Assembly: GCA_905221605.1 (NCBI GenBank)
Contig: CAJNDS010002209.1
Location: forward strand, 341,164 to 405,163
Source of the DNA: Symbiodinium natans
Lineage: Eukaryota > Sar > Dinophyceae > Suessiales > Symbiodiniaceae
Direction: 5' to 3'
Length of the DNA stretch: 64,000 nucleotides
Made by a program: the position numbers and the translations under genes. Below the pieces are notes generated by a model. The model did no database searches. It was not told the origin of the DNA and was given only the letters and a program-made list of their open reading frames with translations. Within the stretch, counting starts at the first letter, position 1; each line of letters opens with the position of its first letter. Shown here piece by piece: positions 1-64,000 of this stretch.

Positions 1-11
1 GAGACTGTGGG

Positions 12-130
12 GTTGGGCACTGCAGGGACACTCTAGAGTTGGGCACTCCAGGGACACTTTGGGGTTTGGCACTCCAGGGATGAGCGAGGAGTAGACCGGG
101 CGAGGAGAAGAGTTCCGGGCGAGGAGAAGA
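12..130. repeat. Short tandem repeats at the window's left edge
   Basis: Three degenerate units built on ggcactccagggacac are followed by two copies of cgggcgaggagaagag. No coding potential is visible here. Confidence 0.6.
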
Positions 131-287
131 GATGAGTTTAAAATCTAACAACCCCACACCGCGGGTGGGGAAAAACAAACAAACAAACAAAAACCTCCCT
201 CAACCCTACACCCCAAAAGCCCTAGCCCTAACCCCCCCCTCGGTCCCCCCAACAAAAACAAACACAACTAACCAACCCCCCGACTTG

Positions 288-391
288 GAATGTTCGCCCT
301 TACTTATACTCACAGCGCTCAATGGGGATTACAATAGGGGGTACTATAATCCCTATTGGGGACTGTTAGTATAGGGGGGGACATCCCAACA
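288..391. repeat. MITE-like element, family 3 (gggatgttc / aacatccca ends)
   Basis: The inner arms match as an inverted repeat built on the motif ccctattggggactgttagt. Other copies lie at 8645-8741, 13262-13371 and 30834-30906, with half copies near 12630 and 48710. It is non-coding and looks like a non-autonomous transposon, though no transposase is present. Confidence 0.5.
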
Positions 392-574
392 CTAGAGTCC
401 CGTGAGCCCGGACCCTTAGCCTGAACCCAAACCCCCTCCTCGAAACCCAACCCCGCACCAAGAGAACAACAAACCCAAAACGCTAGACCCTAAACCCTAA
501 ACCCTAAACCCTAACCCTAAACCCTAAACCCTAAACCCTAAACCCTAAACCCTAAACCCTAAACCCTAAACCCC

Positions 575-653
575 ACAGAAATAAAACTCAAGCTGCAGCA
601 GCGGCCTGAAAGTCGAGCACCAGCTCCTGAAAGCCGAATTCAATTCATCCATT
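575..653 (-). CDS. Coding island between telomeric arrays (possible exon)
   Basis: This GC-rich island has CCCTAAA copies on its left and TTTAGGG on its right. The minus strand is open from an ATG (MDELNSAFRSWCSTF...) to a GT donor just before the array. Other frames are also open, so strand and frame are uncertain. No family is recognised. Confidence 0.25.
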
Positions 654-901
654 CACTGGTATACAGGTTAGGTTTTAGGGTTTAGGGTTTAGGGTTTAGG
701 GTTGAGGGTTTAGGGTTTAGGGACTCCACACGCACAAGCTCCGCATGCTCAGGGTTTGGGGCTTGGAGCTTTGGGGCTTTCGGTTCAGGGCTCGTGCCCT
801 AAACCCTAAACCCTATAAACCCCAAACCCTAAACCCTAAACCCCCAAACCCTAAACCCTAAATCCTAAACCCCAAACCCTAAACCCTAAACCCTAAGCAT
901 C

Positions 902-985
902 CTGCAGCTGCTTCCCGATGCTGCGGATGTCGATGCGCACCGCGGCCTTGGGCTGAAAACCCGGATGCAAGGCGTCAGCGACTCT
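902..985 (-). CDS. Probable exon, unknown protein
   Basis: On the minus strand the acceptor CCCCGCAG precedes 28 codons with strongly G/C third positions (RVADALHPGFQPKAAVRIDI, then RSIGKQLQ). A GA or GC donor follows inside GGATGCTTAG. Telomeric arrays flank both sides. It lies downstream of the propeller gene and could be a later exon of it, but the intervening join was not found. Confidence 0.45.
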
Positions 986-1509
986 CTGCGGGGTAGGGTT
1001 TAGGGTTTGGGGTTTCGGGTTTAGGGTTTAGGGTTTAGGGTTTGGGGTTTAGGGTTTGGGGTTTAGGGTTTAGGGTTTGGGGTTTGGGGTTTGGGGTTGT
1101 GGGTTGTGGGGTTTGGGGTTTCCGGTCTGGGGAGTCAGAGTATACCCTGCAGCCTAAACCCAGCGGAGCCTTTGTTGGGGAGAGAGGGGCTTCAGCGCAT
1201 ATGGGTAAAAAAGATAGGGTTTCGGGTATAGGGTTTAGGGCTTAGGGATACAAGAGCCGAACGTTGCGGTTTGCTTTTTCTTGGATTCCAAGCTAGGCTC
1301 ATGGGTTCTGCCTGCTCAGCACAGGTTAAACCGGCGAAGCCGAGCGAGCAAGTCTGCGAACAGGTGCGCTGTCTCAGTCTCAGCAGGCTTCCTCAAACAC
1401 CTCATAGGATGAAAACAAAGTCTGAGCATAACCTGGCGTGCGTTTCTGGTGTGTTTGTGCTTCGCCGGGTAGGTCTTGTCATATGCAAAACACTACAGCA
1501 TGCTGTACA

Positions 1510-1617
1510 AGGGGGTTTCCGAAATTGGGGTACCTTGTCGGGGGTCTCGATTATAAGGGAGACCTACTATTTGGGGATATATATATATATAAGGGATCCC
1601 CTATCTTCGTAAACCCC
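1510..1617. repeat. MITE-like element, family 1 (ggtttccgaaa...taccc ends)
   Basis: The ends resemble GGTTTCCGAAAATAGGGGTA and its complement. A ttctatttggggtat-like core is shared with copies at 20279-20365, 30345-30452, 32178-32284, 33350-33445, 49513-49632, 55110-55312 and 57150-57228. It is non-coding. Confidence 0.5.
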
Positions 1618-2317
1618 CATATACCAAACGCGGCATGCTCTACACTCCAGATCGAAAGCTGTGCTGCGCTGGCCGATTCTGCCCCCCCTACTCTCTGGCC
1701 TCCGAGCCGAGAGACGCCACTTGTTGCTTAAAACAACACCCCGAACCCTAAACCCTAAACTTCCCACACCCTAAACTTCCCAAACCCTACACTTCCCAAA
1801 CCCTACACTTCCCAAACCCTAAACTTCCCAAACCCTGAGACTCGGAATCGATCGGGCCGCAACCCGAAACTGGACCGTTTGGCTCCACGGCAACAAGCTC
1901 CTCTTCTTGGCCGTTCTTTGTGGCCAAGGAGGGGAGCGGCCAATTTTTGGCCATGAGAACTCCCTACTTTAAGTCTCATGGCTACGGTGCACCTTAAGTA
2001 GACAGTTGCTCTAGAATTACTGAGACTGTTTGAACTTAGTCTGCCTGACCACTTCCAAGTACCATGTGGCCTACGAGGACACAACCTAGCCCCTAGCCCG
2101 TCTGATCTTAAGGACAGGAACATGAAACTGGTAAACCCCGAAACCTTAAACCGCTTCCAGGTTGGTCCTCAAGGCTTTGGTGTCTTAAGCGTTCAGGGTT
2201 CGAAGACAGCGGCGCCTGCAGCGCCTGCTGCGAGTCCAGCTGAGTCGGCCGTGCCCAAGGCGACACCACCATGGGCACCTCCCAGAGAAGACGTGGGATC
2301 GGCCGGTGGATCTCAAC

Positions 2318-3630
2318 CTGGTCATGTTGCAGCTGAAGATTGCGCCGCCAAAAGTTTCGTTGTGGCGCCACTCTGGTACATCCGTCAACACTACGGCTCT
2401 CTCTGAGATTCCCACCATGGACGGGCGGGCTAGCGCGTTGCTGCCCTTGGCCAAGTTGCTGCCGTACCTGTCAACGGTCTGAACCAAGCTCCATGCGCCA
2501 GCCGCAGCGACCTCGAACATCTGAATTCGGTTGCCAGACTGAGTGGGGTAGTTCACCACAACCCGGCCAGCGCTGGAAATTGCGATCTTCGCAATGGCCC
2601 CGAACACAACAGTGTCATTCAACGAGGCCCTGAAGACTTCGGGCCACAGCTGGCTCTGGCGCTTGTAGATGAGCAGCTGACGAAAGGTGCTGAGATCAGA
2701 CCAAAGTGCGGTCGCGTAGTCCCCATCCACAGCGACGTCAATCATGTAGAACATACCCGGGGGCGCTGACACGTTGGCGACGCTCCCCCAGAAATCGCCT
2801 TGCCATTCATATACAAGCAAGGCCAAGTCAAGGGCCGCGCTGCTGCCACTGACAACCAGCGTCTTGCCATCGTGCGCGACGGGCGTATATGAGTGACAGC
2901 ACACTCTGGACAGAGGGAACTCGATCCGCGCTGCCGGAACTTCGATCCACTTGGTGCCATCAAGGCGGAAGGTGTGGTGATCGTTCCCACGGCCCAACGG
3001 TTGCGAAAGCAACAGGAGCCTCCCACTCAATGCCATTCTAGTTCCGAATGATCCGAAGTTGGGGGGAGGATCGTCAATGTGGACCACCTGCTTGTTGACA
3101 AATCTCCATGACTTCCCGGCAGACATGAAGGTGTAGATGATCACTGGCACCTGATTGGGCGCCTGAGATTTATTCGCTCTGAGGGCCTCTACAGTCACCG
3201 CAAGCCCTCTGCTCAGCGCGGAGAAGGAATGCCAGGTAGATGGACTGGGGGTTTTGATGTTCTGGGCTACGAGAAGTTCTGTCAAATTGGCAGCGGTTTG
3301 CCACCCTGTAGCTGATCGCCTGTAGATCAAAGCGTCATTGATGTGCGAAGAAGCGACACCTTGTTGATTGTCATACCATCCGGCCAGCCACCACGACATG
3401 AGGACAAACTCGCCTGCTGCGCCTGCAGATGCCCTGAGCGATATTTGTGCGGAAACCCCGGTCGCCTCATGTGAGGTCGCTGATGTGAGCGCTTGAGACG
3501 CGTGAGGTGCCTCCACACTTTGTCCAGTCCACTCCGAGGCCGACGTACATGGCCTCAAGGCACGTCGCCGCCAGGGCCTCTGCCGGCGATCCTTGCCTAG
3601 GTTGGCCTTCAAGCCCTCTGAGCAAGATTC
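2318..3630 (-). CDS. Secreted or surface beta-propeller-like protein, main exon
   Basis: This is the longest non-transposon reading frame: 437 codons after the acceptor ATATTCTAG, ending in a good donor (ACCAG/GTTGAG) with two bases left over. The protein is built of repeating blades, each with a hydrophobic strand, a DG or SG turn and an aromatic strand, for example VAHDGKTLVVSGSS, then LLVYEWQGDFWGSV, and MFYMIDVAVDGDYATALW, then RIQMFEVAAAGAWSLVQTV. This resembles FG-GAP/integrin-alpha-type propellers found in dinoflagellate surface proteins, although no calcium-binding DxDxDG loop is evident. It joins in phase to the signal-peptide exon at 3724-3792. Exons after the donor are not identified. 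A start inside this exon was rejected because the frame continues back to the acceptor. Confidence 0.75.
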
Positions 3631-3723
3631 CTAGAATATGATTTGTTAAGGTTTAGGGTTTAGGGTTTATTCTAAGCCCAAGAGGGGAAGAATAGAATAT
3701 GCCAAGGGCACCTAGTTGCTGAC

Positions 3724-3792
3724 TTGCAAGAAGCAGCTCTCTGGTTCCTTCGCCGCAGCCGACAGCCCAACGAAAGCCACGAGCAGCCACAT
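3724..3792 (-). CDS. Signal-peptide exon of the propeller gene
   Basis: The 23 codons from ATG read MWLLVAFVGLSAAAK, then EPESCFLQ: a hydrophobic core ending in small residues, i.e. a classic secretion signal. The next in-frame codons run to a stop within nine bases, but a GT donor (CAA/GTCAGC) lies at the end. Phase 0 joins it to ESCSEGLK at the start of the main exon. The 93-base intron contains two to three CCCTAAA copies and short direct repeats (tagaatatg at 3632 and 3692). Confidence 0.7.
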
Positions 3793-3997
3793 GGCTGGCA
3801 GGTCACACCGCAACTTGGGCCGTTGCCAAGAAATGCGGCGGTGTATCCTTCTGCTTAAGGGGCTGGGTAGACTCCAATATACTTGACTGCACTTAGGAGG
3901 GTAGCTATAAATGAAGTTTTTAGCTGCCTTACTAGGAAAGCCAAAAAACCCCAAAAGGCGAAGGATCTAAAGTTACAGTAAAGCACCACAAAGATAT

Positions 3998-4127
3998 GAG
4001 GCAGCATCCCAGGATCCCCCTTGAAGGGGCTGGGTTTAGGGTTTAGGGTTTAGGGTTTAGGGTTTAGGGTTTAGGGTTTAGGGTTTAGGGTTTCGGGTTT
4101 AGGGTTTACTGGAGGCAGCATCCCAGG
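3998..4127. repeat. Telomeric array bounded by a 16-bp direct repeat
   Basis: The sequence gaggcagcatcccagg occurs at 3998-4013 and again at 4112-4127. Between the two copies lie about ten TTTAGGG units and a short lead. The arrangement resembles an insertion with target-site duplication. Confidence 0.65.
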
Positions 4128-4152
4128 CTCCCGGCCCCCAGGACGCTGTGGC
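4110..4152 (-). CDS. Possible small exon
   Basis: The acceptor CCATCAG and the donor A/GTAAAC bracket 43 bases, open in two frames (ATASWGPGAWDAAS or PQRPGGREPGMLPP). One copy of the 16-bp direct repeat lies inside it. No family is recognised. Confidence 0.3.
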
Positions 4153-4184
4153 CTGATGGAGCGGGCTTCGGCCCCTAAGCCCTG

Positions 4185-4383
4185 AATATAGGGGCCTGAA
4201 TAACTTGGGTTTAGGGTTTAGGGTTTAGGGTTTAGGGTTTAGGGTTTAGGGTTTAGGGTTTAGGGTTTAGGGTTCAGGGTTTGGGGGTTTAGGATTAGAA
4301 TAAGGTTTTGGGGGGGTTATTAAAGTATAATTCTAAAGGGACCCTAAGGGAATACTTTGCCTATTTCGTCCGACCCCTGTATT
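4185..4383. mobile_element. MITE-like element, family 4, with an internal telomeric array
   Basis: It starts aataTAGGGGcctgaata and ends ccgacccctgtatt, an imperfect terminal inverted repeat. About nine TTTAGGG copies lie just inside the left end. The copy at 48479-48663 has the same ends and also carries an array. A copy at 33791-33896 has the ends but no array. Confidence 0.55.
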
Positions 4384-4433
4384 CTACCCTTGAGGAGATT
4401 GGGCAGCGTACATAGGGGGTCATCTGCTTGCAC

Positions 4434-4469
4434 CTCCCGCAGCCGTTAATGGCTGGGCCTTTGTGCGAC
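4434..4469 (-). CDS. Probable 36-base exon
   Basis: The acceptor CTCTGTACAG and donor GGGAG/GTGCAAG bracket one base, eleven codons (SHKGPAINGCG) and two bases. Both splice sites are strong. No family is recognised. Confidence 0.4.
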
Positions 4470-5261
4470 CTGTACAGAGCTCACCCTAAACCCTAAACCC
4501 TAAACTCTACACCCTAAACCCCAAACCCTAAACCCTAAACCCTTGAGGGATAGTTTGATGGAACCTCGAACACCTCCTGCGCGGGTTGAGGGGTCGCAGT
4601 TTCTCTTGTTCAGAACAGTTCTTGGCGAAAATAGCTGCTCCCACATAAGCCCTCGTTACATCCTTCCATATCCTTTAGGAGTGACGTTGCATCCTGTACC
4701 CCACCTGGGAACTCCCTTTCTGAAACTCTCATGAATCTTGGGTACTGGATCTGTGAGTCCCGAACTGTACCCTAAACGCAGACACGCCCTGATCTTGGTG
4801 GATTTCACCTTAAGCAGTCAAGGTTGCTAGACCCTAAATCCGAATAAGTCCTCAAAACGGGTCATCTGGGGAAAAGGTCGTTCAGGTTCTAAGTAGGGGC
4901 AGTGGGCTTCTCGCGAACCCCATCCAAGCCCATGCAAGCGCGATACTGAAACCACCCTACTAGTGATAGAGAGCCCTGAAACCATGAAAGCCTAAACCCC
5001 CCCTACCCCCCTCCGAAAGCCCGAAACTCTCAAGCAATCCGTGCACAAACTCGCAATCGAAGTTTTAGCGCAACCCCATCCAGCACCCAATGCCGAAAGC
5101 ACGCTCCCAAAGCACGTAAACCCCTAGGTACCCCTGAACACTCACACCCTATAGAGCCCAAACCCTCACCCCCCCGCCCCCACCCAAACTCTAAACCCTA
5201 TTCCCCCCCCCCCCCCCCAACAAAAAAAAAAGAGAAAAAACATCGCCCTCTCCCCCTTGAC

Positions 5262-5314
5262 CCGGCCGAAGCAGGGCAGCAGCAACTGCAGCTTGTCAGC
5301 CGCCAGTGATAGGC
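5262..5314 (-). CDS. Probable exon, SPRY-end-like
   Basis: After the acceptor CTCCCAAG come two bases and 17 codons (LSLAADKLQLLLPCFGR), then the donor CGG/GTCAAG. G/C dominates third positions. The LLLPCFG segment weakly resembles the LLPFVDFG and LYPFIDLLG strands of the SPRY exons further right. Confidence 0.5.
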
Positions 5315-5507
5315 CTTGGGAGGCAGTGGAGGGCTCTTGGAGCTAAGAAGTGGCCCAGCAGAAGCTGTTGGGTTTAGGGTTTTGGGTTTAGGGTTTAGGG
5401 GTTAGGCGTTAGGGTTTAGGGTTTAGGGTTAGGGGTTAGGTGTTTAGGGTTTAGGGTTTAGAGTTTTATGGTTTAGAATCCCTAAACCCTAAACCCTAAA
5501 CCCTACT

Positions 5508-5618
5508 TGGAGGTTCAGTCGGGTACTTGTAGGTAGGGTTATAAGTAGAGCAACCGTGGTTACAACCTTTTTCGGGGTACTTGTAGCCTGCGTATAAGTA
5601 TCCATGAACCTTCAAGTA
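5508..5618. repeat. MITE-like element, family 2 (acttggaggttca ends)
   Basis: The ends are ACTTGGAGGTTCA... and ...TGAACCTTCAAGT in inverted orientation, around a gggtacttgtag core. Related copies are at 14219-14275, 36347-36472, 39252-39376, 45036-45140, 53143-53275, 57324-57412 and 58780-58902. Confidence 0.55.
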
Positions 5619-6477
5619 AACCCTAAACCCTAAACCCTACACCCCTATGCTTTGCGATGCAGGGTTTGTATGGTTTTGGAGAGTCTTGCAGTTTTTTGGG
5701 ATTTCGGGCTTTTGGCCTTTCGGGCTTTAGAGCCCGAGCAGTTTAGGGTCTTAGGTGTTTATGTAGAGGTTTGCTTTTCTTGGAGGCGTCGGGGTTGCTC
5801 CTTTTTTTGGTTAGGTGTTGGGGGCTTTGGGGCCTTTGGGTGTGGGGCTTAGGGATTAAAGGGCTGCTGGGGTCTTCAAGGGGGTTCTAGTGCAGGTTCC
5901 CCTGTAAGCTAGGAGCAAGAACGTGCTCCCACACATGAGGTTCATAAAGGATCCCGTGACAGCCCTAAGCGAACAGGGATCAAGGGTACAGGGCTGAAGG
6001 GCACTACTATGATTACTTCGCTATGAAGTAGCATAGAAGCCCTAAACGCTAAACCCGAAACCCTAGACCCTAAACCCTAAAAGGTTTAGGGTCCGAGGTT
6101 TAGCGAAAGCTCCCCGAGTTGGGGATTCTAAACAAGCCCGCACGCGGAGAACCTAAACCCCAAAACATTACAGCTAGGGTTGAGGGCTTAGGGCTTAGGG
6201 TACCAGAGAATTGGGGTTTAGGGTTTAGGGGTTTGGGGTTTAGGGTTTAGGGTTTAGGGTTTCGGGTGTGCGGCCTGAGGGTCTCGCCTTCTGGCTTTCT
6301 TGGGAAAGTGAGGGTTTCTTGGGAAAGTGAGGGGGGGGGGGGGCGGGGGAGAGAGGGTGGGGGGGCCGTTCTTGGTGCCCTACGCCCTAAATATGCCATT
6401 CATGCTGTGCTGCAGTACTAGATCAGGTCTGTGTCATGTGAGAAAGAGGTCGACGAACATTTGACTCATGAAACTTG

Positions 6478-6548
6478 TCAAGAGCGCCCCAACAGCCCAG
6501 GTAGTCCAATCGGCAGACCTTCCTTGATGTCAGCAGCTGAAACGGGCA
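6478..6548 (-). CDS. Possible terminal exon
   Basis: After the acceptor AACGCGCAG come two bases and 22 codons (PVSAADIKEGLPIGLPGLLG...) ending at TGA. Telomeric copies lie on its right. If real it would close a gene read leftward from about 9 kb. No family is recognised. Confidence 0.4.
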
Positions 6549-6769
6549 CTGCGCGTTTGCTCCGAGACTATAGGGTTTAGGGTTTAGAGTTAAGGGTTTA
6601 GGGTTTAGAGTTTAGGGTGATCGGCCGCATAACCAACCGGGTCTTGGCCCCCCATATATGACCAGAAGCACGTCCCTTGAACATGGTCGGGTCGCCATCC
6701 TGGGAGCGTCATCCCCTCCCTTCCCCAACGATTCAAGGGAGTTGTGCTAGGCCTGTTCGGCGATGCTAT

Positions 6770-6852
6770 GCAATATTTATATTTATATTTATATTTATAT
6801 TTATATTTATACTTATATTTATATCTATATTTATTGATATATATATATATAT
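6770..6852. repeat. A/T microsatellite (atttat)n and (at)n
   Basis: A run of tttatatttata units passes into alternating AT. The reading frame through it is an artefact of the repeat. Confidence 0.9.
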
Positions 6853-7209
6853 ATTTTTGTGGTTTCCCCTGACTACGTATTATGATAGCGGTAGTTATAT
6901 CCCAAACGCAACCATGTTGGGGGATTTAGGACGCTAAAAAGTGCTCGTTTTCTACTTGGCGCATGCAGTCGTTCGTGGGTCAACAGTCCAAATCTGTCCG
7001 AAAACACGGGACCCCAAATATAGTCCCCCAAATAGCAGGATTCGCTTATAATCTGGACCCCAATAAGGTTGAATATAGGACCCCCGCATATCGTGATTGG
7101 TTGTAGGTTGTTGTTTCCTTATAAACAGGACCCCAATAAGGTACCCCTAAACCCTAAACCCTAAACCCTCAACCCTAAACCCCAAACCCTTTCGGATAGC
7201 TCAGGGGTC

Positions 7210-7296
7210 GAATCGCGATGCCGAGCTGCGCTGCGCAGCGCTGCGGGAGGTGTCGAGCTGAGCACGCTGATGACACAGCGACTGGATGCACAGCGC
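7210..7296 (-). CDS. Probable exon
   Basis: The acceptor ACGAGCCCCAG starts 29 codons in phase 0 (ALCIQSLCHQRAQLDTSRSA, then AQRSSASRF) before a GA donor. Third positions are mostly G/C. CCCTAAA arrays lie on both sides. The function is unknown. Confidence 0.4.
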
Positions 7297-7596
7297 CTGG
7301 GGCTCGTGACTTGGACCCTAAACCCTAAACCCTCAACCCTATCGACCCTAAACCCTAAGTCCTACACCCTGGGCGACGCACGCAAGCCCAAGTATCAGTC
7401 TTATCCTCAATGGATGATTGGTGTTAGGTCGGTTTAGGGTTTAGGGTTTAGAGTTTAGGGTTTCGGGTAGGTGCTATAGTCCTTTTTTCATGCTCCGCAA
7501 TGTTGCAGCCCGAAGACCGTCATAAACACTCCGTTTCAGAGCTCTCGCATGTTTAGGGTTTAGGGTTTAGGGGTTCGGGTTTAGGGTATGAAGCAC

Positions 7597-7671
7597 CAGA
7601 ATACGGAGCAACGTATCGTTCGCAGTTTGCAGCCGGCGGGTCCAAAACAATCCAGCTACGGCCACTGCACG
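7597..7671 (-). CDS. Probable exon
   Basis: The acceptor CCCTACACAG is followed by two bases, 24 codons (CSGRSWIVLDPPAANCERYV, then APYS) and one base before G/GTGCTTC. The composition is protein-like, with alternating hydrophobic and polar residues. TTTAGGG arrays flank both sides. Confidence 0.5.
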
Positions 7672-8033
7672 CTGTGTAGGGTTTAGGGTTTGGAATAGGC
7701 TTAGGGTTTGGAATTTAGGGCTTAGGGTTTGGAATTTAGGGTTTAGGGTTTGGAATTTAGGGTTTTAGGGTTTTCAATTTAGAGTTTAGGGTTTGGAATT
7801 TTGGGATAGTGCAAGCCTCTTCCTCGCCTCAGTTGTCGTCAGCATTGCTTGTATGGCCTTGGGCTTCATCCATCACATCCTAAACCTAACCCTAAACCCT
7901 AAACCCTAAACCCTAAACCCTAAACGCTAAACCCTAAACCCTAAACCACGGGGAGCTTGGTGCGACTTCATAGAAGGCTTTGCAGATTATGGCTTCTCAG
8001 GCCCTTTCCAGCAGTGCGTTCCAGCGCGTCATC

Positions 8034-8121
8034 AATTTCCAAGGGAGCACGGGGAATCTGAAGTCGGTGTCGCGAGCTTCGACCCTTTTGTTTTGCCAGG
8101 CAGGGCGCCCGAAGGTCGGCG
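8034..8121 (-). CDS. Possible exon, frame uncertain
   Basis: A strong acceptor (CTGCCCACAG) opens 29 phase-0 codons (RRPSGALPGKTKGSKLATPT, then SDSPCSLGN) with a GA donor. Two other frames, including a plus-strand one beginning MASQALSSS, are also open, so this is tentative. Confidence 0.3.
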
Positions 8122-8132
8122 CTGTGGGCAGT

Positions 8133-8297
8133 TTAGGGTTTAGGGTTTAAGGGTTTAAGGGTTTAAGGGTTTAAGGGTTTAAGGGTTTAAGGATTTAAGG
8201 GTTTAAGGGTTTAAGGGTTTAAGGGTTTAAGGGTTTAAGGATTTAAGGGTTTAAGGGTTTAAGGGTTTAAGGGTTTCGGTTTAAGGGTTTAAGGGTT
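8133..8297. repeat. Homogenised variant telomeric array (TTTAAGGG)n
   Basis: About 18 copies of an 8-base variant with one extra A replace the standard heptamer over the whole array. Two copies share the same further change (ggattt). Confidence 0.9.
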
Positions 8298-8644
8298 GGC
8301 TTCGGGGATCTTCAAGAGACACTTCCGGCTTAATTATTTGTCCCTAAACCCCGAACATCCCCCAAAGGTCTAAAACCCTAAGCCCAAAGGGGATTCAAGG
8401 AACCCTAAAACCCTAAATCCCTCTTGGTACCACGTGCACTGACTTTGCAGGCACGTAAACTTGGGCTTGCGGGTTCAGGGTCAATGTCTAAAGTCTGCAT
8501 CCATGATGCACACTCTTGTACAGCACTGTGGATCTTGAATACCAGTTCAAGGTTTAGGGTTTAGCGATTAGGAAACTGAGGATTGCGGGTTCTCGCCGAC
8601 TAGCAAGCTAGGGGTGAGGGTCGGTCTTCAAAACCTTCAACTTG

Positions 8645-8741
8645 GGATTTTCCCTCTGATGCTAACAGTCCTGGTCCTTAATCGGGATTCTAAGAAGGGG
8701 TACTAGAATCCCTGACTGTTTTACAAGGCGGAACATCCCAA
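8645..8741. repeat. MITE-like element, family 3
   Basis: It shares the inverted ends and the gggattctaagaaggggtac core of family 3. It is non-coding. Confidence 0.45.
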
Positions 8742-8812
8742 CCTTCAACCCTCCCCCTAAACCCTAAACCCTAAACCCTAAACCCTAAATGCCTTATACA
8801 GTTTGTCTGCAC

Positions 8813-8860
8813 CTCGGCCCAGACATCGACCATGGTGGACCAGTCTTCCGTTGACGCGGC
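8813..8860 (-). CDS. Probable exon
   Basis: The acceptor CTCGGTAG and donor GAG/GTGCAG bracket exactly 16 codons (AASTEDWSTMVDVWAE), 13 of them ending in G or C. The layout matches the other islands: CCCTAAA on the left, TTTAGGG on the right. Confidence 0.6.
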
Positions 8861-9589
8861 CTACCGAGGAAGCTTCGGGCTTCTGGGCTTCTGGGCTTCT
8901 GGGCTTCTGGGGTTTAGGGTTTAGGGATTAGGGATTAGGGTTTAGGGTTTAGGGTTTAGGGTTTAGGGTTTAGGGTTTAGGGCTTAGTTTTAGGGATTCG
9001 GTTTAGGATTCAGCCTTTATAGTAGATTGATGGCACGACCTTTAACCTTACCAAGTAGCGTTGTCGGGTGCAGGGTGCCTTCCTAGATGGGCCCGTTAAC
9101 GGGGAACCCCTGATATAACCCGTATATGCCTTAAACCCTAGACCCTAGGCCCTAAACCCTAAACCCTAAACCCTAAACCCTAAACCCTAAACCCTAAACC
9201 CTAAACCCCAAACCCCAAAACCCTAACCCAAGGGCACAGACTTCAGAACCTGGTAACGAAGGTAAGGGACCATGCTAAGGGCCCATGAACCTTGAGACTA
9301 AGTTCTGGTCCCCCTAAACCATAAACCCTAACCCCTAAACCCCAAACCCTAAACCCTAAACCCTAAACCCTAAACCCTAACCCCTAAACCCCAAACCCTA
9401 AACCCTAAGCTTCATGGGTCAACTCGAGGGTTGAGTGTTTGGGCAGCGAGGGCCTGAAGGGCCGAGATGGGTCTGGGGGTTCAGGGTTTAGGGCTTAGGG
9501 TTTAGAAGGTTTCGGGCTTTAGGGGCTTAGGGGGTAGGAGTTTCGGGCTTCCAGGGCTTAGGGCTTTCGGGTGTAGGGTTTAATTAGTT

Positions 9590-10720
9590 GAAAGGTTGGG
9601 GTCCGTGGTGGTAAGGTGCATGGACATCGATGAAGACCGAATGGCAGTTTGTGCATTCTTACACGACGCACACCCCATATGGCTTAGAGGCTAGGGTCGA
9701 ACTAATCAACGTTAAGCAGGCACGACCTGCCAGCGACATGCTCAACAGCAAGCAACTCCACCATCCATTCCCTTCAAGATAATCCTAAAATCTTGATGCA
9801 AGCACGCATTTGAGGAAAGAACCTGCATCTCTAGTCTGGACGTCCGTGTTTGTTGCATTGCCTGCTTTCTGAGGCTCGCTGTGGTAAACTCCAAACCCGC
9901 TCCAAGTGGCCGCCGGCCAAAGTGCATCTTATTTATTATGTAAGCGCGCATGCGTTCATAAACTCACTCCCTTGCCTTTCATAAAAATAATATTCTCTTC
10001 CCCTTGTACTTTATTATTTATGTGTGTCGCGTGCCAATAGTGCGTTCATTTCATGCACGCGTGTTCACTTCGTTCATACAGTACTTGCGTTTCATGTGTC
10101 AAAAATTCCATATAAATGTACTTGTTGTATTCTCTTCGTGCCAGATGGGGCTGCATTGTTGAGGGCAGGGATCCTCAGTTTGACAAGCCAATACTTTACC
10201 CAGTCGACGCCCACCCCAAAGAACAACATAGGCTCGCAGCTCCTCCTCGTCCTGCATGAATTGTGGCACAGATCAGCGAAGTGAGCTTCAATCCAGCATC
10301 CTGGGCTGAGCTCCGCACCCTCAGTTCTGTCCAGATGTACTTCACGTAGGAGAAGCACGACATTGCTCACGTGTGGAGTGTTCACCGCACCAAATGTTCC
10401 CCGTCACGTACCCTTCGAGCCTCTCCAGCTCCAGCTCCAGCTCCCTACTCTACCTAGTATGTTATCACGGGCCCCTTTACTACTACGAGTTAGACACATG
10501 ACTTCCAGGATGATACGGTTAATGAGACGGGGGTATGAACAAGATCCAGTAGAAAGCTCTGTCATCCTGGTCCGTTCAACAGGCTCACCAAGATACAACC
10601 ATGAATCCAACATATGAACTGGGTGAGAGAGGTGGCAAGGAAGAGCTTTCTGCTGGATCTTGTTACTGTCTCAAGAGAGTTCATCCAGTGACTTCAGATT
10701 CAGGAAACCCCTCCCTGGAC
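9590..10720. other. Unique stretch with almost no telomeric repeats
   Basis: This is about 1.1 kb of ordinary base composition. Frames of 69-97 codons occur on both strands, but none shows a family motif, GC3 bias or clear splice sites. I call no gene here. Confidence 0.5.
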
Positions 10721-10827
10721 CCTCAACCCTAAACCCTCCCCTTTACAGTACTTTCCAGGTGCCTATTTGTTTGTGCCCTTAAGGTTTAGGTTTTAGAGTC
10801 CTTAAGGGTTGGTTCTAGTAACCATAG

Positions 10828-10930
10828 ACCTAAACCCTAAACCCTAATACCTAAACCCTAAACCCTAAACCCTAAACCCTAAACCCTAAACCCTAAACCC
10901 TAAACCCTAAACCCTAAACCCTAAACCCTA
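10828..10930 (+). repeat. CCCTAAA array, about 14 copies
   Basis: A nearly perfect heptamer array forms the left wall of the coding island at 10956-10990. TTTAGGG copies from 11040 form the right wall. Confidence 0.95.
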
Positions 10931-10955
10931 CACCCCATCCCCCCCCCGCAACGGC

Positions 10956-10990
10956 CTCGTCCAGGCAGCGGGCCGCCACGCTCTCAAGGC
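10956..10990 (-). CDS. Probable small exon
   Basis: The acceptor CTGGGGCCAG is followed by two bases and eleven codons (LESVAARCLDE), then the GC donor GAG/GCCGTT. The same GAG/GCC donor is used at 16682, 34820 and 45850. An alternative is a first exon from the upstream ATG (MTIWTCLGPG...). Confidence 0.45.
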
Positions 10991-11328
10991 CTGGCCCCAG
11001 ACAAGTCCAGATCGTCATTTTATGGGTTCAAAGGGTTCAGGGTTTAGGGTTTGGGGTTTAGGATTTAGGGTTTAGGGTTCTAAGGGTTTAGGGTTTAGGG
11101 TTCTAAGGGTTTAGGGTTTAGGGTTCATGGGGGGTTATGTACCTAGGGAGCCTTAGGAAAGCTTAGGGAGCCTTAGCGAGAAGTGGGGAGTATTAGGGAA
11201 CCTTAGGTTACATACCCGCCTTGAACCCCCCCCCCCTAAGAACCCTACAATCATTCCCTAAAGCCCAGCCAAAACTTCCAGGGACCCAACCCTAGGCCCG
11301 AGGGTTTATGTGTGGCTAGGGGTTTGTA

Positions 11329-11386
11329 CATACATACATACATACATACATACATACATACATACATACATACATACATACATACA

Positions 11387-11415
<29 letters not shown>
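11329..11415. repeat. (CATA)n microsatellite
   Basis: About 21 perfect copies of cata. All overlapping open frames (MYVC or YIHT repeats) are translations of the microsatellite. Confidence 0.98.
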
Positions 11416-11420
<5 letters not shown>

Positions 11421-12188
11421 GACACACATACATATATTATCAACAAAACGATCGTGATGAAGGTGCATTTCCCCTGGACGCGCAAACCCTGAAACCCTGA
11501 AGCTTGAACTGCCCAAAGCCCTGCCCTATAACCCCCAAGGCCCCTCCACCCAAAACCCAAAACCCCAAACCCTAAACCCTAAACCCTAAACCCCAAACCG
11601 TACACCCTAAGCCCACAACCCCAAACCTCAGTGCTGCCTACATCAGCCCTTACTTTCTAGCACCTGTTTGTCATAAAGTAGATACATGGTCCCTTAATAT
11701 GGTCCCTTACTTAGGGGGAACCCCAGGGTCCCGTACTTCAGACTTCAGAACCCTTTAAAGTAGCTCAGGAACAGTAAGGCCCAAACCTTTAACCCTATAC
11801 CCTAAACCCTAAACCCTTAACCCTAACCCCTAAGGGACCATCCAACTTCCCTTAGACTTCGAGAGGACCCTTGTTAGTTAGGCAAGAGCCTGCCCGCAGC
11901 ACCAAGGCCGCCAGCACCGTTGGCGCTAAGCCTCCGCAAGCTCAGGGTTTAGGTGTCAGGGTTTAGGGTTGAGGGCTTAGGGTTTAGGGTTGAGGGTTTA
12001 GGGCGGCTTGGGGTTGAGGATCTAGGGTTTAGGGCTTGGGGTTGAGGGTTTTGGGTGTTGGGTTTAGGTTTAGGGTTGAGGGTTTGTGGGGTTTGGGTTG
12101 AAACCTAAACCCGACAACCTAAAGAGGTTAGGGGTTGCAAGGCTTGACGAAGAACCCTGAGCAGTACCGAGTTTAGGGTTGAGGTCGA

Positions 12189-12390
12189 ACAATAAACCCT
12201 GTCAACCCTATCAATTCTAGCAACCCTATCAACCCTATCAACCCTATCAACCCTATCAGCCCTATCAACCCTATCAACCCCATGAACCCTATCAACCCCA
12301 TCAACCCTATCAGCCCAATCAGCCCTATCAGCCCTATCAACCCTATCAACCCTATCAACCCTATCAACCATATCAACCCTACCAGCCCTG
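12189..12390. repeat. 9-base satellite (ATCAACCCT)n
   Basis: About 20 units resemble a telomere variant (CCCTATCAA), with AGCCCTATC sub-variants. Open frames through it (DRVDRVDRV, GLIGLIGLI) are repeat artefacts. Confidence 0.9.
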
Positions 12391-12485
12391 TCAATCCTAT
12401 CCCTAAATCCTAAACCCTAAACCCTAAACTTTAAACCCTAAACCCTAAACCCTAAACCTTCAACTGCAAACCCCAAACCCTGAAC

Positions 12486-12578
12486 CGGCTCCTGGCCGCA
12501 GCGCAGCGGGGAGTGGGACGGCGCGCCGCCCCGCAGGGAGCGCGGCGTGCAGCCGACCCAAAAGCTCGGCACTTTGTC
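12486..12578 (-). CDS. Probable exon, 31 codons
   Basis: The acceptor AAACCCCAG and donor CCG/GTTCAG bracket 31 phase-0 codons (DKVPSFWVGCTPRSLRGGAP, then SHSPLRCGQEP), with nearly all third positions G or C. Telomeric arrays abut both edges, so the acceptor AG lies inside the array itself. The family is unknown. Confidence 0.55.
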
Positions 12579-13261
12579 CTGGGGTTTAGGGTTTAGGGTT
12601 TATAGGGTTTAGGGTTTAGGGGTTGGGATGTTCAACCCCCTTATACTAACAGTCCTTAATAGAGACTAAAGTACCGCTCTGCTTGGGTGGGTGGTTCCGG
12701 GCTCTGGGGATTTCCTAGGGCATCAGTGGCTTGCAGGGTTTTGGGGTCGAGTGTTTAGGGGTTCAGGGTTCGGGGTTCGGGGCTGAGGGTTCCGGGCTGC
12801 CGATCCGCAAGTTTGGGCGTTTTGGGCTTCGTTTGCAAACCCATACAGATGCAACAAGCAATACAACCCGAAATCCTGCGTGCCACTGCGCCTGGGCCCC
12901 TAAACCCTAAACCCCTTAGGAGTTTCCCAACAACGCAAAGCCTGGCTTGGGATGCGGGTTTAGAGGGTTGAGGGTTGAGTAGGTTTAAGGGTGTAGTAGG
13001 CTTAAGGTTTAATCCCTTCCCCCTTCTACTAAAGACCACCCTAATAATGAAAACACTAATTTAAAACCCATTTTGAATTAGGGGGGGGGGGGGGTCAGGC
13101 CTCCAATAAACCCCTCAACCAATAAAACCCTCAGAGGGTTTAGGGTTTGGGGTCTAGGGTTAAGGGTTTAGGGCTTAGGGTTAATTCTGACATTTCGATA
13201 AGAACCTCCCCCTAATGCTCAAAACACATTTCGAATCTTTAAATGGGGGGGGGGGGCCGTT

Positions 13262-13371
13262 TAATAATAGGGGGAAGGGATTAGGTTATACTGACAGTCC
13301 TTCATAGGGATTGTCTTAGGGGGTACTAAAATGCCTATTAAGGACTGTTAGTATAAGGAGGAAATCCCAAG
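13262..13371. repeat. MITE-like element, family 3
   Basis: An inverted pair, actgacagtccttcataggg and cctattaaggactgttagta, surrounds a short core. This is one of the best-preserved copies of the family. Confidence 0.55.
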
Positions 13372-13468
13372 GCTTAGTGCTTACAGCTTATTCGATTCCC
13401 CCACCCCCTAAACCCTAAACACTACACCCTAAACCCTAAACCCTAAACCCTAAACCCCTGCGGCACAC

Positions 13469-13541
13469 CTGGCCTTCGGCCGATGCCAAGCGCAGTGCGA
13501 CAGAAGGCACGGCAGCCGCCTCTGCCTAGTCTGAGCCCACT
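13469..13541 (-). CDS. Probable exon, frame uncertain
   Basis: There is a strong acceptor (TTCTCTCGCAG) and a donor CCAG/GTGTGCC. Two frames are open across it (WAQTRQRRLPCLLSHCAW or SGLRLGRGGCRAFCRTAL); the first has higher GC3. Confidence 0.4.
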
Positions 13542-14279
13542 CTGCGAGAGAAGCCTTTGGGGTTTAGGGTTTAGGGTTTAGGGTGTAGGGTTTTACCCCT
13601 GTACCTTACATGATAAGAGGTGGCCACATATGAACTCAGGTGCATCTTTAAACCCAGGGGTATGAGACTCTGAGAGAGGCCTCTACCCGAAGAATGGTTT
13701 CGGGAGGAGAGTTCCCGGGTAAAGTACCTTGTACAAGGTTTCTGGAAGGGGGCACACAAGGCCACAAAGGGCCATGGAAGTGGTAGGATACTGCCCGCCT
13801 GAAACTGTCCCAGTCACAGATGAAGCAATCTCAGAAAAACCCTTCACCCGGAAATCTTAAAACCCCCCCCTAAATCGCAAAACTTCACGCAAACCCCTAA
13901 ACCCTGAACCCTATTTTTAGTTTCATGTTTTTACTTCTCTCTTTCTCTCTCGCTGTCTCACTCATCTACTACAAGCCGAAGATCTTTTGCAGAAAGCTGG
14001 AGGACTAGGGCTACACCCAAAACCTAGGAGCTCATCTAAATTATCATTATAGATATAAGGTCCTCAAGATCAATGCACCTAAGCACCCTCCAAACCCCTG
14101 CCTGAGCCCCATCCACTCCCAAATCCGCCGTTACCACACCTCGCTCCCCCCCCCCCCCTCCCATAAAGAAAGTCATAACCATGCCTAAGCCCTACGACCC
14201 CCGGAGAACTTAAGCCCTACTTGAAGGTTCATGGGCCACCATAGCTACCCTACTTACAACACTTTAAAGCACCGTAAGC

Positions 14280-14425
14280 CCTAAACCCGAAACCCGAAAC
14301 CCGAAACCCTAAACCCTAAACCCCAAACCCCAAACCCCAAACCCAAAACCCAAAACCCAAAACCCCAAACCCCAAACCCCAAACCCCAAACCCCAAACCC
14401 TAAACCCTAAACCCTAAACCCTACC
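14280..14425 (+). repeat. CCCTAAA array with CCCAAA and CCCCAAA variants
   Basis: About 20 units. An internal block is homogenised to cccaaaa/ccccaaa between standard copies. It forms the left wall of the exon at 14453-14527. Confidence 0.95.
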
Positions 14426-14452
14426 TACCATGTACCCACATGAACCTCCAAC

Positions 14453-14527
14453 GCCACGTGCCTCGGCGCCCGCGGCAGCTCGAAGCGGGGTCTCGGCATC
14501 CAGGACGCGCGCTGCGTCTAGAGCCGC
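14453..14527 (-). CDS. Probable exon, 25 codons
   Basis: The acceptor CTCTCATGAG and donor GGC/GTTGGAGG bracket 25 phase-0 codons (AALDAARVLDAETPLRAAAG, then AEARG), an amphipathic alanine-rich helix. Third positions are mostly G/C. Confidence 0.55.
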
Positions 14528-14544
14528 CTCATGAGAGAGTGTTG

Positions 14545-14710
14545 GGGTTTGGGGTTTAGGGTTTAGGGCTAGGGTTTAGGGTTTAGGGTTTAGGGCTAGG
14601 GTTTAGGGTTATAGGGTTTAGGGTTTAGGGTTTAGGGTTTAGGGTTTAGGGTTTAGGGTTTAGGGTTTAGGGTCAGGGGGTTAAGGTTTAGGGTTTAGGG
14701 TTTGGGGTTT
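14545..14710 (+). repeat. TTTAGGG array, about 20 copies
   Basis: This is the right wall of the exon at 14453-14527, oriented opposite to the array on its left. It gives the standard CCCTAAA-exon-TTTAGGG arrangement. Confidence 0.95.
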
Positions 14711-15302
14711 GGGGGTCGGGGGGTTAGGGCTTAGGGTTTGCAGGTTTACAGATTTTTGGGGTTGGGGCTGGTGCTTGGGATTTGGGGTTTGGGGTTGATA
14801 GGGGACTAGGGTTCTGGGGGTTCGTGAGGGTTTGCAATAGTCTGTGGAGCTTCGTGTTTAGGATTTGGGGTTGTAGGGCTTAGGGCTTAGGGCTTAGGGT
14901 TTAGGGTTTAGGGTTTGGGGTTTAGGGTTTAGGGTTTAGGGTTTAGGGCTTAGGGGTTAGGAGCTGAGAGGCTTTCTAGGGCTCAGGGATGGGAGCTTTC
15001 TAGGGTATCTGGGGTTTATCAGGTATACCTGGCACCCTCTTTACCTACAGTTTAACAGGTTATGCCTACTAATTAAGGGGCAATGACAAGCAAACTGTAG
15101 GTAAATAGTCCCGGGTAGGGGTCTGGGATCAGGGCTTAGGGGTTTGCAGGGTTTAGAGTGGTGTAGGGTTGAGGTCCAGGGTTGCTTCGGGCTTTGTAGG
15201 GTTGGTAAGGTTTGTTGGGGCTTAGGACTTGTAGGCCTTAAACCCGAAGCCGGTATTTTTCTAGATTAAGGGACCTTAAACCCTAAACTCTAAACCCTAA
15301 AC

Positions 15303-15375
15303 CCGGACACCCGAGCCTCTCCGAGCCGACTGGGGGCCAGGAGGGCCAGAGGCGTCGCGTCCCGCACTGGCGCCT
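15303..15375 (-). CDS. Probable exon, frame uncertain
   Basis: The acceptor CCAACCCCAG and donor CCGG/GTTTAGGG bracket 73 bases open in all three frames (for example APVRDATPLALLAPSRLGEA). The donor GT is the first GT of the telomeric array. Confidence 0.45.
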
Positions 15376-16197
15376 CTGGGGTTGGGTGCTTGCGGTTTAA
15401 GGTTGAGGGTTTTGGGTTTAGGGTTCAGGTTTTGGGGTTTAGGGTTTAGGGTTTAGAGTTTAGGGTTTAGGATTTGGGCTTGGGAGTTATCAAGCTAAGG
15501 AGCTTACAATTTGGGATTTTTGGTGCTCAGGGGGGTGCTTAGGGCTCGGAGCTTAGGGTACTGAAGGGGTTCAGGGGCCTCATGCTAAGGAGTTTAGGGC
15601 TTCAGAGGTTTAAAGGGTTTTGGCGTATCTAGGGTTTAGGTGTTTTTTTGTGTGCATGAGGTTTCAGGGGGTTGGGGATTGAGAGTTTGCATAGGGTGCT
15701 TCTGAGCTTTCGTTTACATACCGGGCTGTTTTTGCTTGTTGTATATGAGCTGTGGTCCCGCCCGCTCGTGGTGTTGCATGAGGGGTGATGGGTTGATGGG
15801 TTGATGGCGTTGGGGTTTAAGGCCTACACCCTAAACCCCATAAAGCTATTGGGCGTAATGTAAAGCTTCGGGCATATTGATGTTTAGGGTTTGAGGGTGC
15901 TAAGCTCTGCTTACTTTGTTGAAATACACAACTCGCTTTTTAAGTCTCTCTTATATGTTGTCGCTTCTTGGTTTTAAGGTTGCGTGGGGATTTAGGAGCA
16001 AAGCCTCAACTACCGTGTCTCGACCTCCTCCTGTGTTTAGGTCTACTCTTAGTGTAGCTACAAGGGGCCCTTTCTACGGGCCCTTAAAATCGGAGCCCTT
16101 GTATACCCTTACAACTTATGACGCTAAACTCTAGACCCTAAACCCTAAACCCTAAACCCTAAACCCTAAACCTAAACCCTAAACCCCAAGGGCCTCT

Positions 16198-16259
16198 TCA
16201 AGCCGTCCAAGGCCCAGGTTTCCGGTGTCGCTTCACGTCTCTCAACCACGTTTTACACC
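16198..16259 (-). CDS. Possible terminal exon of the giant gene
   Basis: After the acceptor TACCTCGCAG come two bases and 19 codons (CKTWLRDVKRHRKPGPWTA) to TGA. Joining it to the island at 16682-16717 needs a later GA donor there. The plus strand is also open (GLFKPSKAQ...) with a GT donor, so this is a weak call. Confidence 0.35.
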
Positions 16260-16681
16260 CTGCGAGGTAAAACCCAAACATTACACCCTAAACCCGAAAT
16301 TTCAGTACACCCAAAACCCAAAACCCAGGGCTTTGGCCTTTAGGCTATGGAGTCTTAAACTTATGCCTCAAGGAAGGGTGTAGGGCTAGAAGGATTTAGG
16401 GAAGACTCAGCATTCAGCTACTGGCTCTCAATCGGGAATTCAGGAAGTAGGCACCTTACATGCCCGTATCCCAAATTGATAAAGCCCATAAGCCCGAAGC
16501 CCAAACCCATCCTTTGCGGGATTATGGAACCTGATTCCCTACCTCCCTACTACCCTGAACCCCGAACCCTGAGCCCTGAACCCTGAACCCAAAACCCAAA
16601 ACCCAAAACCCAAAACCCTAAACCCTAAACCCTAAACCCTACCTTACAACTCGCAAGCTCTGGTCAGAGATGCGGTGCGGC

Positions 16682-16717
16682 CTCGCCCTGCCCACCCAGG
16701 AGGAGCTGCGAGGCCAG
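16682..16717 (-). CDS. Giant gene: 12-codon exon
   Basis: The acceptor CCCACCTGCCAG opens LASQLLLGGQGE, with eleven of twelve codons ending in G or C, before the GC donor GAG/GCCGCA. Phase 0 matches the exon at 17127. The plus strand is also open here (LWSEMRCGLALPTQ...), so strand is not certain. Confidence 0.45.
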
Positions 16718-17126
16718 CTGGCAGGTGGGGGAAGGCCCTAAACCACAAGGTTTAGGGTTTAGGGTTTAGGGTATAGGGTATTAGGGTTTGGGGTTTGGGG
16801 TTTGGGGTTTTTCTTTTTGTCTGAAAGAAACTCTCGAGGCCCACGCGATCCCGCATGATCCCACCAGCGGGTGGTGAGCTCCGCCCGCGGCTCCGCCGCC
16901 GCGTTTAGGGTCGTCAGGAGATGAGTCTCGGGCGCGATTCAGCTTCTGCCCTGAAACGTCGGGAGGGTTACAAGTGACCCTGGATAAGGCTATCACCAAA
17001 GTTACCCCGAGTATATTACCCTGCTTTTTTTGTACCCTCTAGCTCCTAAACCCTAAACCCTAAACCCTAAACCCTGAACCCTAAACCCTAAACCCGAAAC
17101 CCTAAACCCTGAACCCTAAACCCTAC

Positions 17127-17231
17127 TTGCAAGCACCCGCGAATCTTCGAGTATCGACCCCGACATTCGCTCTCCGCAGCCCTGGGACTGGCGTCCGCAA
17201 GCTCTGCAGTGTCCCCAGAAGAGGCCGCACC
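17127..17231 (-). CDS. Giant gene: 35-codon exon
   Basis: The acceptor CTAAAGAAAG and donor CAA/GTAGGG bracket GAASSGDTAELADASPRAAE and then SECRGRYSKIRGCLQ in phase 0. Both splice dinucleotides are shared with the flanking telomeric repeat. It looks like a polar linker. Confidence 0.55.
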
Positions 17232-17713
17232 CTTTCTTTAGGGTTTAGTTAGTTTAGGGTTTAGGGTTTAGGGTTTAGAGTTTAGGGTTTAGGGTTAAGG
17301 GTTTGGGGTTTGGGGTTTGGAGTTTGGGGTTTGGGGTTTGGGGTTTGGGTTTAGGGTGCACGGTTTTAGGGTTGCGGTTTAGGATGTAGTGTTCCCTGAA
17401 TACCCTAAATCCTAAACCTTAAACACCCAAACCCGAAGCCAAAAGCTGTAACCTGAAATCCTAGACACGGGGAGCATCAAAAGCCGAGGCCTTTTCTCCA
17501 GTTTTGATTCGTGGCCCTTGTTGGGCTACAGAGCAAGAATCTTCAGGGTTTAGGGTTTAGGGCTCAGGGTTGAGGGTTTGGAGTTTAGGGTTCAGGCTTT
17601 GGGGTTTGGAGGTTTAGGGTTCAGGGATGAGGGGTTTAGGGTTTATTTAGGGTTCAGGGGCTTGGGGTTCAGGGTTTCGCGATTGGGGTTCAGGGTTTAG
17701 GGAGTGATGTCAC

Positions 17714-17758
17714 GCGCTTTGCGCTCAAAAGTCCGGCTGCAGAGTGCGCCGCTCGCGA
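17714..17758 (-). CDS. Giant gene: 15-codon exon
   Basis: A strong acceptor (CTCGGTTTTCAG) and the donor CGC/GTGACATC bracket SRAAHSAAGLLSAKR, phase 0 at both ends. A longer open frame on the plus strand (from MSRALRSKV) is the alternative reading. Confidence 0.45.
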
Positions 17759-18169
17759 CTGAAAACCGAGCCTGGGTTTGGACGGGAACGAACGTCTACA
17801 AGCGTACGGACATCCCCGAACTTCCAGGGAGTTTTAGGGTGTAGGGTCTTAGGGTTTAGGGTTTAGCGTTTAGGGTTTACGACAGTTATAGGTTGCTAAT
17901 CCACTTAAGGACACCCCTAACCCCTAAACCCTAAACCCTGAACCCGAAACCCTAAACCCTGAACCCTAATCAAGTAGGTCATTGAAAGTATAGAAACGAA
18001 CTCAGCACCCTAACTAAAAGGCACATGCCTTCAGGAAACTATTGGCATCCCTCTGGGTATAAGGAGAACAGTCGAAGCCCATTGGTTTAGGGCTTTGTAC
18101 AGGATATATACAGATATCCTGTACAAACCCCTACACAAACCCTGTAAACGGAGCCCGATATAAACGCTT

Positions 18170-18660
18170 TTCTACATGCATAAACATACATATACATATA
18201 TACATATATACATATATACAATATATACATATATACAAATATACAAATATAGATATATACAAATATACAAATATAGGTATATACAAATATACAAATATAC
18301 AAATATACAAAAATACAAATATACAAATATACAAATATACAAATATAGATATATACATATATACATATATACATATATACATATATACATATATACATAG
18401 ATACATGGATACATAGATACATAGATACATAGATACATAGATACATAGATACATAGATACATAGATACATAGATACATATATGCAGATATGCATAAGTAC
18501 ATACATACATATATACATATTTACATATATACATGTGTATATATGTATATGCATACACAATATATGTACATCACATACATCTACATAGATATACATATAT
18601 ATATATATGTGTGTATAGATAGATACACCTATATGTATATATATATATATAGAGAGAGAG
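18170..18660. repeat. Long ATAC/ATAG/AT microsatellite complex
   Basis: About 490 bases of tacatata, tacaaata and tacataga units end in (ta)n and (ag)n. Open frames of up to 169 codons (MYICIYVYM type) exist on both strands solely because the repeat lacks stops. Confidence 0.97.
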
Positions 18661-19336
18661 ACACATGCTCAGAAGCATCCCATCTCACACGCGCCCCTTG
18701 CGAACCTCTTCAAAAAAGCACCTTCCCTACTTCTGCCATATATATATATATATGCATGAAAGATAAAGAAAACCCAAACATGATGGACCCTGTAAGCCGT
18801 GCATTAAGCCCGACAGCCGCCAAAACCTCAACAGGCCTGTAGACGAGCCCCTACCCTGCTTAGCTGCGAAGCTCACAAGAGGGTTTAGGGTTTAGGGTTT
18901 AGGGTGAATAAGCCCCAAAAAGTGCACACTTTGATCTCTTTAGGGAGTTATCGTATCCCAAAAAGTGTAAAGTGTGCTCGCTCAGCTACTAAGCCTATAA
19001 CTATAACCTTCTGAATCCTGCACAGCAACTTCTGTACGCTCTGTAACAATCCCAGAAGACCTAAAAGCACCTGTCATCTGAATGTCAACCGGGCCCCTAT
19101 ACTCCCCTTCGAACCTTGATAAAAACAACATGTTTAATATCCTCTTGCGTTTTATATAAGCAAAAAATACTTCCCAAGGGTGCACTGGGGGCATCCTGAG
19201 GCGGAAGAGTGGCCAGGTCGGCGCCGGCTGATTCGTCATCTTGGGCTAGGCGCCTTAGATCTGGGGCAAACCAGGAGACCCTAAACCCTAAACCCTAAAC
19301 CCTAAACCCTAAACATCCTTTAAACCCTATGGTTGC

Positions 19337-19404
19337 CTTGAAGTCTGAGAGGAGGGCTTTTCTCCACCACAACCAACGGGTTTTGTGGGCAAGCCCTTTG
19401 ATGC
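19337..19404 (-). CDS. Giant gene: W-rich exon
   Basis: The acceptor AACCCTAG, which lies inside telomeric sequence, is followed by two bases and 22 codons (IKGLAHKTRWLWWRKALLSD, then FK), then the GC donor AAG/GCAACC. The phase fits the single base left by the exon at 20427-20502. Confidence 0.6.
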
Positions 19405-20426
19405 CTAGGGTTTAGGGTCATGGCGATTCTTCAAAAGTTCCTGAATCTTGCAAAGCAAAATTGTGCCAAGGTGCCATGAACCCAGCTGCCTCAGGCCAAA
19501 GACCAGCTTTCATCGGAATCGGCTCAGGCTATGCCGGGGTTTTTTCTGTTCGATGTCTGTGGGCCCAGTGTAGTGGATATGGCTGTTGAGCCATCTTCTG
19601 CTCCTGGGAGGCACAGACTTGTGCGCGAGAGGAAGAGTTCCAGTGTTCCCTGGGCGCTGTGCTCCCGTGAGAAAGCCTGACACCGCGATGCCCTCCGCAG
19701 TGGCTTTGCCAGGATCTTCGAAATTCGGATCCGGTCTTGCTCCTCGGCTGAGGGTCTTGCGTTTGAGGGGTTGGCGGGGGGGGGGGGGGGGGGGCAGAGA
19801 GACTCTTCTCAAGGAATAGCGCGCACGCTTGTGACTGAACTTGTTGTACTTGCTGCAAGTATCCGCCTGCTGAGCAGCCTGATGACATACCCCCGTCTGT
19901 TAAATTACACCGCAATGTCCTATGGTACCCGGCAGGCCTGGGCCACACTGCTTTTTTGCCCTCTGCTACAACTGTCCAAGTTACTTCTGTGAGCTGCTTG
20001 GCTTCAACAGGCAACAATGCAACAATAATAATGAAAGCACTTGGCCTGCACATGCCTCTACACGCTGATCTCCTTCCCTGCTCACAAAACCCGAAACCTT
20101 ACGCCTGAAAATTGCTGACTCGTAGATAGTAAACTCTAAACCCTAAACCCTAAAACCTACCTTAGGGGGCTGAATACCCTAGCCCCAAACAGGCTAAGCA
20201 TTTGATTGTAGTAAGGTTATTTACAACCAAGAAGGCTAGAGGTACCCAGCCCCCAAGCTACCAAAGGTCGCGAGGCCACCATAGGGGTACCTCGTATTAA
20301 AAAAACTAGAATAGAATCCCCCTAAAGGGACCCCCCAAAAAAGGGTACCTCGATTTTCGGAAACCCCAAAATCCTAAACCCTAAGCCCTAAACCCGAAAA
20401 ATCCCTACCAAAGGTCACAAGGCCAC

Positions 20427-20502
20427 CATGGCGTGGTAACAAGCAGTCGCCGTTGCGTGGGCCGACTTCGCCGAGGGTGTCTAGGCTTGTGCAGAGTCGG
20501 AC
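20427..20502 (-). CDS. Giant gene: 25-codon exon
   Basis: The acceptor CCAACCCAAG opens VRLCTSLDTLGEVGPRNGDC, then LLPRH, plus one base before G/GTGGCC. Incoming and outgoing phases match the exons at 21064 and 19337. Confidence 0.5.
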
Positions 20503-20532
20503 CTTGGGTTGGGAGTATTAGGGCTTTTGGGG

Positions 20533-20608
20533 TTTCGGGTTTAGGGTTCCCTAAACCCTAAACCCTAAACCCTAAACCCTAAACCCTAAACCCTAAACCC
20601 TAAACCTT
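20533..20608 (+). repeat. Head-to-head telomeric junction with CCCTAAA array
   Basis: The sequence tttagggttccctaaa (junction near 20548) switches from G-strand to C-strand orientation and continues as about eight CCCTAAA copies. It looks like a fused or folded-back telomeric end, although only one copy stands on the left. Confidence 0.7.
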
Positions 20609-21063
20609 TCGGCTTAGGGCTACTCGAGGGCTTTAAGGTTTGGGTTTAGCCTTTAATCTTGACCTTATTTTTTTATAAGCCCCCCCCTCAATTAAGAAAC
20701 CCCCAAGCCCGGAATTATGAGCCCCCAACCCTAAACCCTAAACCCTAAAAAGAACTGCACATGCTTCATGTTAAGCCTGCAGCCTTGCAGACTGTAGGGG
20801 CCGGAGGTTTTAAGCCAAAGACTGCCCGGCCTGGAGCCTTAAGCCAAAGATTGCCCGGCCTAGCAGAGCCCTCAATAGGGGGTCGGGGGGGGGGGGGGGT
20901 GAGAAAGAATCAAACAAGAGGGGGGGGGGGGGGGGGGGTAATTAAAACGAGCTCAACATTAGGGCTTGGCAGGGTTTTTAAGACCCTAGGGTTTGAGGCT
21001 AAATCTTTGGGAACCTAGGGGGTTTAGGGTTTTAGGGCTTGAGCAAGCAGTGTTGCGCAACAC

Positions 21064-21158
21064 TCTCCAAGCTGGCCTAGGCCACAACAAAGCCAAAGAG
21101 CCTGTCATGTGCCTGTGGCAGAGTCTTCGGAAGCGCGTGAAGAGCCAGACTACCTCAG
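21064..21158 (-). CDS. Giant gene: 31-codon exon
   Basis: The acceptor GCGTCCTCAG is followed by two bases and 31 codons (EVVWLFTRFRRLCHRHMTGS, then LALLWPRPAWR), then the donor AGA/GTGTTG. The two-base start fits the one base left by the exon at 21733. Confidence 0.55.
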
Positions 21159-21732
21159 CTGAGGACGCCAAAACCCTAAAGCCATCGAATCCTCCAAAGC
21201 TACCAGTATCTCAGGCCATAAGCCCCAAAGCCAAGTGAGTACTGTCAAGTTCCTGTAAGTTTTTCTGAGTTGAAGGTTTGGAGGATTAGGGTTCAGGGTT
21301 TTGGGGGCAAGAGCTTAGGGTTCAAACGGCGAAGCTGCTATTCCACCTTGCAACCTCGACAACCGGCCGTAAACCCTAAACCCTACACCCTAAACAGCAA
21401 CCGCTAAACCCTAAAACCCAAAACCCTAAACCCTAAACCCCAAGCCCGCCCCTCCCCCCTCCCCCCAAGTCAGCGAACCCGCCCAATCCCCACCATCCAT
21501 AAAAGTCCAGACAAAGGTTGAATGAGGGTTGAGGCTACGAAATAAGAGAGAGCTAAAGAATCTAAACCCTAAACCCTTAACCCTTAACCCCAAACCCTAA
21601 ACCTCACCCTAAACCTCACCCTAAACCCCAAACACTCTAAACCCCAAACCCTAAACCTCAAACCCTAAACCTCAAACCCTAAACCTCAACCCTAAACCCC
21701 AAATCCTAAACCCTAAGCCCTGAACCCTAAAC

Positions 21733-21793
21733 CCTCCGTTGCTACCGCGCTTCGCCCCTCACCAGGCATCGAAGAAAGCCGGGTTTCCAGTCC
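21733..21793 (-). CDS. Giant gene: first exon after the LINE-bearing intron
   Basis: A strong acceptor (CTCTTACACAG) opens GLETRLSSMPGEGRSAVATE plus one base, and the donor GT is the first GT of the array. Phase 0 matches the exon at 27998. The intron between them (21794-27997) holds the antisense LINE. Confidence 0.5.
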
Positions 21794-22176
21794 CTGTGTA
21801 AGAGGATCGGCTGTTGGGTGGGTGTACGGCTTTGAGGGTTTCGGGGTTTAGGGTTTTTAGGGGGTTTTAAGGTCTTCTAGGGTTTTTAGGGGTTTAGGGC
21901 GCTCTAGGGCTTTAAACCTTTAGGGCTTTAGGGTTTCGGGTTTAGGGGATTTAGGGTTTCGGGCTTAGGCTTCTAGGGCGTAGGGTCCAGGGTTCCAGGG
22001 GTTTAGGGAGGGCAACCCGGTTCGCCTGCTGCCAAGGTGGACTTCAGGAGCCTTTCTCGCAACCCTAAGCAGCAAAACACTAAACCCTAAACCCTGAACC
22101 ATAAACCCTAAACCCTAAACCCCAAGTGGGAGACCCTAAGGCTCAAACGGCTCTGACGGGGGTTTCGGTGACTGTG

Positions 22177-22542
22177 ATGAAGGAGGTCCAAAAACCACGC
22201 TATCCGGGCCTCAGCATGTTCGTTTTCCCGCGGGCAAAGTTTGCTCAAGGCACCAAGACCATCCTCAAGGTCTCCTGCGAGCACGCTTGGAAATGTCAGA
22301 AGTGCCAGGCCGTGGTCAGGTCGACCCCGTTCGTTAAGCGCCACTCCAAGGGGCCTTGCCCGGAGACGCGGCCGGCCTTTGCACAGCGGCAGATTCGACG
22401 ACTTCGTGACATTCGACAGTGGTTGCAGACGCAGAAGAAGTACACGGACGAGAAGGCTCGGCTGCTCCAGGCCACCGACGCAGCCATCAGTGCATGCGGG
22501 CCATCGACAAGCCCCTCTTTGCAACCTTCACCTTCTTTCTGA
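22177..22542 (+). CDS. LINE ORF1, zinc-finger protein
   Basis: The frame opens upstream, but the first ATG is at 22177, giving about 121 residues. Near residues 38-60 it has a C-x2-C-x12-H-x4-C finger (CQKCQAVV...KRHSKGPC), preceded by a further Cys. A basic helix follows (QIRRLRDIRQWLQTQKK). This fits the nucleic-acid-binding ORF1 or gag-like role of LINEs. It overlaps ORF2 by 124 bases in a frame one base ahead, so ORF2 could be made by -1 frameshifting or by re-initiation. No classic slippery heptamer is obvious. Confidence 0.6.
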   Translation: MKEVQKPRYPGLSMFVFPRAKFAQGTKTILKVSCEHAWKCQKCQAVVRSTPFVKRHSKGPCPETRPAFAQRQIRRLRDIRQWLQTQKKYTDEKARLLQATDAAISACGPSTSPSLQPSPSF

Positions 22543-25500
22543 CGGCGAACCTCAACAAGACGGGCATCACCAAAAACCCTCTGGCCGCTGAGCTGGCCAG
22601 GGAGGCCCAAGCCTCTTTTATTTCTCTGCAGGAGATCGATGTGAACTATCTCTCTGCTCCCGGCTTTGTGGAGGCTTGGCGGCACGAGGGCTACAGTGCG
22701 CTCCTGAGCGCTGGCGATGTGAACAAGGGCTCACATAGGGTGGCTTTGGTTTCGAAAGTGCCCCTTCGACAGGTCAATCTGGGTTTGGCTAGGGCGCAAC
22801 CGCGCCATGTAGCTGGGCTGGTGGAGCTGTGCAGCGGCTCCCGCAAGCATCACCTCTTAGTGATTGCGGCCTACGGCTTTCCTGGCGATCTGGAGGCCAC
22901 CTCTGAAATGCTGCGCGAACTGGTGGAGGCTGCGCGGGCCTTTGGTGGCTCCTTTGTGATCTTCGGTGACTTCAACGCTACTGCAGATGAGGGCTACATC
23001 GTCGAAGCTACTGCGAGTGGAGTGGTGAAAGTGCTGGACGCCGACTTCGAGGAGGCCCTCCCCTTCACCAACCCCTACCGCGCAGACCTGAACACCGGAG
23101 AAAAGCGACGCACCCGCCGCATCGACTATGCCATCGCGGACCGCAGTACTCTGGCCAGCAGGGTGGAGCACTTTGAGCGTCCGGAACTTTCGGACCACCT
23201 CTGTGTGGGCTATGACCTCGAGGTGGAGTGCCGCCGATCTGACTACGTGCTCCCGAAGTTCCACGAGCTCTCACTGCAAGATGAGGCGGCCATTGGACTC
23301 AACTTCGACGCCGTCTGGGACGAAGAGCTGTTCTCCACCTACCTCGACGCGGATCAGCTGGACGAGGCCTGGACGCAGCTCTCGGATGTGGCCGAGTGCT
23401 CTCTGGGTGCCGACTTCTTCGGCTGGGCGGACAGAAGCAGACGTAGCTCCTTTTGGGAACCTGTGCGACCTCGACGAGCTGAGCACCGATGCGGAGAGCA
23501 TGGGCACGAGTCTCGTGCAACGCAACTTCTTCGTGGCCTCCTTGGGCGACTGTCTCAGCTTCGCCAACAGCCTCACGATGAACACCTTCAACGTGCTATT
23601 CGACGAGGTTGTGGTCAGCTGCGGCGCGTGGTCCCGGGCTTCCCCTACATCGACCTCTGCTACATCGACGCCTCCATCGACGCCGTCTCCGAGCTCTACA
23701 ACGTCTACTCGGAGCAGGAGCGCAACGCAAGGCTGGAAAGATGGCGCGTGGACACGCAACAGCAGTGGGCCAAGGCCCACACCTGGGTCAAGCGCAAGGC
23801 TGAGGAGGCGTTGAAGCTCCAGGGGCCCACTGTGAGCCCTGATGCGATCCCCACCTGCGTGCATCCTGCTTCCATGGTGGCTGAACATGCAGAGTTGTGG
23901 CACAAAAAGTGGACCTCATCTAGCACTTCGAATGACGCCAGTGCTGTGCGCGGCATACTGGCCTCCTTGCAGCAGTTTCCCCTCTCAGACCTGAAGTTCG
24001 ACCTCAGCCCTGAGGACCTCATCAGAGCTACAAAGAAGATGAAGGGGAAGAGCCCTGGAGCAGACCAATGGACGCCTGAGCAGCTCCTCGCCCTCCCAAA
24101 GGCGTGGTGGGCTGCTGTGGCGCGCTTGTGGTGCCGGGTTGTTGCCTGCTCCTACGTTCCTGTGGCTTGGCGCAGAGCAGTCGTTGCGCTGCTTCCCAAG
24201 CGTGACGAGGCCACTCGGCCAATCGCCTTATGCTCTGTGATCTGGAGGGCCGGGGCGAGGTGCATGAATGCGCAACTTCGGGGTTGGGTCGACACTTGGC
24301 TCAACCACCTGGCACTTGGAGCGGCCCCTCAGCGGGGAGTTCAGGACGGCCATGCACGAATCCTGCAAGCTTGGCACATGGGATGCCGCCGCTACGTGAA
24401 GCAGGATTTGTCTGCCTACTTCGACAGCTTGAACATCGAGGCGGTGGAGCTGGTCCTGGCACGACTTGGGGCTCCTCAGTGGCTGGCGGGGCTCCTGCGG
24501 TCCTTCTACACTGAGCCCCAACGCCTCTTCAAGGCTGGGGGCTGCTTTGACGCTCGTTGGCGCACTACCACCGCCGGTTTCTTGCAGGGGTGCCCGTTGT
24601 CTCCGGTCATCGCATTGGCGGTGGGGGCCACATGGGCCGAGTACTGCAGGTGCTCAGACGTGGACTTGATGATCTTCGTCGACGACAGGGCTCTTTGGCC
24701 TCTGCCTCATGCTGCTTGCCCAGCTACAGCTCTCCGGGCTGCCTTGCAAAGGAGCGACCGCTTTGACGAGGCCTTCAAGTTTGTCTGCAAGCCCACGAAG
24801 TGTGCAATCGTGGTGCTCGACTCTGACTCTTCTCTGAACGAGCTCATTGCTGAACGGGGTTACTCCAGAGAAAGCTCTCTGGAGCTTCTTGGCATCGAGC
24901 TGAAGCTCAGCGACGGGGCCACCTCGTTGTTAAAGCTGTCGTTGCAGACTCTTTTGCTGCGACTTCGATACCTACGACTTCTGCGACCTCGGATGGAGTA
25001 CCGACGCCGTATCCTCACCAGCCTGATTCACTCAGCTTTGTTTTGGGCGGCTGGGGTGGCTAGGCCTAGCGCACGTGAAACACAACAGCTTCAGGCAGAG
25101 ATCACTGCGACTCTTAAGGACTGCATCACCGAGGAGACGCCCCAGGTGCTCGTCTACGCGGTCTTTGGCTGGCAGTTTTCAGTAGAGTGGTACGGCGACT
25201 GGGCCGCGCTGAAGACGGCCTGGAGGTTTCAAACCCGCCCTCCTGCATGGCTCGACACCGTCAGCTTGCAGGACACCTTTGTACCGTGGATTCGCGTGGC
25301 GCCAGCTGCTCTGGCTGTTTTGGACCGGATGGGATGGAGTGCCTCGGCCAACGGCAAGGTGCTGCACCGCACCGATCCCCGAGGAGACACACGGCGCTTC
25401 TTCTTTGGCTACGACAACCTCGGCGTCCTCAAGCACTGGCTTAAGGAGGAGCACCAACGGCGAGGCGTGCACCGATGCGGGCGAGTTAAGCGGTCGCTTC

Positions 25501-26522
25501 ATCGCGCCGAACCCGAGTGTGCACGCGGTCTCGCACTACCTGGTCCCCCTCACGGTCAACACCACGCCCTTGCTGGACACCGTCTTCTTGGTCGACAAGG
25601 CCCTGTGGAGCTGCGGCGCGCGGCCATGGCAACTGGAGGTAGTGCGTGGCACACTGCTGCGAAACTTCGCCGTCCTCGGGACGTGCCAGTTCAGTGCCTG
25701 TGCGGGGGCCTATGGCCCAGCCGGGCCCACCTCGCGTGGGCGTGCGAGAAAACTGCGGTCTGCAGACATGAGGTGCCTTTGCCCCGTGAACGCGCTCAGG
25801 AGCGGCTTTTCGCTGCCCAGATCGAGGCGTACCCGCCGGCGCCGCCAGCTGTGGACTTGGAGGGATTCGAGCAGGACGTCGCTGACCACCTCGAGGCCTT
25901 CTTCAAGGACGACGCGGAGCTGTTCCTCGCAAGCGACGGCAGCGCCAAGGAGGGAGTTGGAGCCTTCGCCATCGTTACCGCCGAGGCCTCTTTCGGTACG
26001 GGTGATGCTTCGGAGGACCAATCTGCGTTCAGAAACGAGGCCCTGGCACTGCTCTACATCACACGTGCTCTACAACGACTGCCTGGAGATCGACGAGGAC
26101 GTGTTCATGTGCTTTGCGACTGCCAAGCTGCACTGCAAGGAGTGGCTCGGCCGGGCATGTCTGCTCTTCCTTGCATCTTCGAGGAGATTGCGACCAATCT
26201 GCGGAACTTGCAAAGTCGGGGCATTGCTGTCAGCCTCACTTGGGTGCCTGCGCATGGCAGAAAGAGGCACTGGAGGCCACCTGATGGAATCAGTGCTGAG
26301 TTGTGCCGGGACCTCAACGACAAGGCCGATGCTGCGGCCAACTGTGCACGTGAGAACAGAGCTGCCCACTCCAGACGGGCACTTTGGCACCAGGCCTTTG
26401 AAGAGGCCACTGCTTGGGAAACGCAGGCGATCCAGGCTGCTGCGGCTGCTGGGCTGCTTCTGGCTGCTGCTGTGGAGAGGCAGCCTGTGCCTGCAACTGA
26501 GCCTGAGGGCTCCCTGGACTAA
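22419..26522 (+). CDS. LINE ORF2: endonuclease, reverse transcriptase, RNase H
   Basis: A single open frame of 1,367 residues. The AP-type endonuclease spans about residues 34-265, with QE at 71-72, GDFN at 183-186, RRIDY near 233 and SDH at 258-260. The reverse transcriptase follows at about 540-900: VVALLPK, SAYFDSLN, LQGCPLSP and the active-site box FVDD at 753-756 (valine where many elements have alanine). A C-x-C-x8-H-x4-C knuckle begins at 1093. RNase H lies at about 1165-1310, with Asp1173, Glu1207, Asp1234, His1279 in WVPAHG and Asp1304. All catalytic residues are present. The protein should nick DNA, prime reverse transcription on it and degrade the RNA strand. Frames open on the other strand are shadows caused by high GC3. 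Confidence 0.93.
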   Translation: MVADAEEVHGREGSAAPGHRRSHQCMRAIDKPLFATFTFFLTANLNKTGITKNPLAAELAREAQASFISLQEIDVNYLSAPGFVEAWRHEGYSALLSAGDVNKGSHRVALVSKVPLRQVNLGLARAQPRHVAGLVELCSGSRKHHLLVIAAYGFPGDLEATSEMLRELVEAARAFGGSFVIFGDFNATADEGYIVEATASGVVKVLDADFEEALPFTNPYRADLNTGEKRRTRRIDYAIADRSTLASRVEHFERPELSDHLCVGYDLEVECRRSDYVLPKFHELSLQDEAAIGLNFDAVWDEELFSTYLDADQLDEAWTQLSDVAECSLGADFFGWADRSRRSSFWEPVRPRRAEHRCGEHGHESRATQLLRGLLGRLSQLRQQPHDEHLQRAIRRGCGQLRRVVPGFPYIDLCYIDASIDAVSELYNVYSEQERNARLERWRVDTQQQWAKAHTWVKRKAEEALKLQGPTVSPDAIPTCVHPASMVAEHAELWHKKWTSSSTSNDASAVRGILASLQQFPLSDLKFDLSPEDLIRATKKMKGKSPGADQWTPEQLLALPKAWWAAVARLWCRVVACSYVPVAWRRAVVALLPKRDEATRPIALCSVIWRAGARCMNAQLRGWVDTWLNHLALGAAPQRGVQDGHARILQAWHMGCRRYVKQDLSAYFDSLNIEAVELVLARLGAPQWLAGLLRSFYTEPQRLFKAGGCFDARWRTTTAGFLQGCPLSPVIALAVGATWAEYCRCSDVDLMIFVDDRALWPLPHAACPATALRAALQRSDRFDEAFKFVCKPTKCAIVVLDSDSSLNELIAERGYSRESSLELLGIELKLSDGATSLLKLSLQTLLLRLRYLRLLRPRMEYRRRILTSLIHSALFWAAGVARPSARETQQLQAEITATLKDCITEETPQVLVYAVFGWQFSVEWYGDWAALKTAWRFQTRPPAWLDTVSLQDTFVPWIRVAPAALAVLDRMGWSASANGKVLHRTDPRGDTRRFFFGYDNLGVLKHWLKEEHQRRGVHRCGRVKRSLHRAEPECARGLALPGPPHGQHHALAGHRLLGRQGPVELRRAAMATGGSAWHTAAKLRRPRDVPVQCLCGGLWPSRAHLAWACEKTAVCRHEVPLPRERAQERLFAAQIEAYPPAPPAVDLEGFEQDVADHLEAFFKDDAELFLASDGSAKEGVGAFAIVTAEASFGTGDASEDQSAFRNEALALLYITRALQRLPGDRRGRVHVLCDCQAALQGVARPGMSALPCIFEEIATNLRNLQSRGIAVSLTWVPAHGRKRHWRPPDGISAELCRDLNDKADAAANCARENRAAHSRRALWHQAFEEATAWETQAIQAAAAAGLLLAAAVERQPVPATEPEGSLD

Positions 26523-27075
26523 GCAGCTGCAGCTGGGCGCTGGCTGCTGTGCTGCTGGCCTTCGGCTGCGCTGCTGGCGAGCACAGCTGAGCTTCTGCAC
26601 CTGCACTTTTGAGCCTTACCAGTTTTGAGCGCAGCCCTTTGATGCTGCCTTTTCATTCAGTGACGATGCTCTTGTCTCTGAGCTTCGGTTCGCGACTTTC
26701 GTGGCAATGCACTTGTACACTTTTGGCGTTGCATGTCACTTCAAGTATAGTTTTGCCCTGAAACATGGTTTTCGTGGCATGGTTCGTTCTGGGTTGCCTG
26801 CGAGCTCTTCAGGCTTGTTCATGGCACCCGCTTTCACGAGAGTGAGGAACCCGTGCTGGTCGGACTTTCTGCTTCCCGGCAGGGCTTCACCACCTTTACA
26901 AAAGTTTGCTTGTTTGAGATGTGAGCAGCATGCCTCTGGCAGTTTGTACAGCGGCCTCGCATGTCTGCCAAACACTCGTCAAGCCTGGTTCGGTGTCACG
27001 CCGACTGACCTGCTTAAGACAGGGCGAGCAGGACCTTTCTTCTTGAGGGGCCTGACTTGTCCGTTAACCGAGCGA
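26523..27075 (+). other. LINE 3' untranslated region
   Basis: GC-rich, non-repetitive sequence after the ORF2 stop. A 187-codon frame (26701-27264) crosses it and runs into telomeric DNA, has no domain signature and is taken as chance. Confidence 0.55.
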
Positions 27076-27722
27076 GACGGGGGTTTCGGGCTTACAGGGT
27101 TTGCCCTAGCACCCTTGGGGATTGAGAGTGTTCAGGGCTCAGGTTTGGCCGCAGATCCTAAATCCAAGAGGGGCTTAGGGATTTGGGGGTATTTTGGGTT
27201 TCGGAAAACCTCACCTCCCTGCACCACCTCAGGGGGGCGATTCTCTCTGCACCCAACACTCTAAAAACTCTATGCAGCTGCCTCAGATATCGTCTATCTA
27301 CCTGGCAGGGATCCAAAACTGAAGGTCTGTTGCAGCGGAAGGCAGGGCTCGAGTTAGGGTTCTCGGGTGGGGTTGAGGGTTTAGGGTTTAGGGCCTAAGC
27401 CCTATACCTGAAAGCTCCAAAAAACCCAGAGGAACGCGGAAAGTCAGCCTTGTCCGGCTAGAAGGCTTTTCTTCTGAGCCTGGACAGGGGGGGGGGGGGG
27501 GGAGGGGGGGGTGGGGTTGGGGGGAGAAAGAAGGGGGCCGGAGACATGAAAAGGGAGACTCGCCCAAGCCCGTGAGGCTCAAGTAGGGTTCCGGGTTTAG
27601 GGGTTAGGGCCCTAAGCCGCCCCAAGCCTCCTAAACTACTGAGCCCTGAATTTCTGAAGTTGGAGGCCCTGCAGCTCCTAGCAGGGGCTGCAGGGGTTCA
27701 GGGTTTCGGGGTTTAGGGATTT

Positions 27723-27805
27723 CGGGGTTTAGGGGTTTAGGGGTTTAGGGGTTTAGGGGTTTAGGGGTTTAGGGGTTTAGGGGTTTAGGGGTTTAGGGGT
27801 TTAGG
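27723..27805. repeat. Variant array (TTTAGGGG)n
   Basis: About ten copies of an 8-base unit with an added G. It is uniform throughout and distinct from neighbouring heptamer arrays. Confidence 0.95.
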
Positions 27806-27997
27806 GCTGTAGGACTCAGAGCCCTGAAGGCCTCAACCTGAAGCCATTCAAAGGCTACAGAGCCCCCAAAGCCCACATTCCACCAGAAACCCAAAAGCCT
27901 GAGACCCGAAACCCACTTGCAATGCCTTAAGCATATAACCCTAAACCCCTAAACCCCCAGAGGCCTAAACCCCCCAACCCTAAACCCTACACCCTAC

Positions 27998-28075
27998 GGT
28001 GCCGAACTCGGCCTTTGCGGCACTCGCCACAGCAACGCGCACGAGTTCTGCAGTCGGCCGAGTGAGGGACGCGGC
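27998..28075 (-). CDS. Giant gene: 26-codon exon before the LINE-bearing intron
   Basis: A strong acceptor (AGGCAACACCCAG) opens AASLTRPTAELVRVAVASAA, then KAEFGT, phase 0 at both ends, before ACC/GTAGGG. Third positions are largely G/C. Confidence 0.6.
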
Positions 28076-28521
28076 CTGGGTGTTGCCTGAGATGTTGGGG
28101 TTTAGGGTTCGGGATCTGGATTTGTTTAGGATTTAGGATTTGGGGTTCAGGGTTTGGGGTTTCGGATTTGGGCTTTGTTTAGGATTTGGGGTCTAGGTTT
28201 TGGGGTTTCGGATTTGGGGTTCAGGGTTTAGGGTTTGGGGTTTAGGGTTTGGGGCATCGGGTTTACGGGTTTGGGGTTTAGGGTTTAGGGTTTAGGGTTT
28301 AGGAGGGGTGAGGATGCGGGATTTATGGGGTGTATGATTCAAGGGTGGGCAGTGGGGAGTGGCCGGGTTTTCGGGCTCCAGGGGCCAATACTAACGTGAA
28401 CCCGAAACCAGATCACCTCCCCCACAAAACCCTCAACTAGGGGATAGGATTAGGGGAACCCCTAAACCCTAAACCCTAAACCCTAAACCCCTAACCCTTT
28501 CCCCCTTTCCCCCACCTACAC

Positions 28522-28605
28522 AGGCCCCAGAGGCCGCACTGCTTCATGGGTTGGCTTCCTGCGAGCTTCCCGCGCCATCCAAACCTTCAAAAGCCTCCAA
28601 AAGAT
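28522..28605 (-). CDS. Giant gene: 28-codon exon
   Basis: The acceptor CTCTTTCAAG and donor CCT/GTGTAGGT bracket IFWRLLKVWMAREARRKPTH, then EAVRPLGP, phase 0 at both ends. The plus strand has a very good pyrimidine-rich acceptor at 28523 and is also open, so the strand choice rests on the neighbours. Confidence 0.45.
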
Positions 28606-28854
28606 CTTGAAAGAGGGTTGAGGTTTAGGGTTTAGGGTTGAGGGTTTAGGGTCTAGGGTTTAGGATATGAAGCAGGGTTTGTATTTCTGCTTTTGGTGAG
28701 TGTACATAGGTTTTTTTAAATATTGGTGAGTGTATATACTGGGTGTCCTTTTGGGGGGTACAAGAAATATGTACCCCACTGAGTATAGAGGGCACGGAAT
28801 GCACGAATCGTATTCCATTGTGGTCCCTGTATAACTGTACTATTTCTACCCTCC

Positions 28855-28912
28855 GCCCCCCCCCCCCCCCCCCCCTCCGCCCCCCCCCCCCCCCCCCCGC
28901 CCCCCTTCCCCC
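28855..28912. repeat. Poly-C tracts
   Basis: Two C runs of about 18 and then several shorter runs are broken by tccg. They are low complexity and prone to assembly error. Confidence 0.95.
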
Positions 28913-28978
28913 AAAAAAAACAACAACCCTATCCTAATTGTTAAGGCCCCTAGACCCTAAACCCTAAAAACCCCTAAC

Positions 28979-29032
28979 CGAGAAGCCAAGGAGATCGATG
29001 AAGGGATAAAGCGGGACGTCTGACACCTGGCT
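28979..29032 (-). CDS. Giant gene: end strand of SPRY domain 3
   Basis: The acceptor GTCAACCCAG and donor TCG/GTTAGG bracket SQVSDVPLYPFIDLLGFS in phase 0. LYPFIDLLG is the typical last SPRY strand, matching FYPIVDLLGD at 38890-38996 and LLPFVDFG at 62990-63043. Confidence 0.65.
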
Positions 29033-29390
29033 CTGGGTTGACGGCTTCGCGTTTCTAGGGGTTCGGGTTTAGGGTTTAGGGTTAGGGATTAGGGTTTAGG
29101 GTTTGGGGTTTAGGGCTTTGGGTTTAGGAATCTGCACTCACCCTCTCCTCCCCAAGACTTGGGATGACGACTGTTCAGGGCATCGCGTGCGCGAAGCTCG
29201 AACCCCCCCACAACTTTTAACACTTTCGGGTTTCAGCTTAGAACTCAACCCCCTGCAACATCAACCCTGACCTTAGTTTTGGGGTTCACTGGCTTACAGG
29301 CCCTACACCCTGCATAAGCAATAAGAAAAAGGAGGGCCGCAAACTAAATCCTAAACCATAAAACCTGAATGTCGGCCAGAGCGCAGGCAC

Positions 29391-29470
29391 TTGCTTGGGT
29401 CCGCTGCACACCGGCGCGCCATTCACCTTTACAAAGGGCAGGCTTTTCCAAAGATTCGACGAAAGAAGCC
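29391..29470 (-). CDS. Giant gene: SPRY domain 3, 'NG' strand exon
   Basis: A strong acceptor (TGTTGAACTCAG) is followed by two bases and 26 codons (LLSSNLWKSLPFVKVNGAPV, then CSGPKQ). VKVNG matches the SPRY F/V-x-V-N-G turn. The donor CAA/GTGCCT keeps phase with the next exon; an alternative donor at 29364 would not. Confidence 0.7.
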
Positions 29471-29495
29471 CTGAGTTCAACAAGTTTAGGGCTTT

Positions 29496-29644
29496 AGGGT
29501 TTAGGGTTTAGGGTTAGGGTTTAGGGTTTAGGGTTTAGGGTTTAGGGTTTAGGGTTTAGGGTTTAGGGTTTAGGGTTTAGGGTTTAGGGTTTAGGGTTTA
29601 GGGTTTAGGGTTTAGGGTTTAGGGTTTAGGGTTTAGGGTTTAGG
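29496..29644 (+). repeat. Perfect TTTAGGG array, about 21 copies
   Basis: This almost error-free array lies just upstream, in transcript sense, of the acceptor at 29471, so that intron ends in CCCUAAA in RNA. Confidence 0.98.
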
Positions 29645-30043
29645 GGTTCAAGTTTAGGGGAACTTAAGCCCCAAGTCCTGAACACAAAACCTTTCAACCT
29701 GATACCTTGAAGGGCTGGAACTCACAACCCGTTAGTCGCGTTTGGGGGTTTTGCTGCCAGCCCCCCAGCCCTGCATGTAGGGTGTAGGGTCTGGGTTTAG
29801 GGTTCAAGGTCTAGTCAATATCCCTAGGTCCTACCTACATTAGAGCACAAAACACGCTGCTGAAAGGTGCATCGGGGTAAGCAGGCAGGAAGACGCTGCA
29901 ACCTTACACCCCAAGCCCCCCTAAACCAGCCTAAGCGGCCCTTAACCCCAAAACCTAAATCCTAAACCCTAAACCCTAAACCCTGAACCCTAAACCCTAA
30001 ACCCTAAACCCTAAACCCTAAAACCTAAACCCTAAACCCTAGC

Positions 30044-30128
30044 CAGGCACCAGCACAACGAGAGTGCCATCGCCAAGCACCAAGAGACCAGCGCGGTCTC
30101 CCTTCCTTTCGGAGGAGGCTTTGGGATT
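30044..30128 (-). CDS. Giant gene: SPRY domain 3, 'GD.VGLL' strand exon
   Basis: After the acceptor AAAGATGAG come 28 codons (NPKASSERKGDRAGLLVLGD, then GTLVVLVP) plus one base before the GC donor G/GCTAGG. KGDRAGLLVLGDGTL fits the SPRY G-D-x-V-G-L-L...D-G-x-L core. The leftover base completes Gly with the next exon. Confidence 0.65.
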
Positions 30129-30344
30129 CTCATCTTTAGGGTTTTGGGTTTCGGGTTTAGGGTTTAGGGTTTAGGGTTTAGGGTTGAGGGTTTAGGGTTT
30201 AGGGTTCAGAGTTTAGGGTTTAGGGTTTAGGGTTTAGGGTTCAGAGTTTAGGGCTTAGGCCTTAGGATCTTCTAGACTCTGAAGGCGAAGGCCCAGCCCC
30301 CCCAAACATGGACCCTGCGACTATCAGGTCATGCCTTTCAGGGG

Positions 30345-30452
30345 GTTGCTACTAGGGTGCTCATTGGGGGGTTCCGAAACAAGGGCGGCTTTGAGGTCCC
30401 CATTCTATTTGGGGCATAAAGGGGGGTACCCCTTTTTTGGGAAATGCCCATT
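30345..30452. repeat. MITE-like element, family 1
   Basis: The ends ggggttccgaaacaagg and accccttttttgggaaa are inverted, around the shared ttctatttggggcataaa core. Confidence 0.5.
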
Positions 30453-30660
30453 TAGGAACGATGATTAGGCACTGGCATGCATGACCTTACAAGGAAAGCT
30501 GCGTCTAAACCCTACATCAAACCACGAAACCGACGGAACCCAGTCGTCCCCTTGTGAGGCCCTACGGTCTACGAAACCCAAGACGCCAAAAAACCATAGC
30601 GTGGGCTCCTGGAGATAACCCTAAGCCTAAACCCTAAACCCTAAACCCTAAACCCTGCAC

Positions 30661-30699
30661 CCTGACTTCGTACCAAAAGGAAATCCAGGAGTCTTCAGA
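30661..30699 (-). CDS. Giant gene: SPRY domain 3, 13-codon exon
   Basis: The acceptor AGCCCTACCAG and donor AGG/GTGCAG bracket SEDSWISFWYEVR in phase 0. The open frame continues upstream (VVGLSWLHSLRADSDPVEPY) with very high GC3, so the exon may start earlier at a site I did not resolve. Confidence 0.55.
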
Positions 30700-31513
30700 C
30701 TGGTAGGGCTCCACCGGATCGGAGTCTGCGCGCAGCGAGTGGAGCCACGAGAGCCCAACGACCCGATTTTAGGGTGTAAGGGTTTAAGGGTTTAGGGTAT
30801 AAAGTTTAGGGTTTATAGGGTATAGGGATGTGTAACTTAGGTAGGTACAATTCACCCCATTATGATCCCGATTAAGGACTGTTAGTATAAGGGGGAACAT
30901 CCCAAAAAATGTACCGTAGGTAGGTACTATTCAGTAACCCCTAAACCCTAAATCCTAAACCCTATTTTAGCTTAGTTGAGTTAAAGGAAAGGAGTCTTGG
31001 TCTTTCTGATGGGCTACTGGGTTCAGGTCTTGCAGCCAACTACTCACGGTTTAGGATCTTGACATGAACCGGAAACTTCGAGAAAATGACAAGCGAGAGA
31101 AGCCAAACCACCCTGAACCCAATCGAAGACCTTTAGGGTTTAGGGGTTTGGGGGTTTAGGGTTTAGGGTTTAGGGTCGGTCACTTCTACTTTGTTGCGGC
31201 CAGCGCAAATATTTGATGGGGGCCCTAAACCCTAAACCCTAAACCCTGAACCCTGAACCCTCAACCTTAAACCCAAACTCGCCCTTCCCCCCCCCCCCCC
31301 CCCCCCCCCGCGCCCGAAATTGTAAGGTCAGTGAACATGCGCGCAGGCGTCGGGGCTGAACGCTACCACCTCGTTTCCCCGTCTCTTTTTGAGGAACAGT
31401 ATGATAGCGGCGCAGCCCGAACCAAGTACCTACATCCTGTGGCCCTAAACCCTAATTTAACCCTGACCCCTAAACCGTAAACCCTAAGGCGCTAAACACT
31501 AAACCCTAAGCAC

Positions 31514-31570
31514 CTCATCATCCTGGTCCGGGGAGAAAGCGCAGCCATTGTATCCCAGGCTATAGCTCTC
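31514..31570 (-). CDS. Giant gene: SPRY domain 3, 'GYNG' exon
   Basis: The acceptor AACATGAG and donor GAG/GTGCTT bracket ESYSLGYNGCAFSPDQDDE, phase 0 at both ends. ESYSLGYNG corresponds to the SPRY S-W-S-x-G-Y-x-G segment and to ESWTAGF...GYDG at 42714-43097. Confidence 0.7.
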
Positions 31571-31744
31571 CTCATGTTTAGGGTTTAGGGTTTAGAGTTT
31601 AGGGTTTAGGGTTTAGGGTTTAGGTTTTAGGTTTTAGGCTTTAGGGTTTGGGCTCTCCTCTTGAGGGAAAGTACTTGGAGGCTCATATAGGTACTTAAAA
31701 GGACTGTTCTAGCCCCAAATACCTAGACCCAAGCGTAACCTAGG

Positions 31745-31868
31745 AATGAAAAGGGAACCTAAAGCCCCCAAAAAATGGGAATGAGGGCCGAAACCCTGAA
31801 CACTAAACCCTAAACTCTGGATACGGTAATTCCCACAGTTGCCCTACTGATAGCCCTACTTATCAGTA
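31745..31868. repeat. Diverged copy of the 230-bp tandem-repeat unit
   Basis: It shares ggaacctaaagccccc and attcccacagttgccctact, in the same order, with the tandem array at 55760-56340. Confidence 0.6.
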
Positions 31869-31969
31869 CCCAAATGAACGTCCAGGTAAGGGTTCAGGGA
31901 TTAGGCTCCAGGGCTGATGGTAGGGTTTAGGCTTTAGGGCCGAAGTTTAGGGTTTGGGGCTTAAGGTAA

Positions 31970-32050
31970 ACCCTAAACCCTAAACCCTATAAACCCTATA
32001 AACCCTATAAACCCTATAAACCCTATAAACCCTATAAACCCTATAAACCC
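31970..32050. repeat. Variant array (CCCTATAAA)n
   Basis: Seven copies of a 9-base variant stand between standard CCCTAAA copies on both sides. Confidence 0.95.
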
Positions 32051-32177
32051 TAAACCCTAAACCCTACATCCAACAAGCACCCCAAAAGCCAGCAAAAAGG
32101 ATGCATGGCGTGCGTAACTCAGATGCTCCCGTATCGGAGACGTGGGCTTCGAGCTTCAGAAACCTTAACACCCAAGA

Positions 32178-32284
32178 TGTGGGGTGTTTCCCAAAATAGG
32201 GAGACCCCTTTTATACCCCAAATAGAATAGAATCCCCTTAAAGAAACCCCCACAGGGGGGTACCCCTATTTTTGGAAACCACCC
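32178..32284. repeat. MITE-like element, family 1
   Basis: The ends ggtgtttcccaaaatagg and cctatttttggaaaccac form an inverted pair around the aatagaatagaatcccc core. It is the clearest family member. Confidence 0.55.
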
Positions 32285-32539
32285 CATGTTGCTCCAAAGC
32301 CCTGAGACGCAAGACCCTAAAGCCCGAAACCCTTAAACGCTAAAACCTAAACAGTGTATAGGGTCTCAGGGTAGTTACATGGTCCCTTGATATGGGCCCG
32401 CAAAAGGGGACCCCTTAAACACCCCATACCCTAACATACAACCCCCCTACATCAGAACCCATTAAGGTGGGCAAGGGACCATATGAAGGGTCCATGAAAC
32501 TAGCCTAAGATAGGGTTCAGGGTTTAGGGTTTAGGGTTT

Positions 32540-32625
32540 AGGGTTTAGGGTTCAGGGTTCAGGGTTCAGGGTTCAGGGTTCAGGGTTCAGGGTTCAGGGT
32601 TCAGGGTTCAGGGTTTAGGGTTTAG
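32540..32625. repeat. Variant array (TTCAGGG)n inside TTTAGGG
   Basis: Ten or so TTCAGGG copies are flanked by standard TTTAGGG units on each side, indicating local spread of one variant. Confidence 0.95.
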
Positions 32626-32670
32626 GGTTTAGGGTTTAGGGTTTAGGGTTTAGGGTTTAGGGTTTAGGGC

Positions 32671-32748
32671 CCGAAGAGTCTCCTTGATGTCACATCCCAT
32701 GAGGATCTCATCCATCGATGCAGGCTTCTTGGCTGCCACTCCCAGGAC
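32671..32748 (-). CDS. Giant gene: SPRY domain 3, 26-codon exon
   Basis: The acceptor TTTAGGGCACAG opens VLGVAAKKPASMDEILMGCD, then IKETLR, phase 0 at both ends, with the GC donor CGG/GCCCTA. LGVA..P aligns with LGFTLVPPEEL at 43870-43930. The flanking arrays are inverted relative to the other exons: TTTAGGG before and CCCTAAA after, in transcript sense. Confidence 0.75.
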
Positions 32749-33518
32749 CTGTGCCCTAAACCCTAAACCGAAAACCCTAAACCCTAAACCCTAAACCCTA
32801 AACCCTAAACCCTAAACCCTAAACCCTAAACCCTAAACACCCCAACTTAAACCCGAAATATGAGTGGCGAATAGGCTTCCCTACTCCACCCTCCGCCTCT
32901 CGAGGATGCCCCTTAACTTGTTATAAAATTGAGATCCCCCTAAGCCCTAAACCCCCGGCAAAGCCCCAAAGGCCTTGGAACCTAAGCCAAGCCTTTAAAC
33001 AGCAAACCCTTGCGCTTTAGGGTTTAGGGTTTAGGGTTAAGGGTTATGAACCATAACAAATACACTTGTAAAGCTACTATAATTATAGGACCCTCTTTCA
33101 AGGTCCAGGTATATCCCCTTGGGTGCGCATGGATCCTTAGGGACACCCGAAAGCCCTGCCCCGAACTTCGTGGGCCCACAAGCAAGGAATGCAGGTTCAG
33201 GGCCTATAGTTTCGGATTGCTCGTGGGTTTCTGTCCAGTTCTGGCAGGGGTGAAGGGACCCATACCATGACAGCACCAGCCAGTAAAATGATCCATGAAA
33301 GGGCGTGTTCTCCCCAAAGCATCAACTCCAGAGGCATCTCTCCATTTGGGGGTTTACGATCTCAGGGGTACCTTATAGGGGTACATTATTGGGGTGCCTT
33401 ATTTGGGTCCTTATTATTACGGGATCCTACTATTTGGGGTCTAAAAGAACCCTAAACCCTAAACTCTAAACCCTAAAGCATTTATCATCGTAAACCGCCA
33501 TTTCAAAGAGCAAGGAGC

Positions 33519-33560
33519 CAGGGCATCGTCGTTTCCCTGACGAACCGCATCCACGGTGAC
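33519..33560 (-). CDS. Giant gene: SPRY domain 3, 14-codon exon
   Basis: The acceptor CTCGGCCGTAG and GC donor CTG/GCTCCT bracket VTVDAVRQGNDDAL in phase 0. It follows the exon ending YFE, giving the SPRY signature Y-F-E-V-T-V. The plus strand is also open (GIVVSLTNRIHG...), but the family match favours minus. Confidence 0.65.
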
Positions 33561-33790
33561 CTACGGCCGAGAGAACTATGCGAAGTCTTAGGGTTTAGGG
33601 TTTAGGGTTAAGTGGTTAGCGTTTAGGATTTCACAGATTTCTGTCTGTCCAGGTTGGAATGCGATTTGTTTATTGGGTTTTTGGAACTGTCGGTCAGGGC
33701 CCTATGCACGTGAGAGTTGTGCTTCCGGAGGGTCAATGCGCAACTCCCCCCCCCCCAACTACAACCCTAGACCACGCGTCTGACCAGTGT

Positions 33791-33896
33791 AATATAGGGG
33801 CCTTAATGACTTTAATAGGTTTCTGGGTGTTATTCTAGCATAATGATAAAGGCATCATTAGGGAATACTACTAGGAATGATTCCGACCCCTATATT
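33791..33896. repeat. MITE-like element, family 4, without an array
   Basis: It has the same aatatagggg and cgacccctatatt ends as 4185-4383 and 48479-48663, but no telomeric units inside. Confidence 0.55.
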
Positions 33897-34156
33897 TGTT
33901 GGCGAGCTAGAGATTCCCAAGCAAGGCACTAAGGATTCTAAAAGGGTTGCTGTGGAAAGCCAGCTGCCAAAGCATGCCTGGTAGCTCAACAAAAACCATA
34001 TTATCATAAGGGCACCCTTTTTTGGGGTTGATTACTTTGTAAGGAAACCTTGGGCCAAAAAAAAAAGGGGGAAAAGGGTACCACTGGGCTGCCAAGGCAT
34101 GCAGTTTTCTCCTTGTTCCACGACCTAAGGCCGAAGGCCTACGCCTTGCTTGCACT

Positions 34157-34275
34157 TAGGGTTTAGGGTTTAGGGTTTAGGGTTTAGGGTTTAGGGTTTA
34201 GGGTTTAGGGTTTAGGGTTTAGGGTTTAGGGTTTAGGGTTTAGGGTTTAGGGTTTAGGGTTTAGGGTTTAGGGTA
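34157..34275 (+). repeat. Perfect TTTAGGG array, about 17 copies
   Basis: It lies in the intron between SPRY domain 3 exons 34820 and 33519. No interruptions are seen. Confidence 0.98.
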
Positions 34276-34819
34276 GGCTCAAAATTTTGAGCCCCTTGCA
34301 TGGCCTTGTGGCCCTGAGAGGCCCAAAAGCCTTAGGGTTTTAGGGTTTAGGGTTTAGGGTTTAGGGTTTAGGGCTCAGGGTTGAAGCTTCCGGGCGTTGA
34401 GGCTTCCGGACGAGAGCTCCGAAAACCCTGAACCCGAATCCCCTTACTACAAGAAACTATCCTCCCGATTCCGAATTCCATAGGCTTAGGGTTTAGGGGT
34501 TTACGGCTTATGTTGTGTTCAGGCTGTAAAGTTAAGGGGGGGGACGGTTTAGGGTTCATTAGGGTTTGGGCAGGGGGGAGGGTTTTTTTGACACCTTGGA
34601 AAAGGAACCAAAGGTCAGCCCGGTCCTATATGGTACATGTAACGGCGCCAGGAAGCATCTTGACAGTTCAGCACAAAACCCCTGAACACAAAAAGTCCCA
34701 AGCCCCATCCCTAAACCCTAAACCCTAAACCCTAAACCCTAAACCCTAAACCCTAAACCCTAAACCCTACCCCCCCCCCCCCCCCCAAGCAAGGCACACA
34801 CAGAACCAAAAAGTGGGGC

Positions 34820-34881
34820 CTCGAAGTATGCCTCGCCGTCCGGCCCAGTGCATGGCAACGGCCCATCCCCAAAGGCCACGC
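34820..34881 (-). CDS. Giant gene: SPRY domain 3, 'YFE' exon
   Basis: The acceptor CTGACTGCAG is followed by two bases and 20 codons (VAFGDGPLPCTGPDGEAYFE), then the GC donor GAG/GCCCCA. Exons at 45850-45905 and 58924-58982 have the same layout, the same phases and the same ending Y-F-E. This is the opening strand pair of a SPRY domain. Confidence 0.8.
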
Positions 34882-35314
34882 CTGCAGTCAGGGTTTAGGA
34901 TTTAGGATTTAGGATTTAGGATTTAGGGTTTAGGGTTTAGGGTTTAGGGTTTAGGGTTTAGGGTTCAGGGTTTAGGGCCGTTTAGACGCCCGAGAACGTT
35001 CTCAGGTTTTGCATTCAGGGCGTAGAGTTTGTGGTCTAGGGTTTAGGGTTTAGGGTTTCGGATTAGGGTTTAGGGTTTAAGTCGGTTTAAGGTCTAGGGT
35101 TTAGGGTTGAGGGTTTAGGGTGTGGGGTTTAGGTTTTAGGGTTGAGGGTTGAGGGCTTATGGGGTTTCGGGTGTAGGGTTCATGGTTCGATTTCTGTTAA
35201 TTAGGGTCTGGGACACAAAGCTCGAAAACCTAAAAGGTTTGCATAGGGGCTTGACTTTTAGTCTTAGGCTTTCTGTGCAAAATGGTCGCAATGCTGGGGA
35301 AGACACATGGCCAC

Positions 35315-35357
35315 CTCCTCCTGGCATCCGAATGATGGCGCCATCATGGTACATCCG
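35315..35357 (-). CDS. Giant gene: exon before SPRY domain 3
   Basis: The acceptor GTCCCGACCAG opens RMYHDGAIIRMPGG plus one base before G/GTGGCC. That base completes Gly with the GC that starts the YFE exon. The plus frame is also open. Confidence 0.6.
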
Positions 35358-35494
35358 CTGGTCGGGACAGCGGTTTAGGGTTTAGGGGTTTAGGGTGTAG
35401 GGTGTAGGGTTTAGGGTTTGGGGTTTCGGTGTTTCGGGCTTAGGGTTTAGGGCTTAGGGTTTGGGATTTAGGGTTTAGGGTTGATGTCGCCCAC

Positions 35495-35545
35495 CATGGA
35501 AACAGGCTCCTTGGTAGCCGCTTCCGCGACGCAAAGGGTGGTGCC
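35495..35545 (-). CDS. Giant gene: 17-codon exon
   Basis: The acceptor CTAAACCGCAG and donor ATG/GTGGGCG bracket GTTLCVAEAATKEPVSM in phase 0, matching 35315-35357. It is similar in style to the LGVAAKKPASM exon at 32671. Confidence 0.55.
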
Positions 35546-35996
35546 CTGCGGTTTAGGGTTTAGGGTTTAGGGTTTAGGGTTTAGGGTTTAGGGTTTTAAG
35601 GTTTAGGGGGTTTAGGGTTTAGGGTTTGGGGCTTAGGGTTTAGGGACGAGCTCGTGCTTTGGAATCTCACGCTGGCCACGGAGATCTCGTCTCAGTTTGG
35701 CATTCGCACAGAGATTTCAGGCGGCAGGGTTTCGGGTTTAGGGTTTAGGGTTTAGGGCTAGGGGTTAGGGTTTGGGGAAAAGCTTAGGGCTTTATAGGGG
35801 TTCAGGCGTGGCAGGTTCTTAGGTTGTAAGTTGGGGATTGCGCTGGGAATTCTGGGCTATTAGGGTGCAGGGATTTCGGTTTCGGGGCCTCAGGATCTTA
35901 AACTTTAGGTCTTTTAAACTTTAAACCCTAAACCCTAAACCCTAAACCCTAAACCCTTTAGGGCCTGGAGACAACAAAATTAGGGGCCCTTCGGGC

Positions 35997-36060
35997 ATCT
36001 TCCACAGGAAGAGCCTCCGAGATCGACCCACCCTCAAAAACACAACGCTCCATGTGTTTG
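35997..36060 (-). CDS. Giant gene: possible W-containing exon
   Basis: The acceptor TTTTGGAAG is followed by two bases and 20 codons (NTWSVVFLRVGRSRRLFLWK), then a GC donor. The phase fits the exon at 36754 on one side; the join to 35545 is not resolved. The plus strand has a good acceptor here too. Confidence 0.35.
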
Positions 36061-36753
36061 CTTCCAAAACAGGGTTTGGGGTTTGGGGTTCAGGGTTTAG
36101 GGTTAGGGTTTAGGGTTTAGGGTTTAGGGTTTAGGGTTTAGGGTTGGGGTTTAGGGTAGGGTTACGGTTTAGGGTTAGGGTTTAGGGGTTAGGGCTTACG
36201 GTTTAGGGTTAGGGTTTAGGGTTTAGGGTTCAGGGTTTAGGGTGGGGTTTCCGCTACTTGCGCCAGAGGGCCCCTAACCTAAAACGCTCCTGACATCTAC
36301 AGCATCCACACCCAAACTTGCCGCGGAGCCCCCAAACCTTTAAACACCACTTGAAGGTTCACGGGTACTGTATTCTAAACATAGGAATATATAAGTACCC
36401 TAAATGGAGGTTATAACCATACTTACCCCGGCCTCTCACCATAGTTATAAGTACCCATGAACCTTCAAATCAGCACAATTCGTAACCCGAAGCTTTTGAA
36501 CCCGATGACCAAATGAACCCTGAAAGGGTGCATGGCCCATACACCTTAATAGGAATTTTTAGAAATGCAGGGTTTAGGGTTTAGGGTTTAGGGTTAGGGT
36601 TTAGGGTTTAGGGTTTAGGGTTTAGGTCCCTATACCGTAGTAGGAAATATGGTAGTACAGGTCCCCATGTGTCGTTCATATACACGAATGGGACTCATCG
36701 TGGTATAGGGTATCTGACAACTTTTTTTGGTTCATCTGATCCCCAGAGAACGC

Positions 36754-36802
36754 CTCGAAGCTCGTTCCCCACGGGATCGCGCGACGTTACAGAGAGTCGG
36801 TC
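36754..36802 (-). CDS. Giant gene: possible 16-codon exon
   Basis: The acceptor AGACGCCGAG opens DRLSVTSRDPVGNELR plus one base before the GC donor. The frame is open further upstream (CPENPRCARDAE), so the start is uncertain. Confidence 0.4.
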
Positions 36803-37485
36803 CTCGGCGTCTCGAGCGCACCGGGGGTTTTCAGGGCAGTAGGGTTGCAGCCGGTGTTGAGATTCGAAGTTCCCCAGTGGAAAATGACTTAGGGTTTAGG
36901 ATTTAGGGTTTAGGGTTTAGGATTTAGGGTTTGGGACTACTGGAAAGCCCCAACCCAAGCCACGAAACCCACCCTACTTAGCAACAGCAAGCATGGCAAA
37001 GTCGAGAAGCGCGCTTTCGTACCCTGCGTAACCTAAGCCCTAAACCCACTTCTCCCCAAGCGAAGCCCAGAAAAGGGCCGCATGCTGCAGGTCCGAGAAT
37101 AAGGGTGCCATTTTTGTGTTTTGGAGGGGGGATCCTCTGGGCATGGGAGCATTCTTGATTGTTTTTTTTTTGGGGCCCGGCGTTGGGAACTACCCCCCAT
37201 GTGCCTGCTGATTCTACAATAAGGAACTTGAAGCGGATTAGTTTCGAGAACAGGGCGTATCACCTAAACGCCTCAACCCTAAACCGAACTCCCCCAAAAG
37301 GAGCTGCAAGCTTAGAGTGCTAGAATCGCACCAGCAAGGTTTAAATAGCGAGGGCTTGAAACCCTAAACCCAACACCCCAAACCCCAAACCCTAAACCCT
37401 GAATCCCCTATACTCTGAACACTAAACCCTAAACCCTAAACCCTAAACCCTAAACCCTAACCCTAAACCCTAAACCCCCCTAAGC

Positions 37486-37554
37486 CCCCGCCTTCCCGAG
37501 GGCCACGTTCGAGCCCAGTAGTGCCGGGTCAAAGCCGGTAAAGATCGCGCCTTC
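37486..37554 (-). CDS. Giant gene: 23-codon exon
   Basis: The acceptor AAAATCCAG opens EGAIFTGFDPALLGSNVALG, then KAG, phase 0 at both ends, with the GC donor GGG/GCTTAGGG taken from the array itself. GC3 is very high. Confidence 0.65.
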
Positions 37555-37796
37555 CTGGATTTTTGGGAGGCTTAGGGTTTAGGGCTAAACCCTAAACCCT
37601 AAACCCTAAACCCTAAACCCTAAACCCTAAACCCTAGACCCTTAGGGCGCAGAGTTGAGGAGGGTGGGTTTCCTGAGCTTTTGGTTTCCTGGGCTCAGGC
37701 CTGCCTCGATCCACCCAACTTCCCACTGCTGCGGTGTGGAGAATATCTAAGAATCTCAGGGAAGTTGCATGGTCCCTGAACTACCATTGGGTATAT

Positions 37797-37899
37797 AAAC
37801 CCTAAACCCTAAACCCTAAACCCTAAACCCTAAACCCTAAGCCCTAAACCCTAAACCCTAAACCCTAAACCCTAAACCCTAAACCCTAAACCCTAAACC
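37797..37899 (+). repeat. CCCTAAA array, about 14 copies
   Basis: This is the left wall of the island at 37936-37994; the matching TTTAGGG wall is at 38012-38156. Confidence 0.97.
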
Positions 37900-37935
37900 C
37901 CACCGACTTTAGGGTTCATTTGGTTCCTAGGGAGC

Positions 37936-37994
37936 TCTGAAATCCCAGCTGCCGTGGCCGCGTCTGGGGGCTTCGGATCCCTCACCATCGTTAT
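37936..37994 (-). CDS. Giant gene: 19-codon exon
   Basis: The acceptor CGTCTCCCAG is followed by two bases and NDGEGSEAPRRGHGSWDFR, with the GC donor AGA/GCTCCC. Phases match 38890 and 37486. All frames of the island are open, including plus (AVAASGGFGSLTIVIW). Confidence 0.45.
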
Positions 37995-38011
37995 CTGGGA
38001 GACGCGTCCTC

Positions 38012-38156
38012 GGTTTAGGGTTTAGGGTTTAGGGTTTAGGGTTTAGGCTTTAGGGTTTAGGGTTTAGGGCTTAGGGAAGTTTAGGGTTTAGGGTTTAGGG
38101 TTTAGGGTTTAGGGTTTAGGGTTTAGGGTTTAGGGTTTAGGGTTTAGGGTTTAGGG
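38012..38156 (+). repeat. TTTAGGG array, about 19 copies
   Basis: This is the right wall of the island at 37936-37994; one short interruption (gcttagggaag) divides it. Confidence 0.97.
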
Positions 38157-38889
38157 GGACTTTCAGGGACTAGGAATTTGGGCTGAGGGTTCCAAGGCCT
38201 TTTAAGGAATCTTTAGAAGGGCTTTGTGTGTTTGGATTTTCCAGGGCTTCTAAAGGCCATTCAGGGAAGACGCATCCTCGGCTCCAGGGTGACTGTTGGG
38301 ATGATCATAGAGCTTGAAGTCTTTTGACGGTTGCTTTGAGGGCTTTTGAGGGTGTTTAGGGTTTAGGGTTCAGGGTTCAGGGTTCAGGGTTCAGGGTTTA
38401 GGGTTTAGGGTTTAGGGGTTGCAAGGGTTTTAGGGCCCGTGGCTTCAGTGTTGAGGACGACGGGTTCATGGGCAGAAGATTGCTGCGTTCGTGTGCGCAA
38501 GGAATTTAATTCGATTAGGATATAGAATCTATAGTCTAGACTTAGAGGGTCATGGGTACTTTTTGCCCCAATTCTAAGTCTACATGTAACCTACTTAGAG
38601 GACTTAGGGCCAGGTCTTCCTTTGAGGTGAGGTTCTCGTGAGGATATATTGTCTTTGTGTGTTTCAGTCCTAAGGGACTGCAGAATCCAGGGAGCGACGT
38701 CATCGCTTGAGGGTGGGGCCGCTCGACTCGAAGTAACAACGCGCTCGGCGTCAGTGTAGCGCGTAGCGTTTAACGCCTACACCCTGAACCCCAAACCCAA
38801 ACCCTTAACCCTATGCCCAAACCCTAAGCCCCAAACCCCAATTCCAAGACCCAAAACCCAAAACCCAAAACCCAAAACCCTAAACCCAC

Positions 38890-38996
38890 CCTCCATGAGA
38901 GAGCCCCAGTCTCCCAAAAGGTCGACGATGGGGTAGAAAGCTTCCACGTCGGCCAGGGGAAAGTCGTCTGTGATCCGCACCACGACATTCCCATTC
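38890..38996 (-). CDS. Giant gene: SPRY domain 2, last two strands
   Basis: The acceptor CAGCATCAG is followed by one base, 35 codons and one base. They read NGNVVVRITDDFPLADVEAF, then YPIVDLLGDWGSLME, with donor G/GTGGGT. N-G followed about 18 residues later by Y-P-x-V-D-L-L-G is the SPRY C-terminal pattern, with the same spacing as the NGRYVV...LLPFVDFG pair at the right end of the window. Confidence 0.75.
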
Positions 38997-39251
38997 CTGA
39001 TGCTGGGTGAGGGCTTAGGGTTTCGGGTCTAGGTTTAGGGATTAGGGTTTGGGGTTTAGGGATTAGGGTTTCGGGTTTAGGGTTTGAAACGGTTTAGGGC
39101 TCAGGGTTTAGGGTTTGGGGCTTAAGGCTGCTTAGGTCTTGGGGTCTCGGATCGCCCACGGTAGGGCTTTTTCGGGCTTAGGGCCTATGTGGGCTCAGCG
39201 TAAGGATTTCTAAGGCTTAGGGTTTAGGGTTTAGGATCTGGGAAAGTTCTC

Positions 39252-39376
39252 TTGGAGGTTCATGGGTACTTGTAAATACGAGGGTTAGAAGTACCCTTAT
39301 TACCCTTATTCAGATTTGAATAGCCTTGAACCACTTGTAACCCTACTCCAGGTAGGCATGAACCTGCAAGTATGGC
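39252..39376. repeat. MITE-like element, family 2
   Basis: The ends cttggaggttcatgggtact and catgaacctgcaagta form an inverted pair. Around 39400-40330 I see no convincing coding island. Confidence 0.55.
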
Positions 39377-40857
39377 TTCTCCGGCTTTAGGCTTTGGGGT
39401 TTGTGGTTGACAGAAGAGTTCAGGGTTAGGTAAGTGTTCCTGGAAGCACTGTAAACGATTGCAAACATACGGCTTCCTTGTAAATGGAAAACAGTAACAA
39501 TCTAGTACTAGTTCTCAAAAATGGTACAGAATCTTGCTTTGTGTATATACATATACATAGAAGTATATATATATAGTTTGTTCACGTAAGCCCTGACTGA
39601 ATTCCTCACATACCCTGAAGACATAGGCTTCAGTTGGGGAGCCGAATCCTTATCAGGGCCATTCTTAGTTCGCTCACGGGCTCATCTCTCGAATTGGAGT
39701 AGGTGCTATCATAGCTGCTATGAAAGGTTATGTTAGGTACATTCCATAAGGCATACTGGGCTTACTGGGTTCTTCGAAGGCAGCCTAGTGAATTTGTGAT
39801 CTTATGCTGGGGTTTAGGGCTTAACCGTTTCGGGCTTAAGGCTTTCGGTTTGGGGAGTTCAGGGTTTCGATATATGCCCCAGTCCCTGCCATAACATCCC
39901 CAAACTAGTTGTTTCTAGCAGGCTACGCTGTAAAGATAAGATTCCTAGGCTATCACATGAAAGGCAAGATAGGGGGCTCTCAAGGTACAGCCTACAAAGC
40001 CTAAGCCCTAAGCCCTCTAGGCCCAGAGCCGCCCTTCTTGGGACCTTCCGCGCCGGGAATCCACACAAAAAGCAAGCCAGCACATGGTAAGTTCTCGAAA
40101 ATATGGTCCCATTCTGGGTACCCTAAACAATACGGGCCGCCGTAGAATAGTGCCCCCAAAAGGGACGACATTTTTAGAGCAATCACGACCTGCCCAAACA
40201 CAGCACACCTCCCCCAAAGCAGACTGAACCCTGCCCTCCTTGACCCTACGAACACTGACCGCCACCCTGCAAAACGGTAAGACCCTACAGCACACCCCTC
40301 CAACCTCCGAGAAGCCAAGGCGCACGACGATGATGAACTGCCCTGCTCGTGACAGGAATGCCTCAGCCGAGGTAATCCTAAACCATGAAACCCTAAAACA
40401 TAAAACCCTAAAGCCCTAAAAACCTAGAACCCAAAAACCTTAAAACCCCCAAAAACAATAAACCCTAAACCCTAAAACCCCTAAACCCTAAAGCCTTAAA
40501 ACCTACAACCCGAAAACCCTTGAGCCCTAAAGCCCTAAACCCTGAGCCCTAAACTACAACGAGCACTCAGCCCGGTTGAGGCGTTAGGAGTGCATGGGAA
40601 GGGCGGCGGGGTATCAAAGCTAGCTGCATGTAGAGGGCCTGGGGCTATTCCTAGTCTCGGGAGTAACCTGGGAATAAAAAGGGTACCCTTTTTGGTTTTC
40701 AGGGGGTTATACGGGAACCCCAACCCTAAAAGGAAAAAAGGGCCTACTGGCAATCCCAGGTTATTATTCTAGTGCGTAGTTGTTTCAGGGGTTTAGGGCT
40801 TCGGTTTTCGGGTTTAGGACTGACGGGTACAAAACTGCACTTGGTCCCAGAGACGTC

Positions 40858-40934
40858 CTTCCAAAGGCACCACAGATGACCTCCCAAATTCTCAAATTCT
40901 CGGGGCCAGGGTGTATACACGTTCCCACAATGCA
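40858..40934 (-). CDS. Giant gene: possible SPRY domain 2 exon
   Basis: The acceptor CTTTGATAG opens 25 codons (CIVGTCIHPGPENLRIWEVI, then CGAFG) and two bases before a GA donor. It supplies the phase needed between 41423 and 38996. GC3 is only moderate and another minus frame is open (VHCGNVYTPWPREF). Confidence 0.35.
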
Positions 40935-41422
40935 CTATCAAAGAAGGTGGTCGCCCACGATGATTGTGCTCTGGTGCGGTCATCCCTCTCCGATACTGAA
41001 AACGCGGGAGTTACATCTCCGCATCTTACTTTGAACACCTGACCCTAAACCCTAAACCCTAAACTCTAAACCCTAAACCCTAAACCCTTAAAGGGATCTA
41101 CTTCTCCGGAGAGCGCCTAGCTTCTCTAATTCTCTAAACCTGAACCCTGCTTCGACCCTGAATTGTGGTTCCGTTTTCTGGGTACCCACAATACTACTAT
41201 AGCATAGCAACTACGTACGCGCCCCAAGAAGTAAACCACAGCCAAGGTTCAAGGAAGAAAAGCAACCTAACGTCCCCCCAAAACATGGTACCCTAACACC
41301 CTAAACCCCACATGCTGGCCCAATGAACCCCTACAGCAAAGCCTAAACCCTAAACTTAACCCCAAACCCTAGACCCCTAAACCCTAAACCCTAAACCCTA
41401 CTGTAAACCCTAAACCCTACAC

Positions 41423-41478
41423 CCGCAGGCGAAGCGCTCCCACGCGGTCATTGGCTTTAAGCGAGGCCGGGCTCCAGC
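41423..41478 (-). CDS. Giant gene: SPRY domain 2, 'ND.VG' strand exon
   Basis: The acceptor CCCTGTCAG is followed by two bases and WSPASLKANDRVGALRLR, then the donor CGG/GTGTAG. The segment W...LKANDRVGALRL matches the SPRY W...x-G-D-x-V-G-x-L core and KGDRAGLLVL at 30044. Confidence 0.65.
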
Positions 41479-42268
41479 CTGACAGGGAGGGGGCTTCCTC
41501 AAGCAAGGCTGGTTCTAAGTTTCCTACAAAAGGGTAGAAATGTCCCTAAACACAGTTCAGGGGCATTGGCCCCTAATCCCTGAACAGTGAATGTGTAACT
41601 TTCCTTCAACTTTGGAGCCCCACACAAGCTCCAAGTGCAGGTCGTTCGTTATCAAGGGAGTCATACCCGCACCCCTCAGGATGTAACAATGTATCTCAAA
41701 GAGGTTCCCTGAATATACTCCTAATATGGCCCTTATGTTTTTTTCTAGAGGATCTTTAAACAGGGTCCCCAGACCCAAGGGCACAACCTTAGGGGTCCAA
41801 GGGGGAGTGCCATGAAGTTGGATTATGTCAAGCCTATCAGAAACCCCTGCTTTAGGGTTTAGGGTTTAGGGTTTAGGGTTTAGGGTTTAGGGTTTAGGGT
41901 TTGCGGGGGGGGGGGCGGGGGTTGCATAGGGTTTTCAGGCCTGCAAGGTTTCAGGGTCTAGCGTTCAAGGATTCTGAGCTACCTTGCACTCTCAACCCTA
42001 TCACCTCCCCCCAAGAGAGAAAACAACAGTCACAGATATAGCAAATTCACAATAATACTAAAAAATAACACTACATTCACTACAGGTTACCATGTTTCGG
42101 GTACGGTACCACTGGGGCTGCGAAGTTAGGGGGCTGGGGTTTAGGGTTTCGGGTACCTACTCAAGACAACTTCGGCGTCGTCATCATCCTGTTTTGAGCT
42201 TGACCCCATCCGCCGCGGAGGAGCTCCCTAAACCCTAAACCTTGAACCCTAAACCCTAAGCTGCCAGC

Positions 42269-42352
42269 GGGGGATTTTGTCCTTCCGCCACTCTTTCTGT
42301 TGCGAGGCCCACCCGTGATGCAGGCGCCGTGCCGTCGACAGATTGGCTTGAT
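42269..42352 (-). CDS. Giant gene: SPRY domain 2, W-rich exon
   Basis: The acceptor AGGCTAG is followed by two bases, 27 codons (QANLSTARRLHHGWASQQKE, then WRKDKIP) and one base before C/GCTGGCAG. The intron start GCTGG repeats at the next exon start (GCTGGAG), so the exact junction is ambiguous. GC3 is very high. Confidence 0.6.
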
Positions 42353-42713
42353 CTAGCCTTCACGTAACGGCCACAAAAAGAGACAGCTTCAACTTCATGT
42401 CGTGACTGGCCCTAAACCCTAAACCCTAAACCCTAAACCGCGGAAGGGAAACTAACACTTCAACCCCGAAGCATGGTCCAAACCCCTAGGAAACCCTCTC
42501 CATGGACAGCCGCAAGCTGCTCCTAAACACATAAACCCTTAAGCCTAAAGCCCCTAAGAACCAAAAAACAAAACCAACGACTTGCTTACAAACTACACAT
42601 CAGGAGTCCGAGACTCACCTTAAATCCTGAATTCTTCAGGGTAAGTCCTAAACCCAAAACCGCCCCAAGCCTTCCTTAAATGAACCTGAACCCTCAAAGC
42701 CCTATGTTAAAGC

Positions 42714-42787
42714 AAGCCAGGTTGCTGACGGTGGTCTGCTCATCCTCGTTGAAGTTCACCGAGCGGTAGAAGCCATCGTAGCCTGAG
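42714..42787 (-). CDS. Giant gene: SPRY domain 2, 'GYDG' exon
   Basis: The acceptor CCCACGCAG is followed by one base and 24 codons (SGYDGFYRSVNFNEDEQTTV, then SNLA) plus one base before a GC donor. GYDG aligns with GYNG at 31514-31570, and both are followed by acidic tails. Confidence 0.6.
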
Positions 42788-43039
42788 CTGCGTGGGCTGG
42801 GGCTTCATAGAGCCCTAAACCCTAAACCCTAAACCCGAAACCCTAAACCCTTTTCGGGGGACTTGGGGGTGGCTTCGGGCTTTTGGGGGGCTTAGAGGGT
42901 TTAGGAGCTCAAGAATCCTAAGGATCCCTTTGTTACGTTGCAAGGGAGTGACCCTAATACCTAAACCCTAAACCCTAAACCCCAAACCCTAAACCGTAAC
43001 GAGCAGAAGGGACAGACCTCTCGGAGGTCTCAAGAGGTC

Positions 43040-43097
43040 GAGAAGCCGGCTGTCCAGGACTCAGGCACCGTATCCGACACCTCCTGGATTCCCTCTC
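43040..43097 (-). CDS. Giant gene: SPRY domain 2, 'PESWTAGF' exon
   Basis: The acceptor AGTCGCCAG is followed by two bases, EGIQEVSDTVPESWTAGF and two bases before a GA donor. DTVPESWTAGF aligns with ETLRESYSLGY in domain 3. The plus strand is open too (NEQKGQTSRRSQEVEK). Confidence 0.55.
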
Positions 43098-43869
43098 CTG
43101 GCGACTGGAAGAGCTTAGGGTTTAGGGTTTAGGGTTTAGGGTTTAGGGTTTAGGGTTTAGGGTTTCCGACACCGGGTTTCGCGTTTAGGGTTTAGGGTTT
43201 ATGGCAGGAATTCCTTGGGGTGGGAAGTTGAGGGTTTTGGGGCTTAGGGTTTTAGGGTTTGAGGTTCAGGGCGCTGTTGGGTTTCGGGGACCTTTCTAGG
43301 GCAGCTGCCCGGAAGAATTCTCCATAGGTCGCGGGTGTATGCACGTATCTCTAAACCCGAAACCCTGTCTTAAACCAGGATCCCACATAGAGCAGTGCTT
43401 CCTTAGCCTGCAAGGGAGATTCCGAAAGGCCCCCCGCGACCCTATGTTGGCCCTGTGAGGTATCTTCACTTTGACGCCCTAAACCCCAACCCGGACACCT
43501 AAACCCGCACGCTAGTAATTTGTCGTGTTCTAAGTTCTAAGTATCCTGAATGAGGGCGGACATAGCTATAGCTACAGCTTTGGCCACAGCAAAACCATGT
43601 AGCCTTCATGCACGACCTTGCCTTGCCTTGCAAAGGAAACCCTAACCTTAAACCCTAAACCCTAAACGCTAAACCTTTCTGGTGGCCCCTATAAGCTGTG
43701 CAGGAATGTAGTGGTTGTTGCGCTGGGCTAGAAGTCGGATGTTGCTTCCACACGCTCTAGGACTCTAGGTGAAACCCTCACCCCAATTTTCAAACTTACC
43801 CCACAACCCCAAAAAAAAACCACAACCCCAAAAACCCTAAGCCCCGTCCCCCCCATCTCCCCCAATGTC

Positions 43870-43930
43870 CTGTCTCCAACTCCTCTGGCGGGACGAGGGT
43901 GAATCCCAGGGCCAAGCCATCCGGGGTGCC
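43870..43930 (-). CDS. Giant gene: SPRY domain 2, 'LGFT' exon
   Basis: The acceptor GCACGTCAG opens GTPDGLALGFTLVPPEELET plus one base, with GA donor G/GACATT. LGFT..P aligns with LGVA..P at 32671. GC3 is very high. Confidence 0.65.
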
Positions 43931-44602
43931 CTGACGTGCGTGGGTTGACGGGCCTCAGGAGGGTTTAGGGTTTAGGGTTTAGGGTTTAGGATTTAGGGTT
44001 TAGGGTTGAGGGCTTAGGGTTTAGGGTTTAGAACGCAAGAGCTGCGAACCCGGCCCGGTGTTGAGAGAAGGCTGTTTTTGGGAGGGGTCTGCCTTTCATC
44101 CGGGGCCTCAGCAACAGCCATGTGCTTTGCTTTGGAAGAACTCTCAACTCTCAACCCAAGCTGGGGTCACAGAAGAACATAGGAAGACAAAACCCGTGAG
44201 GGTTGAGGGTTGAGGGTTAAGGGTTGAGGGTTGAGGGTTGCGGGTTGTGGGTTGAGGGCCTCGTGGGGTTAAGGGAAACCAACCTCATAAAAACACAAGG
44301 GAATCTGGGAGCCCTTTGGGGGGGGGGGGGGGTTCTGGTCCTGTACCCTGGCAAACTTCACTTAGAATAAGGGTTCTTAAGGTAGGGGGGTTCCAGGGGG
44401 CATGTAACCCAAGGTTCCATAATACTCTCCCTACCCCCATGAACCACCCCCTCACTGGCCATCTTGACACGTTTTGGGGCCACCTGGACTCATGGGGTTG
44501 CTTCGGGGCTGTAGACCAAACCATCATTCCAAGCAGGGTTATACTTACCCTAAATAATATGGTTAAAACCGTAGTTACATACAACCCTTCCCCCCCGGAC
44601 AC

Positions 44603-44702
44603 AAACAAACACACACACACACACACACACACAGAGACACACACAGAGACGCACACAGAGACGGACACAGAGACAGACACAGAGACAGACACAGAGACAC
44701 CC

Positions 44703-44792
<90 letters not shown>
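44603..44792. repeat. (CA)n with CACAGAGA and poly-C blocks
   Basis: Perfect ca runs flank acagagac repeats and an 18-base C run. The 85-196-codon frames through it on both strands are artefacts. Confidence 0.98.
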
Positions 44793-44797
<5 letters not shown>

Positions 44798-44895
44798 AAA
44801 AACACATAATAAAATGAAAACAAACTGAACAAAAAACATGGACAGTGCGATCCTAAACCGAATCCCTCTCCCCACAGAGATCTTCTGCGACGGGC

Positions 44896-44919
44896 CTCCC
44901 GCACTCGATCGATGCGCAC
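44896..44919 (-). CDS. Giant gene: SPRY domain 2, 24-base microexon
   Basis: The acceptor GCCCCTCTCCAG and GC donor GAG/GCCCGT bracket VRIDRVRE in phase 0. It joins the exon ending YFE to give Y-F-E-V-R-I-D, matching Y-F-E-V-T-V-D in domain 3. Confidence 0.55.
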
Positions 44920-45849
44920 CTGGAGAGGGGCGAAGTAGCGAATCGATGGGTTTAGGGTTTATCGGTTCTGCGTGGGAAGTTGGGAAGTCGGTATTCCCCT
45001 TATGCAGTCCCTTAAAAAGGTGAGATACCGAGGTACCTATACTTGAAGCTGGGTACTTATAACTAGGGTTACAAGTACTCTAAATAAGGTGAAACCCTAC
45101 CCCTACTGATAAGTACCCATGAGACTGCAAGTACTCCCCTACTAATAAGTTTAGGGTTTCGGGATGTGAGGACGGAGGGATGCTAGAGTTTATAGGGATG
45201 CCTGGCATGAGTTGAGTTTGGGGATTACGGCTTAGCACCTAGGACTTCAATAATGACAACTAGTCTAGGGCAGTTTTGGGCTTTAGGTTAGGGAGTTTAC
45301 GTCTAAGGGCCGAGGGCCTCGGATTCAACCGAAGCAAATGCTGGGGTGGTGTCTGGCTTCGGGGCAAATTCATGCAGGGCGACTGCGCGTCGATCCGTAG
45401 GTCCACGCGAACAGAAGCACGGTGGTGCACCCTCGTCGTAAACCCTCAACCCCAACCCCCTAAACCTACTCAAAACCGAAGGAAACTGGCCCACCTTCCA
45501 TGCGGTCTTTATTAAAGCCGGCAACACGGTAAACTCTGCCTGAGCCCTTCCTAACAAAGCAAAGAATGCAAACCCAACCCTAACCCTCGTGACCCTTAGC
45601 CACAAGCTCTCTCTAGACCCTACAAACCACAATCTCTGCACTCTGAAACCCTAAAGCCCCAAACCTCGAGACCTCCTTCAACCTGAACGCCTAAAAAGCT
45701 AAAACCCTAAACCCTTAAAGCCCCTCAAAACAATAATATACACCCTAAACCCTAACTAAAGGTTAACCTTTGGGGGGTTATAAGGGATGATCTTACCCCA
45801 AAAAGGTTAAAGGTTACCTACTCTACTACGAAGATCAAGAAGGCTCGGC

Positions 45850-45905
45850 CTCGAAGTAGCGTCCCCCAGGGCCAGCCGTGAGGGGCCGGGCGCCGATAGC
45901 GACGC
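45850..45905 (-). CDS. Giant gene: SPRY domain 2, 'YFE' exon
   Basis: The acceptor GGCTCCTCCCCAG is followed by two bases and 18 codons (VAIGARPLTAGPGGRYFE), then the GC donor GAG/GCCGAG. It is paralogous to 34820-34881 and 58924-58982, with identical phases. Confidence 0.75.
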
Positions 45906-46253
45906 CTGGGGAGGAGCCCTTGGGCACCCTTGGCCCCTTAGGGTTTAGGGTTTAGGGTTTAGGGTTTAGGGTTTAGGGTTTAGGGTTTAGGGTATGAGGG
46001 AATGAGGGAATGAGGGCCCGAACAAGAACCCTAAGCCCTAAGCCCTAAGCCAGAAGCCCTAAGCCCTAAGCCCTGAGTGCTGAGCCCGAAGCCCGAAGCC
46101 CCGCTAAGCCCCCAAGCCCTTAGAAACATAAACTGCAATTGTGGGTTTCGGACCCCTAAACCCTAAAAAAACCTAAACCCTAAACCCTAAACCCTCAACC
46201 CTCAACCCTCAACCCTAAACCCTAAACCCCAAAACTCCCTGAAAACCCCAAAC

Positions 46254-46338
46254 GCCACATCTCGGCCGAGAAGCCATACAGCTGCTGGCCGCTCTCGTCC
46301 TTGTGACGAATCGACTGGCCATCCTTGGACAGCTGGAC
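46254..46338 (-). CDS. Giant gene: exon before SPRY domain 2
   Basis: The acceptor CGTGTGCCAG opens VQLSKDGQSIRHKDESGQQL, then YGFSAEMW, plus one base before C/GTTTGG. The leftover C completes a codon with the next exon. VQLSKDG resembles VKLSDGK at 58170-58214. Confidence 0.6.
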
Positions 46339-47508
46339 CTGGCACACGGGGCTTGGGGCTTAGGGCTTAGGGCTTGGGGCTTGGGGCTTGGGGCTTGGGG
46401 CTTGGGGCTTGGGGTTTAGGGTTTAGGGCTTAGGGTTTAGGGCTTCCGGCTTCCCCAAAACCCCCAAGCCAACTCCTTTTCGGTGTACTACTTCATGGAG
46501 TTGAGGGGTTTAGGGCGCTCCGGGTCTGTGAGCCATGTTGGTTGAGCTATCTTCAGGATAGGGGGGTCGTGTCAAACCCTAATGCCCTCCTACCAGAAGA
46601 TCCCTGTGTGCGAACCCCCGAAGCCCCAGACACCAGACCCGAGGTGTAGGTTGGCTTTGACTGTTGGGATCCTTTTTAGGCTTCTAGGGTTTAGGGTTTG
46701 GGGTTTAGGGTTTAGGTTTCTAGGGTTCGGGGCTTCTGAGGCTCTGGGGTGTGGCCTTCAGGGGTTGTGGTTTCGGAAGGGCTGGCTTTACAGGGCTCAG
46801 GGGCTCAGGGGCTCAGTCAGGGTCTTTGGGGGCCCCTGGAGGTATTGCAGATTTCCGCAACAAGGATGGGGTCGAGGGAATGGAGAATGGGGTTTTAGGG
46901 GATAGGGCAAGCCTGAACCCTGTGGTTGTATTGGACCCTCTTGGGACAAGCCTGGTCGCTCAAGAGCTTTGCATAGAATGCCGGCCCGGACGGAGGTGGA
47001 GGGGTTGGCACCTCGGATTGGTGGCCTACGTGCGTTTCAGGGTTCAAGCTTTAAAGTTTTAGGGTATGTCTAGGGTTTTGGGCTTCTGTAGGGCTTAGGG
47101 TTTGGGGCTTATTTAGGGTTTGTCTTGTGTGTACAGGCTTAGGGTGTATTTCGGAGTCAGGGTTTACTTTGGATTTGGAGTGCTGCTGGTGTTTACCGGA
47201 GGGTGGGACGATTTGTAGGGTTGGGGAGCAGGAAAAGCGGAGGTCAGACGAGGCCCTACACCCTAAACCCGACCCTGAACCCATGTTATAGGGCCAGAGG
47301 ATGCCATGATATAGGGTTTAGGGCTTAGGGTTTCGGGTCAAGGTTTGAGGGTTGGAGGGCTTACGGGGTTTAGGGTTTAGGGTTTAGGGTTTAGGGTTGA
47401 GGGTTGAGGGTTTAGGGTTTAGGGTTTAGGGTTAGGGTTTAGGGTTAACGGTTTAAGGGTTTGGGGTCTAGAGTGGGTCGTAAAGGATCCCCCTTTTTTG
47501 GTTTGCAC

Positions 47509-47561
47509 CAAGCTCGGCACGGGCTTCGGCTGCGACACTCGCACTTTCGGCCTCCGCACGG
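47509..47561 (-). CDS. Giant gene: possible Pro-rich exon
   Basis: The acceptor TGCCCCCCAG is followed by two bases and VRRPKVRVSQPKPVPSL, with donor TTG/GTGCAA. Fifteen of 17 codons end in G or C. Another frame (RAEAESASVAAEARAEL) is open. Confidence 0.4.
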
Positions 47562-48018
47562 CTGGGGGGCAGACGGAGGCAAACGTTACATAGGTCGGTC
47601 GTTAAACCCCGAGCCCCAAACTCTGAACCCAAAACCCAAAATCGAAGCCCTGCAAGCAAGCCTAAACCCCAAATACTAAGCATCCAAACTCGAAATCCTG
47701 AGCTCTTCAAGTTTAGGGTTTAGGGTCCCTGTACCGCCTCACTTTGCTGCCAACTGCATCTCGCGAGCGAACTGTCGTCCGGGGTCAGATGTTTTAGGAA
47801 TCAGATCTCAAACAGATTGTACCCTAAACCCTCAACCCGAAACCCTGAACCCTGAACCCTAAACCCGAAACCCTAAACCCGAATAACCCTAAAGGCTAAA
47901 CATAGACCCCCTAGAAGGGATCCTCAATGATACCATCCTACCAGTCATGATGTATGTGTATATATATATATGTTATGTGTCTCAACACATATATATATAT
48001 ATATTATATCTGTGTAGC

Positions 48019-48021
48019 GAG

Positions 48022-48084
<63 letters not shown>

Positions 48085-48142
48085 GAGAGAGAGACAGAGA
48101 GAGAGAGAGAGACAGGGAGAGAGAGAGCGAGAGAGAGAGAAA
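48019..48142. repeat. (GA)n microsatellite
   Basis: About 60 ga units with occasional cagaga and gcgaga interruptions. The ERERE frames are artefacts. Confidence 0.98.
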
Positions 48143-48172
48143 GAGTCCATCCCCTCCTCTAGTCCTAAGCTT

Positions 48173-48268
48173 AGTTGTCCAGTAGCCTAGAAGACAAACG
48201 GTTAACCTTGGGGATTCTATAGGGACTCGAATTCTAATACCACCAAAAATGGGGCTTAAAGGCTATCT
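48173..48268. repeat. Dispersed element, family 5
   Basis: It contains tgtccagtagcctagaagac and ggctatctactctact. A close copy is at 49283-49373 and a shorter one at 45752-45836, so it is a mobile or amplified short repeat. Confidence 0.6.
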
Positions 48269-48274
48269 ACTCTA

Positions 48275-48374
48275 CTACCCTAAACCCTAAACCCTAAACC
48301 CTAAACCCTAAACCCTAAACCCTAAACCCTAAACCCTAAACCCTAAACCCTAAACCCTAAACCCTAAACCCTAA
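48275..48374 (+). repeat. CCCTAAA array, about 14 copies
   Basis: A perfect array lies left of a GC-rich island (48393-48476) that is open on the minus strand (PAPAPAVPTPTPKLLSCKNG then stop). The island was too ambiguous to call as an exon. Confidence 0.97.
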
Positions 48375-48478
48375 GTAAGCCTCTCGGTTGTCAGCCGTTC
48401 TTGCAGCTGAGTAGCTTAGGAGTCGGCGTGGGGACGGCGGGAGCCGGTGCGGGCCTGACGAAGCACGGCAGTGGACGC

Positions 48479-48663
48479 AATATAGGGGCCTGAATAATTG
48501 GTTTAGGGTTTAGGGTTTAGGGTTTAGGGTTTAGGGTTTAGGGTTTAGGGTTTAGGGTTTAGGGTTTAGGGTTTAGGGTTTAGAGCTTTGGAGGGGCGAT
48601 TATAGTATAATTATATAGGGGCCATAAGGGGATACAATTCATAATTATACCGACCCCTATATT
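48479..48663. mobile_element. MITE-like element, family 4, with an internal telomeric array
   Basis: It starts aatataggggcctgaataat and ends ccgacccctatatt. About eleven TTTAGGG units follow the left end, as in the copy at 4185-4383. The right third (tatagtataattatatagg) is shared by both copies. Confidence 0.55.
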
Positions 48664-49108
48664 AACAAGGCTGCTCCAGGCCTTCAAACTACCCAGAAGA
48701 CCAGACCTTGGGATGTTCCCCCTTCTACTAACTGTCCATAAGGCGGGGGATAGGGCTTAGCTGTTTTCGGACTCCTGCGGAAGTAGTTCCGGGCTAGGGG
48801 TGTTTTGGGCCCTCACGGCTCTTCAGCATTATGTAACCACAACACTCTGAGGGTTTCAGCCTCGCAGCCCGGCATGTGCGGCTTACTATGGGAGTCAGAC
48901 TGGCCCAAAACCCAAGGAAATAAAAGCTTAAACTTTCAGAGTAAACTACCTGATAAGAAGCCCAAAAGTTGAAAAGTTGGGTTTTGAGCCAGTAAGGATT
49001 AGGGCTGAGGAAGGTGGATATCGGCATGCTACCAGGAACCCTTCCTTTCGCGTACATCACCCCGACTCCTGGGGCTCGAGCTGGCTGGCAAGGGGTTGGT
49101 AACTCTTG

Positions 49109-49202
49109 GGGTTTAGGGTTTAGGGTTTAGGGTTTAGGGTTTAGGGTTTAGGGTTTAGGGTTTAGGGTTTAGGGTTTAGGGTTTAGGGTTTAGGGTTTAG
49201 GG
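49109..49202 (+). repeat. TTTAGGG array, about 13 copies
   Basis: A perfect array. The next 70 bases are GC-rich and open on both strands, with no clear splice pair. Confidence 0.97.
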
Positions 49203-49282
49203 CTGTAGCGCGTGCCGTCCAACCCGAGCGTTGGCGACTGCCGATCATGCTCGTGCATCGGACGGCAAAGTTGCCACAGGCT

Positions 49283-49373
49283 TAGCTGTCCAGTAGCCTA
49301 GAAGACTAAAGGTAAACCTTGGGGATTCTATAGGGATTATCATACCCCCAAAAAAGGTTAAAGGCTATCTACT
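49283..49373. repeat. Dispersed element, family 5
   Basis: A close copy of 48173-48268 lying about 1.1 kb away in the same orientation. Confidence 0.6.
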
Positions 49374-49424
49374 CTACTACTAAGCAGGTCGATCATCACG
49401 GACAAAAGGTCCCAAGCGGGAAAC

Positions 49425-49448
49425 CTGGAACGCTCCGCTGGTCAGCCT
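49425..49448 (-). CDS. Giant gene: possible 24-base microexon
   Basis: The acceptor GCTTTGAGCAG and donor CAG/GTTTCC bracket RLTSGAFQ in phase 0. The frame continues upstream (HDSVCHVGFEQ), so the exon could be longer. Confidence 0.4.
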
Positions 49449-50008
49449 CTGCTCAAAGCCAACGTGACACACGGAATCATGAACCCTAAGCCCTAAAGCC
49501 TAAGCCCTAGACCCAATATGGGAAAATAGGGACCCCCAAGATAGTCCCCCAAAAAGGGTTTAGGGTTTAGGGTTTAGGCTTTAGGGTTTAGGATAAGGAT
49601 AAGGTACCCCGAACTTCGGAAACCCCATATGGCGCGGGCTCTCAAAGAGGGGCGGTCTGAACCCCCCCCCCCCCCGAAAGCATGCAACAAAAAACCCTGA
49701 AGCCCACGAAACCCTAAACCCCCAAAGAAACCCTAAACCCGACCCCAAACCCTAAAACAAAATTCAACCTGGATATGGACGTAATCCCTAAGCCCATATC
49801 AAAACCGAAGTCCCTTGAAGCCACCTGAAACACCCCAAAACACTAAACCCTAAGAACAAACATCAAGACTCCCTATGCCCCAAACCCTACCTAAACCCTA
49901 AACCCTAAACCCTAAACCCTAAACCATAAACCCTAAACCCTAGACCCTAGACCCTAGACCCTAGACCCTAAACCCTAAACCCTAAACCCTAAACCCTAAA
50001 CCCTAAAC

Positions 50009-50068
50009 CAAAACAAAAACAGGCTCAGGCAGCGACGGCGCGGCTGGAGCGGGTTTGGGCTCAGGGGC
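50009..50068 (-). CDS. Giant gene: Pro/Ala linker exon
   Basis: The acceptor AAGCCCACAG and donor TTG/GTTTAGGG bracket APEPKPAPAAPSLPEPVFVL, phase 0 at both ends. The donor GT is the first GT of the telomeric array. It continues the proline-rich linker of 51643-51716. Confidence 0.55.
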
Positions 50069-51642
50069 CTGTGGGCTTTAGGGCTTGAAGGGGTTTAGGA
50101 TTTAGGGTTTAGGGGTTAAGTTTAGGGTTTAGGGTTTAGGGTTTAGGATTTAGGGTTTAGGGTTTAGGGTGTGTACGGCTTTAGGGCTTTTGTCGGGTTA
50201 TAGGGTTTTGGGATATAAGGCTTTAGCCTTTGTTTAATGGGTTTTGGGGTTTTCTTTTTAGGGCTCGGGGGCTGAAAGGTTTTAAGTTTATAGTATTTAG
50301 GGCTTTAGGGTTTTTGTTGCAGGGTTTCGTGCTTTGTGGGTTGAGGGTTGAGGGTGGGCTTTCCTTGTTGCAGCTTTGATTTTTTTTTCCGGCTGTCAGG
50401 TGTTTAAGGGCTTCCAGAGCATTCGGGCGTTTGGGACTTTTGGGGTTTTAAGGTTTCGAGGGTCTTGGGGCTTTATGGTTCTGAGGTTTTAAGCTTTTTG
50501 GGGCTTTAGGGTTTGGGGATTTCAAGGGGCTTCAGGGCTTTGGTGTGATTTGGGAATACATTTTAGGGTCTGTGGGCTTAGGGCCTAGGGTTTTAGGGCT
50601 TCAAGGTAGAGGGTGCGAGCGCTTCATAACACCCTAAACCCAAACCCCCTGAACTCTCACCTCCTCCCCCCACCCCCCGGCCCAAAAAAAAAAAAAAAAA
50701 AAAAAACAGCAAAAGCACTCACCGTAGCACTGATAGAAAGAAGAGTGAAGCCCCTAGGCCTCCAAGCTCGAAATCCGGGCCTAGCACCAAAATAAGAATG
50801 CCTTAAACCCTAAACCTCTCAACTCGAAAACCCAGCCCAACTAGACCTTGAATCCAACAACGCTAAGAACCCTAAACCCTTAAATCCTGAATGCAGAAAA
50901 CCCCAAAAGCCCTACAAAAAGCCCTACAAAAAGCCCTACAAAAAGCCCTAGAAAGTCCACCCACACACCCAGACAACCCTACAACACCAATGGAACCCTA
51001 ACGCCAAACCCCAATATAGCCTTCAAAGCGCATAAGCCCTGACTTATAACCCCCCCCCACAAAAATAAAATCAATATAAAACCTACAAACCAAGAACACC
51101 GCAAACCCGAATGAGCCCTAAGCCGCAAACCCTAACCCCCCAGAAAACCTGATGTGAAGTGAGATGGGTCCGGGTACCCGAAGACAAGGTAAGATATTTG
51201 CAGTACTTTGAGAGCGCGCTCGGAAGATCATGTCTGATCACGATGGTGCAACTCTTCCCATCCCTGCCAACAGAACACGGCTGGGCTTCCTGGGGAGGGA
51301 AGCAGATCGTATGATGGCTGCAGCCCTTAAGGCGCCTTGCCAGTTGCCGGGGTGTGCGTCGCACTCTGCTTGGGAGCGTTGCGGGCGCAATGACAGGGAC
51401 ATCAGGTCATTCACACCCGAAACCCTAAAGGCCCTAAACCCCTGCAAATCCCCCAAAAAACCCCACACCCTACCACCCTAAACCCTCAAACCCTAACCCA
51501 AAAACCCTAATCCCTCAAACCCTAGACCCCAAAAACCCCTACACCCTAACAACCTAACGCCCTAACACCCTAAACAGCCCTAAACCCTAAACCCTAAACC
51601 CTGAACCCTAAACCCGAATCAATAAGCCCACTGTGGTCTGGC

Positions 51643-51716
51643 CTTGACTTCGGGTGGTGGCTTTGGAGGCCTCCGCTTGATGGGCGGAGGCACCGCGTCG
51701 GCCTTGATGGAGACCT
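51643..51716 (-). CDS. Giant gene: strand plus Pro-rich linker exon
   Basis: The acceptor AACCCCAG is followed by two bases and 24 codons (VSIKADAVPPPIKRRPPKPP, then PEVK), then the GC donor AAG/GCCAGA. Read through, the frame meets TGA ten codons later (ARPQWAY), so this might instead be a terminal exon that splits the giant gene in two. Confidence 0.6.
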
Positions 51717-53283
51717 CTGGGGTTTAGGGTTTAGGGTTTAGGGTTTAGGGTTTAGGGTTTGGGGCTTAGGGCTCAGGGTTTAGGGTTTAGGGTTTAGGGC
51801 TTGGGGTTTAGGGTTTAGGGTTTAGGGTTTAGGGTTTAGGGCTTGGGGTTTAGGGTTTAGGGGTTTGGGGTTTAGGGTTTGGAGCTTAGGGTTTAGGGTT
51901 TAGGGCTTGGTGGCACCACCTGAGCCGCCCTGAACCACGAAACCCGGACAAAAAATCAAAAACAAAACGGCAGGGCCGAGTAAACTGGGTCCAGGGCCAG
52001 ATCGAGACTTGAGTGTAGGGCTTGTTCATTTTGCAAAGGTTTAGGGTTTAGGGGTTTAGGGGTTCAGGGTTTGGGATGTAGGGTTTAGGGTTTAGGGTTT
52101 AGGGTTTCGGGATGTTTCCCCCTGGTTCTTAGTAGGGAATGAGGGAATTAGGGCGCTATGAATACCCTTTAAGGGATTATATAGGGTACCTCATTCCCTG
52201 ATTCCCTACTGAGAGCCAGCCAGTTTTGCAAAGGTTTGGGTTTGGGTTTGTGGGGTTTGGGGTTTAGGGTTTGGGGGCTTAAGATGGGTCCAGGTGGGGA
52301 CTTTAAGCTTAGGGCTGCATCTTTCTTTCGGGCCTTGGGCTAAGGGACCCATGAGCTACAGAAGGAACCTCAGTTACACTTAATCCTGTCCGAGATGCAG
52401 CGAGTGTATTTCCCATCAGCTCCACAAGTGGAAAAAGCTCCGCTCCCTTGGGCGCCTGGAAGGAACCCCAGGCGGAGGCTCTCAAAGGTTTCGGGTTTAG
52501 GGCTTAGGGCTCAGGGTTTAGGGTTGAGGCTATCGGGTATGAAAGCGCAGGGATCTAAGGTTGACCTGTGAGCCTATTATCCAATAGGCTTATAAGCTGC
52601 ATCTAGATCGGTTTAGGGTTCAGGGTTTAGGGTATCGGGCTTGGGGTAGAGGGTTTAGGGTTTAGGGACATGTATGGGGTTTAGGCTTGCTCACTGACCT
52701 TCCTAGAACACCCCGGGAGCCCCACACCTCGCTGACCTAATCCCCAACGCCACCCAAAATCCCCCTTCTGCTTGAACAAGGCCCTATGTTTAGCAACCCT
52801 AAAAACGAGTTAGCCGTTTGTAAACCCTAAACCCCTACATTCCTGGCTTCTTCGAAGCCCCGAACTCCAAAGCCTAAGCACCGCAATCTGCCTGCAAGGC
52901 CTCTGACTCAAGGACGCCGTTGACAATCCTTTGCCGCTGGAGTTGTCTCGTGACGCTAAACCCGATAATCCCTATAATCCCGAAACCCCACAAAAGAACC
53001 CAAAGCCGCCCAAAGCCGCCTAAGCCCTCAGCACTATAAATACTGGCCTTTGGGGAGTGCGTTGCCGGGCTGCGGGGATTAGCAACAACCGAACCTGAAA
53101 TGCTGACCTAGAGAGCCTACTAAACCCAAAAGTGAGGAACCTTACTCGGAGGTTCAGGGTACATATACCCCCAAGTATAACTGTACTTACAAGCCCCTAT
53201 ATAAGTCCCCTAAGTCCTTCAAGTAGGCTAGAACTAGACTTCAATTGGGGTGCGAAGTACCCATGAACCTCCAGGCAAGCTGC

Positions 53284-53385
53284 AGTACGGTTCAGGGTTG
53301 CGGGTTCAGCGTCAGGAGAAACCCTAAACCCTAAACCCTAAACCCTAAACCCTAAGTACGGTTCAGGGTTGAGGGTTCAGCGTCA
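53284..53385. repeat. CCCTAAA array bounded by a 31-bp direct repeat
   Basis: The repeat beginning agtacggttcagggttg and ending gggttcagcgtca occurs at 53284-53314 and 53355-53385 with one mismatch. The 40 bases between are ggaga plus five CCCTAAA copies. Confidence 0.85.
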
Positions 53386-53712
53386 CTAGCACGTAGCAAT
53401 GGGGAATTTATGGTTGGAGGCCACGCTGCCGCTGCCATCAGGCATGCCAACTTCAGCGCTTGTTGGATAGAAGGTTTGAATATGTACACTGTCCATAATA
53501 CGTATATAGGTGCATATGTATACATATATATATATATATATATATATCGTTATTTGTATTTCGATTTATATAAATTGTTCTTATTATATAGGGATATGTC
53601 TATATATATATATATATACATAATTACATTCTCATAGGCCTCTGTGGGGGAAGCTAGGGTTTAGAGTGTGGGGGTTATTGTTCCCTCTCCGCTGACTGCT
53701 GCGTGGCGGGGC

Positions 53713-53748
53713 GCAGCTGCAGCACACCCTCCTCCGTGCAAAGGATTC
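53713..53748 (-). CDS. Giant gene: possible SPRY domain 1 strand exon
   Basis: The acceptor CTCTGAAG is followed by two bases, ILCTEEGVLQL and one base before the GC donor C/GCCCCG. The next exon would continue as Q-VSIKADAV. The position fits the SPRY D-G-x-L strand. The plus strand is open too (LQHTLLRAKDSFRE). Confidence 0.4.
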
Positions 53749-54510
53749 CTTCAGAGAGGTTTAGGGTTTAGCGTTTAGGGGTTTAGGGGTTTTTAGGAGT
53801 TTTTAGGAGTTTATAGGGTCTCAGGGTTTAAGGGTTTTTTGGGTTTATAGGGTTTATAGGGTTTATAGGGTTTAGAGGGTTTAGGGGTTTTAGGCTTCAA
53901 GAGGACATCCGGGCCGTAAACCGTAAACTCCAAACCAGGCGTTGCTTGCAGCGATGTGCTTTCGGGAGTTAGGGCTTAGGTTTTGTATTTTGGCAGAACT
54001 GCGGTTTCGGGTTGAGGGTTGACGGTTTAGGGTTTAGGGCGAAGGGTACAGTAACCTTGTGAGACTGTCCAACCTCCGTGATGACAAGTCAGTAGAGTCC
54101 ACCTAAATCCTCCACCCCGAACCAGTCGATGAAGCCCCCGGGTCGGATCCCTGTTTCACCAACCTGGGCAAAAAGGCTATGAACCCTAAAAACCTTATCC
54201 CTGAACCCTTCCGCCTGTAAACCTGGAAACGGCTTGTACTCGAGCGGAGACTCACTTAGGCACCCGAACGTAGACTAACCCTTCTTCCTGTTTCCTTGGT
54301 CTAGGGTTCAGGGTTTAGGGTTTAGGGTTCAGGGTTTAGGGTTTAGGGAGTTCACACCGGGCTCGGGAATCTTGAGAGGCAGTACCTAAGCCGGAAGCTT
54401 GAAAGTTCTTGTTTGGAGGGGGCGCAGAACTTTCTGAGAAGCAGGATCATGACTTCCCGAGGTTCTGCGACCGGAAGCCCTAAACTTTAAAGGCCAAAAC
54501 CCTAAACTCA

Positions 54511-54599
54511 GTTCCAGACAGGCAAGAGTCCCACGGAGTCACCGATCTCTAGCTTTGCAGGGTTCCAGTCGATCGGCAGGAGCTCTTCCCAGTTGTACC
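54511..54599 (-). CDS. Giant gene: SPRY domain 1, 'IGDSVGLL' exon
   Basis: The acceptor GCGTCCTCAG is followed by two bases and 29 codons (YNWEELLPIDWNPAKLEIGD, then SVGLLPVWN). The segment W...LEIGDSVGLL is a textbook SPRY core strand. TGA follows directly, so the 3' edge is unclear: a missed donor or a terminal exon. Confidence 0.65.
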
Positions 54600-55580
54600 C
54601 TGAGGACGCGGCGGGTCTCTGGGGAGGAGTTCATCTTAAAAAAACAGCTCAGCATCGAAATTCTGCAGCCGTTGGGTCCTAGCCTGACCTACTTGACCCA
54701 GATGGGGCTATGTTCATGCAAAAAGTTCCGTATCCGACTAGAGAGTCGAAACGGCTGGTTCACTGAGACCCTTCTCAACCAAGCAAAGCCCGTGGGCAAA
54801 CCAATAAGGAACCCAGAGTGCAGTAGAGGCCGATATTTCGGCTTCATACCTACTACACTCCATTGGTCCCTTTTTGCGGGGCCCTTGATAGCCTATGGCT
54901 TGAGCTGTTCCCTCCACCCCCCTTAAGCTCCAAACCCTACTTTCAGCACAGGAAGTGGCACCCTAAACCCTAAACCCTAAACCCTAAACCCTAAACCCTA
55001 AACCCTAAACCCTAAACCCCCTTAGGGTTTAAGAGCAAGCCCGCTAAAGCCTCGAAGCCCTGAATGCAAAAACCGTATTGCGATGTGAGCGTTTGAGAAG
55101 GCATCTGGTGGTTTCCGAAATTCGGAGTTCCTTATTGGGATCCTTATTATAACTAGTTCATGGTTGGGATAATATTAAACATGTAAGCTTATATTCCTTA
55201 TTGGGTTTAAGTAGCCTTAAACATGTACAATGGTACCCAACTATGACAAAGATAAGGGAATCCTACTATTTGGGGGGTCTATTTTATAGGGGGCCCCCTA
55301 CTTTCGTAAACCTCCACGTGGTCCACATGCTTTTGTGGGGACTGAAGTCGCTTGGAGTGCACGACCTGCATTTCAGGGCTGAGAGTGTGGCCCCTAAACC
55401 CTAACACCCTAACACCCGAAACCCTAAACCCTAAACCCGAAAGCCTAAACCCTAAACCCTAAACCCTGAACCCTGAACCCTGACACCCTAAACCCTAACA
55501 CCCGAAACCCTAAACCCTGGACCCAAAAACCCTAAACCCCAACCCTAACTCCTGATGTATCCCCCCTAACTAAGCACAAA

Positions 55581-55690
55581 ACGGTTTAGGGTTTAGGGTT
55601 TAGGGTTTAGGGTTTAGGGTTTAGGGTTTAGGGTTTAGGGTTTAGGGTTTAGGGTTTAGGGTTTAGGGTTTAGGGTTTAGGGTTTAGGGT
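55581..55690 (+). repeat. Perfect TTTAGGG array, about 15 copies
   Basis: It stands beside an imperfect region rich in CCCTAAA and ACACCCT variants (55390-55560). Confidence 0.98.
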
Positions 55691-55759
55691 CTTCAGCTGG
55701 GGCATCCCACGGTGGGCCATGCCATCGAAGCCGTAGCAGAGGGACTTGGGAACCTCGCT

Positions 55760-56340
55760 AGGAGCCCAGAACCTTTTTTTCTGGGGGCCTTGATTGTAAG
55801 AACAGGATTTTGGGGGGGATGATGGTAGTATGAACATAAAGGGACCCTTAAAGGCTTGCCCGGGTTTAAAGGGTATATATAAGGGAACCTAAAGCCCCCC
55901 CCAAAAAAATGGGAATAAGGGCCGAAACCCTGAAACCCTCTGGATACTGTAATTCCCACAGTTGCCCTACTGATAGCCCGAAACTCATCTAGGAGCCCAG
56001 AAACTTATTTTTTCTGGGGGCCTTAATTGTAAGAACAGGATTTTGGGGGGGATGATGGTAGTATGAACATAAAGGGACCCTTAAAGGCTTGCCCGGGTTT
56101 AAAGGGGCTTATAAGGGAACCTAAAGCCCCCAAAAAAAATGGGAATAAGGGCCGAAACCTGAAAACCCTCTGGATACGGTCATTCCCACAGTTGCCCTAC
56201 TGATAGCCCGAAACTCATCTAGGAGCCCAGAACCTTATTTTTTCTGGGGGCCTTAATTGTAAGAACAGGATTTTGGGGGGGGGGGGGGGGATTCTGATAG
56301 TATGAACATAAAGGGACCCTTAAAGGGAATACTACTAGTA
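55760..56340. repeat. 230-bp tandem repeat, about 2.5 copies
   Basis: Units start aggagcccagaa at 55760, 55991 and 56221, with few differences apart from G-run length. One partial relative is at 31745-31868. The last unit ends in the cgacccctag border of family 4. It is non-coding. Confidence 0.95.
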
Positions 56341-57496
56341 ATTCTTCCGACCCCTAGAGTACCTTGGCTTTCGGCCGCCTAAGAAGCTTGGAGCTGGGTA
56401 TGACCTGCCAAAAAAAAACAGGTAGGCGTCGGCGCCTTAGAAGGTAAAAGGACTCTCCTTCCTAGTTGCCCAATACCCTGGCTTTAAAAAAGTTTATAAG
56501 CTTCTCTTTTGGCAGGGGGTTTAGTAGACCCAAAAAGTTTAAAGTTCACCGAAGCCTGTTGGACTCCTAAGTCTTTCAGGGTGTTTGAGCCCAAAAACCA
56601 TACCGGATGAGGTCGTTGCGGTACTTTCAGCCCGATGGTGCCTTGTGATCTTGTTGTGTTTGTTGATGGTGGGGTCTACTTTTGGAGGAATTTCAGGCGT
56701 GTGGAAAGAATACTTGGTCAGTTCTCCAAGTCATGGGTCCTTTTTGGGAAACCTAGATAACAGGGACCGCCTCATAATGCTCATAATGGGAACACAAAAG
56801 GAACCATATTCCCGAGAAGTGACCACTTCTAAGCGAGATGGTCCTGAGAGAAGAAATATGAAATGTGCACCCCAAGTCCCGAAGTCCCCAGTACTAAACT
56901 GAGGTCTCCCCAACGAAACCTCTAGGGTTTAGAGTTTAGGGGTTAGGGTTTCGGGTTGAGGGCCACACCCTGAAGGGCTTCGAGTGGCTCAGAACCCAGG
57001 CATTGGAAGCGTATTTTCAGCGACGTGCCCGCAGCCACCCTACGCCGAAACCCTAAAACCCTAAACTGAACCTTGCAGCGTTCAGCCAAACTCTAGGCCG
57101 TCCGTCCCAAACCACTTCAACCTGCCGAAACATTGCATATGGCAATGGGTATTTTCTTTTATACCCCACATAGAAGCGAATCCCCTGTAAAGGGACCCCC
57201 ACAAAAATGGGTACCCCTATTTTCGGAAACCCCCCGTATCCCGAAAGCCCAATCTTCTGCGCCCTCTAGGCCCTAAGGCCCCCCCAAACCCTTCCACCAC
57301 AAACTCCTACAACAACCCCCGAAACCCTACTTGGAGGTTCAATGGGGTACTTAGAAGTATGCACTAGAAGTAGGGTAGCTGTGGTTATAACCTTGCTTGG
57401 GGTACTCAGAACCCTAAAACACTGAACCCCAAACCCTAAACCCTTAACCCTAAACCCTAAACATTAAACCCCAACCCTAAACCCTAAACCCTAAAC

Positions 57497-57550
57497 CCCG
57501 GCCTCCTCACTGGTGGCATAAGGCTCAGCCGGCAAGGCTTTTGGAAGTTC
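57497..57550 (-). CDS. Giant gene: 18-codon exon
   Basis: The acceptor CCAGACCCCAG and donor GGG/GTTTAGGG bracket ELPKALPAEPYATSEEAG, phase 0 at both ends. Arrays abut it on both sides. Confidence 0.5.
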
Positions 57551-57768
57551 CTGGGGTCTGGTCCAAGAGGTCGAGGGTTTAGGGTTTAGGGTTTAGGGTT
57601 TAGGGTTTAGGGTTTAGGGTTTAGGGTTTAGGGTTTAGGGTTTAGGGCCCAACCGACTTTCTAGTGGCTTGCGGGGTCCTGTCCGGGTTTCTAAGGCCTA
57701 GGAGTAACCTGGGAATCAAAAGGGTGCCCTTCTTGGTTCTTCAAGGGGTCTTGTAAGGGAACCTAAAA

Positions 57769-57917
57769 CCCTAAAAACAGGAACAAGGGTTTAGGGTTTA
57801 GGGTTTAGGGTTTAGGGTTTAGGGTTTAGGGTTTAGGGTTTAGGGTTTAGGGTTTAGGGTTTAGGGTTCCCTAAACCCTAAACCCTAAACCCTAAACCCT
57901 AAAAACAGGAACAAGGG
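57769..57917. repeat. Head-to-head telomeric array bounded by a 21-bp direct repeat
   Basis: The repeat ending aaaaacaggaacaaggg occurs at 57769-57789 and 57897-57917. Between them about eleven TTTAGGG copies meet CCCTAAA copies through tttagggttccctaaa near 57868. The structure is a perfect foldback. Confidence 0.9.
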
Positions 57918-58169
57918 CCTGCTCTGGGTCCTAGCCCTAACCTCTGAATCCTAAACAAACAGTCCTAGAAGGTTCACACGGGTGTTCAAGGCGTACAGGG
58001 TGTCAGGGCTATACCTGAACCCCATGCAAAAAGGGCCTCTAAAACAGTTCCGTAGGGTCCAGCTCTGAGGTGCAGGCTGTATAGGAATAGGGTTTAGGGT
58101 TTAGGGTTCAGGGTTCAGGGTTTAGGGTGTAGGGTTCAGGGTTTCAGGCACTAGGGTTTAGTGTAGGGC

Positions 58170-58214
58170 CCAGGAATCCACTTTCCCATCCGACAGCTTC
58201 ACTTGGTAAATAGA
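58170..58214 (-). CDS. Giant gene: possible 15-codon exon
   Basis: The acceptor GATCATATAG and GC donor TGG/GCCCTA bracket SIYQVKLSDGKVDSW in phase 0. YQVKLSDGKVDSW resembles VQLSKDGQS at 46254-46338. Confidence 0.4.
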
Positions 58215-58561
58215 CTATATGATCGGGCTATGACTTAGTACTTACACAATAAAAAATTTATAACCTGCAAAGTGTCCGTAGGGTTCAAAGTACGCTTGCG
58301 AAAGGCGCATGTGCAGCGGTGTTTTCGTGTGCGCGTGTGCGTGAACCCTATTTCGTAACATAAACACTGAAAACTCAGCCCAGCAATGTGATTTTTTTCC
58401 GGATTTTTACTCACTGTTTCATTTCAACTCTAAACCCTAAACCCTAAACCCCAAACCCTAAACCCTAAAAACCCTAAACCCTAAAAGCCCTAAACCCTAA
58501 ACCCCAAACCCTAAACCCTAAACCCTCAACCCTAAACCCTAAACCAAATTAATGATTGTTC

Positions 58562-58636
58562 GCCCAGGGCGCCGCTGCAACTCCAATTGTCAAACCATCT
58601 GCGAATGCCGAGGTCACATCCTCGACGCCTCAGCTG
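58562..58636 (-). CDS. Giant gene: possible 25-codon exon
   Basis: The acceptor CCTGGCCTAG opens QLRRRGCDLGIRRWFDNWSC, then SGALG, with a GA donor. The plus strand is equally open (GAAATPIVKPSANAEV) behind a good acceptor, so strand is undecided. Confidence 0.35.
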
Positions 58637-58923
58637 CTAGGCCAGGCGGGTTCAGGGCTCAGGGTTCAGGGTTTAGGGTTGTGGACGATAGGGCTTAGAT
58701 TCCTTGAGCCCTACAAGCCCAAGCCCTAAACCCTAAATAGCCTAAGCCCCAATATCAGACCCAAGCCCCTTTCTTGGCTCATAGGCACTTAGAAGTAGGG
58801 CTATAAGTACCCGAAGTTAGGACATATATATATATATATATAGCTAACCATAGTCATACTCTTTACCCTACTTACAAGTACCCAAACGAACCTTCAAGCA
58901 ACTCATCAAGCCAAAAGGCAAAC

Positions 58924-58982
58924 TTCGAAGTATTTGGCCCCGCCGTTAGCACGGAGAGGTCCATCGCCGAAGAGCACCGCGC
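58924..58982 (-). CDS. Giant gene: SPRY domain 1, 'YFE' exon
   Basis: The acceptor CCTCTTGGGAG is followed by two bases and AVLFGDGPLRANGGAKYFE, then the donor GAA/GTTTGC. It is paralogous to 34820-34881 and 45850-45905, here with a GT donor. The first two bases complete Gly with the base left by 61736-61812. Confidence 0.75.
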
Positions 58983-60167
58983 CTCCCAAGAGGGGGTTTA
59001 GGGCTTACATGTTTAGGGTTTAGGGTTTAGGGTTTAGGGCTTAGGGTTTAGGGCTTACATGTTTAGGGTTCAGGGCCTAGTTTTAGGTTTCGTTGTAGGG
59101 TTTAGGATTGCAGTGGGGCAATAGAACATACATGTGGGCGAAGTGAACAAGTTTTGTGCTTGCCTGGGGAATTATGCATCACTTTGCGTACAGGTCGAAA
59201 CCCGAAAAACTAAACTCTAAACCTAGACGAACTTTAGGGCTTAGGGCATAGGGCATAGGGCTTAGGGTGTAGGGTTTGGGGTTTAGTGTCTACAGGTGAT
59301 GAACCTGCTTTGGACCTTCTTTGATTTAGCAAAAAGACTGTAAGGAATGTCTCGGAAGTCTCTGCAAAAAAGGCCAGAAAACTCGCCACGCCCTTCTTTG
59401 GCGCGTTCCTGAGATCAAAGTGCGTAATGAAGTGAAAGTTCGCAAGGTCTTGCATTGGAAACCTGCTGGCCATCTACGAAAGCGTCCAAGACAGCACCTA
59501 AAAGTAGACGATTCGCGCAACGTTTGTGCCGTGGATCTCTGTCAACACAGCAACTAAACATTGAGTCCTAAACCCTAAACCCCAAGCCCTGCAACGAAGT
59601 CAGCCGTATTGTGCCCTGAGCCCGAGTGCGCCCCAATCCCCAAACCCTGAACCCCATGGCGCCTAAGCCGGCACCTTTTGGATGAACTCCTGCACTTGAA
59701 GGGTAGGGTTTAGGGTCTAGGGGCTAGGGTCCAGGGTTCAGGGGTATTCCTCAGTCGGGACTTGTACGTACATTCCGCCTCTCCCCGCTCCCCATATGGT
59801 GGGATTCCAAAATAGCGAGTATCTTTCTTGTTTTTGTTGGGGGGGGGGGGGGGGGGTTCTCTATAGTAAGGATTACATGATTACAGCATTTTCGGGTAAG
59901 TTGGGGTTGCCCCAGCCGACAACCACCGTTAAGCACACACACACACACACGGACTCCAAGCAGGGTTCTAAGGGCCGTATAGGTCTGCTAGGGATTTTAT
60001 GATCTTAGGGGGAATTTGAAGGGCTTTGTCGGGGTTTATGGGTTATACGAGGTCTACGTAAAAACAGGCTCGGGGCTTTGCTTACCATGTCACGATTTGT
60101 TTTGTGCTCGAGGGTGTTACCACACTTTAAGATACAGCAGGCATGCGAGCTCACAGTAGGGGCATCA

Positions 60168-60510
60168 GGGTTTAGGGTTTATGTTAGGTTAGGGTTTAGG
60201 GTTTAGGGTTTAGGGTTTAGGGTTTAGGGTTTAGGGTTTAGGGTTTAGGGTTTAGGGTTTAGGGTTTAGGGTTTAGGGTTTAGGGTTTAGGGTTTAGGGT
60301 TTAGGGTTTATAGGGTAGGGTAGGGTTTAGGGTTTAGGGTTTAGGGTTTAGGGTTTAGGGTTTAGGGTTTAGGGTTTAGGGTTTAGGGTTTAGGGTTTAG
60401 GGTTTAGGGTTTAGGGTTTAGGGTTTAGGGTTTAGGGTTTAGGGTTTTGGGTTTAGGGGTTTGGGTTTAGGGTTTAGGGTTTAGGGTAGGGGGTTTAGGG
60501 TTTTTAGGGT
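60168..60510 (+). repeat. Longest telomeric array, about 45 TTTAGGG copies
   Basis: Over 300 bases of nearly perfect heptamers with one tatagggtagggtag interruption near 60310 and a degenerate right end. It is interstitial, with unique DNA on both sides. Confidence 0.98.
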
Positions 60511-61234
60511 TTTTAGGGTGTGTAGAAGGGAAGCTCGCTGGTGCTAAAAGCACCCGAGCCGCTCGCTTGCGTTAGCATGTAGTCCCACCCCAACCACCCA
60601 AACTATTCTCATTTAGGGTTTAGGGTTCACCCCCCAAACCCCCCTCAAGCGGGGCTTTTTAGCTTTTGCTTGTTACAGAGAAAGAGGGTGGGGCCTCCCG
60701 AGCTTTGTGGAGCCTGTCAGTGGCTCGTAGGCTTCTTGGAGCTTTCACGGAGTAAAATGGAGGGGTGCCCAAAACCATCGATTGCAATCCTAGAACCCAA
60801 CATTCATTACGGGTCTGGGCGCCCTAGGCCAGCAAAAACGCTGGGTCGGGGTCCAGCCTGTTGTCCAGGATAGGGAGGAAAAGCGTTCCACATGGGTTTT
60901 AGGGGGTCTAGCAAGGTTCTCAAAAGGTCCGCAAGTCTGTGTGGGGGGTCCCAACAGGCCAGCCAAGAGCCTGTCAGCCTTTCAGAAATTCCAGGGGCCT
61001 GAAGCGGCCCACAGCCGGCCTTCCAAGAGCCTGTCAGCCTCAGGGGCCTTCCAGGGGCTTCTGGGGTTTGCAGGGGCCTCTCTAGGCAAAAAAGCGGTTT
61101 TTGAGCAGGAGCCCCCCTACACCAGCCCAGAAGGGGGGGGTCCCTGGAATCTGCCAGCCTGGGACCCCAGACCCCCACGGGGGGGGTACCCCCAGACCCC
61201 CCTTGAGGGCTGACGCCCCAGGTCTGAGGCGTAG

Positions 61235-61359
61235 CCAGTCACTGCCGTCTCGTCTACCGGGAGGCTTTACCCTCCCTCACCGTTCTGTGGAGACGCTCGG
61301 TCGGGGACCTCGGTCGCAGCCTCGAGCGCCCATGCATATGGACCGCGGCGCTCTCGGCA
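61235..61359 (+). CDS. Coding island, strand ambiguous
   Basis: On plus, the acceptor AGGCGTAG is followed by two bases and 41 codons (SHCRLVYREALPSLTVLWRR, then more), then the donor A/GTTTAGGG, with about 75% G/C third positions. The minus strand is equally good (ESAAVHMHGRSRLRPRSPTE). It is probably coding, but on which strand cannot be told. Confidence 0.3.
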
Positions 61360-61735
61360 GTTTAGGGTTTAGGGTTTAGGGTTTAGGGTTTAGGGTTTAG
61401 GGTTTCGGGCTTAGGTGTTCAACCTGGTATGCCTGTCAAGACAAAAGTTGAGGCTTTAGGGTTTTAGGGGGGTTAGGATGTAAGGTTTTGGGGCTTAGCC
61501 TCATCAAGCCCGATATGTCCAAACTTTGAAGGCTGCTTGATGTAAAGACCCCATGGCAGCCCTTACGCTCAAAATAGCAAACCTGACAGAATGAGGCCTG
61601 TCCAAAAACCCTGAACTAAGAGGTCTTGGAACCCTATAGGGTAGTGACATGATAGCTAGTAAAAAGAAGCTCTGCAAACCCTAAACCCTAAACCCTAAAC
61701 CCGAAACCCTAAACCCTAGACTGCTTCCCAAGGGC

Positions 61736-61812
61736 CTGTGCGCCGCGCCACCAGGCCCTTGAGGCTCACGATGGGGGTCAGGAGAGCGCTGCTGAAGCCG
61801 CTGAACCTCTCT
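61736..61812 (-). CDS. Giant gene: 25-codon exon
   Basis: The acceptor CACCCGCTGCAG is followed by one base, ERFSGFSSALLTPIVSLKGL, VARRT and one base before the GC donor G/GCCCTT. Nearly all third positions are G or C. LLTPIVSLKG resembles a SPRY end strand. The exon that should precede it was not found. Confidence 0.6.
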
Positions 61813-61873
61813 CTGCAGCGGGTGATTGCGAGTCTGTGCGTGCGTGTGTGACTTTTGTTTTGGGGCGCGGGCG

Positions 61874-61875
<2 letters not shown>

Positions 61876-61919
<44 letters not shown>
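61876..61919. repeat. Poly-G tract, about 40 bases
   Basis: An almost pure G run, the longest homopolymer in the window. The true length may differ because of sequencing slippage. Confidence 0.95.
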
Positions 61920-62407
61920 GGGGGAGTGGAGTTAGGCTTCGGGATCTTAGGGCCTATGAGGCTACAGCACAAGAAGCCCAAGAAACTGGCAGGTTCCAGC
62001 CCCCAATTCTTCGGGCAGAGCCTCCCAACAAATCTGCGGTGAGAGTCAGGGTTCCCGAGGCAGCCTGAAAGCCAAAAAGCATTTTTTTAGGGTTTAGGGT
62101 TTAGGGTTTAGGGTTTAGGGTTTAGGGTTTGTAGGTCTTGCCTCGCATCTGGAGTTGAGGGTATCGTTCTAAACGGGCTTGGGCTTCGTGTTTTGTGCTT
62201 TGATACGCGGAGGGGGGGTTCAAGGAGCTTAAGGCTGCACCCTGCAGCCCAAATGTACTTCCATGACCTTCACCCTAAACATCCCTCAGCCCTAAGCCTC
62301 ATGGGCCACGTGGGTGGCTGATCCATTAGGGTTTAGGGTTTAGGGTTTAGGGTCTAGGGTTTAGGGTTTCGGGTTTAGGGTTTAGGGTTTAGGGTTTCGG
62401 GTCTTGC

Positions 62408-62466
62408 CTCCGGTCGGGTGGCTCCGCGTGCAAGTCCAGAGAAATCCTCAGCCAGCGAAGCATTAG
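62408..62466 (-). CDS. Giant gene: 19-codon exon
   Basis: The acceptor GGGGGGTGCAG is followed by two bases and NASLAEDFSGLARGATRPE, then the GC donor GAG/GCAAGACC. The same GAG/GCAAGACC string occurs at 62140-62151. Confidence 0.55.
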
Positions 62467-62489
62467 CTGCACCCCCCCCCCAAACCCTC

Positions 62490-62608
62490 GTTTAGGGTTT
62501 AGGGTTTAGGGTTTAGGGTTTAGGGTTCAGAGTTTAGGGTTTAGGGTTTAGGGTTTAGGGTTTAGGGTTTAGGGTTTAGGGTTTAGGGTTTAGGGTTTAG
62601 GGTTTGGG
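62490..62608 (+). repeat. TTTAGGG array, about 16 copies
   Basis: This is the right wall of the exon at 62408-62466; one TTCAGAG variant is present. Confidence 0.97.
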
Positions 62609-62989
62609 GGGACCCAAACCCTTACTAAACCATGAACGTGTCTTTAAGACCAGAAGGTTCTCGAGTTAAGTACCAAACCACGAACGTGGGTTAACCGGTG
62701 AGCCCACTAAAACCATTTGGTTCTAAGAGATAACCCGGATGTGAAAAAGGCTTCTGGAATTAACCCAGCCTTACTAAGGGTGCTCATCGCCTCTTCCCGC
62801 AAACCTAAGACTCCTAAACCCTCAAGCCCTCAATCCCAAATACCCTAAACCGTGACCCTAAACCCTAAACCCCAAACCCTACAACCCTAAGACCCTAAAA
62901 CCCTAAACCCCAAACCCCAAACCCTAAACCCTAAACCCTAGGCTGGAGGGTGGGAGTGGGAAGCAGGTGGCTGACGGGAGGCGCCGTGC

Positions 62990-63043
62990 CGCGCTGCCCG
63001 AAGTCCACGAAGGGAAGCAGCGCTTGACTGCTGGGAAGGTTGC
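62990..63043 (-). CDS. Giant gene: last strand of the rightmost SPRY domain
   Basis: The acceptor AACCCCAG is followed by two bases and NLPSSQALLPFVDFGQR, then a GC donor; the frame stays open to 62945, so the 3' edge is uncertain. Joined in phase to 63705-63775, NG...NLP...LLPFVDFG gives the canonical SPRY ending. Confidence 0.75.
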
Positions 63044-63704
63044 CTGGGGTTTAGGGTTTAGGGTTTAGGGTTTAGGGTTTAGGGTTTAGGGTTTAGGGTT
63101 TAGGGTTTAGGGTGAGGGCTTCGGATTTAGGGTTTAGGGTTGGCGTTTGGGGTTTGGGTTCAGGATTTAGGGTTTGGGGTTTGGGTTCAGGATTTCGGGT
63201 TCAGGGTTGTGAGGTTTGTAAGGCCTCGGGGCTTTCAAGACGGAAGTTATAGGGTATACCATGCTTGAGTTTTAGGCTTTAGGGTTAGGTTTGCAGACTT
63301 CGGGCTTGGGTTTGCAGACATGAACCGCGCCTGCCCAAAACACAACCCATACAAAACCCCAAGATCTGAACACCCCAACCCTTAGGCTTAAAATAACCCA
63401 AAATCCCAACCCCTACAGGCCTGATGCCTCCAACCTTAAAGCCTAACACCCTAAGCCCTCTCACCCCGAAGCCCTACACCTTATAGAGATCCTAAGCCCT
63501 CAGCCCTCAGCCCGAAAAGCGGAAACACGAACCCTGTAAACAAACCGCTAGAAGTAAACCCTGTAAGCCGTGAAGCCCTTAACAGAGAAGCTCTAGATCC
63601 CAAGCCCTAGACCCCCAAACCCTCTTCGCCCTAAACCCTAAACCCTAAACCCTAAACGCCCCAAACCCCTTTTTAGCCCCCTGAAGAGCCCCTGTAAGCC
63701 CGGC

Positions 63705-63775
63705 CTGCGACATCACGGACCACGTAGCGGCCGTTGACGCACAGCGAGAGGAGGCCATTGGGAGCCGCCAGCAAC
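63705..63775 (-). CDS. Giant gene: 'VNG' strand exon of the rightmost SPRY domain
   Basis: The acceptor ACCGCTCAG is followed by one base, LLAAPNGLLSLCVNGRYVVR, DVA and one base before the GC donor G/GCCGGG. The single base plus GC at the next exon makes Gly. The first half of this domain should lie beyond the window. Confidence 0.75.
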
Positions 63776-63785
63776 CTGAGCGGTT

Positions 63786-63860
63786 ACATATATATATATA
63801 TATATATTTATATTTACTTATTTATTTATATTTATATTTATATATATACATATATATGGG
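63786..63860. repeat. A/T microsatellite
   Basis: An alternating ta and attta run, with no coding potential. Confidence 0.95.
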
Positions 63861-64000
63861 GTTTGGGGTTTGGGGTCAGGGGTTTAGGGTTTCGGGTTTC
63901 GGGGTTTCGGGTCGGGGTGTCTCAGCTGCTGAGGGACAGAAAACTTGGCCCACGGAGGCAGCAAGCCATGGCCAACTTACGAGTAGCTCTGACGAGCTTC

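Follow-up and report, generated by a model that had tools for sequence, protein, structure and literature searches.

Why should exon-like islands of a dinoflagellate locus lie between telomeric arrays of opposite orientation? The window in which this pattern was noticed, i.e., the whole stretch of 64,000 nucleotides analysed here, spans positions 341,164-405,163 of a 582,341-bp scaffold of Symbiodinium natans, a dinoflagellate that is a free-living relative of coral algae. TTTAGGG has been reported as the dinoflagellate telomere unit (PMC11453091, PMC11508785). In the 759-Mb assembly, the (TTTAGGG)4 28-mer occurs 853,942 times on the plus strand and 852,709 times on the minus strand, versus only 21 and 10 occurrences of its reversed control. 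Telomeric arrays make up 19.7% of the window and 15.0% of 17 10-kb stretches sampled elsewhere in the genome, 12 of which contain 21-50 arrays each and 5 of which contain 0-9. Arrays of telomere units are found at internal scaffold positions throughout the window, as is characteristic of interstitial telomeric sequences; a subtelomeric location was rejected, as the pattern recurs in the 12 array-rich stretches. Neither an Rfam nor a tRNA scan matched anything in the window, and the cage pattern was looked for in viral_contigs and genome_contigs, again with no matches. A LINE protein of the window had no confirmed relatives in viral_contigs, its ORF was the only Pfam match obtained with early exon chains, and a search with a 481-aa ORF (2185-3630) matched only the window's own protein.

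The earlier note described islands enclosed, on the plus strand, by CCCTAAA (hereafter R) on the left and TTTAGGG (hereafter F) on the right; both are read on the plus strand unless the sense strand is stated. This arrangement is confirmed as real and general in this genome. R..F islands of 60-140 bp number 37 in the window, compared with 23.8 ± 3.5 expected when orientations are shuffled (p = 0.0002); in the 17 other 10-kb stretches, 69 R..F islands were counted, compared with 44.6 ± 4.9 expected, a value reached in 0 of 3000 shuffles. Thus, the number of caged islands is higher than the "about 25" first given. Gaps of 41-160 bp account for 40 of 62 R-to-F but 27 of 61 F-to-R intervals in the window. 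Among window islands of 50-260 bp, the R..F class has a GC content of 0.581 and a coding score above 10 in 22 of 50 cases; the corresponding values are 0.528 and 3 of 32 for F..R, 0.536 and 7 of 39 for F..F, and 0.510 and 3 of 28 for R..R. In the 17 stretches, the fraction of islands scoring above 10 is likewise highest for R..F (40%, n = 94), versus 17-20% in the other three classes. When two exact units per side are demanded, the window contains 60 RF and 12 FR pairs at a spacing of 130-160 bp; at 70-100 bp the trend is the opposite (RF 5, FR 10). Genome-wide, the R..F pattern with 70-100 bp gaps occurs 46,443 times, R..F being the only orientation counted.

Homology to other dinoflagellates reveals a minus-strand Neuralized-repeat (NHR) gene, of whose 61 exons 35 fall in the window and 26 outside it; nearly all verified exons belong to this one gene. 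Compared with NHR proteins, the joined exons matched 7 homologues with E-values up to 1.7e-49, all of them carrying precomputed PF07177. A direct Pfam scan of the roughly joined exons returned no family and matched none of four exon pieces, and a PDB sequence search gave no matches. The exon joins are predictions that rest on protein homology, and weak segments at the ends of the window alignment (63909-63958, 27455-27479, and 27253-27281) and in the upstream alignment (65943-65951 and 83953-83984) were left out of all counts. Tandem mini-chromosomes were rejected, as the exons join into one gene, and antisense genes within the islands were rejected, as the homology lies on the minus strand. 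None of the 61 exons overlaps an array, and at least one array is present in 58 of the 60 introns, which range in length from 219 to 5289 and contain up to 31 arrays.

The proposal that the islands are exons is supported, with cross-species homology for at least four of the nine listed intervals (27998-28075, 37936-37994, 57497-57550, and 62990-63043), which overlap homology-defined exons. A fifth, 50009-50068, falls in the proline-rich linker of the gene, outside the coverage of the spliced alignment, and the remaining four (902-985, 8813-8860, 12486-12578, and 14453-14527) lie beyond the NHR gene and overlap predicted minus-strand exons with no homologue shown. The first exon of the NHR gene in the window, 63705-63775, shares 21 of 24 residues with P0027 and has sense CCCTAAA 104 nt away on the acceptor side and sense TTTAGGG 47 nt away on the donor side. 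Exon 62983-63043 (17/20 identical) overlaps the interval 62990-63043; sense CCCTAAA lies 3 nt upstream (plus-strand TTTAGGG array 63047-63141) and sense TTTAGGG 42 nt downstream (plus-strand CCCTAAA array 62842-62940). The same order is seen at exon 57503-57550 (homology 14/16; 23 nt upstream and 4 nt downstream; TTTAGGG array 57574-57647 on the acceptor side, CCCTAAA array 57410-57498 on the donor side), at exon 37953-38008 (12/19; 3 and 52 nt; arrays 38012-38156 and 37796-37900, respectively), and at exon 28013-28086 (15/25; 11 and 23 nt), which overlap the intervals 57497-57550, 37936-37994, and 27998-28075, respectively. Exon 31514-31570 (11/19) has sense CCCTAAA 5 nt upstream and sense TTTAGGG 4 nt downstream, and exon 30051-30105 (12/19) lies between a plus-strand TTTAGGG array at 30135-30253 (acceptor side) and a CCCTAAA array at 29961-30041 (donor side). 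Three exons have a wrong-way array, i.e., sense TTTAGGG, upstream: 42726-42782 (14/19; 30 nt), 40324-40361 (10/12; 15 nt), and 32683-32748 (16/22; 5 nt). The other minus-strand exons in the window, with homology in brackets, are 62408-62446 (10/13), 61736-61806 (17/24), 59663-59689 (9/9), 58920-58982 (17/21), 58573-58628 (17/19), 55711-55753 (14/14), 54531-54599 (21/23), 53715-53748 (9/11), 52892-52928 (12/13), 52399-52455 (16/19), 51628-51714 (19/28), 46275-46338 (15/21), 45850-45905 (11/19), 44896-44919 (7/8), 43870-43930 (16/19), 43047-43097 (13/17), 41438-41478 (9/14), 38914-38996 (25/28), 37492-37554 (13/21), 36754-36802 (11/16), 34820-34881 (20/21), 33519-33560 (9/14), 30694-30725 (5/10; weak, with an AG|A acceptor), 29385-29426 (8/14), and 28987-29026 (11/13).

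Array orientation around these homology-defined exons is non-random. Read in the sense of the gene, the closest array no more than 150 bp away is CCCTAAA on 43 of 49 acceptor sides (p = 3e-8) and TTTAGGG on 36 of 48 donor sides (p = 4e-4); for the exons outside the window alone, the counts are 16 of 19 (p = 0.002) and 13 of 19 (p = 0.08), respectively. The bias peaks in the roughly 150-200 nt next to the splice sites: sense CCCTAAA and TTTAGGG arrays number 56 and 9 within 150 nt of acceptors and 17 and 18 at 150-300 nt, and within 200 nt of donors TTTAGGG outnumbers CCCTAAA by 60 to 21. Mid-intron regions hold both orientations; among arrays no closer than 150 nt to either splice site, 62 are TTTAGGG and 76 CCCTAAA, and the two intron halves do not differ significantly (p = 0.09). 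However, in the window, arrays other than the first and the last of an intron still lean in the same direction (TTTAGGG 32 and CCCTAAA 22 in the 5' half, 16 and 39 in the 3' half, p = 0.002), a trend wider than a strictly local effect would give. In an ankyrin gene on another contig, acceptor-side arrays were CCCTAAA in 10 of 12 cases; these counts cover 14 predicted exons over ankyrin repeats, with FNIP exons (no array near) and other predicted exons (no homology) left out.

The explanation that we favour, tentatively and at somewhat less than even confidence, is that the introns are of the ordinary spliceosomal kind, with a filling of interstitial telomeric arrays, which are found across much of the genome and whose orientation is filtered locally by splicing. 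The splice sites themselves are those known for the species: acceptors of the NHR gene are AG|G in 59 of 61 cases, a count that is not independent because the aligner and the gene finder favoured AG|G and upstream pyrimidines, and donors are GC (42), GA (10), and GT (9), the only types that the aligner allowed. Published values for S. natans are 97.1% AGG acceptors and 58% GC, 23.6% GT, and 18.4% GA donors (PMC10666404). Iso-Seq and RNA-seq data have also been published for the species (PMC8045281). Upstream of an acceptor, each sense TTTAGGG unit would present TTTAG|GG, a match to the AG|G acceptor of the species, so that such arrays might compete with the true acceptor and be removed by selection. 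CCCTAAA near an acceptor contains no AG and would provide a C-rich stretch, and, less securely, G-triplets downstream of a donor may be tolerated or may aid use of the 5' splice site. Since each constraint points outward from the exon, a CCCTAAA-exon-TTTAGGG cage would arise on either strand without any pairing. Ordinary exons thereby look as if they were capped by two telomeres. In line with a cost of AGG, outside telomere-like 7-mers it occurs at 8 of 1057 positions 2-50 nt before acceptors versus 79 of 4147 at 150-300 nt (p = 0.007); no clear loss is seen in 48 predicted introns from array-poor stretches (donor 52, acceptor 40, middle 50). TTTAGGG does stand at 6 of 49 acceptor sides, one such array ending 5 nt from its acceptor (exon 32683-32748), and thus decoys are not always fatal. 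The donor-side bias is unexplained by the decoy-acceptor argument and is absent in the ankyrin gene, where TTTAGGG is found at 6 of 12 donor sides.

It is also conceivable, although unlikely, that the arrays act as a positive splicing code, in which exon-defining factors would bind G-rich UUUAGGG after donors, as G-triplets or RNA G-quadruplexes, and likewise C-rich CCCUAAA ahead of acceptors. Both sides are biased in the 61-exon gene, and a similar asymmetry is found outside masked arrays: GGG exceeds CCC 57 to 21 at 6-50 nt after donors, and CCC exceeds GGG 49 to 14 at 2-50 nt before acceptors. Moreover, an approximately 3-fold enrichment of G-quadruplex motifs around human and mouse splice junctions has been reported (PMC9065059). 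CCC exceeds GGG at 150-300 nt before acceptors too, and since all but 1 donor end and all but 3 acceptor ends contain telomere-like 7-mers, the asymmetry may stem from decayed arrays. In the 48 predicted introns from array-poor stretches there is little asymmetry (GGG/CCC 51/39 at donors, 48/60 at acceptors, and 42/66 in the middle). Against such a code stand the ankyrin gene, which lacks a donor bias, the opposite strand on about a quarter of donor flanks, and a kinesin gene in one of the five array-poor stretches, whose many predicted exons have nearly no arrays, which argues that arrays are not needed for splicing. A genome-wide co-option, with UUUAGGG after donors and CCCUAAA before acceptors serving as a strand-polar exon-definition signal, perhaps bound by telomere-repeat RNA-binding proteins, appears slightly less likely still.

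A mutational origin is improbable. According to this explanation, telomerase healed both sides of breaks in introns and the sides were then rejoined, so that, whichever strand is read, a break has TTTAGGG to its left and CCCTAAA to its right, and exons flanked by two such events look caged. It would account for the strand-symmetric order of TTTAGGG then CCCTAAA within introns and for the resemblance of the islands to DNA capped by telomeres. Head-to-head junctions do exist at 20537-20560 and 57857-57880, and insertion of interstitial telomeric sequences during double-strand-break repair has been described in primates and rodents (PMC7215372). However, among gaps of up to 40 bp, F-to-R exceeds R-to-F by only 6 to 3 in the window and 10 to 6 in the 17 stretches, which is an insufficient excess, and one break per intron would order all arrays, whereas the two orientations are about equally frequent deep in introns.

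Pairing of intron ends, which the earlier note held to bring splice sites together, is a shade less probable. Sense UUUAGGG near the 5' end would pair with CCCUAAA near the 3' end and loop the intron out. Half of the introns (30 of 60) have TTTAGGG first and CCCTAAA last, so that long perfect stems are possible, and hairpins joining exon borders have been proposed for introners of Amoebophrya (PMC7789003). However, pairing is indifferent to which end carries which strand, yet among the 51 introns with at least two arrays, sense first/last orders are FR in 30 and RF in 2 (RR 12, FF 7). The orientations of the two ends are independent (odds ratio 0.7, p = 1), and the presence of TTTAGGG by the donor shows no association with that of CCCTAAA by the acceptor within an intron (odds ratio 1.5, p = 0.56). 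With end lengths of 20, 40, 100, or 200 nt, the two ends of an intron show no extra complementarity to each other over those of other introns; at 100 nt, the longest exact complement is 10.7 versus 11.2 ± 0.8. Predicted folds of 45 introns agree: the median end-to-end distance is 12, versus 14 with randomly flipped arrays (p = 0.65), and the folds are no more closed than with shuffled arrays (p = 0.78). Of the 11 ankyrin-gene exons with arrays on both sides, 5 are of the R>R type. Pairing as a means of joining splice sites is thus not supported.

Very unlikely, too, is the reading in which each intron is a mobile element, an introner with TTTAGGG arrays as terminal inverted repeats. Symbiodinium microadriaticum is known to have introners that carry terminal inverted repeats together with 4-bp target-site duplications (PMC9860276), inverted repeats at intron ends have been reported to be common in Prorocentrum cordatum (PMC10666404), and same-register boundary repeats of at least 4 bases occur in 35% of 60 introns versus 25% of mismatched pairs (raw percentages). 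However, UUUAGGG and CCCUAAA do not form the intron termini, as had been supposed: arrays begin within the intron, at distances from the splice sites of between 3 and several hundred nt. No intron family was found among the 60 NHR-gene introns with telomere-like 7-mers masked (4 matches of 33-38 bp, in 3 pairs), and the variation in intron length and array number given above speaks against copies of one element. With splice sites as published, non-terminal arrays, and no shared intron family, a new class or origin of introns from telomeric terminal repeats finds no support. An artefact of assembly or exon choice is hardly credible, for although simple repeats are hard to assemble and the window was picked for its pattern, the result recurs in the 17 other stretches and in the 26 exons beyond the window, with exons defined by homology independently of arrays.

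The locus resembles several known systems. Like other interstitial telomeric sequences, the arrays are (TTTAGGG)n tracts of exact and degenerate units away from chromosome ends; they differ in their abundance, concentration in introns, and strand set by the splice site, and no report of this combination was found in the literature searched. Introners of Amoebophrya, P. cordatum, and S. microadriaticum likewise have inverted repeats near both intron ends, whereas arrays in S. natans are non-terminal and vary in number and order, and its introns are not mutual copies. In the related Polarella glacialis, one simple repeat also takes a large share of the genome, (TTG)n having been reported as 18.5-19.1% of assemblies (PMC7245778); in S. 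natans, the unit is telomeric, and its orientation around exons was tested. Compared with dinoflagellate spliceosomal introns, which share GC, GA, and GT donors and AG|G acceptors, those of S. natans differ only by their filling of arrays.

Telomere repeats thus constitute a double-digit share of the sampled sequence, are mostly intronic, and have a strand that is predictable from the nearest splice site. These findings are also a warning that inverted repeats at intron ends, elsewhere taken as evidence of introners, can come from independent constraints on the two ends. The S. natans genome is a large natural experiment on the tolerance of the spliceosome: because a single invariant heptamer makes up the repeat, the effects of decoy acceptors, G-triplets, quadruplexes, and pairing would be separable across thousands of introns after transcript mapping.

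The GC-rich islands that lie between a CCCTAAA and a TTTAGGG array were proposed in the earlier note to be exons, and cross-species homology supports this reading, with the predicted gene on the minus strand. A query of minus-strand exon-like pieces matched seven proteins (E up to 1.7e-49), all of which carry the Neuralized domain PF07177 and some of which come from Effrenium voratum and Durusdinium trenchii; judged from this match and from spliced alignments, the homology is to Neuralized-repeat (NHR) proteins. Direct Pfam and PDB searches with the joined exons gave no match. One gene with tandem NHR repeats would occupy 28003-63775(-) and 20 kb upstream, and IQ motifs are also found in two relatives. 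Exons were defined by phase-aware spliced alignment of the homologous proteins P0027 and P0021, which yielded 38 segments in the window, 35 of them retained, and 26 further segments in the adjoining 20 kb upstream. The median exon of these 61 is 55 bp long and the median intron 771 bp; no exon (0/61) overlaps an array, and 58 of the 60 introns contain at least one. Acceptors are AG|G in 59 of 61 exons and donors are GC (42), GA (10) or GT (9), sites that the aligner favoured, in agreement with the S. natans table in PMC10666404 (donors GC 58, GT 23.6 and GA 18.4%; AGG acceptors 97.1%). Across the 60 introns (28013-63775(-) and those upstream), the donor consensus extends past the first two bases to C at +5 (55%), T at +6 (48%) and G at +8 (68%), e.g., GCGCCTTGG; the aligner considered only the first intron bases and two preceding exon bases.

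Array orientation around the exons is non-random, as had been suspected. When the nearest array within 150 bp of the 61 homology-defined exons is read in the sense direction, it is CCCTAAA on the acceptor side in 43 of 49 cases (p = 3e-8) and TTTAGGG on the donor side in 36 of 48 (p = 4e-4). The 26 exons beyond the window had not been picked for the pattern, and they give 16/19 (p = 0.002) and 13/19 (p = 0.08), respectively. The preference peaks close to splice sites: less than 150 nt from acceptors there are 56 sense CCCTAAA and 9 TTTAGGG arrays, at 150-300 nt 17 and 18, and less than 200 nt from donors 60 TTTAGGG and 21 CCCTAAA. For arrays that keep a distance of 150 nt or more to either splice site (62 TTTAGGG, 76 CCCTAAA), intron halves do not differ significantly (p = 0.09); for window arrays other than the first and last in an intron they still differ (p = 0.002), which counts against a purely local effect. 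In a second gene, encoding ankyrin repeats (PF12796, E = 1.1e-111) on another contig, CCCTAAA is found at 10/12 acceptor sides and TTTAGGG at only 6/12 donor sides; its exons were called by a gene finder whose training set was the NHR gene and which has a slight preference for C-rich acceptors.

The caged arrangement is not due to chance. Both in the window and in 17 other sampled 10-kb stretches of the genome, such islands exceed the three other island kinds in GC content and coding score. With orientations shuffled among arrays, 23.8 ± 3.5 caged islands of 60-140 bp are expected in the window and 37 are observed; the 17 stretches have 69 against 44.6 ± 4.9, and none of 3000 shuffles gave as many. 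Spacing matters for this excess: exact double units 70-100 bp apart in the window occur 5 times in the caged order and 10 times in the reverse order.

A sense TTTAGGG array would offer one AG|G acceptor (TTTAG|GG) per heptamer as a decoy, and CCCTAAA contains no AG; decoys upstream of the true acceptor would be removed, leaving CCCTAAA. Outside telomere-like 7-mers, AGG is scarcer 2-50 nt from acceptors (8 of 1057 positions) than at 150-300 nt (79 of 4147; p = 0.007), and this scarcity, together with AG-free CCCTAAA, fits decoy removal. Such removal would account for the acceptor side, the stronger and replicated bias, and gives no account of the donor side. There, G-triplets are enriched in the NHR gene (GGG 57, CCC 21 at 6-50 nt after donors), yet the ankyrin gene lacks a donor array bias. 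The GGG excess may derive from decayed arrays: telomere-like 7-mers are absent from no more than 1 donor end and 3 acceptor ends, and in array-poor stretches there is little asymmetry among 48 predicted introns; AGG loss in the latter is not clear. With decoys explaining the acceptor side only and the donor GGG perhaps reflecting decay, we therefore tentatively take a splicing filter to set array orientation; a positive role of the arrays in splicing is unlikely, and every other reading is less probable still.

Pairing of intron ends, which had been put forward as a way to bring splice sites together and perhaps as a route to intron origin, is possible in many introns, but nothing shows a need for it, and the proposal was not borne out. 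If pairing were selected, opposite ends within an intron should be commoner than separate end frequencies predict; the first and last arrays, in sense, are TTTAGGG/CCCTAAA in 30 introns, CCCTAAA/CCCTAAA in 12, TTTAGGG/TTTAGGG in 7 and CCCTAAA/TTTAGGG in 2 (odds ratio 0.7), with no excess of opposite ends. Array presence on the donor and acceptor sides of the same intron is unlinked (odds ratio 1.5, p = 0.56), and across exons there is no significant link (odds ratio 2.6, p = 0.15). An intron's own ends are no more complementary than ends of different introns at four lengths, and when 45 introns (200-1000 nt) were folded to minimum energy, the median end-to-end distance was 12, versus 14 with randomly flipped and 12 with shuffled arrays; as a mean-field treatment of naked RNA, this is a weak test. 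Introns with inverted repeats at their ends have been described in the dinoflagellate Amoebophrya, in Prorocentrum cordatum (PMC10666404) and, with target-site duplications, in S. microadriaticum (PMC9860276). Unlike these dinoflagellate introners, the S. natans arrays lie inside introns rather than at their termini and the NHR-gene introns are not copies of one another; the introns thus lack two introner features, and an origin from telomeric terminal repeats is very unlikely. Boundary repeats of at least 4 bases, candidate target-site duplications, are present in 35% of the 60 introns and in 25% of mismatched pairs. Open-access titles, abstract openings and passages described neither intron-wide telomeric arrays nor their orientation, though a report may be in print elsewhere, and the S. 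natans genome paper (PMC8045281) has 0 occurrences of "telomer" in its main text.

The window (G000:C1897:341164-405163(+)) belongs to a contig of 582,341 bases in an assembly of 759,417,921 bases and 2543 contigs. Its sole long intact open reading frame is a LINE at 22410-26522(+), an endonuclease-reverse transcriptase (Exo_endo_phos and RVT_1) whose protein is identical to an annotated Symbiodinium natans protein on the 582,341-bp contig at 1345 of 1348 aligned residues; from this match and the placement on that contig, the window is part of a free-living dinoflagellate's nuclear genome. Both LINE domains share a single open frame on the strand opposite the NHR gene, and the surroundings (22119 to 27380) are free of telomeric arrays. 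A 481-aa open frame at 2185-3630(-), for which a database protein search found no relatives, has its own database protein (P0001), which is assigned to a contig of 147,470 bp and not to that of 582,341 bp. Other repeats include a non-telomeric one at 55793-56326 that matches 31751-31856 (common stretches up to about 200 bp), a 24-27-bp sequence dispersed on both strands (12636-12662, 13335-13358, 30871-30895) and an ATATAC-type repeat with an 8-bp period (18087-18668).

The window holds 660 TTTAGGG and 440 CCCTAAA heptamers, and the whole assembly has 853,942 and 852,709 copies of the (TTTAGGG)4 28-mer on the two strands, against 21 and 10 of its reversed control. Arrays account for 19.7% of bases in the window and 15.0% in the 17 scattered stretches, among which they are unevenly distributed, with 0-9 arrays in 5 and 21-50 in 12. 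One of the array-poor stretches (L008, L012-L015) carries a gene for a kinesin motor with predicted introns almost devoid of telomeric arrays. Array load in S. natans differs strongly from gene to gene.
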